Source: Paracyclopina nana (taxonomy: Eukaryota > Arthropoda > Copepoda > Cyclopoida > Cyclopettidae). From it: DNA of 64,000 nt. This document shows positions 1-64,000 of this stretch, piece by piece (the first letter of the stretch is position 1; the number at the start of each line of letters is the position of its first letter). The notes under the pieces were generated by a model that was not told where the DNA came from, ran no database searches, and saw only the letters and a list, made by a program, of their open reading frames with translations. The DNA is taken from the NCBI GenBank assembly GCA_019096065.1, contig JAGUCH010000006.1:6654001-6718000 (forward strand). Direction: 5' to 3'. Made by a program: the position numbers and the translations under genes.

Positions 1-1063
1 TGCCAACAGATCTGATACTACCAGCAGAACGACTCTACAGAGCTTTGAGCACCACCAAAATAAACTTGTTCTGCTGCAGTTGCAAGCCATGAACATTCCA
101 TTCTGCCTACATTTTCACGTCTAATTTTGCTCAGTAGTTTCTGAAGCTTTTTGGACTTTGGCCTTTCAAGCCTTACTTAAGGTCAATGAGTCTTTTGGCC
201 TTATTTATGCTTTTTGCGCCAGCTTAAGCCTTGTAGAACCTTTATGAGCCTTTTCAAGAGCTGTTTGGGCTCGATTATCCCTCTTTGAGCTCATATTTGG
301 GCCCAATTTCGCCCTTTTTGGCTTATGTTTGGACGAAATATCTCAGTGCCATTTTTAAGCAATTTTTTAATTGCTTCCAAGTGTGGCAAATTGTACCAGG
401 GGCGAACGAGCTGGGTCATGACAAGTTGAAGGCTTGTGGAGCAGTATTGTGAATTAGTTTTTCTGGTGCAGCATGTTTCCCCATCATAACTAAACTGGCT
501 GCTTTGATGGAAAATTCAGCTGTTGGTCGTGGCCAAGACAATTCATATCGAGGCAGGGGGCCAAACATAACACGTCACAATTATGGCTGATTTACAAGAA
601 TAGCTTTTGAGCAATCTCTCCCATTTGGAAAAAATGAAAAAAAAAATGGCTAACTTATAATAAGCTTGGAATTTTGAATGCTTACAATTTTCCAGTTTTT
701 CAATATTTGGTTGAAAATCTCAGTGTGCCGCGTGCTCAGTGAAATGAGCATAAGTTGTTTACTTCATGGATCAGCTGGCTATTTCACGCGCCACTTGTCT
801 TTCCAATACATTTCGGGGTGAGATTTCAAGTTAATCCCCAAAGATCCAATCTGGAGCATTGTAAGCATCGGTCAAGCCCACTGTGCCGCCACGTGACTGA
901 GCACCCTCCAAGGGCCATCTCAGCAATGTTATGCTACACTTTTCAAAAATCCAACTTTGACTCACTGCTTCAATTTTTGCAGGTTGAAACTATATACAAC
1001 TTATTAGGACCAGTCCACACTTTCAGCCCGCAGATTCAGTCCACACATTCATCCATACACTTA
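1..1063. other. Non-coding, no gene seen
   Basis: AT-rich. The segment 130-340 has irregular repeats of AAGCCTT/GAGCC words. Open frames here lack conserved motifs or splice logic. Confidence 0.5.
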
Positions 1064-1285
1064 GGGCCTGTTCACCTGCCTATTATGGCCGTTATTTTGG
1101 CAAAATATTGGAGAGAAATACTGAGAAACTGAGAATTTTTATATTGGTGTAGGATGGCTTTTGGTACCAATATACCGATTCCGAAGTCAAAATCTGGAAA
1201 ATGATTTTACAAATACCACATATTTGCAAATTTCATCATAATATCGCGCGTTATTTTGCTGATAATAATGCAGGTGAACAGGGCC
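1064..1285. mobile_element. 222-bp inverted-repeat MITE, copy 1 (PIF/Harbinger-like)
   Basis: Starts GGGCCTGTTCACCTGC and ends GCAGGTGAACAGGGCC, perfect 16-bp terminal inverted repeats. Flanked by TTA on both sides. No coding capacity. The near-identical length and sequence of three copies imply recent spread. The TIR style and 3-bp target duplication fit PIF/Harbinger. Confidence 0.85.
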
Positions 1286-1288
1286 TTA

Positions 1289-1694
1289 TGTCCTGTTCAT
1301 GTACGCCCTAGACTTAGGAAAATGCACGAAAAACACCTCAAGGAAAGGAGAAAAATTGTCTTATGACAAGCGCCAGCTGATACCAAAAATAATCAGATCG
1401 ACTTTAAGCCAATTCGAAAGTAAACAAATCTAATTTTGGCTATTAAGTGCTTCACATTTTAGTCCTTTTTAGCAAAATCAAAAGTTTAATTTCATCTTTT
1501 CTCTTAGCAACGCGATTAAAGATAGTTTGTTTTGAAATATGCTGAAAACCATGAAACAAAATAGCAAAAATTGCCATTAAAAACACTGCTCGGCCCCAAG
1601 CTGAACTCGTAGAGTGGCAGTCAGCAACAGATTCACTTTTCCTTATGACAATTTTTTCCATACCATAAAGCATTCTTAAAACATGAACAGGGCA
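1289..1694. mobile_element. 406-bp inverted-repeat element abutting MITE copy 1
   Basis: Starts TGTCCTGTTCATGT and ends ACATGAACAGGGCA (one mismatch between ends). Flanked by TTA (1286-1288 and 1695-1697); the left TTA is also the right target duplication of the neighbouring MITE. AT-rich interior without a transposase. Its TIR is related to, but distinct from, that of the 222-bp family. Confidence 0.65.
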
Positions 1695-2140
1695 TTAGTC
1701 CAAATATTTGCTCCACATGAAAAGTCCACGAAATCAGTTCTCACATTCATTCATCACACAATCAGTACACAACTTCAGTCCAAATATTTGGTCCATGCAA
1801 TCCGTCCACAACTTCAGTCCACACATTCAGTTCACACATTCAGTCTACGTATTCAATCCACAACTTCAGTCCACAACTTCAGTCCACATAATTGGTCCAC
1901 ACATTCAGACCAAATATTTGGTCCATGCAATCAGTCCACAACTTCAGTCCACAAATTCTGTCCACAAATTCTGTTTAACCATTCTGTTCACGTAATCAGT
2001 CTACAACTTAAGTCCAAAGATTTGGTCCATGCAATCAGTCCACAACTTCAGCCTTAAGTTTCAGTTCACACATTTGATTCAATTCGGCTCGCAAACCCAG
2101 GTTAATAAGTTCAATTCACATGTTAAGTGCAAGCTATGTG
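1695..2140. repeat. Degenerate minisatellite, core TTCAGTCCACAAC
   Basis: Irregular 12-14 bp units such as CAGTCCACAACTT, interspersed with ATTTGGTCCATGCAAT. Open frames across it are a by-product of the repeat. Confidence 0.7.
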
Positions 2141-3639
2141 TTCACGTATTCAGGTCCCTGAATTGAAAATATTTCCCCAAAATGGTTGTGATCCTTTAAA
2201 AAGAAGAGAGAAGAGAAGAAGGAGAAACTGGAGCGTGCTCTGCCATATATCATCGTTGTAAAGTCTTTGGAATCCGTTGCCTACAGGCGCCATCTTCTTC
2301 AGGACAATAAAAACATTACACTGCACACTGGGCATAAAAGCACCCAAAGAAAAATCAAGAAATGGTGGTCAAGTTTTGGGCTCGTAATTAGTTTGGCCAT
2401 TAAATGATTACCCGCTGATTTCAGAATGTGCCACTGTGCGCCAGCTGCACAGTGTGCACAGTGGGCATACACAGGGGTCAATCCCCGAGTCAAGTGGTGG
2501 TATGACAGGCGAGCCACAGTGGATTGCTTCACCCGCACAACAAAAAAATCAAAAGTTTACATGGAAAAATGAAGAATTTTTAAAAAATCGGTTTTTGCAC
2601 TTTGCTAAATGCGCGCGCGAAAAAGGGAGAATTGCCCACTGTGCACGTCGTGGGCTGTAAATGCGGAAATACCTGCTGACTTTTTCTACCTTTTTCCATT
2701 GCTGCTGCTGTTGCAGTATTTATATTGTAGCATACTTTAAAACCAACATTGTTACTGTTCCTGTGCGCCCTAAAAAAAGAAACTCGGTGCGCTGTGGTCA
2801 CCCACCAATTGAATATTTACAAAACACTTTAATTCGATCGTGATTGTATGTATTTCTCAGGGTTATTAGAATGCTTACAATCAATATTTGCAGTGGACTC
2901 ATTAAAAAGCCAAAATGAGGTCAGCGCAATAATTAATTTCTGCTGCCATTAAAAAATGTACTATAGGTGTGTGTATACTATGTGGAATTGCGTGATGCGA
3001 GCACATTACAGACGTATTATTGAGTTATCAAATAATGCGATCTTCATAGCTGTTCCGGACCACGGAAAATGGCGCAGAAAAGGAGAAAAAGCTTTTTTGA
3101 CTCCTAGCATTTTTGGTATATTTTTGATCACGTTTTCGTGAGCGGCGCGCGTAATTGAACGAAATCGAAGGTCAAAATCAGGTTTACCCACACGAAAAAT
3201 GGCCAGATTTGGACAGAAAAACTGGTCAACCGAATGATTCACATTTGATGTGGTGTTCATCTGCTGCACTTAACAAACGATTTTATTTTGAAATAAAAGT
3301 TTTCCTGGCTAATTTCCTTTTTCCCATCACACAACTGTTATTTTTGCTCCTCTTGTTTGTATAAATAGATCAAAATCTCAAAATCATCCACTGTGCGAGC
3401 AAACATCCGACGACGACGAACGGCGGCAGCACACTGGGCCTGTTGCAGTCGAATTGTCAATGCACACTGGTCTGAGCACTTTCAGCAGGAGAATAGTAAG
3501 AAGCGGCGTGCGTGGGCTGTAATGCTATAAAAGGGTGCTTTTATTATACCTTTGAAAGTGACGAAGCAGTTTTGAGCATATTTACTTTACACTTTCCGCC
3601 AAAAAAGCTGCGCCTTTAGTTTTAAAAGCTCATTTAGGG
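2141..3639. other. Non-coding, with clustered CACTGTGC/GCACAGTG words
   Basis: No gene supported. Several copies of GCACACTGGGC or GCCCACTGTGC lie at 2323, 2634, 3387 and 3429, plus a dense palindromic patch at about 2430-2466. Confidence 0.5.
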
Positions 3640-3880
3640 CCTGAAAATCTTAATTTATGAATGAAAATCTTGATTTTGTCTGAACAACTTAATTTAAGCC
3701 TGAAGATCTTAATTTAAAGCTGTAAATCTTGATTTTAGGTTGACAATCTTAATTTTAGACTGAAAATCTTGGTTTTAGGCAGGAAATCTTAATTTTAGGC
3801 TGAAAATCTTAATTTAATAGTGAATGCATTAATTTAAGGCTGAAAATCTTGATTTAAGGCTGAAAATCTCCTTTTAAGAC
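3640..3880. repeat. Minisatellite, unit about CTGAAAATCTTAATTTAAGG
   Basis: About a dozen 19-20 bp units with scattered substitutions. Confidence 0.8.
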
Positions 3881-6329
3881 TTTCACTGAATTCCAAGCTG
3901 GGCAATTAGATTCTTTCCTGGAGATGTTCTTTTTATTGGAGCATCTCGGGGTCTGGAGCAGAGACAAATGTCTTATTATGTGATTTCCAGCTGTGAGGTT
4001 GCCATTGAGTCGCGGTTGGCAATAAATTAGCGGAAATCTCGTGACTCCCACTGTGCACACACTACTTCCACCAACGAATGACAGAAGATCAATTCTGTGT
4101 AATTGGCGGTAAAGCAACAGCAGCCCAAGCTACTTGTGCACCACGGTGGGCGGAGTCGAATTGTCGATCTTCTATTGTGAGGCCGAGACAATGGGAAAAC
4201 AGGTACACTTTTTACTCAGCTCAGCCTAATCACTTCTCACACGCAATTCAGAGACAAAAATTGAGGGCTCCACCAATGGCATTTCATTTTCAAAAAAACC
4301 TCATTTTTAAATTAGCCATTGCCATCGAAAACCTCGTGAAATTTGGCGAGTTCTGGCACTGGTTGAAATCCCCGCACGAAGAAGTTTTTGGGGTTTTGGC
4401 GTGTGATGGATTAATGGGCATAAGTCACAGGAATGTCGCGACAATTTTGTGGCACATTTTTCTTCTTCTTCTTCTCGGTTGTTTACGGCTGGTTTAAGCT
4501 CATGCTTTTGTGGAATGTGGTCAGAAAACAGAGAAGGATGGCTCGGATGTCCATGCTCATATATCTCAAGACAAAACTTTTTCAAGTATCACTGATGCCA
4601 AAGTACCTACAATGAAGTGCAAAACTTTGGACGCTTGAATTGAATCATTGGAAACTTATTAAAAAGTAAATAGCCAAGTGTTTATGGCGACAGAAATGTT
4701 GTGAAAGAAGTTGAGTGAATTTCGCGTTTATCGCTATCGTGATCAGTTTTGGTCAGTGGAATTCCAAGATGGCGCTGGTGCACGCGCACTTATGACAGGT
4801 GTGCTTTTGCAGGTGAGACACGTCAATTTGGCCATTAATAAGCCAGTGGAGGAGGTAAAAGCTAGGGGTGAATTCCGAGGAGTCAATCACGGCTAATGGC
4901 GATTTTATCTCCATGATTCCATCTCCAAAGACAAATTTCAGCTTTCCAAATATCCAAATATCTTCAATTTCGAATTTCCATAGCTGAACAGTTGGGAGTT
5001 TCACAATTTGTGAAATTAGTGCTTTCTTTTTAAAGTGGGTTTTTTTGCCCTAGTTGGCCTAGTTCTACATGACTTTGGCATGTTTTGATGAATGATGATG
5101 AACCTTTCAGTTGTGAAATCAATGTAATAATGCACAGTGGGCGGAAAAATTCTATTGTCCAGGCTGACTCGACGGAATTTGGTTCACAATGGGCGCTTGT
5201 GTTATTGTTGCACCTACATCCATCTTGGTTTGCTGCCTTTTTAAATGACTCCCAATATTTTCGGGCGGAAAAACAGATCGACGCGCCAAGTCGATCCAGC
5301 CTCATTGTCACTCTGGGACACCGAAAATGAGCCTTGAAATTCACCAAGAATCGATTTTGTCGTCAAATATGAAACAGTCAAAAAATACGACAATTCATTG
5401 AAAAAAAACCTCTTATACTGGTAGGCCTGAAAAAAGATGGCTCGGTCCTTTCGGCACAATAATGGCTGTCACTGTTATTGTTGATAATAGAACGAAGAGG
5501 ACCACCAAAGTTTGTCAAAAGTCACCCAAAAGGACAACAATGAAGACTTTGTTGTGGTACCACCACCACCAAGAGAACTGAAGCCAATAAAGCTGCCAAA
5601 AAAGATGTCCAACTGAAAATTGACTGGAGAAGAGGCCAAAAAGAGCAGCTCGGATTGTTATGTCACCGTAACTCTTGTTGTCTCAACAAAACAGCGTTAC
5701 CAGACTCGAAACTCAAAAGAATGCTCATTTTTTTCATTTTGCTCAAAAAACAAAGTCTCATTACTGAAAATATTTGGTTTGCTGGCTTAGAATGGGCAGA
5801 AATGAAAATGTCGTCAAAAAGGCCTAAAGTAGATGAACGCGCCCCATTTTTTAAAAGAATAGACAACAATGGCTCCATTGTTGACTGAAAAAAGTAACAA
5901 CATAATAAAAATCCTACTGTTGTTGACATTATTGTTATTTCTCATAGATATAATAGAGCAGAAAAAGTGATACAGCACTAGTTTTTAAATAATTATCATC
6001 ATAGTACATACTTCTGTCTTGTACAACCTTTTATTGTTGAAGTAGTTGTGGTATTTTTCTTTTTGTGTGTGTGTGTGGTTGTGGTGGCAATTTTGTACTT
6101 TTCTGCATGAATACTCCATTCTCAGCTAGGGAAATTGATGTGACACAACTATTGAGTTGCTTCTTGCTGCTGCTGCTGCTGTTGTTGTTGCTGCTACACT
6201 TACATCCTACGAATAGTCAGTTCGCCAGTTGGGCTGAAATGGAAAAACAAACCACTTTTAGCACTTGAAAAATAGACCAAAAAAAAGCTTCCTAGATGAG
6301 CCAAGTCAATTTTTTTGCAGTCATGTTGC
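3881..6329. other. Non-coding, no gene seen
   Basis: Short open frames only, none with recognisable domains. Contains low-complexity GTT/CTG runs near 6160-6200 and a GCACAGTGGGC motif at 5132. Confidence 0.5.
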
Positions 6330-7060
6330 CATGGTTAAGTCTTAAACTTGAGATAGCCATGGAAAGACTTAAAGTCTAAAATCTACACAGTTTAGACTTG
6401 ATTTATGCCAAGTATAGACTAGATCTTAAATCTGGTTTAGACTTGATTACAGTCTTGTTTCGACTTTATATAAGTCTAGTTTAGACTTTAGTTAAGCCTA
6501 TTTAAGCCTAGTTTAGACTTGACTTAAGCCTAGTTTAGACTTGACTTAAGTCTAGTTTAGACTTGACTTAAGTCTAGTTTAGACTTGACTTAAGTCTAGT
6601 TTAGACTTGACTTAAGTCTAGTTTAGACTTGACTTAAGTCTAGTTTATACTTGACTTAAGTCTAGTTTAGACTTGACTTAAGTCTAGTTTAGACTTGACT
6701 TAAGTCTAGTGTAGACTTTGTTTAAGCCTAGTTTAGACTTTGTTTAAGCCTAGTTTAGACTTGACTTAAGTCTAGTTTAGACTTGTTTTTTTTTAATTAA
6801 AGACATGATTAAAGTCAAGTTTTTACTTTGTTTGAGTCTAGTATAGACTTTATTTAAGTCTTTCATAGACTCGATTAAATTCCCTTTTATACTTGATTTA
6901 GTCCAGTTCAGACCATATTCGAGTCTAGTTTAGGCTTAACATGAGTCTAGGATAGGTTTGATTAAAGTCCAGTTCAGACTCGATTCAAGTCAAGGATAGA
7001 CTTGGCTAAGCTAAATAGAGGACTTGGTGATTTCAAGACTTGGCTATAAGAGGTTGAAAG
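6330..7060. repeat. 22-bp minisatellite, unit AGTCTAGTTTAGACTTGACTTA
   Basis: Most homogeneous at 6500-6780, decaying outward. The unit contains palindromic GACTTAAGTC and TCTAGTTTAGA words, so each strand can fold locally. Confidence 0.9.
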
Positions 7061-7384
7061 ACTTTTAGCAGACTTTGTTCCGAAACATCAATTGGACGAC
7101 CAGTGGTTGCACAGAGTTCCAACATGTATTGTTGTGAGGTTGATGTCCAGCTGAGCTGGCCACATAATTCCAATCATTGATATTATTGTTGTGGTTTGTC
7201 ACACATTTTCGAGCGCGCACCTTCAAGTCTTTAATTTGGTGTGGTAGCAAAAGTTGCTTGCCTTCTAACAAGCTCCATTCGACGACTCAGCTTCCAACTG
7301 AGAGACTCAAATTGATTGGAGCCATTTGACATTTTGGCCCGAAAAGGCAAGAACTCATTTTGTCAGCCAGGGAAACAACAACTT

Positions 7385-7715
7385 TGTCCACCATATAAAA
7401 GTCGAAAAGCTGAGCAAAGCAAGGCACTTCATAGGCTCACAACTCAGTGATCACTGAGCCGATTGGTGCCAAATTTAGCCAGTTTCATATTTAGGGCATC
7501 GCAATCATCAATGCCTAATTTGGTCGAGATCCGAGGCCGCTATCCAGAGGCCGTTTTCGCCTTGCTTAGACTTTGACCGCAGCCTGCTAAAAGCAACCTG
7601 GATAACCAAACATTGCAAGGACATTTGTTTTGGTATCCTCATGATGGCAACGGAGTTTGGTGCCAATCATTGAAAAAAGAGATCCGAGCCTCGAAGGTGG
7701 CTTGCTTAGCTTAAG
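7385..7715. repeat. Copy of an old dispersed inverted-repeat family
   Basis: Contains AGCAAAGCAAGGCACTT, GCCGATTGGTGCCAAATTT and, inverted, TTTGGTGCCAATCATTG with GCTTGCTTAGC. The same words recur near 12190-12567, 24110-24300, 39550-39930, 45050-45500 and 46650-46980. It ends right at the read-through stop of GATA gene 1. Confidence 0.55.
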
Positions 7716-7716
7716 T

Positions 7717-10700
7717 TTACTTTTTGCGTCTGAATACGAGCTTTTTTTTAAGGCTTACCATGCCACCAAATGAGGACGGACCGAAAGGATTGGCCATGTG
7801 GTGCATGGATCCTCCAAACTGAGCGTGCATTGAGGTTGAGGCCGCGGAGGCCGCGGCCGCTTGGTGCGGCGGCATGTAGTACGGCGAGGTCATGCTCGTG
7901 GCGGCGGCAGCTGACATTTGACCCATGGCGGCGGCGCCGGCGGCGGCCATGCCGTAACCGTACATTTTTTCTAACGGCTTGAACATGTCCGCGGTGAAGG
8001 AGTTGTGCTTTTTCCGCGTTTTCGCGCTCAACTTTCGATTCCTCGACTGGATGTTCTCCTTCTTCATCGAAATCGGCCGCTGAGACTGGAAATAGAGTGG
8101 AAAAATGTTATCAGCTGACGCCATCGACATTGCAGCCCAACTGGAATTCAAGGGCGCATAGTTGGGCCTAATTGGGCATGTCGCTTCTTCGCTGCTGCAG
8201 AAAAACGGGGTCAAATGGCTGGGAAAATGGGGCTGACTTATTGACCACTCAACTACTCACTGCAAAAATCAGAAGAAAATCAAAATACTGTCTAAATTAA
8301 GTTTTGTCTAAATTAAGTTTTGTCTAAATTAAGTTTTGTCTAAATTAAGTTTTGCCTAAATTAAGTTTTGTCTAAATTAAGTTTTGTCTAAATTAAGTTT
8401 TGTTTAAATTAAGTTTTGTCTAAATTAAGTTTGTCTAATTTAAGGCTTGCCTAATTCAAGTTTTGTCTATATAAAGTTTTGTCTAATTTAAGGCTTGCCT
8501 AATTCAAGTTTTGTCCATATAAAGTTTTGTCTAGTTTAAGTCTTGCCAGAATAAAATCTTGCCAAAAGTCTTGTCTGAATAAAGTTTTGCCTTCAACAAA
8601 GTTTGTCTAATTTAAGTTTTGTTGAAATAAAGGCTCATTATCTTCCGCGTCTTTGATCATAGCATGGTTGCGGTTGTTATTGGTTAATAAGAAGCGATAA
8701 CAACCGTAAGCAGGCCACGATCAAGACGCGGAAGATAATGAGCCAAAGTCTTTTTTTAAAAAGTTGGTTTTTAAAAAAAAGTTTTGTCTAAATAAACTTT
8801 TGTCTAAATAAACTTTAAGTAAAGGTTTGGCTAAACAAAGTTAATAAAAGTTTCTGCCCGAGTACAGAGTGTGTCAGAAAGTTTTCACTTATAAGTGTTA
8901 TCACAACTGGTGTAACTAGCAGAAATATGGATATAATTGTAAATAGAAATTGGACTACAGCGAAAAGTCTTGCATTTTTGGTGAATTTTCCATCTCACGA
9001 CTCCAGTTAAAAGGCATGCAAAATTGCGCCAGGAGCAAAGTAATTTTAAGTAGCATGAGATGATGATGATAATAATTCAACAACTCGGGCAAGAAGTTGA
9101 AAAAGTCCATTTGTGAAAATCCGTAATTTGAAGTAGTGGAAGGAAACACACCCTTGGCCATGATGACAGCTAAATTTTAGTAGAGCAACAAATTTCAAAA
9201 CAATAATAATTTCTCTTCCACATCATCCACCCCGGGGTGAACGAGGCCAGTAAAAACTTTTCTTAAAGCATTTTTTTAAATTCACCCATAAAAGTACCAA
9301 GATATTTTGAGTATACATAAAGTAAGTCTTATAGTGCCTAAAAAACTTAGTCAGTCTTCAAAAACTGAGAAGTAGCTAAAGTTACTTAGCAATACTTGAA
9401 ATAACTAAGTAGTCCTTAAAATAACTAAGAAATGCTTACAATACCTAAGTAAGTCCTTTAAATAACTAAGAAATATACTTAAAATATCTAAGTAGTACTT
9501 AAAATAACTAAGAAATGCTTAAAATAACTATGTAGTACTTAAAATTACTGAGAAGCACTAAAAATTACTAAGTAGTGCTTAAAATAACTTAGCAGTACTT
9601 AAAAGGCTCGAAATAGCTTATTACTACTTAAAATAGCTTAGTGCTTTAGTGAAGTAGGCTGTTGTAGAATGAACAAAATAGAGAATTAGGCCACAGTGTG
9701 CGCTGGGCTTATTTCAATGCCACGTGCTCATCTAAAGTTCGCGTGATGCCTTTTTTCTGACCCATATAATTAAACTTTCGGCTGGCTATTTTGGATGAAT
9801 GCTCGCTTTTTCATGTCTAGCCGAATTTTCTGCCCATTTAATAATTCTCATTTGACGTGAGGCATTCCAGAAGCCCAATATTTTGCACACAAAACAATTT
9901 GGGACCACCAAATTATATTAGCTACTTCGAGCATTCTAAAACGCATCAGAATTCAGAATTTTGCTCCATAAAATTTCGTCAACATTTTTGAAAAAGCCAC
10001 TTTTTTTGAAAAAAGTGCTTCAATATGCAATAAAAGGTGTTTTATTGACAAATAAAGAATATCTTATGTCATCCAGAGAAGATCTAATGACTAACAAAGT
10101 ACATATTTTAGATAAATAAATAATAAACTAAGGGCCTGTTCACCTGCTTATTATGGCCGTTATTTTGGCTAAATATTGGAGAGAAATACTGAGAAACTGA
10201 GAATTTTTATATTGGTATAGGATGGCTTTTGGTACCAGTAGACCGATTCCGAAGTCGAAATCTAAAAAATGATTTTACAAATATCAGATATTTGCAAATT
10301 TCATCATAATATTGCGCGTTATTTTGCTGATAATAATGCAGGTGAACAGGGCCTAATAAACGAATAAACCAGTTAAGGTTAAAAAAGTAGATCTTCTGTA
10401 TACCAGAGATGATCTCATGTAGTGTAGATCTTATGTCTAACATGCAACAAACTAATCTAGAAACAAGTATATTCTCTATTGACTAAATAATATCTAAAAA
10501 AATAGATCTACAATGAATTAAAAAATTATATGCTGTCATTCAAATAAGATCTATTGTCTAACGAATTAGATATAGGGCCTGTTCACCTGCTTATTATGGC
10601 CGTTATTTTGGCAAAATATTGGAGAGAAATACTGAGAAACTGAGAATTTTTATATTGGTGTAGGATGGCTTTTGGTACCAATATACCGATGCCGAAGTCA

Positions 10701-13700
10701 AAATCTGAAAAATGATTTTACAAATACCACATATTTGCAAATTTCATCATAATATCGCGCGTTATTTTGCTCATAATAATGCAGGTGAACAGGGCCATAG
10801 TTTCTTACAAATTAGATACAGTTTCTCACAAATTAGATTTATTGTCTAACAAACTACAATATCTACTGATTTGCAAATATTATTGTCTAACAATGTAGAT
10901 CTGTTGTCATGCAAATAAGATCTATTGTCTAAAGATGTAGATCGACTGTCTTGCAAACCTACAGTTTAATAAAGTGTAGATCACGTTTCTGAGGTGGCTG
11001 CAGTTGCAAGGATTGAGAAGAAAAGAGGCAAGAAAAAAAGTTGCTACATTATTATGAGCTGAGTGCAAATTATGGGTCACTCACGCAAGCTTAAAAGAAG
11101 CTGCTTGCCACTTTTATTTTGCATGCTAGTTCTTTTTACTGTATTTCGATGCAGTTATCTCAAAATTGGGCTTCTTTTATCATTTGCCTTGTCATTTGAA
11201 AGCCGAATTGTTGTAGCTCAGAAAAACTGCTTTGAAGTGAACGGTCAACTTTTCGTTGGTCAATTGAAAGTGCATCATCGATTTTGATCTACAGATTTCA
11301 TGATTTTAGTGTTTAGGTCAAATATGACAATTTCACAAAAATCCTTTTATTTGGATGCGCGAGAATTTTTCCCTTTTGTTTTGCATCAAGTTCAATTACA
11401 TTTTTCCGTTTTCAAACAAAAGCATGAGTAAGCACTTTTCCACGTGACCGGTTCATCCGCATTTTTGTTTTTCTCCTTCCAAAACTGTAATTGTCATTTA
11501 AATTGCAAATCACAAAATCATTAAAATGCAATAGGTAAGTATTTCAGTGAAATAAAGTTATTATTTAAGTGAAATCTAGTCATTATTTAAGTGAAATATA
11601 GTCATTATTTAAGTGAAATATAGTTGTTATTTCAGTGAAATATAGTCGTTATTGCAGTGAAATATAGTGGTTACTTCGATAAAATATAGGCTCATTATCT
11701 TCCGCGTCTTTGATCGTAGCATGGTTGCGGTTGTTATCGGTTCTTATTTACTGACGAGGTTGCGATGTCAGTAAATAAGAAGCGATAACAACCGTAAACA
11801 AGTCACGATCAAAGACGCGGAAGATAATGAGCCATAGTTGTTATTTCAGTGAAATATAGTTGTTATTGTAGTGAAATATATAGTGACTTTATCAGTGGAA
11901 TAAAATAACTATTTCAGTGAAATATAGATGTAACTCCACTGAAATATAGTTGCTACTTCAGTGAAATATAATGACTATTTCAGTGAAATATAGTTGTTAC
12001 TTCAGTGAGATACAGGCTCATTATCTTCCGCGTCTTTGATCGTGACTTGGTTACGGTTGTTATCGCTTCTTATTTACTGACATCGCAACCTCGTCAGTAA
12101 ATAAGAACCGATAACAACCGCAACCAAGACACGATCAAAGATGCGGAAGATAATGAGCCACAGTTGTTATTGCAGTGAAATATAGTAGCTTGTTCTCATA
12201 AACATTTCTATAAGGTAAGCAAGGCACTTTGCGCGCTTATATCTCAGCATCTACTCGTCCGACTGGAACCAAATTTGGAGGAATTCATGAGGACGTATTG
12301 AAGAATCTTCATGCCAATTTTCATCCGGATTGGAGGCCGCTAAGGTCGCCTTACTGAAAGTGAGGCAAATCAGTTAAGCAAAGGAGAAAAATCAGCCACC
12401 TCCTTAGAGACCTCCGATCCGGATGAAAATTGGCATGAAGATTCTTCAATACGCTCTTACGAATCTCTCCAAATTTGGTTCCAATCGGCTCAATACTTAC
12501 TGAGTTATGAGCTTCCAAAGTGCCTTGCTTTGCTTACCGCCTGCCTTACTGAGTTTTATGAGAACAAAAAACATGAAAATATTTTAGTGTAAGTAAATCT
12601 AAGTCACCATCGAAAAAGGATCATTTAGAACAGTGGCAGTGAAATAGGTTTCAATGTGCATTTCTCTTTGAGAAGGAGCTAAGTAATCAGAAGTATGCAG
12701 TGCAGTGATAATTTATGCAGCATTTAGCATGAAATTGTTGCTCGTGAGCGACATTTCTTTGGTCAAGGCTCGCCCACTGGCTGTGTGTGTAAAACGACCC
12801 CCCGAAGCTGGAACTAATCACTGTGGTAGCAGCCGAAAAATCCAATAATTTCAAGTGTGTAACAACGCGTGCCAAATGCCTTTTCCACCTGTTCAACTTT
12901 TATCCTTCAAAAAATTAAGTTCAAAAGGTATGTGAAATGATGAAATTGCTTGAACAAAAATAATTTAACGTCAAAAAAAAAAGTGAAATTGCTTACATAA
13001 TTTCTGTCATCATCGTCATAGGAGAAAGGTTGATCATTTGGGCACGCGTTGTTCTAAAAAGGAAACAAAAAAGGTTGTATTTTTTTGTTTCGTCCCAAAG
13101 TTGGCGCTAATTTGCGAACTTTTCATTCTGCGAGGTTGCCATCAAGTTAAGCAAGACTCTTTCAACTCTGTTCCAATTGCCTATGACATTTCCTAGCAAT
13201 TAGCTTTTAAAATTGCCTTGCTTAGCTATTGCTAGATGAATATGAGCCTATAAAAGTTGTCGATTTATAATTCAAGCCTCATCGAAAAAGCCTTAAATGA
13301 ACTGTCAGAAAAAGTTGGTAGGGGGTAAAATAATAATAAAAGGCTTCGGGTTTTTTCGAGGTATTGATTGCAAAGTCATCCCTTTTGATTCATTATCTCA
13401 AAGGTCAGATCTAGGTATGCAGCTTGTGATAAAGCAAAAGTAGCGCCACTCCACCACAAAAAGTGTTTCAACAGCAAATAAGCCTACTTTGCTAAGCTAG
13501 TAATGCCTCTTTTTGTGGCAAGATATCGATTTTGCCACATATTTTGTGAAAATAAGCTGTTTAATAGCAATTTGGCTTTTTTAGGTGTTGCTCACTAAAT
13601 TAAAAGTGTACCTAAGTTTTGAAAAAAGGTCAAGCCCCGCCCACTGACACTACTTCGCTGTTGATGCTTTTTTGGTCATCAACAAAGGGAGGAATGCACC

Positions 13701-16700
13701 CAATCATGATTAGAAAAAGGCTAAAAAACAGAGACTTACCCCATGTAGTTTGTAGTAGAGCCCACAAGCATTGCACACTGGTTCACCTGTGCCATTTCTT
13801 CGCCATAAAGTCGTGGTGGTCGTGGCACAATTGGCACACTCTGTGCCCTGGCGTCGTTGAGTGTTCTGAAAATACAAAAATACATTCAAAAACTTGTCTA
13901 ATTAAAAGCTCCTGAAAACTACAATCAGACAAGTGTGACTTTCAGGTCCAAAAAGTGATTTTAGTCTAAAAAGTATCTTTAAGTCTATTAGTTAACTTTA
14001 TGCCTGAAAAATGACTTCAAGTTCGACTTTAAGCCAAAAATAGAGACTTTTTAGGAAATAACGATACTTTTTGTAAAGCAAAGACTCTTTCATCGAATCC
14101 AAGCCAAATTGCTTAACAGATCACCAACTTTTAACATTAATACAGAACATCAAGTAACTTGAAAGCAACTACTTTTTAGGGCCTTAAAAGTGTGTAACAC
14201 ACCATGACACGTAGCATGCTGTCAGCATTGACGCGTCAATTTGCCTGTCCCAATTAAGGGACATTATGTAGGTATTTTAGTGCAGCATTATTATCTTCAT
14301 TAGGGCAAAAAACATTTTATTTTTAGTTGGCGTTATCAGCGGCAGCCGATCTTTTGTTTATGATATACACAAGGGGAAAGTCGTAGGCGGAGCTCGGTGA
14401 TTGAACGGAAATTGCCTCCGGCCCTAAAGTGATTTTTTCTCTTGGGCAATAATAACAAGCCAGTTATGCATTTCACCCAACCACAACAGAAATATTCAAT
14501 TATTTTGCTCCATTAAAAATCGACTGAATTCATCTCTTCAGCTGAAAATTCAACTTAAATTACTTACGTTAAACTGATCTAAGTGAAATACATTTCAGTT
14601 TATTGAAATACATTTCAGTTGAGTGAAATACATTTCAGTTGAGTGAAATACATTTCAGTTGAGTGAAATACATTTCAGTTGAGTGAAATACATTTCAGTT
14701 GAGTGAAATACATTTCAGTTTATTGAAATACATTTCAGTTTATTGAAATACATTTCAGTTTATTGAAATACATTTCAGTTTATTGAAATACATTTCAGTT
14801 TATTGAAATACAATTCAGTTTATTGAAATACATTTCAGTTTATTGAAATACATTTCAGTTTATTGAAATACATTTCAGTTTATTGAAATACATTTCAGTT
14901 TATTGAAATACATTTCAGTTTATTGAAATACATTTCAGTTGAGTGAAATACATTTCAGTTGAGTGAAATACATTTCAGTTGAGTGAAATACATTTCAGTT
15001 GAGTGAAATACATTTCAGTTGAGTGAAATACATTTCATTTGAGTGAAATACATTTCAGTTGAGTGAAATACATTTCAGTTTATTGAAATACATTTCAGTT
15101 TATTGAAATACATTTCAGTTTATTGAAATACATTTCAGTTTATTGAAATACATTTCAGTTTATTGAAATACATTTCAGTTTATTGAAATACAATTCAGTT
15201 TATTGAAATACATTTCAGTTTATTGAAATACATTTCAGTTTATTGAAAAACATTTCAGTTTACTGAAACACATTTAGTTGAGTGAAATACATTTCAGTTT
15301 ATTGAAATACATTTCATTGGACTATAATAAATTTCACTGAACTGAGGTACATTTCATTGAACTATAATACATTTCACTTAATTGAAGCTCATTTCATTGA
15401 GCTAAAATACATTTCATCGAACTGAAGTACATTTCGTTTAACTGAAAACATTTCATTGGACTGAAATAACTGAAATACATCCATGATGGAAAAAGCTGTG
15501 CTATAAAATTCAGGAGCAGTTTTACAAATTAGCTCCGATCTTTTTTGCCGCCATAAAAAGGAGAAGAAGAGGCTTCTTCTTTGGATAGAAAATCGATTGC
15601 CAACAATTTATTGAAGGAGCTTCTTTTTTATCCTCCTCCTCCCTTTTAAAATAAGGTTTATGATGGCCACCTTTTCTGCCCAAAAGTGATGCTAAGCTAC
15701 AGCTGCACACTGGGCTTTTTTCCTCCATAGAGGCACTTTTATATCAATTTTACTGCCACCATGTGGCGCTCATCTGCTGCAAAATCACCAAAAATACATT
15801 TGAAAAATTTAAAAACAAAAAATTTGACTGATTTTTGAAATATAAGTTCAAAAATCTAAAAATCTTGGATAACTATGAAACTGTTTTTCACGAAGTTCAT
15901 GTTTTGGCCGAAAAAAAAATTAAGTAGAGGTGGAGCAGTAGATGAACGCCACATTAATAGCACACGCATTGATAAAGCTGTCAGCAGGTGCAGTAGTTCA
16001 GTACATTGTCAAAAAATCATGATTTTGAAAAAGGTAGGGCAATTAAGATAGCCAAAACGAAGAAACTTTCTCTAATTTAAGATTTTTGCATAAGTAGCTA
16101 ATTCACAATTATTTATGTGCTCAGCCCCGAGGGCAAAAGCATGAATATTCCTCCACTTCTTTTTATGATATCAAATTATGGCCTTTTTAAATGCTAATTG
16201 AGTAGTTTTCCACACAAGAACCGACACTCTATGCAGATTTTCCCCATATTTCAGTTTGTCACCTTTACATAAATTCAGCGAGGAAAAAATCTAATTAATG
16301 TGAAATAACTATAGACTATTTATAGTCATTTTTAAACTTGTGAATTTGGTGCAATAACTTGTTAAGCGTTAAGTGAAATAACTTTGAATAACATCTCACC
16401 ATTTTCCTCTTTGGTTTGACCAATGGTCTATTCGTCCCGTTCATTTTGTAATAGAGTCCACAAGCGTTGCACAAGTAATGTCCGTTGCCATCTCTCCTCC
16501 ACAGTGGAGTAGATGTGGCAGCACAATTCACACATTCGCGGCCTTCTGAAGTAAAAAAATTAAAACATGAAATAACCACTGATGCATATTTCATTGTTGT
16601 CAGTGTAGGTATTTTTGACTTTAACTTGCTATAAATACTACTTCATTCGCATGAAGAGATCAAGTTTCAATGCACGATACTTTTTCTTCACAACTCTTTT

Positions 16701-18682
16701 GAAGTGCGACATTCCTTTTTTTCAGAGACTGGCTAATCCAGAGGTGATAATAAAAGGTGTTGAGACTTGAAATGTGAGTAAAAATGGCCCTAATCCCCTT
16801 TGCGCACTTTAGCTGACGACAGCTTTCAAAAAGACGCACAAAAATCAGCCAGCAGCAAGTGACCAAAATTGTCAGAAAAGCAATTTTGAAGATTTTTCAA
16901 GTGGGACATTCACATTGCAACTATTTGTCCATTAATAGCAATTTGAATAAACTGAGCAAAAACCGATGAAAAGGTTACATCTTCTTTTTAGCGTAACTTT
17001 TGGAAATTGCTATGTTTACTTTAAGTGATTGTTTGAAAAACTTACACACTGCCCTCATAGATTAAAATCAACGCCTTTGACAAACAATACGCATGAAAAG
17101 CCATACATGAATAAAAGTTACTGATCGTTATTGTCACTTCCACTTCAGTTTTCCCATATTGCTACATAATGGGCAAATGCTTGCGATGTTCATATCCAAC
17201 TTTGCAAAACTCTCCAATTGCTCTTTTAACAATCAATGCCATTTGCTTGAGGCTGATTTTGGTGTGAAACTCAATTAAACGTTAAATATTCCAAGCATCA
17301 ATTCGTTTACAAAATTGTACCTGCATTCGGTCTGTTTTTGTTTGATTTTGAGCTACTTTGTTGGTGGTGCTGAGAATTGTTGGGAGTCCTCGGAGGCTGC
17401 TGCTGTTGCTGCTGAGAACTTCTGACTGAGCCGCCTAGGGAAGATGCTGAGCCCACTGCTGTTGAGTTGGTGCAGTTGATGAAAGCTGAGTTACTGAGAT
17501 CACTGTAGTGATGACCACTGCTTGCATGGTAATAGTCAGAGTAACTTTCGGCCTTGACGGCCTCTTTGGCCTCTATATTGTCATTGTTGTGATTGTTCAA
17601 GCTCTCAAAGTTGGCCTCCAATTTGGTTGTTGTGGAGGCCGCAACTGAATTGTTGGCCTCAGAAGGCTGTTGCTGAGGTATTTGATCTTTGGGCGGGGTC
17701 GAGGGCGGCTGTTGGCCACTCCCACTTAACGAGGGCGATGACCTGGAGGGCGTGGCCGGCGGGCCGCCGGCTAAGCTAGTGGTGGGCGGGGCCGAGGAGG
17801 ACCAATGCTGAGCCTCTGAGGGGATCCAATGTGGACGGTACATTGACATTCGGGCGGCTGAAATTCAAAAATTATTCCATTTTTTTCCATTTTTTCGAGA
17901 GCCAATCTGGTTTGTTGCAATGATCCGAGTTATGAGACTTGATTGGTTTCATCCAGGTTTGCACAAAGTGTGAGTGACTGACTTTTAAAAAACCGGATTT
18001 TAAAGGCGGAAAGTGCCTGAATCAAGGCTTGTGGAATTTCAATAGTATGTGATCCATTGTGTCCAATTTCCTGAGGGGCAAACACGGGTCTACCCCAGGG
18101 GCTGATTCATTACACGGCTGGTATGGCGCCATGCAATTTGTGGCTCGTGTCATGTGATCAATTACACTCATTTTCTCCTCTCTCTCTCTCAGCGCAAGAA
18201 CTGTAGTACATCATCTATATATCCTCCATGGAAAATTGGACGTAAACTATGCTTTTTTGCTTAAGAGTGTTTTTCAGTCTCAGCCGCTAAAAATAAATTT
18301 GAACGCAAGCAATCAAGCCTCATTACTCTGAAAGTTGGAACAAATTAGATTTGTTGCCAAAAAAGTGGCCAAAATTACCTTGAGAGGCTGCACTTTCGTA
18401 ATGCATTTGGTAGTATCTTGAGGCCGCATCCGAGGACGCAAAAAACGAGGCAGATGAGCTGGGCTCAACTGGAACAGCTGACGCGACAGCTGACGCGTGA
18501 CCGGCATGCCCATGGTGCCCCGAATGCTCGGTGGGGGCGGACGAGTGGTGGTGCATTTGGGGTATGGGTGCCTCGGGGTACCCGCCCTGCTGGTACCAGG
18601 CAGCGGCAGCGGCTGCGGCTGCGGCGGCCGCTCGGCCGTGCGGGCTGGCCGCAGCCTCGATGCCGGGCGCCATTGTCATCAT
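7717..18682 (-). CDS. GATA gene 1: two-finger GATA1/2/3-type transcription factor
   Basis: Nuclear DNA-binding factor recognising WGATAR sites. Coding exons on the minus strand: 18682-18379, 17857-17321, 16545-16400, 13865-13740 and 8085-7717. Phases agree (1, 1, 0, 0), giving 493 residues. Residues 1-101 include a run of alanines, then WYQQGGYP and a His-rich stretch. Exon 2 opens with [10 protein letters not shown], resembling the conserved CRPH motif of vertebrate GATA1/2/3. Exon 3 (about 281-329) is the N-finger ([30 protein letters not shown]). Exon 4 (330-371) is the C-finger ([25 protein letters not shown]). Exon 5 gives the basic tail [18 protein letters not shown] and an Ala/Met/His-rich end. 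A 57-nt candidate cassette exon lies at 13053-12997. The 3' end is uncertain: a good donor at 7759/7758 (ATG|GTAAGC) could splice to a last exon I could not find, and reading through it adds only 13 basic residues. Family assignment is firm; which GATA1/2/3 paralogue it is remains open. Confidence 0.9.
8280..8860. repeat. 18-bp minisatellite, unit TTGTCTAAATTAAGTTTT
   Basis: Regular from 8290 to 8430, then degenerate, and interrupted at 8632 by a hairpin transposon. Lies 5' (on the minus strand) of the last GATA gene 1 exon, in intron 4. Confidence 0.85.
8632..8744. mobile_element. Hairpin MITE, copy A (113 bp)
   Basis: Begins GGCTCATTATCTTCCGCG and ends with its reverse complement. Flanked by AAA on both sides. 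Almost the whole element is one hairpin. It interrupts a minisatellite. Confidence 0.8.
9310..9660. repeat. Minisatellite, unit about CTTAAAATAACTAAGTAGTA
   Basis: Roughly 20-bp imperfect units in GATA gene 1 intron 4. Confidence 0.8.
10132..10353. mobile_element. 222-bp MITE, copy 2
   Basis: Same TIRs and length as copy 1 with a few substitutions. Flanked by TAA on both sides. Confidence 0.85.
10360..10990. repeat. Degenerate repeat of TAGATCTATTGTCTAACAAA words
   Basis: Loose 18-22 bp periodicity around the words AGATCT, TTGTCTAAC and AAATTAGAT. Interrupted by MITE copy 3. Confidence 0.6.
10575..10796. mobile_element. 222-bp MITE, copy 3
   Basis: Same TIRs and length. Flanked by ATA on both sides. 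It sits 221 bp from copy 2 in the same orientation. Confidence 0.85.
11689..11833. mobile_element. Hairpin MITE, copy B (145 bp)
   Basis: GGCTCATTATCTTCCGCG ends as in copy A. Flanked by ATA on both sides. The central loop GACGAGGTTGCGATGTC distinguishes its orientation from copy C. Confidence 0.85.
12015..12159. mobile_element. Hairpin MITE, copy C (145 bp), inverted relative to B
   Basis: Same ends. Flanked by ACA on both sides. The loop reads GACATCGCAACCTCGTC, the reverse complement of copy B. Confidence 0.85.
12190..12567. mobile_element. Long foldback element, 378 bp
   Basis: Ends TTGTTCTCATAAA and TTTATGAGAACAA are inverted copies. Further inside, GGTAAGCAAGGCACTTTG and the segment around AGAATCTTCATGCCAATTTT are repeated inverted on the right arm. 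Best-preserved copy of the dispersed family also seen at 7385. Confidence 0.7.
12997..13053 (-). other. Candidate 57-nt cassette exon of GATA gene 1
   Basis: It lies in the intron between the C-finger exon and the basic-tail exon. The acceptor is excellent (long pyrimidine tract ending CCTTTTTAG) and the donor is TAT|GTAAGC. Length is 19 codons with no stop, and both neighbouring exons are phase 0, so inclusion keeps the frame. It would insert [19 protein letters not shown], an acidic peptide, between KLHG and SQRPISMKK. No transcript evidence is available, so this is a prediction. Confidence 0.55.
14576..15480. repeat. 20-bp minisatellite, about 45 copies, in GATA gene 1 intron 3
   Basis: Two unit types, TTTATTGAAATACATTTCAG and TTGAGTGAAATACATTTCAG, occur in alternating blocks. 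A rare CAATTCAG variant appears at 14811 and again at 15191, 380 bp (19 units) apart, so a multi-unit block was itself duplicated. Confidence 0.95.
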
Positions 18683-18702
18683 ATTACGCTACGCACGCTC
18701 AT
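18679..18702 (-). other. Seven-codon upstream ORF overlapping the GATA gene 1 start
   Basis: ATG at 18702 opens MSVRSVI, and its TGA (18681-18679) overlaps the main ATG (18682-18680) as ATGA. If this lies in the mRNA leader it could limit or couple translation. The transcription start is unknown. Confidence 0.35.
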
Positions 18703-18779
18703 TGAACAACAACAAATGAGGAGCAGCTGAAAAGTAAAGCCCAAACTGGTTAAGCGAATCAATAGCATACACAAGAGAA

Positions 18780-19016
18780 GCGCCATCTATTGGATTGTTT
18801 ATCCTCAGTTGACAAAACAAGCGAAACCACGTGGAGTGATTACATAACATTTGTTTACATTCTCAGGTCAACCCACATTAAACACAGAGCAACAAAGACA
18901 CTAGCGCCATCTACTGCCCTTTTTTACCTCAATTCGCTAAGTAAACAAAGCCACGTGGAGTGATTACGTAACATGTGCTAAAAACAGCACTGAGTGTCAC
19001 CAGCGCCATCTGTTGG
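18780..19016. promoter_or_regulatory. Upstream block of GATA gene 1: 124-bp repeat with GCGCCATCT and CACGTG
   Basis: GCGCCATCTATTGG at 18780, GCGCCATCTACTGC at 18904 and GCGCCATCTGTTGG at 19003 lie in one orientation. They resemble the CTCF core GCGCCMYCTRSTGG. Two are followed exactly 47 bases later by the palindrome CCACGTGG (18827 and 18951) and GAGTGATTAC, so a unit of about 124 bp is duplicated. It ends 97 bases before the GATA gene 1 start codon. Function is inferred from position and motif similarity. Confidence 0.5.
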
Positions 19017-20940
19017 TTTTCCCGTGCTTTTTACGCACACTGGGCCGAGAGCTGCAGCTGTCGTCATCAATTGTGAATTTTTATCATATCAAAGAATGTT
19101 AAAAGTTTTCTCGCTGTTGGTCCCTAACATTTTCACCTTGCTTTTAGTAATGCATGGTTCATCTCAACAGCGACTGCTGCTGCTGCTGCAATTTGATGAC
19201 TATCAGCAAAGATTTTATCTCTTTTAGTTCGTTCATTGGGGGAAAATACAGTTGCAGCTTGCCTTCTGCACACTGGGCCGAAACACTAACCGAGCGCCGG
19301 AGCACACTGGGCCGAAAAAACCCCCTCCCCTATTTACGTAGCTTACATCTGCATACATAATAAATGGTAGCAAATAACAACGGAAATCCAATAGGGTTGA
19401 GCTTGCTTTTACACATGATTAAAAAGCATTTTTGAATGTTTTTATTTTTAAAAAAGCCATTTTGGGTTTTTCAGGCAGAAATTAGGATGTTTTTTGAGGT
19501 AATTTCAAAGAGTGAATTCTGCTTAAGATACTTTTTTAAAAGTATTTCAATTTATAGTCACTGAATTAAAAAATATTCTCTTTAGAGCAAAACCTGCTCC
19601 ATTTACAAAACCAGTTTTTGCCTGGTTTACAAAGTAAAGAACCAAAGTTTTGATGATGATTGCAAGTCATAATAATGAAATCATTGTTTAATTGGCGTGA
19701 TTGACATTCTTCTTGAGTTTCAGATTTTATTGCTTTGCAGGAATTTGGTGAACTACAAGTTATCAATGCAAATCTTTACAAGCTTAATTACTGCCAACAA
19801 ACCCGTTTTTGACGAAACATCCAGAATATTAAAATTGTTTTTACAATGCACTGATCACAACGCAAACATCCATTTAAAAAGCTTGAATTTTAACAATAAA
19901 GTTTACTTTTTAAAGGTGATACTGAAGCTCAAAATTCACTGAAAATCAATGAAAAAGTATGTAATTTTCAAAAATGAAAAAAAGGTGCAATAATAGCATT
20001 TATTAAGAGCCATTTGAGCAATTTAATTTGATTTTTGAAAAAAAAATGGTTTTTTTTGGCTTACCTATGTTTATACTGAAGATTTCAGATGGTTTTGAAG
20101 GCTATATGTTCTTTAGGTATGAAATTCACTGATAAAGACGGAGTAGTCACTGTAGTATTATCGATCTGGCTGCTTTGTCGGGACTGCAGCAGCTTGAGCT
20201 CAAGTTTTGCGGCCCAACTTCGAGAGTTTGTTGTTGTGCGGCGGACGCTCCAAAAAATTTCGGCCCACTGTGCAATGTGTGTGTGTGTGTCATGTGTGCA
20301 CCACCTTATTTTTCGCATATAGCTGAAAACCATTAAACTCTGAACTATCATTTACTAATTACTTTAATTATGAAATATTTTTAATTAGTGAAACTTTAAG
20401 ATATTTTTCAATTTTTTTTAATAACAGAAATACTTTATTTTCATCATAGTAGGTTTAAAAAGTGAGTGAAATTGTGGTTTCTTTTTGTATTTTGAAAATG
20501 AATATATGTTTTTATTTTTTGGATTTTTTCATTAGGAAAGTGTTTAAATTGTTGAATGTTATCTCTTTTAAAACTAACTTTTAGAATGTGAAAACTGGCG
20601 AAATCTCTTTTTACATAATTTTGAAGGGAGAAAGGTTTTATTAAAACTTCATTTAGTTAACGTTAAAATTAGTTTTATTTAATAATACTTTTCAGGTTCC
20701 TTGTTTAATGGTGAAAAATTCCCATTCAAAAGTTGTGAAATATTTTTATGAAGCAATTAATTTTTATGTTTTTGGCAAACTCAAAAAGTTGATCTATTTT
20801 CTAAAGATCAATTTTATTTAATGTTTGAAAATAATTTTACAGCCCTTCAGCAGTTATAATGAAAAGTGCATTTTGGATCATGGCCAATTAACAGCGTTAT
20901 TAACGACTTTTGATCAGTTGTAAGGTAAAATTAAACAAGA
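19017..20940. other. Intergenic, no gene seen
   Basis: AT-rich between the two divergent GATA genes. GCACACTGGGCC motifs at 19035, 19268 and 19302, and GGCCCACTGTGC at 20262. Confidence 0.5.
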
Positions 20941-20996
20941 AAGGAGCGTGTTAATCACACACGAGGTGTCATCAATTAATTATGCATTAATTCGCA

Positions 20997-21165
20997 TTTT
21001 CACCGCGAGAGGTTGCGCGATTCGGCGCAAAAAGCGCGATCCGCGTAGCATCCCTTCAAATTCGGCGGAAACGGCGCTCACTACGCCGCCACTCCCGCTT
21101 TTTTCTCGCACCTTCCGCGGATTCCTTTCTGAGCCGTGAATCGCGCTGCAAAAGGCGGTTGAACT
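20997..21165. other. GC-rich island in an AT-rich intergenic region
   Basis: Many CG dinucleotides. Imperfect inverted ends GCGCGATTCGG (about 21015) and GTGAATCGCGCTGC (about 21136). No convincing coding frame. Could be an old foldback element, or a regulatory island between the GATA genes. Confidence 0.4.
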
Positions 21166-22975
21166 ATAAAAACCTTAAAAATCTCACTTTTATTTCATGT
21201 TTTCCTTGATTTATGATTACACTAAAGATATGTTTGCAGTTTCACTTAAAAAATGATTTTTTATTATTCTTTTTTGTGGTAGCTTTTTGAATTGTTGAAA
21301 GTAGACATATTTAACCAAATGAAAAGTGAAAATGAAATAATTGGGTAATTTTTGCTTTTTCTTGGTGGTGGAAAAAAAGCTGTACTCAAAATAATGGAGT
21401 AGTCGTTGGCTTTTCTTTGCTCGTGTCTGGATTTCGTCATTGAAATTCCACATGACAACTTGATATGTGAATAAGTTTTGCGGTCACGTGGCTCAATGGA
21501 CCAGGCATTAATGAGTTTTTGACGTTTTCCCCACTGTGAGGACTCTGGCCGCTAAAAATCCACTACCCATGGAAAATATGCTTTAGTTTTCGAGATGCTA
21601 AAAAAGACCTTCAATAAGGAGTGGACAGTCGGGTTTTTCAGAGCTTTCCAATTCAGTTTTGAAATAAAAGTTTAAAATGTTGAGCTACTTTTTAAAAGTT
21701 GTCAAGAATGGATTTTCCTCCTGAATTTCATTTTTAAAATTACATAAAAAAGACCTCAATTGAAAAGTGGAAAGTCGGTTATTAGCTGGCTTTCCAGCTT
21801 GATTTTGAAAGGCGCTTTCTCAGATACTTTCCCCAGTGTGCATTCTCTGTGTAGCCTCTGAAGTCTCTCACCCATCTTGTTTTCAGCTTTTGGCAATCAA
21901 CAGACCGGAAGCTGAAATGACGATGGTATCACATGAGAGATGAGATGCTTTCCAAAATGGAAAGCTCATACGTGGTTAACCATGTGAACAAGAATGCATA
22001 ACAATAATGATCATGTGGGAATTTCCCCCCGTCAACACTTTCCATGTATTGTCAACTCTGGTTGAAAAAAATGTGGTAAAAATCCAATGTAGGTTTTAGA
22101 AAGCCCTTTTTGCTGCTGTTGGTACATTATGGCAGTTAGCATTACACAGCCCGAGGTTACATGGTATACGTAGAATGTCCCATGAAAAAACAGCTATTTA
22201 AATAAAATACACTTCTTTTTAAGGTTGAAACTATTTTTCAAGTAAACCGGATGTTCACTTTTTCACTTTCTAAGTCGACCTTATCAGTGTTGACTGGTTA
22301 TTCCACTGTGGTTAAAAGTGCTCATTTATCGTGATTTTTAGCGATAATTTCTGGTTTTCCCAATTGCTTGTTTGCCTCATTAAAAAACTTCTTAAATCAC
22401 TATTTTGTCCTTTTTCTCAGTGCATAAAACATTTGGCTTTTTTTGAAGCTTTTTGGCCATTCCACGTGGGAGAAGGGACGGCTTTCACGGGACTCGCGCG
22501 TTGGCAGTTCCCGCGGCAATTGGCTACAAAGATACCGTCTTATCTCACTACCAGCTCTAAATTCCCTCTAACTGAGCTTGGTAGTCGTGCACTGGGGGAA
22601 ATTCCCCCTTGAGACGACCTATCCCAGATATCTTTGGATATGGACCAAAAAGAAAGCTTTCCAAAACTTTCCCAAGGGAGAAAGCTCCTAGCAGCTTTCT
22701 TTTCATGATAATTGCGCAAATCTCGAAATAAAGGCCAATTTTCTTCATAGAAATCGCTAATTCTTTTTTGAAATTTGAAACTGAGACAGAAAATCGTTGA
22801 AATTCTCGCATCAAACTTTTAACATAATCTGAATAAGCGATAAGTTTCCAGAAAACGTTTACGATTCATTGGTTTGCTCAAGCAATCATCTCTAATGAGT
22901 TCCAATTATCAACAGTGTCAAAAACTCACTTTGGAAGCTGGCATGAAGCAGACTGCTTTGGATCAGCACTTTTAA
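21166..22975. other. Intergenic, no gene seen
   Basis: No domain-bearing open frame, splice-consistent exon or array found. Confidence 0.45.
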
Positions 22976-23520
22976 GCTTCAAGACTTGGTTAGTGACGCC
23001 TACTCACCTTTCAATTTAAGCCTCATTAATTAGACTTCCTAAAGTGGCATTATGCATTTTAAGACTGCCTAAGTTGCACTAAGTAGGAATCTTGAGTAAT
23101 CTTAATTAAAAATTAAGTCCAATAATGTCAAATCTTAAGCTTCCTTAAGTCAAATCTTAAGCTTCCTTAAGTCAAATCTTAAGCTTCCTTAAGTCAAATC
23201 TTAAGCTTCCTTAAATCAAACCTTTTGCTACTTTAAGTCACATCTTTAACTACTTCATGTCTCATCTCTAAAGCTATTTATAAAGTATTATCTTAACCTA
23301 CTTCAAGTCACATCTTAAACTTGTTTAAGTCACATTTATTTCTACTTTAACAACCTTTTTGGCCCATTTTTGATGTCATAATTTTGGCCTACATCAAGCC
23401 ACATTCCAGCCTACTTTAAGTCACATAGAAGCTGGTACCCTTAAGTCAAATCCTAAAAAACTTAGGTCTTACTTAAACCATAAAATTTCAACTTAGGTCT
23501 TATTTTGCTCAGTTAAGTGA
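22976..23520. repeat. 22-bp minisatellite, unit TAAGTCAAATCTTAAGCTTCCT
   Basis: Clean for four units at 23145-23220, degenerate on both sides. Confidence 0.8.
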
Positions 23521-24920
23521 ACAACAGTCTGAGTTTCATGCAGGTGGAACCATGATGAATGCTCAACTCAGTGAGTTGTCCATCACACAAAAGTCTAATG
23601 AACAGAGATGAGGAAAGGCGATAAAAATGAGGAGGACTGCAACTGTACAAAATCATCATCGCGGTGGTGTCATGGCATTTATCACAATGCTACCACTCGA
23701 CTCTCTTTTGATCACAATCAAATGACGACAAATATTATTCCATCAATTGGTTTACCTTTCGCAACACAATTGTGATTACAGAGCTAGTTTGCATATTCAT
23801 TACGCAAGGCAAAATAAAGGAACGCAAGACACTCTGAAGGCTTTGATCTCATTAATTGTTGAGCTGATCTGCAACAAATTTGGCATGTTTCATTGCGATG
23901 ACTTTCCAAATGTCCATTGTGAATATGTTAGAGCATTCGACGCTGAATTCTTGATGATGATTTTGCCTTACTTACCTATTTAAGCTATATTCCTCTCCCC
24001 TATGTAAAAACAAGCTCAAATAATAGCTTTTTACATAAGCCTTCCGCATAAACATTTGTAAGGAAATCATCGCTCTATGACATTTGTTGCCAATTGGTTA
24101 GTGAATTGTTGAGATTAAAGCAATCAAAGTTCTTTGCTTAACAAAGCAATAAAGCTAAGCAAAGCACTTTCATTGCTCAGCTCTCGATGACAACCAAACA
24201 AATTGACACCAAATGTGATTGGTTTGTTTGAAATGAAAACAACAAGAATCACATGTTTAGATCCTGTGATGTTCTTGCCTTGCTTATAGCTAGGTAGCTA
24301 ATTAATTAGTGATAAAGCTTTAGCAATGCAAAATCCACCTTAAGAAATTGACCATAGAATGCCGCAAAATATTAGGAAGGACATTTGAAATGTCATCATG
24401 ATGCTACTTAAGAAATTTTCTGCAGATCAGCTCAATAATTAATGAACAGAAAGCCTCAAAAATGCCCAGCTCACCGTCATTTTGCCTTGCGAAATAAATA
24501 TGAAGCCATGCTCTTAGTGCACATTTGTGTTGAAAAGACTAAATCAGGATAACACCTTAATGGAATATTTTTTCCAAAGTTATCGTGGATTTTTTATTGC
24601 TTGCAACTGTGTTGCTATCTATGAATGCATCTGTTAACATTTTTGAACTTACATTTGAAACCCCTTTATGTTATGCTAGTGAAACTATAATCTTAAAACT
24701 AATGAATTTTTCTTTTCAGTGTCAAGTGAGATTTTATCATTTTTGAGCACTTCACTTCCGTTGTTGCTGCTCAGCTGAAATTGTTGAGATATTGTAAAGT
24801 TGTTGGTTTGTCGGCGTGTTCCTCTATTACACACATTTTTTAAAACCGAAGTGAGCGTGCAAGTGAAAATCACACTGGGACAAAGGCACAATAAACATAC
24901 CTGAGTTAACCAATTGGTTG
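23521..24920. other. Intergenic, no gene seen
   Basis: Contains a weak copy of the dispersed AAGCAAAGCA/ACACCAAATGTGATTGG family at 24110-24300. Confidence 0.45.
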
Positions 24921-25760
24921 AGTGCTCTCGGATTGCTGAGCTCACTAAAGTTTGCTAAGAGCAGTTGATTTGCTGAGCGCACTCGGTTTGCTGAGCACAC
25001 TACTTTTGCTGAGCCCATCTAGCTTATTGAAATTACAAATGCACTGAGCTCACATAATAAAAGCTCGTGTTGTGATCATTGTAAGCTACCTTATTTAGTT
25101 ACCGTTTGTGCTCAGCACACTAGGTTATTAAATGTTTTCGTGCTCAGCTATTTGTTTTCGTTTTTCTTCTCAATCCTCACTCATTGTTTACTACCTTTTA
25201 CCTAATTTTTCTCAATTCACAGAGAATACAAACCGAGCTGAGAACATTAAGTGAGCTAAAATTGCTTTGTGAGCTGTGCTGAGCTTTATATGTAAGCAAG
25301 CAAAGCTGAGTTAGCTCATGTTGGAGAAATAACTAAGTTATAGCTAGATTAGCTGAGTAAGATTAATGAACTGATTTAAAGAAAACAGAACTGAGCACAA
25401 TTCATGCGTTGAGTATGCAGAGTTAGCTGACCACTACACATGAGCTGAGCACGCTAAGTATGAGCTGAGCACGCTAAGTATGAGCTGCGCACGCTAAGTA
25501 TGAGCTGAGCACGCTAAGTGAGCTGTTTACTTTCACAAGCTAAGCACCATGAATGAGTTGAGCATGCTATGTGAGCTGAGCATGCTATGTGAGCTGACCA
25601 CACTAAGTGAGCTGATAATGCAGAAAAGTGACCCGATTTTTAAGCACTTTGAGCTCGGCATAGAAACTGAGCATCCGAGGTAAGTTCAATTCTAAAGGCT
25701 GAGCACACTTAGCAAGCTGAGCACGTGATCCGGTGAGCTGGTGAGCTGTAGGCTCACAAA
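24921..25760. repeat. Degenerate minisatellite of GCTGAGCACACTAAGT words
   Basis: Units of 18-20 bp, best at 25440-25530 (GAGCTGAGCACGCTAAGTAT). Confidence 0.7.
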
Positions 25761-26880
25761 TCTTTGAGAAGTTTAAAGTCCAGTATTTTTGTGCGGGATT
25801 TTTACGGTGGTTTCGGCCCAGTGTGCGGTGTGTGTGGTGAAGTATTGCGCCTCCTCTTTCTCCTTTCCAGCTGTTACAAAATGTGTATACCATGTATATA
25901 CCAAGCTAGTTACTCGCCTGCTACTAAAAGTATTGCACACATCGCAAAGAAAGCCAATAATAAACATGTGAAAAAGTTGCAGTCAACCTATTTATCGATG
26001 TTATAACAGGTAAGACATTTTTTTTAAATCAATCATTTCTTAGGCTGGTATTTTTGTTCCTAGTAGAATTTTTAGTTAAAAAGAGCTTTTTTAGAGGAAT
26101 AAAGAAGTGCTATTGAAAAAAAGTTAAAACAGCAATTCGAAGTTGTAAAAATTAACATTTTAACTTTATTTAAATATCGTAAATAACGGATCATTAGGTT
26201 GTTTTAAATGTTTGTGGCTTTACGAAAAGTTTCTGATAATTGAAATCAAGTTTAGGACGAATTATGGTAATTTTAAATGTAAAAATGAATAAGTATGAAT
26301 TTAACGAAGTGTTACCATTTTTAGCGCAAAATTGTTGATTTGGGCCTAAAATCAGGGAATTTAGCAAACCAGTTCATTCTTATCTATGCCTAAAATAGCT
26401 AATTTGCCTTAAATATTTTACGTAGCTAATATCACCTTGATACAGATTTCGAATGCATCATTATTATTAATATTATGACCTGTTCATCTGAATCAAAAAT
26501 CAAAGTTATGCCCAAAATCCCATTTATACGATATAGCATTTAAACAATTGCCTGTAGAAACATTAATTAATGAGTACATAATGCAAATCCATTTTTCAGT
26601 ATCGAATTCCATTAACAAAACTAAATAAAATATGCGTGAAACATGCAAAACTTACAACCGAATGAAGTAACAAAGTTCCATGCCAAAAATCTGCCATATA
26701 ACTGAAAAAATACAAAAGAAAAATATTTTCTTTGGCTAATGGAAAAATGTGCTAATAGATCTTAAAAATAGCCAAATTAAAAAGCAGCCAATTAATGTTA
26801 TGAAACAAATAATAAGTAAAGTAATAAAAAAACCACCCATAAAAAGCATCAGTTTAAAACTCTGTTACTATTTTTAAAGC
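25761..26880. other. Upstream region of GATA gene 2
   Basis: Very AT-rich. GGCCCAGTGTGC at 25815. No upstream exon found; no canonical core promoter recognised. Confidence 0.4.
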
Positions 26881-29800
26881 ATGGTCGTAGTGGACATGAC
26901 AGATGATCCGGGCATGAGCGCGCTCGGCGCAGCCGGCGCTGATCTGAGGAGCGCGCTCGCGGAAGAAGAAGCGTGCGCTCCTCCATCCTCATCACTGCTG
27001 CTAACTAATGGCAATGGTAGCATCAATAACAATCAAGATTTGTTGGTTGTGGCACCAACCGATTCCTCCTCCTCAGTTGGTGAATCAAAGTCATCTTCAT
27101 CAGCACTCAATAATTGGCACGTCATTGGCAATAGCTACCCCCCGGCCGCAGAGTCAGGGATCGAATCCAGGCCGAGCTCGGCCTCTTCAGCTGTCATCTA
27201 CAGCGCGGCCTCCGAGGCCGCGGCGGCGGCGGCGGCGGCAGCGGCGGCGGCAGCAGCGGCGGCGGCAGCGGCTGCCATAGACATTGACACCTACTTCATA
27301 AGCAGGGGCTCAAACGGATTCTTCAATCCGACGACCTCCACCAATCATTCGGCATCACCTCCACCTCAGATGCAAACTTCATATCAGCCTCACCAAGGTA
27401 TACTGAGAGACGAGGCCGACAGTTGACTCATTATGACCAAATTTGACTGATTCTGACTTAATCTAACGCTGCCCGACTCAGTCAGACTCAATGTGACTCA
27501 GTCTGACTAGTTTGACTCTGGCCCGGTTCCAACAAGGAAAATCAGCATAGTCAAGGGACGGAACTTGACTTTTTAGCATAGTCAGGTCACAGCTAGCTCG
27601 CGCGCTCAGCTCAACCTGACTAAACTGGTTTACCGTACTACACTATGCTCATATCCCATGTTGGAACCGGGCTAGAGACTTAATATGACCTAATTGGACA
27701 CAGCTCGACTTAATTTGTTTCAGTCAGATCTTGCTTGACTCAGTTTCACCTTAATCAGTTTGACTCAATCTGGCTCAATCTTAGTCAATCTGGTTGAATC
27801 TGAGTCGGTTTGACTCATTCTTACTCAATTTGATTCATTCTGACGCAATTTGACTAATTTATCCGAATTTGACTTGAGATATTAGGATTCCATCTGACTG
27901 GGTCAAGCTTGGCCGGACTGAGACAAATCTGGTTGCAGTCAAGCTGAGTCTGACTAAGTCAAGCTGAGTCTGACTAAGTCAAGCTGAGACTGACCAAGTC
28001 AAGCTGAGCCTAACCAAGTTACCCTTGGAGTCTGGCCGAGATAAGCTGAGTCTGACAGAGTCAAGCAGAGTCTGAAAGAGTCAATCTGAGTCTGAAAGAG
28101 TCAATCTGAGTCTGAGAGAGTCAAGCTGAGTCTGAGAGAGTCAAGCTGAGTCTGAGAGAGTCAAGCTGAGTCTGAGAGAGTCAAGCTGAGTCTGGTTCAA
28201 ATCAAGCTGAGTACGACCGAGTCAAGCTGAGTCTGACCGAGCCGAGCTGAGTCTCACAGAGTCAAGCTGAGTCAGACCGAGTCTAGTTAAGTCTGATTGA
28301 GTCAAGTCATAGCCCAGTTCCAACACATAGTATAGTACGGTAAACCAGTTAAGTCAGGTTGAGCTGAGCGCGCGAGCTAGCTGTGACCTGACTATGCTAA
28401 AAAAAGTCAAGTTACGTCTGCTGACTATTCTGATTTTCCTTGTTGGAACCGGGCTCATGTCAAACAGAGAGCTAAGTCAAGTTGAGTCAAATTTGTGCAA
28501 CTGAGACCCCAAAGAGTCACACTGAGTACAGTTGGCGGTAATTTCAAAGTATCGCTATGTTTTTTCCGATTTTTGCACATGAGCAAAGGTAATTGGAATA
28601 ATAGAGATCTGTGGTTCGATGTCTGCGAGAATTGAGGTTGTTATCTGCTTGAAAAACAGCCAAATGGTCAATTTCAAGCGAAGAAACAAACATGAGAGGA
28701 ATATTTTTTCTCTTTCTCAAACAGATCAAGATAATCTCGCTCTTCTTGTCACAAGAATATCAACTAATGCAGATTGTCAAAAATAAAAGACCCAAAATGG
28801 GCATTTCATGGCATTATTTGGCTGATTTATTTCAACTTAACCGTAAATTGTTTAATCCTGTTGGGTCTATGAACTATTCGAGTCAATGAACCCATTTGAT
28901 CCAATGAGCTCATTTGAGCCATGAGCCAAAGATGATGCCATGAGCCAATGAGCTCATTTGAGAGCATGAGTGTATATGAGCCCTCAGAGCCGATTTGATA
29001 GCATGAGCCAGTGAGCTCAATTGAGCCCATGAGTCTATTTGAGCACCCAGAGCCTATTTAATACAATGAGCCAATGAGCCCATTTGAGCCATGAGCTAAT
29101 TAGATATCATGAGCCAATGAGCCCATTTGAGCCATGAGCCAATTTGATACGATGAGCAAATGAGCTCATTTGAGCCCATTTGAGCCATGAGCCAATTTGA
29201 TACCATGAGCCAATGAGCTCATTTGAGCCCATGAGCTCAATTGAGCCCACGAGCTCATTTGAGCCCACGAGCTCATTTGAGCCCACGAGCTCATTTGAGC
29301 CCACGAGCCTCTTAGGGTCCTCAATTCAGATTCCATTCAGTCCTTCGAGTCAATGTGAGTCAATTACATTTTCCCGCTCTTTTTTCAGGCTCACGATCTC
29401 CAGTCAGAAGTTCAGCCAGTTCCGCGTTTTACCCGCAACTTCACTCAATGTGGAACTTCAGTAGCGGGAGCAACATGCCCTCGGGCTCCTCGGGCTCCAC
29501 GAAGGACTCGTCCTCGGGCTCGGTCCTCGGGGGCTTTGGCTACCCGCCCACTCCGCCCATTGACCTCAAATCCATCGACAATCATCAGCAACAGCAGCAG
29601 CAGCAACAGCAGCAACAGCAGCTGCATCAAGATTACCTTCAGCATCAGGATCTCGAGTTGCCCTCGTTGACCTCCCTTGCGGCCTCGGAGGCCGCCGCTG
29701 CGGCAGCCTCGGGCTCGTCGAAGCAAGACCACCTGATGGCCTCCCTAGGTTTCCCGTCCTACAGTGCGACCTCCTCGGGTTCGAATCCCGCTTCATCCAG

Positions 29801-32800
29801 GAAATTCCATGAAGGTAAGCCTTAAATCATATTTAGGCTATTGTGACTTAAAGTGACTTGGAATGACTTAAGCTTGTCTTAAATTTGACTTTAATAAATT
29901 TAGCACAAACTGCTTTTTTGACTTTAAAAGTCTTTGCTTTGTCTCAAAATAACATTTTTTTTTCACTCAAAATGACTTGAATTGACTCAAAATGGCTTTA
30001 AACATAACAACTTTGTTTGACACAAAACTTATTCCTTTACTTAAATTGACTTTGTTTTGACTCAAAATGACTTTATTTGACTCAAAATGGCTTAACAATA
30101 ATTATTTTGTTTTGACCTAAATTGACTTTGTTTTGGCTTATTTATGTGACTTTTATTGTCTATGAAATGGCTGAAAATGGCATCAGCTGGCTCTTCTATT
30201 GACTTAGTTTTGACTTCAAAATGACTTAGTCATGACTTTTTGTGCGACTTTTCGCAGTATATTATCATAGAATATTATTAAAAAGATAGAATAACGAGGT
30301 GCAAAATGTATTAGGCAATAACATGGTGACCTCGAACTACTTAAATGAGTCAGCTGTCGTGACCTCTGGATCAGCTGCTGGGTCAATGGCCTACCCTTAT
30401 TTTACGAGCCCTGGGGTTGACCTGTATGCGGGCTATAATAATCAGGGGCAAAGTTCAGCTGCTTCGTCAGGCGTTTTCTCTAGCAAAACGTTGCAGCCTT
30501 CAAGGCCAAGGTCAAAGTCCAGAGCCAATGCTGGTAAGGCTACTACTGTAACAACTGCTGGTGTTGGTCACACTTTTTAATGCGGTGTTCATCTACTGAA
30601 CAACGAATTTCTTAGATGAACACCATGATGCACAGCCATTACACATAACAATTCTTCACGGTTATGGTTTTCACATTTCGTAACACAATGCACAGCAATC
30701 TGAGCTAATTGTTTAATTATCGGCTATTACAGTTAAAATTAATTACGCAATGGTTTTTACGCTTTTACAGGGCTCATTTTCGTTCTTTTGGCAAAAAACA
30801 TATATTTTTGGCCAAAAATGAAGTTTTGAGGCACTTTAATGTAATAAAGAGGTCACAGGCCTTGCCCAGGCGCTAATAGGCCTTGTTCTTTTTGGCCATT
30901 ATCAGTGCAATTTTTTTGCATCCATCGATGGAATCAGCGCCATAAATTCTGTCAACTTTTGCATTCCAGACTTCAATCAATGCAACAAATTGCAACGTTT
31001 ATCTCACACTAGGAAATGGCTCAATTTGTCTATACCAAAAATAAAGTGATCCACTTTTTCAGTCTGGTATCAATCATCTGCAGCCCTTTTTTATGCCACA
31101 ATCTCATCATTATAATACTCCGTTGATAAGAGTTGTTTTCAATATGGACCAGCTAGGGAAAAAATGCGGAGATTCCTTTTTAAGCACAAAAAACTGGATA
31201 ACGCCCAAATCAATATGGGGTAAAAAGTTGCTTAATTAGAGTATGCTTTAATTCCTTGGAAAGTGACGCCATTTGGGTGACTCATTCCCCTGCTATTTAG
31301 GCACTTTGACTTAAAAAAGAAAGCAATTCTAAGAAATAGCAAAATTGTCTTCTTGTGCCAAAAGAGTCTCATTATGGCAAAAAGTCTCTTTTGCCTTGTT
31401 CATGAATGCATTTAGGTATTACAAGGTATATTAAGGTATAATTTGATATAAGATGAATTAACTATTGATTTTGCTCAAAATGACTAAGATGAGTCCATGA
31501 GTCTCAGTACGCCTCATTGAGCCTCGCTGAGTCTCATTGAGACTAAGAAGTTAAGCTGAGTCGAGTTGAGTCGTGTCTAGTCTCGATGCACTGCACTGAG
31601 CCTCAATGAATCCCATTGAGAATAATTGAGTCTCAATTTACCCTACATTCCTCATTGAGCCTAATAAGTCTAATTAAGCCAATGAAGTCCCATATGGCCT
31701 AAAAATCCCATTGAGCCTAAAGATTCTTATTGAGACTAAGAAGTCCCATTGAGCCATGAAGTCCCATTGAGCCATGAAGTCCCATTTAGTTTAAAAAGTC
31801 TCATTGAGCCTAAGAAGTCTAATTAAGTCTATGAAGTCCCATATAGGGTAAAAAATCCCATTGAGCCTAAAAATTATCATTCAGACTAAGAAGTGACATT
31901 GAGCCATGAAGTCCCATTTAGTTAAAAATGTCTAATTGAGCATAAGGAGCCTCATTGAGCCTAAAAAGTGTCACGGAACCTAAAAAGCAACACAGAGGTC
32001 GAAAAAGTCCCACAATGAAGTATTTATTAGCCGTTTTTTGCATGTCATGGGGTAAATGCACTGAAGATTGCACAGTGGAATTTTTTCTGCGAAAACTCGC
32101 GCGCGTTTGGCACTCTATCGCATCCTTTTTAGTGCCAATATAACTATAAAAGAGTTGCACTGCTGCTGCTGCTGCTGCTAAACTATAACGAAAAAGCACA
32201 TCCGGATGAAATGAAATCCTGTAATTAACACATTTTCCTTCTTGTACATAAAATACCATACTGATTTCTATCTTTCCTGGGAATAAAAATGAAGGAATTT
32301 CAGCTGTAAAGTAACGAAAAAAGGGTTGAAACAAGCATAAATAAAAACACGCCCCTTCGCTCTTATCTTCATCTTTTTGGTTGAATTGCTAAAAAATAAT
32401 ATATTTTTCATGCCAAAAAAAATCAAATTTTTTTGTACCTACAGAGGGCCGTGAATGCGTGAATTGTGGCGCCACTTCCACTCCCTTATGGAGGCGAGAT
32501 GGAAACGGCCATTATTTGTGCAACGCTTGTGGCCTTTACTACAAAATGAACGGACAAAATCGACCTTTGATCAAGCCAAAGAGAAGACTGGTAAGCAAAC
32601 CTTAAGCGCAGCTTTTTTTCTTGCAAACATCACTATGCTCCATCAAGAATGAGTCTTGAAAATATGTCCCATAATCGTTGTGTCTCAAAAGTTTCACGCA
32701 GTCCCATTGCATCCGAAAAAGTCCCATAGCGTTTTAAAGTCTTATTTGGTACTTGTCTAGTTTGAAAAGTCTCATGTCATCTTATAAGTCTCATACTTTA

Positions 32801-34154
32801 ATGAGTCTCATTTCACCTTAAAAGTCTCATTTCCCCACGAAAATGTCCCATTCTGTCAGCAAAGTCTCATTTTGCTTAAAAAATTGCAATTATCCACTGT
32901 GCAAGCCGAATAGTTCAAAAAGCGCTAATTTAGGGTAGTCCAGAAATTCCTCCGCCGAAACTCTGAAATGTTAATTGGTCTCCCAAGTTGAATTCAGAAG
33001 CTTTTATAAGGCAATTAGTTGTTAATGGTTTTCCGCGAAATCAGATCAGTGTTGGCACGTGGTTGAATAGCGCGTAATCTGATGATGGAATTAACCGGTT
33101 TTTGTTGTTTTTCCTCCGCAGCAATCGTCCGCTCGAAGAGAGGGGACAACCTGCGCTAATTGCAAGACAACAAACACGACTTTGTGGCGCCGAAATCCGA
33201 GCGGCGAGCCGGTGTGCAACGCCTGCGGTCTCTACTACAAGCTACACAACGTAAGTCACGCCATGACCCATGAGTCATGACACATGATTTAAGCCGCGAG
33301 CTTAAAAAATATTTTTATATTTATGACTCTTTGGTCATGACTCAAAGGTCACGACTCATAGCTCTTAGGTCATGACTCATAGGTCATGACTGAAGCTCAT
33401 GGTTAACGAATATGGCTCACGACTCATGACTCATAGGTCATGACTCATAGGTCATGACTCATAGGTCATGACTCATAGGTCATGACTCATAGGTCATGAC
33501 TCATAGGTCATGACTCATAGGTCATGACTCATAGGTCATGACTCATAGGTCATGACTCATAGGTCATGACTCATAGGTCATGACTCATAGGTCATGACTC
33601 ATAGCTCATGACTCACGACTCATGACCCATAGGTCATGACTCATAGCTCATGACTCATAGCTCATGACTCAGATCTAGTTGTTCATTGCTTATTGCAAAG
33701 TGCTGCTCTTCGTTGGGTCCTTTTTTTGAGGCATCTCAACTAAGTGAATTAGTGATTGAATTTGCCTCAATTTTTGCAGGTTCCCCGGCCTCTGACGATG
33801 AAGAAGGACGGCATTCAGACGCGCAATCGCAAATTGTCTGCAAAGAGCAAGAAAAAGCGCGGCGGTTCCATGGTCGACTTTTTCGCGCCTTTTGACTCAA
33901 AGTCGTTCTCAAGCTACGGGGGCATGACTCACGCTGCCTCACCCTACTTGGCCAATCCCATGAGTCAATATTACGGCGCGAGCTCACAGTTCATGGCGGC
34001 GGCCTCCTCGGCCTCCGCGGCCTCCGCAGCCTCCATGGCCTCAATGTACTCAACTGGACACATTTTGCAGCAACATCAACAGCAACAACAGCAGCAGCAA
34101 CAACAACAGCAACAAAGTTACAACAATCCAATTTCACCTTCCATTATGACCTAG
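26881..34154 (+). CDS. GATA gene 2: GATA1/2/3 (grain-like) transcription factor
   Basis: Two-finger GATA factor of 603 residues. Exons: 26881-27397, 29389-29814, 30315-30533, 32445-32590, 33122-33250 and 33780-34154 (junction phases 1, 1, 1, 0, 0). The start is the first ATG after an in-frame TAA at 26875. Exon 1 holds a long alanine run; exon 2 is Ser-rich with a Gln run. The peptide before the fingers, [17 protein letters not shown], matches the position and style of GATA1/2/3 proteins. N-finger (about 388-436): [30 protein letters not shown]-finger (437-479): [25 protein letters not shown]. The tail [18 protein letters not shown] is the GATA1/2/3 rather than the GATA4/5/6 form. The last exon has Ala/Ser and Gln runs and ends NPISPSIMT. 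The exon 3 acceptor (TGTATTAG at 30314) is the only one fitting the phase but is pyrimidine-poor. All five introns contain tandem repeats. It points away from GATA gene 1 across 8.2 kb. Confidence 0.95.
27521..27672. mobile_element. 152-bp MITE with GCCCGGTTCCAACA ends, copy 1
   Basis: GCCCGGTTCCAACA at the left and TGTTGGAACCGGGC at the right, a perfect 14-bp inverted repeat. Internal sequence is shared with the inverted copy at 28312, including AGCTAGCTCGCGCGCTCAGC. Confidence 0.75.
28312..28454. mobile_element. 143-bp MITE copy 2, inverted
   Basis: Same family as 27521 but reversed (GCTGAGCGCGCGAGCTAGCT), one TIR substitution (GCCCAGTTCC). The pair brackets a 640-bp minisatellite block. 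Confidence 0.75.
28870..29330. repeat. Minisatellite, unit CATTTGAGCCCATGAGCTC
   Basis: Second array in GATA gene 2 intron 1, ending about 60 bp before the exon 2 acceptor. Confidence 0.85.
29820..30240. repeat. Degenerate repeat of TTGACTCAAAATGACTT in GATA gene 2 intron 2
   Basis: Irregular 17-22 bp units with several TGACTCA words. Confidence 0.75.
31490..31990. repeat. Minisatellite in GATA gene 2 intron 3, unit CATTGAGCCTAAGAAGTCC
   Basis: About 18-20 bp imperfect units. Confidence 0.8.
32650..32885. repeat. Degenerate AAAGTCTCATTT repeat in GATA gene 2 intron 4
   Basis: Loosely spaced GTCTCAT or GTCCCAT words every 15-25 bp. Confidence 0.6.
33260..33675. repeat. 14-bp minisatellite in GATA gene 2 intron 5, unit ACTCATAGGTCATG
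   Basis: Near-perfect for about 15 units at 33420-33610, degenerate outside. Every unit junction makes ATGACTCAT, a palindromic AP-1/bZIP site. Confidence 0.95.
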
Positions 34155-34760
34155 TGAGCTTTGCTTTTATTTGGGCGCGTGAGTCAGCTGACTCACAGTG
34201 AACTGTGAGTCAGTTATTGAATATGATGACGGAATAATGACTCTATTTGTGATGATTGATAATTGATCGAGGAAATATACTGAATGACAGTTTATTGATT
34301 CCTAATTTAAGGCTCATTTGGAAGGCAAAAAACTGAGTAGAAGACTTTGTCTAAATCTGATTAAAAAACAGCCAAAAACTGAGTCAAGCCCTGAATGTCA
34401 AAAACTGAGTCAAAAACTTTGAAAGCTGAGTCAAATTTTTGCTTTAGGTAGCTACAAATACCAAAATGTGCTTCTTCTTCTCTTCAGTTGGTGGTTGCTT
34501 ATTCTGGCTTATCTTGTGACATTTCCTCTGATTGCCATCTTGCATATCCTATTTTTCTTCTTAATTGCGACCACACAACAACAGCTGCCGAAAACAAACT
34601 TTGAAGCTGCTATTCAACCTTTGAAAAATGCAACACACTTGTTTCTACAGCGAATGTGTGAATAGGCCAAAAACAGTTCAAAACAATGATGAACAAAAAA
34701 ATTTATTGGCAAGCTTTTTTGGCATAAATTGTGCGCTACGTCAAATTTTCAATAGTGTCT
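34155..34760. other. 3' flank of GATA gene 2
   Basis: Presumed 3' UTR and downstream DNA. Repeated AAAACTGAGTCAAA words at 34320-34440. No clear AATAAA was spotted close to the stop. Confidence 0.4.
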
Positions 34761-34764
34761 AGTT

Positions 34765-35280
34765 GCGAATCGTAGCTGAGCCGAAGCTGAGCAGAAGCTG
34801 AGTCGTAGCTGAGTCTAAGCTGAGTCTAAGCTGAGTCTAAGCTGAGCCGAAGCTGAGTCGTAGTTGAGTCTAAGCTGAGTCGTAGCTGAGCCGAAGCTGA
34901 GCCGAAGCTGAGTCTAAGCTGAGTCTAAGCTGAGTCTAAGCTGAGTCTAAGCTGAGCCAAAGCTGAGTCGTAGTTGAGTCTAAGCTGAGTCGTAGCTGAG
35001 CCGAAGCTGAGCTGAAGCTGAGTCTAAGCTGAGTCTAAGCTGAGTCTAAGCTGAGCCAAAGCTGAGCCAAAGCTGAGCCGAAGCTGAGTCGTAGTTGAGT
35101 CTAAGCTGAGTCGTAGCTGAGCCGAAGCTGAGTCGTAGCTGAGTCTAAGCTGAGCCGAAGCTGAGCTGATTCTATGATGAACCGAGTCTGATCTAAGCAG
35201 GGCACAAATCTTGACTGAGTCTGAACTGAGTCTGAACTCTCAACTGAGTCAGGGCTGAGTCTGAGCCGAGTCTAAGCTTA
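34765..35280. repeat. 11-bp minisatellite, unit AGCTGAGTCTA / AGCTGAGCCGA
   Basis: About 40 units, with TCTA, CCGA and TCGT variants in a recurring order that suggests block duplications. Confidence 0.9.
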
Positions 35281-35569
35281 TGCAACCTTGAGAACATGAA
35301 AATTCATGCAATCGCTTCTGATTCATTGTCATATTTCAGCGTAAAGCAGATTTCAATCCGAGCAAAATGTGTGCAAAGCAATAAAATTGGACCTCGCGTA
35401 GACTTGTCTGAAAAGTCTTATTTTTGTCAGGTGCGTTTTGGCTCAATCTGGTTTATCATCATATTCTCAGCTCGAGTCAAGGTGAAGAGTCATCTGATAA
35501 TATGAACGCCAACAATGATTTCATCTCAGCAAAGATTTGTTTCTGAATAACAGACATGAGTATCAACTG

Positions 35570-36640
35570 GGCTGAGCTTGTCTCAGCATGAACTACTACG
35601 CTGAGCTTAGTTTTTACTGAGCACAAATGCAACTGAGCAATAAAGTGAGCGGAGCTCATCAAAGCCTTAACTTATCTCAGCTTGCGTTAACAAGAGCAAA
35701 GTTAAGCTTAATTGTCTCAGTATGAACAAAGCAAAATCAGCATGAGCTGAGCACAGCTCAGCTAGAACTAAGCGCATCACAGCTAGAACTGAGCGCAACT
35801 CTGGTAGGACTGAGCATAACTCAGCATCAGCTTTAAAGCTGATATACAAGCTAACGGAGAGTATGAAGTAAGCTCTACTTAAAATGAACTGAGCAAAACT
35901 TAGCATGAATTTAGCCCCACTCAGCATTAGCTTTAAAGCTGATTTGCTAACAAACAGAGAGTATGCATGGAAAGCAATTCAGTATGAACTGTGCGCAAAA
36001 AGAGCACTTCTCAGCAAAAAACTGCGGAGTTTTTTAGCGTGAACTGAGCACAATTGAGCATGAACTGAGCCCAACTCAGCATGAGCTGAGCCCAAGTCAG
36101 CATGAACTGAGCACAACTCAGCACGAACTGAGCACAACTCAGCACGAACTGAGCACAACTCAGCATGAACTGAGCACAACTCTGCATTAACTGATCACAA
36201 CTCAGCATGAACTGATCACAACTCAGCATGAACTGAGCACAACTCAGCATGAACTGATCACAACTCAGCATGAATTAAGCGCAACTCATCTTGATCTGAG
36301 CACAACTCAGCATGAACTGAGCACAACTCAGCATGAACTGATCAAAACTCAGCATGAATTAAGCCCAACTCATCTTGATCTGAGCACAACTCAGCATGAA
36401 CTGAGCACAACTCAGCATGAACTGATCAAAACTCAGCATGAATTAAGCCCAACTCAGCATGAACTGAGCACAACTCAGCATGAACTGACCACAACTCAGC
36501 ATGAACTAAGCACAACTCATCATGAACTGAGCACAACTCAGCAGGAACTTAGCCTGAACTGACCACAACTCAGCATGAACTAAGCACAACTCAGCATCAA
36601 CTGGAACACTACTCAATTGAGCCTTTCTCGGCATCAGCTT
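35570..36640. repeat. 21-bp minisatellite, unit AGCATGAACTGAGCACAACTC
   Basis: Regular from 36050 to 36600. A larger repeated block including ATTAAGC..CTCATCTTGATCTGAG occurs at about 36270 and 36355. Confidence 0.9.
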
Positions 36641-36879
36641 TATAGCTGAAATAAAAGCAAATAGAGAGAAAAATTCTAGCTTCATGCTTTTTTAAAAGTG
36701 GACGAACAAGGATTTGTTATCAGCTTGAATATACTTGTTAGGATAGAAATCAGCAATTCTGCAACATACATAGATGACAGCTAGGATACTTTTTAACCTG
36801 ACGTGAGGCTAATGAGCTTCAAAGCTTGTTTTAGAGCTTGAGGCCAACTACATGGATGGCCATTATTTTTTTACACTTA

Positions 36880-37570
36880 CCCAATGACAATCAGCTATGA
36901 CCAACTTAGCTTTTACTGACTCAGCCTCGCCCAATTCTGCTTTAGCTTAGATATATTTGCTGACTGAGCTTTGATCTTATCAGCTTTATCCAAATCATCT
37001 CTGATACTCTCAGCTTTTTAAACTCATCTCTTATTTACTCAGTTTATATTTACTTTTTATAACTCAGCAAGCATCAACTCAGGTTGAAGCATCTCATCTT
37101 TTACCAACTCTACTTCCCTTCCTCAATTGAAACCATCTCTGCTTTTATCAAATCGGCTGTAATCAATGCACTCATCAGGCATAGCTCAGCTTGAACTGAC
37201 TCTGCTTTAAATTATTCAATTACAGCCAAGTTAGCATTATATTAGCCATCTGAGCTAAAGAGGACTCAGCTTTGTCTAAATCAGCTCTAATCCTCTCAGC
37301 ATTAACCAACTCAGCTTTTACAAACTCAGCTTTTACAAACTCAGCTTTTACAAACTCAGCTTTTACAAACTCAGCTTTTACAAACTCAGCTTTTACAAAC
37401 TCAGCTTTTACAAACTCAGCTTTTACAAACTCAGCTTTTTTACTCAGCTTTAAACTACTCAGTTACAACCAAGTTAGCGTAGGCAAACTCAGCTGCAACA
37501 TACTCAGCTGTAACATACTCAGCATTAGCCGACTCAGCTACAACATACTCAGCTTTAATATTCTCAACTG
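36880..37570. repeat. 15-bp minisatellite, core CTCAGCTTTTACAAA
   Basis: Eight perfect units at about 37312-37435, with degenerate CTCAGC words around them. Confidence 0.9.
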
Positions 37571-38931
37571 AGACCAACGCAACTTTTGGTCAATAAGGCT
37601 TGATTTTGCGTGGACAAAATATCTAGTATTTGCTCTTTTATCTCAGTTTCAATATCGGATGCTGCTAATGGTCTCTCATTTGGCTGAAAATTTAATAAAC
37701 AGGAATGGGAAAGTTGACAAATAGTAAATGAGTTTGTTTGTGTGTTTTTCTTTTATATCACAGTTCAAGGCTGGCTTTATTAGTATTTTTGCAAAGACGA
37801 CGCAAAAAAGTGGTAATCAATGCAATAATCTAAGATTGCAGCCAGATTTTCAGGGCTAATTAACTTGGCAGAAAAAAAAAATTAGAAAACACACCAGTAA
37901 TTTTCCACTGCATAAGTTTCCCTCTTATTTTGAAATAAGTTTTGATTTTACTCGGATTTCTTCTGTGCGATTGCCATCAAAAATAGATTTTTCTCCCTCT
38001 TTTTGTTGTGTATAAAGAATTATGGTCACTTTTTTCTGGCATTGTCTATTGCATACATTTGTCTTATGCAACCAGAATAATGATCAATATTTTTGACATA
38101 TATCGAAAACAAAGAAAAAATCTCAATTCCACTCTAAAAGTAATAAAAATAATAAATAATTACATTTTTTAATTTAATACTCAATTTTTTTTCTCATTTG
38201 CACAGCGGATTTTTTTGTCTCATACAACCAATAATTTTTTTAGGTTACTTTACATTTTCTCATTTTTGCCAGATTGAAAATATTTTTCCATTTGGCACAA
38301 GGGATTATTTGGCCTTTTTTGTTTTGTAAATGTTTTTTCATGTTTGTTTAGTTATGTTGCGCGTCAAATTGGCGCAATCACCCACTGTGCAGTGGTCATA
38401 CGTGATTGAAAAGCATTTTTTTTTCTCTTGGAATTCCTCTAGAAAGTAGAAATTAGCATAAAAAGCCGCTCAATTAACAGATATTGGTCATTTAATGACA
38501 CAGTGGATTAATTGCCCACTTGGACGCGCATCATAAATTATTGCTATAGACAGAGCCGATAATATGAGCTAATTTCTACCAAACACATTTTCTAGTTTGT
38601 CAAGTTGCAATTTATGCGCTTTGAATAATGAAGAATAATCCACTGTGCACTTTTAGGTGGAATTTTATCCAATCATCTCCTGTTTTTAAAAGCCATTTTA
38701 GAACCGAAGCTTAAGTGGAAATGAACCAATTTGGATACTTAAAAATGCCTCGGAATTTTCCCTTTTGAACAAACCAAAAATTACTAAAAGAAAGGTGTAA
38801 AAAAGGGAAAAAAATTAAGAAAACTGAAAAAGTTGCTAAAAGTAGAAAAATAAGGTGGAAATTTGTATTTGACGAGTTTTCCAGACAATTTGTACACATT
38901 TATCGGAAACAATGCGTTTTTGGTGTGATTT
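37571..38931. other. Intergenic, 3' side of GATA genes 2 and 3
   Basis: Very AT-rich, no gene seen. CCCACTGTGC motifs at 38391 and 38639. Confidence 0.45.
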
Positions 38932-41900
38932 TCAATGGCTTTGGGTTGCTTCAGTTATTGGCTTTTTGTTCTTCCTGTTTCTGGTTTGGATGCCATTCTT
39001 CTTGATGAGATGCGCTGGCCTGTGAGCCTGAAAAAAATGAATTATTTAAAAAATATGTAATGCTTCGCTGGACTCAAATCTGCTTTTTGCCTCAAATTTG
39101 CTTTTCTCCCTCAAATTATACTTTTTGCCTCAAATCTGCTTTTTGCCTCAAATCTATCTTTTGCATCTAATCTACTATTTGCCTCAAATCTGCTTTTCTG
39201 CCTCAAATCTGCTTTTCTGTCTCAAATCTACTTTTTGCCTCAAATCTACTTTTTGCCTCAAATCTACTTTTTGCTTCAAATCTACTTTGTGCCTCAAATC
39301 TGCTTTTCTGTCTCAAATCTACTTTTTGCCTCAAATCTACTTTTTGCTTCAAATCTACTTTTTGCCTCAAATCTGCTTTTTGCCTCAAATCTGCTTTTCT
39401 GCCTCAAATCTGCTTTTCTGTCTCAAATCTACTTTTTGCCTCAAATCTACTTTTTGCCTCAAATCTACTTTGTGCCTCAAATCTACTTTTTTCTACAAAT
39501 CTGCTTCATTGCATCATTTTGCGTTTTGTGTTAGCTAGTTCTCACGTAAAGCAAAGTAAAGCTGAGCAGAGCAATTCGCTTATGAGGCTCTCAACTCATT
39601 TTTGGCTGAGCTGATTGGCAACAAACTCCTTTGGTATCATGAGGATAACATGGCAAATGTACAAGACTAATACGGTCCAAGTCCGAGGCTGATTCAAAAT
39701 CGATATTTATATGGCTTTGCTTAAAGCTCGCTGCCAAGATAAGCTAAGCAAGGCAAAATGTCCTCTGGTTAGCGGCCTCGGATCTAGACCAAATTCATCA
39801 TGGACAATTGCGATGCCCTAAACATGAAACTTGCAAAATTTGGCACCAATCCTCTCAGTAATTACTGAGTGAAGAGCCTTTTCAGCGCTTTGCTCAGCTC
39901 AGCTTTGCTTCGCTTAGCGAAAATGAGAACGGCCAAACGAAACATTATAAATGCGAGGATTTGACCAAGAAACACTTATTGAAGTCACATAAAGCCAATA
40001 TTGATGTCAAATAAGATTTAATGGGTGTTTTTATTTTAACCTGGAATTTAAATGGGTTGATTGCTTTGCCAGATAAATAATGATGACTTTTTTTTTGCCG
40101 TCTAGACATTGCGAAATTGATTGGGTACATTTTGGCAGTGTTGCAAAAAAAAAAGATAACGCAAACAACTTCTTTCCATAGGTTTTTTAGTGCTCAAACC
40201 TTTTTTTTGGCAGAGAGCAAAAAAATTATTGTTGATTGGTTTCATATTTTGATGGATGGCCATTATTTCAATACATTATCTGATTGAAGGGGCAAAAAAG
40301 GGGAACAAGAAAAGTACATTTTCATTAAAATTGCGGCTCTTTTGAGCAACTTTGGGCTCTTTTTCTGTCTAAAATTGGACATTTTTGTCAACTTGGCGGT
40401 GGGTTCACTACATACGGCAGTGAAGCGAAAATCCCTGTATTTTGCTGAGTTTTGGCGTGCGCTCGCATCTACCGTACAATAATGGATTTTTTCGTCACAT
40501 GTGAAGAATAATGCTCATTATTGTACAGTTGGCAACTTCTTCAAGCTCAATTTCTTCATCAACTAAAAAATTGACTTGACCAGGATTCGAACCTGGGCCG
40601 GCTTAGTGAGAGGTCTGCACTATACCATTGTACTATCATGGCACACACAGATAAAGTACACTCTGGCATACTACAAAAATTACATTGTGTTTTAAGAAAG
40701 TCTTCCAAATCAATCCTAATGAAGAACATTAAAACATGTCTGAAACATTCTCAGTCAATTTTAAGCCAAACTCGTTATTTTGGTGTTTTTGGGAAAAATT
40801 CTGGCTAAATAGTAAATATCCCTCTAAATATCTGGTTACCCTGCAAGTGCTGAGCTCTTGCTGGAGATGCGCGTGCGCGATTGACCGCAAAGCTTGACCT
40901 GCAAACGAGCTATCTTTTTTAAGGCTAATTTCTTGATTAAATTGATAGCTTTTTAGCATTTAAGAATACTATAGCGACTTAAAACCGTCACGAAGCTGAC
41001 AAAAATGTCAATACTGTCCTGATGACGAGTCCATATAGGGTTTTTCGCTCATTCGTAGTAAAATTTCAGATCACTCGTGGCTTCGCCACTCGGTGATCTT
41101 TCATTTGACTACTCATGAGCGAAAAACCCTATATGGACTCGTCATCAGGACAGTATTGTTACATTTTTCCATTTGGCTTTCAAAAGCAAGTTGAAGTCTG
41201 AAATGAAGTCAAATGGAAAAAGTCTAGTTGACCTTAACAATGGAACATTTACTCACGTTGTGTAAGTTGTAATAAAGCCCACAAGCATTGCAGACAACGA
41301 TTTTGTCAGCTGTTATTTGCCGCCATAGCGTAGTTTTTTCCGCATGACAATTGGAGCATTTTTTGCCCTTGTGTTTTGAACTGGTCTGGAAAAAAAGCAA
41401 CCTATTATTGACTAGCTCAAGTTGAACAACTAAAATGTGCTGAACTTGACTTCAGTCAGTACCGATGGCTTAAAGCCATGTGAACAGACTTAAGCCAAGT
41501 CAACTGACTTTGGTCAAGTCAACTGAATAAAGTCAAGCCAACTGACTCAAGTCAAGTCAACTAAATAAATTCAAGTCAACTGAATAAAATCAAGTCAACT
41601 AAATCAAGTCAAGTCAACTGACTCAAGTCAAGTCAACTGACTCAAGTCAAGTCAACTGACTCAAGTCAAGTCAACTGACTCAAGTCAAGTCAACTGACTC
41701 AAGTCAAGTCAACTGACTCAAGTCAAGTCAACTGACTCAAGTCAAGTCAACTGACTCAAGTCAAGTCAACTGACTCAAGTCAACTGACTCAAGTCAACTG
41801 ACTCAAGTCAACTGACTCAAGTCAACTGACTCAAGTCAACTGACTCAAGTCAACTGACTCAAGTCAAGTCAACTGACTCAAGTCAAGTCAAATGACTCAA

Positions 41901-43383
41901 GTCAAGTCAAATGACTCAAGCCAAGTCAAATGACTCAAGTCAAGTCAAATGACTCAAGTCAAGTCAAATGACTCAAGCCAAGTCAAATGACTCAAGTCAA
42001 GTCAAATGACTCAAGTCAAGTCAAATGACTCAAGTCAAGTCAAATGACTCAAGTCAAGTCAACTGACTCCGGTTATTTCGCTCAACATTCACAAAAAGTA
42101 GCTACTTTGCTTGAAATGTTGAGCGTTTGCTTAGCTATTTTCACCATAGCTTAGCTTTTTCCGGCAATATGAGAACGGCCTAAATTCAAGTCAACTGACT
42201 CAAGTCAAGTCAACAAACTCATTGAGGAAATCATTTAAACGGACTTGATTTTGAAAAATGAAATTTTACCACTCTTGTGTGCTTTGGCCTTTCGAGCGGC
42301 CTCGATGATCCGCTGTTGTTGCGTTGGTAAAGGCCACACGCGTTGCAAAGATGGCCGCCGCTCTTTGGGTCGCGGCGCCACAAAGGCGTTTTGACCACAA
42401 AACAATTAGAGCAGAATCTGTCACAGAGCCCTAATAGGGTGAAAAACAACAATCAATTATTCCACACTGAGAATAAAGAGACGCCTTAATTATCAGGGAA
42501 GGAATGTGCTCACCCTCTTGGTCATCTGGAACGATGTCTTCAACAAATTGGTCGCTAATTTCTGAAGTTGGCTGGCCTGAAAATGGAAAAAACCAAAAAA
42601 CTGTTCAATCAGTTGACTGAAGCAGATGACTAAAAAATCGTATTTTTTGTAGAATCAAGTCATCTTTAAATAGACTCAAGTCATCTTTATTTGACTAAAG
42701 TCATCTTTAAATGACTCAAGTCATCTTTAAATGACTCAATTAATCTTTTACTAAAGTCTTGTTTTAATGACTCAAGTCACCTTTTAATGACTCAAGTCAC
42801 CTTTTAATGACTCAAGTCACCTTTTCATGACTCAAGTCATCTTTTGATGACTCTAGTCATCTTTTAGACATCTTTAATGACACAAGTCATCTTTTGCGAC
42901 TCTAGTCACATTTTATGACACAAGTCATCTTTTGAGACTCAAGCCAAAAGATCTTAAAAATGACTTAAGTCACTAAGTTGATGATATGACTTGGGTCCAA
43001 TGTGACTTTTTTTAATCAATCTTACTTTCGTAGAAATAGCAAAATGAGCCATAATCTTGCTGATAGTGCCAATTCTGATAATTGTTTGGCCCTAAAAAAT
43101 CCTGATTTGGGTCGTAGTTGCACCAATTATGAAAGTTGATCATTTTATATGTGTGGTCACGGCGAGACTGAGATTGAGACTGATTGTTGCGAATATTTGA
43201 CCTACAGCCAATTTTACATTATGGTTGTTTACCTGATTGAATTGCGCGTAGCATTTCCAATTGGACGAGTCCATATTGCACCTGATTCACCAAATAGCCG
43301 TAATAAGTCAACAAAGCTTCTTGCATTGCACCTTGAGCCGTTGCGCTTATTTGACCCACTGCTTCACCCTCTTTTGTTTGGTC
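38932..43383 (-). CDS. GATA gene 3: small divergent two-finger GATA factor
   Basis: Minus-strand exons: 43383-43233, 43091-43026, 42576-42514, 42430-42270, 41385-41257 and 39027-38932. All junction phases match (1, 1, 1, 0, 0), giving 221 residues from the first supported exon. A start codon is not certain: an ATG directly abutting a donor at 44254-44252 fits phase 0, or translation begins at the internal ATG 43326. The first exons encode [11 protein letters not shown] and then [16 protein letters not shown], with no recognised domain. N-finger: [21 protein letters not shown]-finger: [27 protein letters not shown]. Both have spacing CX2CX18CX2C rather than the animal CX2CX17CX2C. The basic tail is [19 protein letters not shown], with a stop 13 codons later. 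The C-finger exon is 129 nt and ends at LHN, exactly as in GATA gene 2, which supports shared descent. No Ala or Gln runs are present. It is probably a fast-evolving paralogue. Confidence 0.85.
39065..39525. repeat. 18-bp minisatellite in GATA gene 3 last intron, unit CTCAAATCTACTTTTTGC
   Basis: About 24 units with CTGC/CTAC variants. Long open frames on both strands are repeat artefacts. Confidence 0.9.
39550..39930. repeat. Diverged copy of the dispersed foldback family
   Basis: AAGCAAAG at the left; inverted AATTTGGCACCAATCC, GAGCC and GCTTTGCT at the right, ending near AATGAGAACGGCC as in the fragment at 42100-42180. Confidence 0.55.
40572..40642 (-). tRNA. Degenerate tRNA-like sequence (probable tRNA pseudogene or SINE)
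   Basis: Minus strand. A perfect B-box/T-arm CCAGGTTCGAATCCTGG, a D-arm-like GTACAATGGTATAGTGC and a TTTTTT run right after the 3' end, as in Pol III genes. The acceptor stem has two mismatches and the anticodon arm does not pair, so it is unlikely to be a working tRNA. Lies inside GATA gene 3's last intron. Confidence 0.45.
41009..41158. mobile_element. 150-bp foldback element with arms of about 40 bp
   Basis: CAATACTGTCCTGATGACGA at the left is repeated inverted at the right, and the match runs on through CCTATATGG and GAGCGAAAAACCC. A nested inner hairpin reads GATCACTCGTGGC/GCCACTCGGTGATC. No coding capacity. Confidence 0.75.
41450..42090. repeat. 19-bp minisatellite in GATA gene 3, unit CTGACTCAAGTCAAGTCAA
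   Basis: About 30 units, with an internal run of a 12-bp subunit (CTGACTCAAGTCAA minus one repeat) at 41770-41860 and an AATGACTC variant later. TGACTCA is in nearly every unit. Confidence 0.95.
42640..43010. repeat. 20-bp minisatellite in GATA gene 3, unit AATGACTCAAGTCATCTTTT
   Basis: Imperfect units in the intron between the exons at 43026 and 42576. Confidence 0.85.
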
Positions 43384-43399
43384 CTAAAGAATAGAAAGC

Positions 43400-43930
43400 T
43401 CTTGAAGAACTTGAATTTTCGCCTATTAATTTTGACTTGAACTTGAGTCAATTTTGACTTTAACTTGAGTCAATTTTGACTTTAACTTGAGTCAATTTTG
43501 ACTTGAACTTAAGTTCATTTTAACTGGAGCTTGAGTCAATTTTGACTTTAACTTGAGTCAATTTTGACTTGAATTTAAGTCAATTTTGACTTGAACTTAA
43601 GTTCATTTTAACTTGAACTCGAGTTCATTTTACTTGTACTTGAGTTCAATTTAACTTAAACTTGAGTCAATTTTGACTTAAACTTGAGTCAATTTTGACT
43701 TAAACTTGAGTCAATTTTGACTTAAACTTGAGTCAATTTTGACTTAAACTTGAGTCAATTTTGACTTGAACTTGAGTCAATTTTAGCCTGAACTAAATAA
43801 TAGACACAAATAAACTCACGAAGGCTCATTTTTGCTTGAATGGGCTCATTTTTACTCAAATTGAATCTCTTAGAGACGCAAATGGGCTCATTTTGACTCA
43901 ATTTGACGTGTTTTGACTCAAAATGACTCA
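43400..43930. repeat. 22-bp minisatellite 5' of GATA gene 3, unit GAGTCAATTTTGACTTAAACTT
   Basis: About 20 units ending close to the acceptor of the first supported GATA gene 3 exon. Confidence 0.9.
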
Positions 43931-44251
43931 TTTCTAAATTCAATTATTTCGGCTGAAATTCACTCATTTTAACTTGTACATATTAGATCTGTGATATTAT
44001 TTATTACAATTGCCTAGAAAGGGAGGGGAGAGTTTTCCCATTTTTGGTGCTTTCTCTTTTGGAATCTTTGAGCAGCTTCGACGGTGCTGTTTTTTTCCGA
44101 CGTGTCTGTGTCAGCGAGATAAGAGCTCGAAATCTCGCGACGATGGAGAAATCTAATCAACTTTTTGCTCTGTCATCATCAGCATCAAAAAGCGACCATT
44201 ATATACTATACCACCAAGGGAAAGCACAGTGGGAAAAAGAATACCACTTAC

Positions 44252-44254
44252 CAT
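44252..44254 (-). other. Possible ATG-only first coding exon of GATA gene 3
   Basis: An ATG is followed at once by the donor GTAAGTGG. It would splice in phase 0 to the exon at 43383, giving M-DQTKEGEA and a 222-residue protein. No better in-frame start was found upstream, but the signal is tiny and could be chance. Confidence 0.3.
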
Positions 44255-44753
44255 ATAACTACCACCCTTTCTCTCCTAAAATATGTAACCTAACCTAAAA
44301 ATTGAAATCTTTAATTTTCAACTTATCTTATTGCAAACGAACACAAAAATCGGTATATTTTGGTATGAACTTAATTACCACTTGGTATCAAAGTGGGTAT
44401 ATGCTCCTTTTTTATGAAATGAGATCATTTTTCAAAAATATCATCAATTCGGTAAAAAAAATATTTAGCTGGTACTGGTAAAAATCTGCATTGCTTTATG
44501 TGCGGAGTTACATTAAAGTGGTATACGTGACATTTTACCAATTGCACGCAAGCGCGGCGGTGGGAAAATACCAGATTTTGAACAGTAGCATAACTTTTTA
44601 TCTACACTTGCAAACACAGATTTAAGCTCATATAAACTGGTTTTATCTAGGCCAATTTCCATCTCAAAGTCACACAAGTGTGCTTTTTTGTCAATGCTCT
44701 ATGAATCATATATGGTATACTTTTTTTGAAAATTCAAGTCAATAATGCTTTGC

Positions 44754-44794
44754 AAGATTGGTATACCAGATTGGTTGTTGTATATACCAATCTT
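44754..44794. other. Perfect 12-bp inverted repeat
   Basis: AAGATTGGTATA and TATACCAATCTT separated by 17 bases, in a region dense in GGTATA/TACC words (44350-44800). Confidence 0.6.
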
Positions 44795-45049
44795 GATATA
44801 ACTGTTTTACCTGGTTGTTACAATTGTTGGCCATTTTTCTGTGGAAATAATGATTTGTTGCAATGATGCTTTTAGTAGTTTCTAGCTCACAATGTGCAAT
44901 ATGTGAGATAAGCAAGTGCGATAACCCCAACGAAATTGATCTCTATCTCTGATAACGTGATACAATCCCACAATATCATAGCATAATATACGCATTATAC
45001 TACTTCACTCACATTTGAAAAGCAAAAGCTCAATAAAGTTATGCAAGAG

Positions 45050-45500
45050 CCTTTGCAAGCCAATTGCTAAAAAACAACGATTCCAATTGGAGCCGAACCA
45101 AAAATTGGTGTTACTATTTAAAGTCAAGTTATCTAAGGTTTGGTGATGATACTACAAGATATCTTTAGCCAATTCATAAACTCAGGCAAAGGTCTTAAGT
45201 GTAGCTTTAAAAGGTGGAAAAATCATTCTCAATAAATAACTTTCCAATCCGGATGAGTTTTTGCATTAACAATTATTAGGGTCTATGGGAGAGCCGTGTC
45301 CAGCTTGGTACCAATCGACTCAGTAGTTTAAAAGTTGTGAGCTTAATGTCAACACTTAATGCTTCGTAAAATGGAGGCTGATTGTTATAACTTCATATTA
45401 ATTGCCGTGAAATTACAAAGAAGAACGAGTTATCCGGATTGGAAAACAGTTTTGGAAGATTTGGCATGATCAAAATCAGTGCCAATCTCATGATTTTCCA
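45050..45500. repeat. Diverged copy of the dispersed foldback family
   Basis: TTGGAGCCGAACCAAAAATTGG at the left and TTGGTACCAATCGACTCAG with TTGTGAGCTTAATG at the right, downstream of the phosphodiesterase gene. Confidence 0.4.
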
Positions 45501-45686
45501 GGATTTGTTTCAACTGAGGCCATTTTTGCTATGAGCCAACGCTCATTAATAATCATTTGTGATAAGTTGATTAGTCGCTTTTGACAAGGAACAAATATAT
45601 CCAGTTTGGGCTTTAAATTCATGGAGATAATAGCGCAAACTGGATATGCCATTAATCATCTTTTAAGTGCTTGTGATAACAGATTG

Positions 45687-48215
45687 TTACATTTCAGTAT
45701 ATTTGAATTGATGCCAAATGTGGGCCAAAATGGAAGCGGATGTAATCAGAAATTGATTGCCAAAATACATGCTGTATCCATGATTAGGTGCATTACGTAA
45801 GATACATTCCTCAAATTTGGTGTAATCTTGTTCACTAATTGTGCAAAGGTGGTAAGTTTGGCACAACTTGTCACACTCGTAGTCCACCTTTTGCACACTG
45901 TTCAGCTCATAATACAGGCTGAATACATCCTCATTACTAGCCATGTCTTCAAAAACTGTGTCGAAATCATTGATACTCAATCCGGATACATTGTACGCAT
46001 CTGGGAAGATGTATTCAATTTCCCAAGTAAGTTGGCCCTCTGCGTTGGCCCTACTCAAATTCGCATAGTATTGGGTGTACTGGAGTATTTCTCCGGATAC
46101 AGCGTTGTATTTGTACAGCCTAAGCGAAGGATTGTTTGCACCTGTCTCAGGTGCCAAGGTGGATCTCCAAGGTGTGACAGCCGGTGCCAGCAAACCCACT
46201 CCAACTGTATGGCCTGTACCATTTTTGATTAGCTTGAATGTATCCGTGTGATGATGGCCATACAGTTGAGGATGCAATACATCTGAATACGCGACAAGTA
46301 TTGACAGCAACTTTTGGTTGTAGTTGGGTTTGAACCAAGGAAATCCATGTTGCTCCTCCTCCTTGAAGTACTGGTAGAACCGTTCAAATTTTCCTGGTGG
46401 AATGTGCGCAAAGAGCAGAACCTGAAATTAATGTTTGAAAAAAATCATTTTAAATCAATCACTTAGCATTGATTTTCATCTTGCAAATGCTCTCACAACT
46501 GTTTTCCAAACTGGAAAACTAGTCAACCTTTGCAATTTTGATGGAAAAAAATGACTAAATTTCCACCGTAGTTCAGGTGTTTTTGTTAATGTACTGCTGA
46601 ATTCTTCAAATGTGTTATCACTCTTTCATGGCATAAGCCAGTTCCCTATTCAAATGGCATTTAGTTAAGCGAGTGTAGTAAAAATAATACGACTCTTAAT
46701 AAACTGAGTGGATTGGTGCCAACATTTGAAGAATTACTCAGCGTACCCTAATGATTGTTCATGTATGAACTCATCCGGATTGATGTTCGTTAAATTGAGA
46801 CCGGTTAATCTGGCTATATAAGCTAAACATGATCAATTACTTCACTTTAGTTCAGCCTTAATAATTTAAGATAGCTGTCTCAAAAATAACAAGACATTAG
46901 ATGGTTGCGTTTAAACCATCTGATCATGTTTGCTTATGATGTTTCTAAGCAACAAGCTTGCGAAGGACCCTGCTTAACTTGAGAGAGCTTTGCTTAGATT
47001 GAATAAAGTATGAGAACGAGTTTGAGTTGTTGGTATTCCAAATTGATTGTTTACCTTTCTGGATTGATTTCTTGCATCGCTTAAAACTTGTTCCAGCCAG
47101 ACAAATTGGCCCAGTGGATCATTCGAGCCCATCAACTGGTTATTGCTCCTGTAGTAAATATTGGTGTTCAGCCCCACCAGCAAATAAGGCCCATACGTGG
47201 CCTTATAAAAGGCCCCATTGGCCTTATACTGCTCCACAACTGCCTCAAATCCGGAAGCACTTTTGAAGATGTCAGCTGTTGCGGCATACAGGTCATCAGC
47301 TGGGTCATCCTTGAATTGGTTGTGCGGGAAGGCATCATGGTTGCCCAGGACTGGAAACAAGTCCAGACTTGTCGCTTTTAAGGCTTCGAATGATAAGCGA
47401 ATGGCTTCATAAGTCAGCTCACTCGACGACAGTTCATTGGCAATATGAGCTGTATCATCCCTTCAAAGTATTCATCATTTTAAGTTACTAAATAAGTACT
47501 TATGATGATCAGAAAGTGAGTTACTTTGTAATAACACCTCAGAAGAATGGATTATTTTGTCAAAAATGAATTTTTTCTACAAAAATGGATTTTTTCGGTG
47601 TTAATGTTTTTTTTCCGTAAAAATGGATTATTCGTCAAAAATGGTTATTCTCGCCAAAAATTGATGTAAATTGATATTTTCGTTTAAAAACTAGATTTTT
47701 TCGTCAAAAATGGATTTTCTCGTCAAAAATGGATTTTCTCGGCAAAAATGGATTTTCTCGGCAAAAATGGATTTCCTCGGCAAAAATGGATTGCCTCAAC
47801 AAAAATTCATTTTCTCGACAAAAACTGATTTTTTCGTCAAAAATTGATTTAATGAGATTTCTCCTAAAATTAAATAGAGGTATTCTGTCAGAAAATGAAT
47901 TTTTTACCCAGTCCATAAAATGAAGGGCAGTTTTCCGTCGACGGTCAAATCAGCTGATGTCTCATTAATGAGCCTGGTGACTTCATTCAGCAAAGCCAGG
48001 GGTGAGTCACATTGGTAATTGCCAAATTTTCCCGGATTGTCAGAGCCCCAACAAGTCTTGTAGTCATAATCGCCCAAGAAGTAGTCCCTACCCACTTTGG
48101 CGGAGTAATTCAAATCCAGGTGGAAATCAGCGACATGCCAAAAATAAGCCTCATTCTTAAGCCCTTGAGCTACAATGAAGCTCAAAAGTAGCAAGTAACA
48201 ACAAATGAGTTTCAT
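45687..48215 (-). CDS. Secreted acid sphingomyelinase-like phosphodiesterase (SMPDL3 type)
   Basis: A calcineurin-like metallophosphoesterase of the acid sphingomyelinase family, secreted or lysosomal. Family members hydrolyse nucleotide or lipid phosphodiesters; the substrate here is not known. Minus-strand exons: 48215-47908, 47460-47055 and 46421-45687 (phases 2 and 0), giving 482 residues, complete. Signal peptide about 1-18 (MKLICCYLLLLSFIVAQG). Metal-binding motifs in order: DxH at D30/H32 (WHVADFHLD), WTGD at 101-104, GNHD at 142-145 (FPVLGNHDAFP), H244 in LLFAHIPPG, and GHHH at 292-295 (LYGHHHTD). Cysteines near the C-terminus fit the family C-terminal domain. No saposin domain is seen, which argues for SMPDL3 over true acid sphingomyelinase. 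Intron 1 holds a 19-bp minisatellite; intron 2 has fragments of a dispersed repeat. Only 55 bases separate it from NAA10. Confidence 0.95.
47530..47870. repeat. 19-bp minisatellite in phosphodiesterase intron 1, unit CGTCAAAAATGGATTTTCT
   Basis: About 15 units; ends about 40 bp from the exon 1 donor. Confidence 0.9.
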
Positions 48216-48270
48216 TTTTATTATTGTTATCAGTATTTTTTTTTCGTTATCTTATCATAGTTTTAACGCT
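48216..48270 (-). promoter_or_regulatory. 55-nt NAA10/phosphodiesterase spacer with AATAAA and GATA sites
   Basis: Everything between the NAA10 stop and the next ATG. On the minus strand it holds TGATAAGATAA (48257-48247, two overlapping GATA sites), a third TGATAA (48232-48227), and AATAAA (48222-48217) that could be the NAA10 polyadenylation signal. Either the downstream promoter lies inside NAA10, or the two genes are co-transcribed. GATA binding is inferred from motif only. Confidence 0.5.
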
Positions 48271-50444
48271 TTACTTCTTCTTCTCCTCGCTATTTTTCGA
48301 TGCCCTAAAAAAAGAGTCCGGGTCCGCGGGCGTGATGTCCATCAATTGGGACCAAGCCACCAAGTTGCGACGCATTGCGTACGCATCTTCACCATCTGCG
48401 TAATATTTTGGCTCGATTTCGCTGATCCTGCAAAAACATAAAAAAAGTCACCTTTTGAAAGCTAGAAATGCCTAAAAAAGGCACAAAAACTAAAGCAAAC
48501 AATTTAGATATCGTAAAGACAAGCAAGGTCTAGGCTGAGCCAGGGAGAACTAGGGAAGATAAGGAAAAGCTTGATACTCCTAGGCATGACTAGGGTGACA
48601 AATTTAGAACTGGGAAGGATGAGGCATCACTGGAGATGTTATAGGATTTTAAAGAATGAAAGATGCGCGAGTGCATGAAAGACTAGCCAAAACTTATGTG
48701 AACAATTAAAGAACTGAAAAAGACAAATGCTAAAGCAAAAAACTAGTGAAATTCGTGTTAGTACGGCAATCGAGCTATTGAATCCATCAAATCCGGATGC
48801 CATGTTACAAATCTTTCCAAATTCTTCATGGTTTTCTAAAAAAGCATCCTAGCCTAGCCTCATCCTGTCTATTTCATGTTTAGCTTATCCTAGGTCTTTC
48901 TTGCTCATTATAGTTCATTAGAGCTTTCTATTTGTTTGTTGTCCGTCCTAGCTGATTCCAGTGCTTCCTAGGTTATCCTAATGCTTCATAGGTTAATCTA
49001 GTATTTCCTAGGTTATCCTAGCTCTTTGCAGGCCGTCATAGTTCTTCCAAGCTTATCCTAGTTCTTTATAGCCTATCATAGTTATTCCCTAGCATGCCCT
49101 AGATCTGAGTGATTTCTCCTCGTAATTCCTAGTTTCCCATAGTTCATCCTTATTATTCACCAGCCTAACTTAGGTTGTAGGCCTTAGCAGTTCCTCCTAG
49201 CCTAACCTAGTTCTTCCTAGCTTATCCTAGTTTCTCCTGGCTTATCCTAGTTTTTCCTGGCTTATCCTAGTTCTTCCTAGTTTTCCCTGGCTTATCCTAG
49301 TTCTTCCTAGCTTATCCTAGTTTTTCCTGGCTTATCCTAGTTCATCCTAGCTTATCCTAGTTCTTCCTAGCTTATCCTAGTTCTTCCTAGCTTAACCTAG
49401 TTTTTCCTGGCTTATCCTAGTTCTTCCTAGCTTCTCCTAGTTCTTCCTAGCTCATCCTAGTTCTTCCTAGCTTATCCTAGTTCTTCCTAGCTTATCCTAG
49501 TTCTTTCTAGTTTAACCTAGTTATTCCCAGCAAATCCTCGATTCTCCTGATTCCACCTTGTAATTCCCAGTTTCCCCTCGTTCATCTTGGTTATCCACCA
49601 GCCTGACTTACTCGAACTTCAGCGCTGTTTTGTAGAGGTTGAGCGCCGCCCTGTTGCTGACCCGTACGTGCAGCGAGACGTATTTGGCGTTGAACGTTTC
49701 GACCATAGCGCGCGCAGTTTGGTCCATGAGTTTTTGCGCGAGTCCAAGGCGCCGATGCGAGCGCTTGACCGCCAAGCTGGTGATGTGTCCGTGCGGGTCA
49801 TCGTCCGTCTCCTCCTCCATTTTGGCGAGGACGTAGCCCACGATTTGGCCTCGGTTGTCCTCCGCTACAAAGCTCAGCTGAGGCCACGACAACCCGTGGT
49901 ACATGTAGTACTTCATTTGGTAGTTTTCGGGCAAGCAGAGCAAGTTGCAATGCTGCATGTTCATCAGGTCACTCGTCTGTAAAATATGAAATTATTGATA
50001 TTAAAAAAATGATGAAGCGGAGTGTAGCGGTAACTGTGGAACATAACTTGGATTATACCGATTTTTGGAGGTTATTGCAATGAACACAAATGGAAAATTT
50101 TCAATGCGATTCATTTTTTGAGATGAAGCGGAGCGTAGCGGAAAATGAAGCGGAACTTGGATTTTATTGATTTTTTGAGTAGTTTTCGGATGTGGAGCAA
50201 ATTGATCTTACTCAAAAAGGATCTTATATAAAAAATGAAGAGAAGTGTAGCGGAACTTGTGTAGCGTGTGAACACGTTGTGAAGCGAAGTGTAGCGAAGC
50301 GGTTTTAATGATGTTAAGCAAATATCACGAAATCCAGGCGCATTTTTGAATAAAGCATAAAGAAATTAATTAATGTAGCGGCGTTTCATGTAGCGTGAAC
50401 GCTTCAAGGAGTTCGTTACTTACTGTAGCGCAACGGATATTCAT
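48271..50444 (-). CDS. NAA10: N-alpha-acetyltransferase 10, catalytic subunit of NatA
   Basis: Transfers acetyl from acetyl-CoA to protein N-termini; it works with NAA15 at the ribosome as NatA. Minus-strand exons: 50444-50424, 49976-49612 and 48427-48271 (phases 0 and 2), giving 180 residues. Exon 1 encodes only MNIRCAT. The start is fixed by alignment to the invariant MNIR opening of NAA10 proteins. Exon 2 continues [48 protein letters not shown] and [19 protein letters not shown]. The GNAT acetyl-CoA loop RRLGLA is at residues 82-87. Exon 3 gives [19 protein letters not shown], a short tail, then SKNSEEKKK and a stop. Known metazoan NAA10 tails are longer (human 235 residues), so the tail is short here. 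Both introns carry minisatellites. The stop lies 55 bases upstream of the next gene's ATG on the same strand. Confidence 0.96.
48840..49570. repeat. 20-bp minisatellite in NAA10 intron 2, unit TTCTTCCTAGCTTATCCTAG
   Basis: Regular from 49200 to 49520. On the minus strand (NAA10 sense) each typical unit reads CTAGGATAAG, giving at least a dozen phased GATAAG cores. Confidence 0.9.
50000..50420. repeat. Degenerate GAAGCGGAGTGTAGCGGAA repeat in NAA10 intron 1
   Basis: Irregular repeats of GTAGCG and GAAGCG, reaching almost to the exon 1 donor. Confidence 0.65.
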
Positions 50445-51615
50445 CGTTTTTTTGTGGAGTTTCCGCAATTTTAAAGGCTTTTTCTGCCTCGGTTTTACTT
50501 CACACTTTTCGCGAGAGAAGAAATGTAAACAACGACAGCTGAAAATACACAAACTAGGGTCGACTCAACTTTTATCCATTTTTTTCAAAATTACGCTGAA
50601 ATCACCCCTAAATTTCATTCTTGAGCTTTAATAGCATGCAAACACATCTAAATTGGAAAAAATATTTTTGTCTCTTTTCCTTATTATTTCATTTCGTGCA
50701 CAATTGTGGCAATTAAATGTAATGTAGATTTACCCTAGGTTTGTTTTTGGATAATGCTCAAGTTAAACGCAAGGTAGCGCTGCTTGTACCTTTTAGAGTT
50801 TTACTAAAGCGCCACCTATAGTTCAATTTCGGAATTTGCCAAAACGTAAACACTAAACAGCTCAACTTTCGGCGAATTTTTCGAGTGAAGGAGAAAAACT
50901 GAATTCTTTTTTAATGGGAAAATAAGGTAGGTTTTAATTTCTTAGCCTCAATTTTCAGAATGAAAAACAATGCCAAAAACGGAATATTTTGGAAATTGGC
51001 AAGATTTTCGTTTTGTGAAAAAATATGCAAAATTCCAATTTAGGCAGAAAACTCGTTATTTCAAAATCAAGTCAACTAAATAGTAGTCTGAATTCTCCTT
51101 TTTTTTCAAGATGGGTGATGATCATTATTCTTCTTTTTGTGTGTCCAGTTTTCTTCGTCTCCTTTGAATTGCAAATGACAGCAGCGGGGCTTAAAAAAAA
51201 GCTAGGAATAACAAATCAAACGTTTGAAGAAAAAGGGGGAAAAGAAATAGCATGCAAATTTCAGGCTCACGCCGGAAACGTGGGAAAGTCAATTTTTCAA
51301 AAAAAGAGAAAAAAAATGGGAAAATATGGATGAGAAGGGGGGAAAAGTTAGAAATGTTTGAGGATGGGGGGAAAAGCTCTTCTTGTATTCTTGCCTCATA
51401 TCTACTTCTCCCATTTCTCCTTTTTGCCACTAGGGAATAGGCAAAGACTTCAGAACTACTCCAATACTCTGGCCCCTTGTGCTATTTATTATTGGTGGGG
51501 AAAGAAGACCAGAAAAAAGTGCATTTCTCCTTGGAACATGGTTTTTGGGCACTCGCAAGCTCGGCTGAGAAATGTTTGCTCGGGCGGTGTGTTTTTCCTG
51601 ATCTATCAACTAAGA
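50445..51615. other. NAA10 upstream region
   Basis: No further gene seen. GCGCCACCTATAG at 50809 resembles the CTCF core also found upstream of GATA gene 1. Confidence 0.4.
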
Positions 51616-51619
51616 GTCT

Positions 51620-52200
51620 TCATTAGAAATTGAGACTTCATAAGGCTTAGTAAGACTAAAAGACTTCACTTCATTGAGAAGTGAAAGGCGCAAATTAGAA
51701 AGAAGACTTAGGCTACTTAAAAAGAAAACTTAGGCTACTTAAAAAGAAAACTTAGGATATTAAGAAGGAAGACTTAGACTTTTTAGGAAGAAGACTTGGA
51801 CTTCTTAGAAAGAAGACTTGGACATCTTAAAAATAAGGCTAAGGCTTTTTACAAAGATGACTAAGCTCCTTATAGAGAAGAATTTGGCTCTTAAGAAAGA
51901 AGACTTAGGCTCCTAAAAAATAGGTTCATTAGGAAGAAGACTTTGGCTCTTTAAGAATAAGACTAAGGCTTTCAAGAAAGATGACCTAGGCTCCTTAGAA
52001 AGAAGACTTAGGTTCCTTAGAAGTAGGGCTAAGGCTCAGAAGGACTTAGGCTCTTTCAGTGGGAGACCTAACTTTTTTAAGACTCCTTAGAAAAATGACT
52101 GAGCTCCTAAGAAATGAGACTTTCTAGTAGACTCCTCAGATGGAAGACTTCAATCACAATTGAAAAAGTGACTTCAATTGAAAAACTTCAATGCTTTTAG
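51620..52200. repeat. Degenerate GAAGACTTAGGCTCCTTAGAAA repeat
   Basis: Irregular 20-26 bp units. Confidence 0.7.
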
Positions 52201-52539
52201 GGGAAGCTAAAAAATGCATTGGTTGGTAGGTGAATATCTTAAGCAAAGCAGGTGGTCAGTTCTTTTAAGGCTCATTGGTTATGTGATACTGATGGTTCCT
52301 AAAGTGCCATAGTCAGGATGGGGCTGCAGTCGATCCATCAACTTATAGATGGATGTCTTCGCACTTAGTGGACAGTGCATTTCCTGACTTTCCCATAGCA
52401 TTTTCCCGAAAACATAAAAAATTGCTCTATAGTGTAAAAGCAATCAAATGCACATACGTCAAAATGAGCCATCCAATTTAAAATTACTAATTTTTGGCTT
52501 TCACAATTAGCCTTGTAAGCCGATCTAGTCAAACTGAGT

Positions 52540-52960
52540 AAATTAAGTCCACATGAGTCAAAATTGATCAACAAAATGACTCATTTAAGTCAAAATGACT
52601 CATTTAAGTCAAAATGACTCATTTAAGTCAAAATGACTCATTTAAGTCAAAATGACTCATTTAAGTCAAAATGACTCATTTAAGTCAAAATGACTCATTT
52701 AAGTCAAAATGACCCATTTAAGTCAAAAAGACTCATTTAAGTCAAAATGACTCATTTAAGTCAAAATGACTCATTTAAGCCAAAATAACTCAAATCAAAT
52801 TTAAGTTACAATGACTTACTTAAGCCAAAATAACTCAAATCATTTAAGTCAAAATGACTCATTTAAGCCCAAATGACTCATTTAAGCCAAAATGACTCAT
52901 TTAAGCCAAAATGACTCATTTAAGCCAAAATAACTCATTTAAGCCAAATCGATCATAAAT
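52540..52960. repeat. 19-bp minisatellite, unit AATGACTCATTTAAGTCAA
   Basis: About 20 units. Each has ATGACTCAT, the palindromic bZIP site. Confidence 0.95.
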
Positions 52961-53399
52961 CCAAAAACTAAGTAAAGTCGAGGTAAAACTGCGAGTAAAC
53001 CTGAAATTGACAAAATGTAGCAAGTTGAGTTAAAATTGAAAAATGACATGAAATAGTTGGTAATACTAGTTTTAGGCGAAGAGTTCTGTCGTCGATGCCT
53101 TTTCCCATTCATTATGGAAGTATTTCTGGTCCATATCTGCTATATGGAAAGAAGGGGCTTTCATTTTCACAGAAAGCCTCAAGCAAAAGCAAACGCTAAA
53201 GAACCGCTAAGCCCACGCTATTGCAATTTCCACATAAGGCGTGCGCGCGCGCGCGCAAATATTGACCTCTCAACTTATCTCACGCGAACTTTTTATGATA
53301 CGTCCATAATTTCGTTAATCTGCCGATAACAGGATTGCATGATGTCATCATCATTCTCGAAAAATGAATGCATTGTTGAATTTTCTAGCAAGTTTGCGT

Positions 53400-54190
53400 G
53401 TCCTTTTTCTTAAGATATCTTTCAAGTCCTCCTAAGTCATTTCTAAGCCTTCTCAAGTCTTAAAGTTTTTTCAAATTAGCTATTGTGACTTGAGTCTTCT
53501 TTTAAAAAGTCTTTTCAAGTCTTTGGAGTCTTTTAAGTATATGTCCCAGTCTTATGAGACTCCGAGTTAATTTGAAAATCTATTTTGAGTCTTTTCAAGT
53601 TCTCTGAGACTTCTCAAGTCATTTCAGTCTCTTCCCAAGTCGTTTCAGAATTTTCAAGTTATTTGAAAGCTTTTTAGGCTTCTGCGTATAGTCCTTTCGA
53701 GTTATTTCAAGCCTTCTTATAAGTCTTCTATAGTCCTATCAAGGCTTTTTTAGTCTTTCGATTCTTTTCAAGTCTTAGGATTCTTTTAAGACTTTCCGGT
53801 CTTATTAAGTCTTTTCAATTTATTTCAGGCGATCGAAGTCTTATAAACTCTTCTTCAAGTGTTTTTATACTTTTGAGTCCTCTCAGGTACTATCAAGTCT
53901 TTTTAGCCTTTTGAGTTATCTCAAGTACTATCAAATATTTTCAGTCTTTTTAAGTCTTTTGAGTTTGTTTAAGTCTTTCAGAGTCTTTCAAGACTTTTTA
54001 AAGTCTATTGAGCCTTATATAAAGTCTTTCAAGACTTTTCAAGTCTTTTGTAAAGTCTTTTGAGTATTTTTATGTCTTTTAAGTATTTTTTGGTCTTTTT
54101 AAGTCTTTTGTTTCTTTTTAAGTCTTTTGTGTCTTATTAAGTCTCAAGACTTTTCAAGTCCATCGAGTCTTCTCATTTCTTAAGCCTTCA
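53400..54190. repeat. Degenerate AAGTCTTTTCAAGTCTTTTGAGTC repeat
   Basis: Irregular units dominated by AAGTCTTTT. Confidence 0.75.
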
Positions 54191-54829
54191 TTATTGGAGT
54201 CAAGTGCCTTTGATGAGTCTGTCTTATGTGAAACAGTCAGTAGGGCCTTTCATTTTGTATGCATGTGATTCCCTGGCTGGTTTGGTGGTGGTGCCCCTAT
54301 CTTTTATATATGCCCAACTCCCCTCGAGCTGCTTTCACGTGATGGAAAGATGACTCCTTTTCACAACATGAAACTTTTGATCATTTCACGAATATTGCAT
54401 GACACGCCATCAGCTGATGATGACTCCATTATTGAGTGTTTAGTTTTTATCATGCAAATGTCATGCACAGTGAAAGTAGGGGGAAAACAAACAACTTACT
54501 CATTTATTATTGTTGTGCTGTGACAAAAACAGTCCCAATTATGGCATAACAATAATATTGTAGAAAATAGGCTGATTTTACAGCTGTTCCACGTTTTAGG
54601 GCAGATTTTAGGGAAGCACAAAAAAGTGTGATGTATTGTGTGCTCCTTTTGGCTGATCTTATCTGGAGTTTGAACTCGTTTGTAGCGTTATTTTATGTGA
54701 GAACTTTTCGCATTGAATGAGCTCAAGCTGAAATTACATAGGCACTCTTTTTTTCTATTCCACCTTCTGTTTCCAATTTTTGCTTACTTAGTCGCAAAGT
54801 TCTATGTTTTCCATAAAAAAATATTGCTA
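54191..54829. other. Non-coding, no gene seen
   Basis: AT-rich with no array or conserved open frame. Confidence 0.45.
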
Positions 54830-55410
54830 CTTAAACCAACTAAGTTAACCTAAACGTAACTCAGTTAACTGAGTTAAGACTAATTCTACTCATCTAAGTC
54901 AGCTCTATTTTATTTTTAGCTTAAGTCAAAGTTGACTTAGTTAAGTCGAAATTGACTGAGTTAAGTTGAGTCATAGTAAATTGAGCTAAGTCAAGGTTTA
55001 ACTCTGTTGAGTCAATGCTGACTCAGTAAAGTCAAAGTTAATTAGATTAGTCAGAAGTTATAGTCAAAATCCAATATTAAATCAGTTCAGTCAAACTTTA
55101 CAAAGACAAGTAAAACTTGGCTAAATTAGTCCAAAGTTAAGTTTGTTAAGTCAAAGTTAAGTTTGTTAAGTCAAAGTTAAGTTTGTTAAGTCAAAGTTAA
55201 CTCTGTTAAGTCAAAGTTAACTATGTTAAGTCAAGGTTGACTCTGTTAAGTCAAAGTTAACTCTGTTAAGTCAAAGTTAACTCTGTTAAGTCAAAGTTAA
55301 CTCTGTTAAGTCAAAGCAACGTCAACTCAAAGTTAAGTCAGATAAGTCAAAGTTAACTAGATTAATCAAAAGTTAACAATGTTAAGTCAAACTTTTTAAC
55401 TCGTTTCAAT
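54830..55410. repeat. 20-bp minisatellite, unit GTTAAGTCAAAGTTAACTCT
   Basis: Regular at 55130-55310. The unit contains AGTTAACT palindromes. Confidence 0.9.
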
Positions 55411-55891
55411 GTTCTCCCAAGATAACTTGCTACATCAAAAACTTCTTTAACAGTCTAGAGCTAAGTTCAGTCAAGCAAAGCTGAATTGGAGCAAAGACAG
55501 ATTTATAGCAGCTGCACAACATATCAATCCTTCTCTGAATTGATCTGTGTACTACTACTACTATAGTATGAGAGTGGGAAACATATTGCTCAGATTTTCG
55601 TACTACTACACTGCCATGGTTTGCTTCAGCGACTCAGTGAGAGAACAACAACAATGGCTTTGTATTACTGTAGTAGTAGTAGTAGTAGAAGCTAGACAGC
55701 AAAATATATGGCCCCTGTCTCTGGTGGCTCTTTGTCATGCTGTCTTCTTATATTCCACCAGACTTTCCTCATCAGGCTCGATCCTTTTTGCATTTAAGCC
55801 CCTGCTAGCTGGCTACACTCTGGGAAATCCCCAATTTCCATGATCGCACAGATACCCCACTTTCACGCACACCTTCTTGCCTTTAGCCAGG

Positions 55892-56082
55892 CAGGTGCGA
55901 GTTTGCACCTGCATGAGGGAACTCAGGTGATATTTTCAGAGTCTTTGTGCTTCTGTGGAACCAGATTTCATTACTGAGTTTGACTCTTGGAGATTGCACC
56001 TGCAGGTGCTATTTTGCACCTCAAAGCACTAACTCAGGTGTGCTACTAAAAAAGAGGTAATTTCTAGAAAAAACTACACCTG
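55892..56082. promoter_or_regulatory. Cluster of seven CAGGTG/CACCTG E-boxes
   Basis: Sites at 55892, 55906, 55924, 55997, 56003, 56035 and 56077, including the perfect palindrome GCACCTGCAGGTGC. This core is bound by Snail/Zeb/E-protein types in animals. No adjacent gene identified. Confidence 0.4.
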
Positions 56083-57099
56083 TAGGCGCTACATAACATT
56101 AAGGCATCATTTTGCACCTAGCTAATATATTTTTGCCAAATTACGCAAAAAGTAAATCAATGAAAGTAGAATAAATGAGGCACAATTTTAGACCTTGAGT
56201 TTGAGTTTCGGCGTGCAAAACTGAAACGCAACAAGGCAAATACTAATTTTCGATGTTCAAGATTTGCTCCAACTTCATGATAATTGCCAAGCAGGGAACA
56301 ACAATTTTTTAAAACCGTTGGAATTTGAGCGTCCAAGACGACATTTGATCAGTGTGAAACTCATTGATTCACTCCGCTCTTCACTGACCATTCGATTCGC
56401 GACTGACCACCAAATCGCGTCAGCTGACTACTGAATCCTGGTCACGTGACAGCAGCAGGTTTATTGATTACTTCTACCTCCCTAGCGAAAATAATTCCAT
56501 TTTATAAAACAATATTTGATATATCTTCATGGAAATTGCAGGAAAATCGGAGCAAATCCTCATCATAGCACATTTTCCATTTGGTTATTTATTTTCAGCC
56601 TGGGACACTTGAACCCAAATTTGGAGTGCCAAATTGTGGCTCATTATTTCAATATTTGCATTGAGCTCGATGTTCCCTTAAAAAGCGATTTTTGCAATGG
56701 AAAAAACATGAATTGATGAAAAAATAATCAAGTAAGCAAAACAGTTTTAAAATTTGCCTAAAATCGGTCTTTTTATAATTATCAAATAAATATTTTGTCT
56801 AATTTTAGCTAAGGAAAGCCCCTTCATTTTGATAATGGGAAACATGATGTAGATGAACACCGTAGAAATGGAAGGAATTTGTGGGCTTCAGGTTCGGATG
56901 TCACGCCTGTCATGTCCACAACAGCAGCAGCAGCAGCATCTCTGAAGAAGCCATACAAGATATCATTCGATTTACAGGGTGGCTCAACAACCATAAAGCT
57001 ATCTTTAAGATAAAAAGTGCACACAAGACAGGAAGAGCATTTATTTTGCGTCAAATGTACGATTATTTAAGGATCTAAAGCGGATTTAAAAGCTGTGGA
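56083..57099. other. Non-coding, no gene seen
   Basis: A short CAG run at 56925. No supported exon. Confidence 0.45.
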
Positions 57100-57720
57100 C
57101 TTATAGTCTTTTAGTGCCAAAAATCTGTTTGTGCCAAAAAGCTATTTGAGCCAAAAAGCTGTTTGATTAAAAAAGCTACTTGAGCCAAAACGCCATTTGT
57201 ACCAAGAAATGATAGTTGAGCTAAAAATTGGTATTTCAGCAAAAAATAAAATGCATTTTTAGCCAAATGTACTCTTGCATTAAAATCTTAGCTTTTCACT
57301 AGTGATTTTTGTGCCAACATGTCTTTTTGTGCCAATACGACTTTATTGGGTCAAAATGGCTATTTTGTGCTAAAATGGCTATTCTGTGCCAAAATGGCTT
57401 TTTTGTGCCAAAATGGCTTTTTTGCGCCAAAATGGCTTTTTTGCGCCAAAATGTCTTTTTGCGCTAAAATTGCTTTTTTTCCGCCAAAATGGCTTTCTTT
57501 GGGCCAAAATGGCTTTTTTTCGCCAAAATTGCCTTTTTTGCGCCAAAATGGCTTTTTTGCGCCAAAATGGCTTTTTTTGCGCCAAAATGGCTTTTTTTGC
57601 GCAAAATCTGATTTTGGCCCAAATGGACTTTTGTACCATATGGCGTTTTTTATGCGAAATTGGCGTTTTTTGCCAAAATGGCTTTTTGTGCCAAAACGAG
57701 TTTTTTGCCCTGCAAAACAC
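57100..57720. repeat. 18-bp minisatellite, unit TTTTTGCGCCAAAATGGC
   Basis: About 25 units. It yields long artefactual open frames on both strands (57319-57795 plus, 57360-58166 minus). Confidence 0.9.
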
Positions 57721-57969
57721 CAAACACCACTAAGATTGACATTTTTCAATTTTTGGCACTTACGAGAAAAAACCAACTTTGTGATGATGAAGTAGGAAAT
57801 GTTGGTGATTCGGTGATGATTTTTGTGTGTGCGAGTTTGTTTTGCTTGGTGTAGTAGCCACAATGAGGCCACAAAACCGAGGCTACTGCAGAGTACTAAG
57901 TCATGCAATGTGGCCAGAGGCTGCGGTTTTTGCACTGCACACAATGAACACTGAATTTTTCGGAAACTA

Positions 57970-58383
57970 CTTAGCACACTGTGAGTCGATGAAAATTGCA
58001 ACATTGTTATCCCGATTGTTGCAACACTCAAACCGAGTGACTCAATTGCAAAAGTGGCACTTTTACCGAATTTTTTGCGGGATTCACAAAAATTGCTGTA
58101 ATTTTGTGCTATTTTGTGAATTTTTGTGCACTTTACAGTGTGAGTCATTGAAAATTGCATCGACATTTGTGAGTATGTATTTTATGTCTAAGTTATTATA
58201 TTTCATTTTTACTATAGAAGGTTTTTGGCAAATTTTGCTTTCTTTACAGTGTGAGTCAATGAAAATTGCAAATATAACTTTTGTGCAAGTTTGTGCTACT
58301 GATACAGAGTGAGTCAGTGAAAATGGTGGTAACTCGCTTGATTGGCCAACCAATCAGCAAAAAAAAAAAAAAAAAAAAAAAAA
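57970..58383. repeat. Four GTGAGTCA(A/G)TGAAAAT repeats ending in a 25-base A run
   Basis: Related segments start at about 57980, 58138, 58248 and 58308 with unequal spacing, then GATTGGCCAACCAATC and A25 (58359-58383). The A run could be the 3' tail of a retroposed sequence. Confidence 0.5.
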
Positions 58384-59455
58384 TTGCTGCTCCCCAAAAA
58401 TAACAATAGACGTTAAAAAACATCTCAGCAGTCTTTTTTTGTCGTCCAATTGATAATGAGCCATGATTGTTCTATAGTAACAAGTCCATTCATGCTTCCA
58501 TGTAAACTCAGGGATTTGCCCTGATACACTGCAGGTTTTTCCATGAAAGAAACCTTCAATGTCGAAAGCTAATTTCTTTTTTTAATTCACATAAAAATGT
58601 TATTTGACATGTTGACAGGAGTTTTTTTAGCATCTTTTAAGCGCTATTATATAATTTTGTTAATAGTGATTTTGCATCTTTTTGTCGCTTTTTATCATAT
58701 TTTAGATATTTCTCATATTTTCATTGATATATTCATGATCATTTTGGTTTTATTTAGCATATTTAAAAATGTCTTTTAAATATGAAGTAATTTTTTTCAA
58801 GAGTTATGTTACGTCAATATGTTTGATCTCTTATCATTTTTAAAATAAACAAATATGCGATATTTGAGGCATTATCTGCATGAAAAAACTGCAGTGGATC
58901 AATCAAAATCCCTCAATTTACATGGAATCATGCTGGGATTTGGTGACATTTTTTTTCAAAAGTCGTATTTTTTCTTCGAAAAATTCACAGCAGCATGGAG
59001 AAATGAATGAAGCACAAACTGGACAACGTTTTTGTGAGCATTGGAGCGCAAGTGATCTGTAGTCGAATTGTACAGGGTGAACCAGCAATTTTGGACCACG
59101 AAATAATGCTGATTTGTGCATGCTTTAAAATGCCACATTTCCTCTCTCAGCAGCAACATTACAATCCAAGGTTTTTTTTTGCACACACACACACACACAC
59201 ACTTTTTCAATGGCATCACATCTCATTGTGTCTGCAAAAAGTGTGACTAAGTTGGAGAGGAAATCATTGAAAAAAACAGCCAGTTGCTTTACTTGCACAC
59301 AAAAGAGCTAAAAAAGCTTGAAATGAAGTGGACATTTTCTGGCAAAATCAGCCTGGAAGTTAATGAAATAATAATGAAAAGTCTCAGTTGAAAACTTGAG
59401 CTCTAAAAATCTTTAAACAACTTTTCAAGTCAAGTTTCATTTTTAGGCTCCAAGT
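58384..59455. other. Non-coding, no gene seen
   Basis: AT-rich, with a (CA)n run at about 59181-59201. Confidence 0.45.
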
Positions 59456-59459
59456 CAAA

Positions 59460-59755
59460 CACAAGACTGAGTCTCAAATACTGAGACTCTTGAGACTCAA
59501 ATACTGAGACTCTTGAGACTCAAATACTGAGACTCTTGAGTCTCAAATACTGAGTCTCTTGAGTCTAAAATACTGAGACTCTTGAGACTCAAATACTGAG
59601 ACTCTTGAGACTCAAATACTGAGACTCTTGAGACTCAAATACTGAGACTCTTGAGTCTCAAATACTGAGACTCTGAGTCTCAAATACTGAGACTCTGAGC
59701 CTCAAATACTGAGACTCTGAGCCTAAAATACTGAGACTCTAAATCTCATTTACAA
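59460..59755. repeat. 22-bp minisatellite, unit GAGACTCAAATACTGAGACTCTT
   Basis: About 13 units with GAGACT/GAGTCT switching; the last units shorten by losing TT. Confidence 0.9.
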
Positions 59756-61370
59756 AGTTTTTTAGTCAAAAAAAGCTCTCCGAGTAAAAAAAAAAAAAAA
59801 AAACTGGGCTAAAAGTTAAGGCTCTGAGTCAAAACCTAAGCTCAGAGCTTTATAAAATACTCTTGGTCCCCTGCCAAGCCTTTAGAAAACACATAATCCA
59901 AACCAAATAAGTTGAACTTCCATGGGTCACTCAGTACTTTGGCCGAGATGCATTGGCCTGTGCAGCAAGCTTTGAGCAATAGGAGCGCAGTGAACAATCG
60001 TCCCCCGACATCTGGAGTAGTGTAAGGCTAGCACAGCACTAGTACAACTTTTCTTGATCCCCCATGATTTATATCGGCTCAAAGAAGAGCTAGCTGTTAT
60101 ATGGAGGAGAGTCTAACTGTAGTAGAAAAGGAGGAAAAATCTTTCTCTTTTTTTTTGACCAAATATTTCCTCCACTTTTCTGAATGTTTATCTTCTTCTC
60201 CTCATGGGCTTTCAAAGGGTTTGTTATTCCAGGTGAAAACAACTGTTTTCTTTTCCCACATATTCGAAGCATGAGAATGGGCCAAAAATTAAGCGCAATT
60301 AATTTTTGAGGGGGCGAAAAGCAAATAGAGTCGATGGAAAATCATCCTTGCGCAAATCATCCACGATTTTCTTGTGCTGATGTGAGCTACAAGTGTTTTG
60401 TTACTTCAAACCTTGGATTGACGTCAACCTCTTTACGGCTTTTTTTACATGCAAAAGCGATGTGTTTATAATACTGAAATTGACATAATTTGAGATGGGT
60501 TTCAAAAATAGAATATATTTTTGCTCTTCCCATGTACTTTGTGTGTAAATAATGGTACATAGTACAAGGAAATGTCTGTCAACTCCGAAAACCATTTATT
60601 GGTGGGCTCAGACTGTGACAACTCACTTCCAAGTTTGTAGAAAAAAATAGAAACCTACAATTAAAAGACATATCCTTTGTGGTATTTCATTTCAGGTGTG
60701 TGGAAAAAAACCAGGACTTCTATTTTTAAGCAAAGTTCACCTTTGTTCGTCATGTAAATTAAGCCTGAAAGTGTTTGACGTCATTTTAGGTTTTGGTGTT
60801 ACAAAACACTTGAATGTCAGATTCACACAAAAAAACCATGCATGATTTGAATGTGGGTGATTTTCCATGATGGAAATTTGCTTTTCGCCTCTTTGAAAAC
60901 TAATGTGAATTTGTCGCTAGAACATTTTTGCAAAAAACGCCTTTTATACTAGCACGACACAAAAACCATCTTTTGGAGAATGAAAAAAAAGTGCAGAAGA
61001 TTTTACGATGCATGCGTTGTAAATTCTTCAAAAAGTGGCCAAAGCCAAAAGTTGGCCGGAAAAGTGCGGTTGTAAATGGGTCTATCTGATACAGGGTGGC
61101 GATTTTTTTTTCTGACTCACACTGTATCACTGATGACACCAACAGTGTGGCTCAGAAAGGAAAAAGTACATGCTTGAAAAATAGCCTTTTCTTGTGACCT
61201 CAAACCTGACTTAAATCTGGCTGATTTTCAATGCAGCTAAATTGTGTCCAAACTTAAGTTATTGAGCTCGTATGACTTCAATGGACTTGAGCAGACTTTG
61301 ACTACCTTCTACTGACTAAAGCGAACCTAATGGACTTGAACAGGCTTAAGTTGACTTAAATGGTTAAAAA
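59756..61370. other. Non-coding, no gene seen
   Basis: A17 run near 59785. No supported gene. Confidence 0.45.
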
Positions 61371-61380
61371 AATTGAAATG

Positions 61381-62069
61381 GACTTGAGTCATGGACTTGA
61401 GTCATGGACTTGAGTCATGGACTTGAGTCATGGACTTGAGTCATGGACTTGAGTCATGGACTTGAGTCATGGACTTGAGTCATGGACTTGAGTCATGGAC
61501 TTGAGTCATGGACTTGAGTCATGGACTTGAGTCATGGACTTGAGTCATGGACTTGAGTCATGGACTTGAGTCATGGACTTGAGTCATGGACTTGAGTCAT
61601 GGACTTGAGTCATGGACTTGAGTCATGGACTTGAGTCATGGACTTGAGTCATGGACTTGAGTCATGGACTTGAGTCATGGACTTGAGTCATGGACTTGAG
61701 TCATGGACTTGAGTCATGGACTTGAGTCATGGACTTGAGTCATGGACTTGAGTCATGGACTTGAGTCATGGACTTGAGTCATGGACTTGAGTCATGGACT
61801 TGAGTCATGGACTTGAGTCATGGACTTGAGTCATGGACTTGAGTCATGGACTTGAGTCATGGACTTGAGTCATGGACTTGAGTCATGGACTTGAGTCATG
61901 GACTTGAGTCATGGACTTGAGTCATGGACTTGAGTCATGGACTTGAGTCATGGACTTGAGTCATGGACTTGAGTCATGGACTTGAGTCATGGACTTGAGT
62001 CATGGACTTGAGTCATGGACTTGAGTCATGGACTTGAGTCATGGACTTGAGTCATGGACTTGAGTCATG
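61381..62069. repeat. Near-perfect 13-bp array, 53 units of GACTTGAGTCATG
   Basis: Fifty-three consecutive units with no variant seen by eye. Every unit contains TGAGTCA. Such homogeneity implies recent expansion or active homogenisation. Confidence 0.97.
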
Positions 62070-62210
62070 GACTTAAGAAGACTTGAAAGGAGCAAAATGC
62101 ACTTCAACAGACTCAAATCGTTCTACGTGGATGATTGACTAAAGAAGCCGAAATTCACTTAAGTGCTTAAAATTGAATTGAAAATGGACTTAAATCTAAG
62201 TCGATTGTAC

Positions 62211-62811
62211 TGTTCAAGTTCGAATCCGCAAAATATCGAAAGGTAAAAGTTCGAAAAGTGAAATTTCGATCTGCAAAACTTCGTTACGTAAAACTTTCCG
62301 ACCACCTACCTAGCCTAAAACATGAGAAGCTGATTCTAATCTAAATAAAGCTTTAATTTCATATTTATATTGAGATCAATCTTATTTGCTATGTTTCTAC
62401 ATCCAAGATTGTTTCCCAAAGGAAAAATGGGCAAGTTTAAATTGGAATTATGGTCCTTTTTGACTAAAATTGCCTATTTTTACTATAATTACTCAATTTT
62501 TTAAAGGATTACTTCATGGCAGTTAAACGGAATGGCTTTAAATCTAAAAACACAAGTCACTTAATATCAAGATGTCATAGTCCTGATGTTATGCATAAGT
62601 AAAAAGAGTAACCATTTAAAATAATTCATTTGGAACAGTTTAAGGGGGATTTTTACTGAGTAAATATTTTTTCATTATCAGTTTTAGTAGTAGTTGCAAC
62701 AATGATCGAATTTTTGCGGATTGGAACTTTACCTTTCAAACTTTAAACCTATCGAACTTTTGAGGATTCGAACTTCGACCTGTCGAACTTTTGCGGATTC
62801 GAATCTGAACA
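62211..62811. mobile_element. 601-bp inverted-repeat element
   Basis: Ends are TGTTCAAGTTCGAATCCGC and, inverted, GCGGATTCGAATCTGAACA (23-bp arms, two mismatches). Interior is AT-rich with TTCGAAC words near both arms. No transposase. Confidence 0.6.
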
Positions 62812-63149
62812 GATATACCTCTAAGTCATTACATATAGAGTCAATTGTCAAAGTGGATTCTAAGAAAAAAAAGGCCACTTTTTCTGAGGTGAAGTGTATT
62901 TAAAAAAAGGAGAAGATTTGCTTCATCACCCTGTGCGTTGATGATGCAGTTGTAGTATTCGAAGTACGTGCTACTCCTATATCTGAGTTAGAAGGAGCAA
63001 TTTTGTTTTAATGAGAGATTTCCTGTATGATACTCTCCTACTAATAATGTAACAGTGAGTTGAAATAAGGCCAAACAGGTCTAAATAATCATGTTAGTCT
63101 TATGCTTGCTTTTATTTTTTCCAATTACTTGCCAACTGACTAGAAATTG

Positions 63150-63480
63150 TCAAAACTACCAATTTTGCCAAAAGTTGTCACAAACCACCAATTTTGTGAA
63201 AAGCTACCAAATATTGTCAAAAACTGCCAAATATTTTCAACTACAACCAAATATTGTGAAAAGGTGCTAGAAATTGCCAAAAACCACCAAAATTATCAAA
63301 AGCTGACAGATTTTCTCCAAAACAGCCAAATGTAGTCAATAACAGCCAAATGTTGTCAAAAACAGCCAAATGTAGTCAAAAACAGCCAAAAGTTGTCAAA
63401 AGCTGCTAAATATAGTCAAATATAGCCTAATGTAGCCAAAAACTGCCTAATAATGCCTAAAACTGCCAAATACTGTCTTT
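63150..63480. repeat. Degenerate minisatellite, core CCAAATGTAGTCAAAAACAG
   Basis: Irregular 15-20 bp units of CCAAAT and GTCAAAA. Confidence 0.75.
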
Positions 63481-63683
63481 TATATGATGGAAAGTAATTT
63501 TCGCATGTATAATTCAGTTTACCAATTTGTCTCAGTTCATATTACTACACATATATAAAGGCTCTGACGTTTAACTTTATCAAGTGACACACATTATAAA
63601 GTATTTTATAAGGTGTGTTGCTCCTCTGTTTGACCAGATATTGTCCAAGAAGTAAATCCCATTGCAGAAAAAAGGAGAAAAAT

Positions 63684-63756
63684 GCCTTGCATGGGGATCG
63701 AACCCTGATCATCTAGATTAGGAATCCGACGCTCTACTGACTGAGCTACCACTACA
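63684..63756 (-). tRNA. tRNA-Arg(CCT)-like sequence, probably degenerate
   Basis: Minus strand. A good D-arm (GCTCAGTCAGTAGAGC), an anticodon loop TTCCTAA giving CCT, a B-box GGGTTCGATCC and a following TTTTT. The anticodon stem has one mismatch plus wobbles, and the T and acceptor stems pair poorly. More likely a pseudogene or SINE head than a working tRNA. Confidence 0.5.
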
Positions 63757-64000
63757 GATAGAAAAGATTGTTGTTAGAATTCCTTTTTATTCTTCTTCTA
63801 AGCTGAGCAAAGCTTAGCAGAGGAGTAGAGTCTCTATCAGAGATACCAGATAAAACTTGATCTAACACATCTTTTAGCTTCAAAAAGTGCCAAATTAAAA
63901 ATGCACACTTTTTAAGTGATTCATTAACACTTTCGGCTACTCTTGCACTACTGAGGGCCTCTCAACCCAAGCCCTCAAAGTAATGGATCAAATGTTAAGT

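Follow-up and report, generated by a model that had tools for sequence, protein, structure and literature searches.

TGASTCA-rich minisatellites near a chromosome end of the copepod Paracyclopina nana and their probable origin as a regional family

We have analyzed a window of 64,000 nucleotides of the Paracyclopina nana genome (C6:6654001-6718000 of 7186283, in a genome of 91.95 Mb and 10 contigs) and find it to be rich in minisatellites and to lie roughly half a megabase from the chromosome end; within it the heptamer TGASTCA is in excess in arrays as well as in copies. The arrays are regionally concentrated and distally located, their similarity falls with distance, their units are self-similar as a group, and the heptamer is not extra-conserved. 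On balance we lean towards a regional family of distal minisatellites that would be assembled from AGTC/GACT half-words, direct and inverted, and spread by local duplication. The supposed bZIP site looks like a by-product of shared wording, as judged from the sequence, and not like a preserved site.

TGASTCA and shared short words in the window

TGASTCA is present 170 times, against 7.8 expected from equal base frequencies, which bears out the claim of an earlier note on this DNA that there are well over 100 copies where chance predicts about 8. It is second among all canonical heptamers of the window, behind A7, and 168 of the copies begin inside 27425-62069; 140 fall inside tandem repeats or overlap them, and 30 lie entirely outside the loci found by TRF. 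Tandem repeats form 59 merged loci and occupy 13.07 kb (20.4%) of the window, with a period of 18-22 bp in 34 of the 55 loci whose period is at least 9 bp. Unit-level tests left out five of the 59 window loci (periods 1, 3, 3 and 6, and one GC-rich 9) and 10 of the 56 loci (period <9 or >45) in a genome sample of 23 stretches of 10 kb (230 kb), chosen regardless of content.

Ten of the 54 circularized unit consensuses from the window contain TGASTCA, more arrays than any other heptamer reaches, whereas units sampled from the single-copy part of the window give a null mean of 0.5 and shuffled units a mean of 1.2, and the most arrays reached by any heptamer under these nulls is seven. The excess is therefore present for arrays and not for copies alone. 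Among the 24 palindromic heptamers with this base composition TGASTCA ranks first in the window with 170 copies and 10 arrays, followed by ACTSAGT with 31 copies and four arrays. Outside arrays, 50.9 kb contain 30 isolated sites, several of them within degenerate repeats, compared with 19, 13, and 8 sites of three control palindromes. Chance and base composition are rejected as the source of the excess for both copies and arrays. The arrays concerned, none with an assigned strand, are as follows.

27475..27518, 10-bp array, consensus GACTCAGTCT, 1 TGASTCA (TRF)
27761..27859, 20/40-bp degenerate array with TGACTCAAT words, 2 TGASTCA (TRF)
27937..28306, 20-bp array AGTCAAGCTGAGTCTGACAG with related words, 2 TGASTCA, none in the consensus (TRF; column test)
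29957..30093, 20-bp degenerate array TTTATTTGACTCAAAATGAC, 3 TGASTCA (TRF; column test)
33362..33671, 14-bp array TCATGACTCATAGG, 18 TGASTCA, in a putative GATA-factor gene intron (TRF; splice-like borders; fingers)
34328..34418, 12-bp degenerate array AAAAACTGAGTC, 2 TGASTCA (TRF)
41483..42069, 19-bp array with 14-bp variant units, 26 TGASTCA, GACTTGAGTC 24 times on either strand (TRF)
42655..42943, 20-bp array, GACTTGAGTC six times on either strand, 6 TGASTCA (TRF)
43428..43784, 22-bp array AATTTTGACTTGAACTTGAGTC, 11 TGASTCA, related words, exact GACTTGAGTC absent (TRF; column test)
52572..52948, 19-bp array CAAAATGACTCATTTAAGT, 13 TGASTCA (TRF; column test)
54921..55391, 20-bp array TTAAGTCAAAGTTAACTCAG with related words, 3 TGASTCA, none in the consensus (TRF; column test)
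61378..62074, 13-bp array ATGGACTTGAGTC, 53 copies without change (TRF; column test)

Six array ranges that had been singled out beforehand hold 20, 26, 6, 14, 14, and 53 copies of TGASTCA, and two further ranges, said to contain it in part, hold three each. Two arrays had been described as making a longer palindrome, and nearly all of the 31 occurrences of ATGASTCAT do lie at 33270-33650 and 52576-52911. That the heptamer sits in almost every unit is true of 33424-33671, 41483-42069 (26 sites in 30.5 copies), and 61378-62074, less so of 52572-52948 (13 in about 19) and 43428-43784 (11 in about 16), and not of 42655-42943 (6 in about 15) or 54921-55391 (3 in about 23).

Several arrays lie among genes. 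Six GATA zinc fingers (13764-, 16460-, 32456+, 33152+, 41281-, and 42336-; six of eight pattern hits) all exceed the Pfam cut-off for PF00320, and their pairing and strand suggest three GATA genes, whose tails presumably resemble those of GATA1/2/3. The 14-bp array is within an apparent 0.5-kb intron of the second, where the finger exon ends at GTAAGT and the next exon starts after TTTTTGCAG, and the 19-bp array at 41483..42069 is flanked by the third gene's two finger exons. Two further coding regions were recognized.

45687-46427, minus strand, acid sphingomyelinase C-terminal region (Pfam/sequence match)
49608-49991, minus strand, NAA10-like acetyltransferase (Pfam/sequence match)

The other eight open reading frames searched against Pfam gave no match. 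Rfam gave one tRNA-like match in the window, and ARAGORN run on the window found none.

The arrays share words shorter than the heptamer. CTCA is found in 30 of the 54 arrays (the single-copy-unit and shuffled nulls predict 10 and 14), AGTC in 26 (7 and 17), and ACTCA in 20 (3 and 6), excesses that are relative to each word's own expectation, as some four-letter word reaches 34 arrays and some five-letter word 20 under the nulls, as high as observed. AAGTC is present in 15 arrays, AGTCA, GACTC, and CTCAG in 14 each, and the heptamers AGTCAAA, GACTTAA, AGCTGAG, GACTCAA, and ACTCAGC in seven each. When one unit per array is read on both strands, TGACTCA is observed 11 times, with 8.4 predicted from pentamers and 10.6 from hexamers, and its ratio of observed to expected places it 81st-82nd among 122 heptamers (at least three seen and at least one expected). 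In the window arrays the complete bZIP site therefore does not stand out among the heptamers that these shorter words yield. Other words are local, as judged by eye from the unit list: TGAAATA/TTTCAG at 11.5-15.4 kb, TGAGCC at 28.9-29.3 kb, CTGAGCAC at 35.7-36.6 kb, GACTCAAGTC at 41.5-42.9 kb, CCTAGCTTAT at 48.9-49.5 kb, and GCCAAA at 57-63 kb.

Relatedness, location, and possible origin of the arrays

Neighboring arrays resemble each other. Of the unit pairs separated by less than 1 kb, 51% have a similarity score of at least 10 (n=39); the share is about 8% at 1-10 kb (n=383), 6.6% at 10-30 kb (n=667), and 2.3% at 30-64 kb (n=342), with baselines of 1.9% for window units against sample units (n=2484) and 1.1% for shuffled pairs (n=1431); a Mantel test of similarity against distance for the window units gives a rho of -0.115 (p 0.003). 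The sample behaves similarly, with 20% of pairs inside one 10-kb stretch (n=54) reaching this score versus 1.5% of others (n=981). The description of these arrays as unrelated in the earlier note is therefore too strong, all the more as tandem GACTTGAGTC is common to several of them. It is partly upheld once the heptamer is deleted from the ten TGASTCA units, when five of 45 pairs are alike at p<=0.05 (four at <=0.01), with about two expected. Against seven arrays elsewhere the same treatment gives five of 63 comparisons at p<=0.05, about three expected, two of the five involving another array on C6 and three involving two C1 units; the 63 comparisons result from two of nine outside units (C6:6.64 Mb and C9) being without the full heptamer and one window remainder being too short. 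The related short units of distal minisatellite families are thus found here, with a relation that is weak outside the decamer arrays.

The concentration is regional. Tandem repeats make up 4.2% of the sample versus 20.4% of the window, and TGASTCA, with 44 copies in the 230 kb, takes place 1317 among the sample heptamers. No sample array has two or more copies, and the heptamer falls within the unit of one of the 46 sample arrays; these share mostly A/T-rich words, and TGASTCA as a trait of arrays genome-wide is not seen. Genome-wide the window contributes 102 of 1241 tandem triples of TGASTCA, or 8% in a region that makes up 0.07% of the genome. For GACTTGAGTC in tandem there are 194 matches genome-wide versus three for a reversed control, whereas GACTTGAGTC alone is found 572 times versus 268 for the reversed word; the window holds 85 of these, two of them outside TRF loci, and the 230-kb sample has none.

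Among the tandem GACTTGAGTC matches listed (182 of 194) there are nine arrays. Five are at C6:6.638-7.114 Mb, three of these inside the window and four within 78 kb around it, and the others are on C4, C8, C9, and the small contig C10, one on each; the C10 array has a unit identical to that of the array at C6:7.114 Mb. About three of the remaining 12 matches belong to the 61378 array. On the nine large contigs all eight of the listed arrays are no more than 0.55 Mb from a contig end, and they are seen at a single end of C4, C6, C8, and C9, although the arrays are few. TCASTGA arrays are also distal, with 12 of 12 among the matches listed (100 of 144) within 1.62 Mb of a contig end, and in the sample a 10-kb stretch carries on average 875 bp of repeats (median 532) where it lies 1 Mb from an end (nine stretches) but 127 bp (median 120) at more internal positions (14 stretches; p 0.005). 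The GACTTGAGTC arrays, the TCASTGA arrays, and the sample trend all show a concentration towards chromosome ends. In C6 the final 1.5 kb consists of (TTAGG)n, the arthropod telomere repeat, and the first 1.5 kb of its complement; neither contains TGASTCA, and telomere-like repeats are discarded as its source.

The units themselves suggest how such arrays may be assembled. As a group the 39 window units of 16-26 bp are self-similar relative to shuffles, both directly (z 3.7-4.5) and in inverted orientation (z 4.9-5.1), with z scores that treat arrays as independent and ignore kinship. Direct identity is at least 0.5 in 16 of the 39, seven of which match best at an offset of 10. The mean dyad score is 4.73 in the window versus 3.73 for shuffled units (sd 0.16), and 3.62 versus 3.28 (sd 0.13) in the sample, so that palindromic stretches are evident at the group level, with a p<=0.05 in six of 54 single units. 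Units of about 20 bp would thus tend to be assembled from half-words of about 10 bp (AGTC/GACT, ACTCA, and CTGAG), both direct and inverted. GACT and its reverse complement AGTC would give GACTNNAGTC, and TGACT meeting AGTCA would give TGACTCA; TGASTCA and GACTTGAGTC could then each be a half-word meeting its own reverse complement, and no protein reader would be needed. New arrays would arise near old ones via the copying of short pieces, most likely in foldback or template-switch repair of breaks, slippage and unequal exchange would then enlarge them, and some exchange with other chromosome ends that carry the same core presumably takes place.

Several observations sit less well with a regional family. 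Few of the ten units are alike once the heptamer is removed, the four C1 TGASTCA arrays differ by eye from the window units, and a common core with different linkers is not expected from the slow divergence of one array. Tandem TGASTCA also exceeds three control palindromes genome-wide, leaving a residue unexplained. Finally, single units are seldom significantly self-similar (six of 39 direct and three of 39 inverted at p<=0.05), and the 19 sample units, despite a direct effect (z 3.5), are barely self-similar in inverted orientation (z 0.7-1.7).

Alternative explanations for the common word

That residue is the starting point for a bias in repeat birth, which we consider unlikely. Sites bound by bZIP proteins would be open chromatin or break hotspots, at which repair amplifies the site together with any flank, yielding arrays with different units and one common word. 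Hotspots of the bZIP type include the Atf1-Pcr1 sites of fission yeast and Gcn4-type sites of budding yeast. A common core with different linkers is what such a bias would leave, and the listed matches, grouped into arrays by eye, place four TGASTCA arrays within 0.61 Mb of the start of C1, with units that look different by eye. As counts of copies and not of arrays, tandem triples of TGASTCA number 1241 genome-wide, versus 248 for ACTSAGT, 72 for TCASTGA, and 302 for AGTSACT, so that the tandem heptamer is 4-17 times commoner than the three controls. One study of fission yeast (PMC3534124) also describes hotspots defined by sequence motifs. However, isolated sites are little enriched in the 230-kb sample (44 TGASTCA versus 32 ACTSAGT), and the commoner TTGSCAA, with 77 sites there, is in none of the 46 sample units whereas TGASTCA is in one. 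In the window arrays the heptamer is near its pentamer expectation, and AGCTGAG, AGTCAAA, and GACTTAA are likewise common to seven arrays each. The suggestion in the earlier note that repeat birth favors this word thus gains from the genome-wide triples, but 102 of these come from this 64 kb, and within the window the pentamers of the arrays mostly explain the heptamer; because the genome-wide figures are copy counts set against three controls, we hold the bias to be improbable as the main explanation.

By analogy, the arrays could be tails or passengers of rolling-circle transposons (Helitrons), which we regard as very unlikely. A Helitron-related satellite family of Caenorhabditis is a multiple of the palindromic decamer AGAANNTTCT, according to Subirana et al. 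(2015, PMC4595182), and its layout matches that of GACTNNAGTC here; past this short core, however, resemblance among the ten window units is uncommon.

Slightly less probable still, on the sequence evidence, is that the arrays are functional clusters of AP-1 or Maf-type sites acting as distributed enhancers or sponges, perhaps for the neighboring GATA genes. The sites are exact palindromes and numerous, two main arrays sit between exons of GATA-factor genes, and the GATA coding exon at 33893-34427 and the DNA behind it together hold nine sites, of which two belong to a small array. In the array at 33424-33671, moreover, one of 126 heptamer positions is changed versus seven of 122 elsewhere, the direction expected of a functional site. 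The array at 41483-42069 departs in the opposite direction (19 of 216 versus 20 of 363), and the perfect array at 61378 is as perfect outside the heptamer as inside. Over the seven heptamer arrays of a column test on nine (two without a consensus heptamer were not counted, and the heptamer arrays at 27475, 27761, and 34328 were left out) 59 of 1118 heptamer positions are off consensus versus 100 of 1576 others, or 59 of 745 versus 100 of 1252 without the 61378 array, so that the heptamer changes as often as other positions and selection on it is not seen. Site spacings are mostly the array periods (13, 14, 19, 20, and 22), and helical phasing is set aside for that reason. The earlier reading of the arrays as bZIP sponges or enhancers is therefore unsupported: the heptamer diverges like the rest of the unit, its count in the sample is ordinary with no sample array of two or more sites, and neighboring arrays are partly related. 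AP-1/TRE sites and bZIP-marked recombination hotspots of the M26 type have an identical or similar palindromic word, but unlike a preserved site of either kind the word in the window bears no sign of preservation.

Least probable of all is a chromosome-end address system, in which arrays on particular ends would be kept to a common short palindromic word (GACTNNAGTC and adjoining TGASTCA) because a sequence-specific protein, bZIP or other, uses that word for break formation or homologue pairing; array birth would then follow the word and the rest of the unit would be free.

Comparison with known minisatellite families

In the meiotic pairing-centre satellites of Caenorhabditis a given motif is clustered at one chromosome end, and dedicated zinc-finger proteins that are required for pairing bind them. 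Published TGACTCA minisatellites were not found among the listed titles and abstract openings of the open-access literature, which is no proof of absence.

The closest match to the window is provided by the palindrome-rich and partly chromosome-terminal minisatellite families of Caenorhabditis (PMC4595182, PMC4039745). The short-repeat satellites in the first of these form families of related arrays with frequent palindromes in the consensus, and one family is found, on autosomes, in terminal regions only; short units, related arrays, palindromes, a terminal family, and a palindromic-decamer family are all points of likeness, whereas the window differs in a relatedness that is strongest below about 1 kb and in its core of GACTNNAGTC/TGASTCA. 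The second concerns CeRep25B of C. elegans, a palindromic or near-palindromic minisatellite that lies mainly in clusters on particular chromosomes, with 75% in introns; in being (near-)palindromic, clustered on particular chromosomes, and intronic it resembles the window arrays; however, it is one kind of 24-bp unit, and the window contains many periods and units with only short words in common. Foldback and template-switch insertions at yeast breaks (PMC11724301) are mostly about 5-34 bp and are locally templated inverted copies, and they are a plausible source of the inverted half-words in the window, although they were demonstrated at induced breaks and the window process is inferred from sequence.

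These data bear on how motif excesses are interpreted, in that an excess of transcription factor sites in repeat-rich DNA can stem from the spread of repeats and not from binding. The minisatellites of the window speak regional 'dialects' with a steep drop in similarity past about 1 kb, suggesting that new minisatellites often arise from adjacent ones, and it is this steep relatedness of neighbors that deserves further attention.

A GATA-factor gene cluster

Three GATA-factor genes, with six fingers among them, form a single cluster at 13764-42413. Genes 1 and 2 have GATA1/2/3-like tails following their fingers, and the third gene is more diverged than either of these.

within 13764-42413, minus strand: GATA gene 1
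within 13764-42413, plus strand: GATA gene 2

Repeats in the window

The array at 61378-62074 contains 53 copies of a 13-bp unit without a single change, unlike the neighbouring arrays, and is therefore either very young or homogenised. Elsewhere, at 57900-58340, repeats spaced approximately 60-110 bp apart appear by eye to share a CAGTGTGAGTCAATGAAAATTGC-like sequence.

Repeats at and near contig ends

Both ends of C6, the contig containing the window, carry (TTAGG)n, the typical telomere repeat of arthropods, which differs from the nematode repeat TTAGGC. A different pentamer is present at one end each of contigs C4 and C1, and reads AGGCC when oriented as the AGGTT of C6; two kinds of terminal pentamer are seen in one assembly.

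C6:1-1500 and C6:7184784-7186283: (TTAGG)n and variants, TTGGG among them
C4:9686585-9688084 and C1:1-1500: (CCAGG)n and its complement
C6:7113794-7113995: 16-bp array, close to the C6 end
C10:222242-222571: 16-bp array, on the 268-kb contig C10

The two 16-bp arrays have an identical unit, and contig C10 could be a duplicate of the C6 end near which the C6 array lies.
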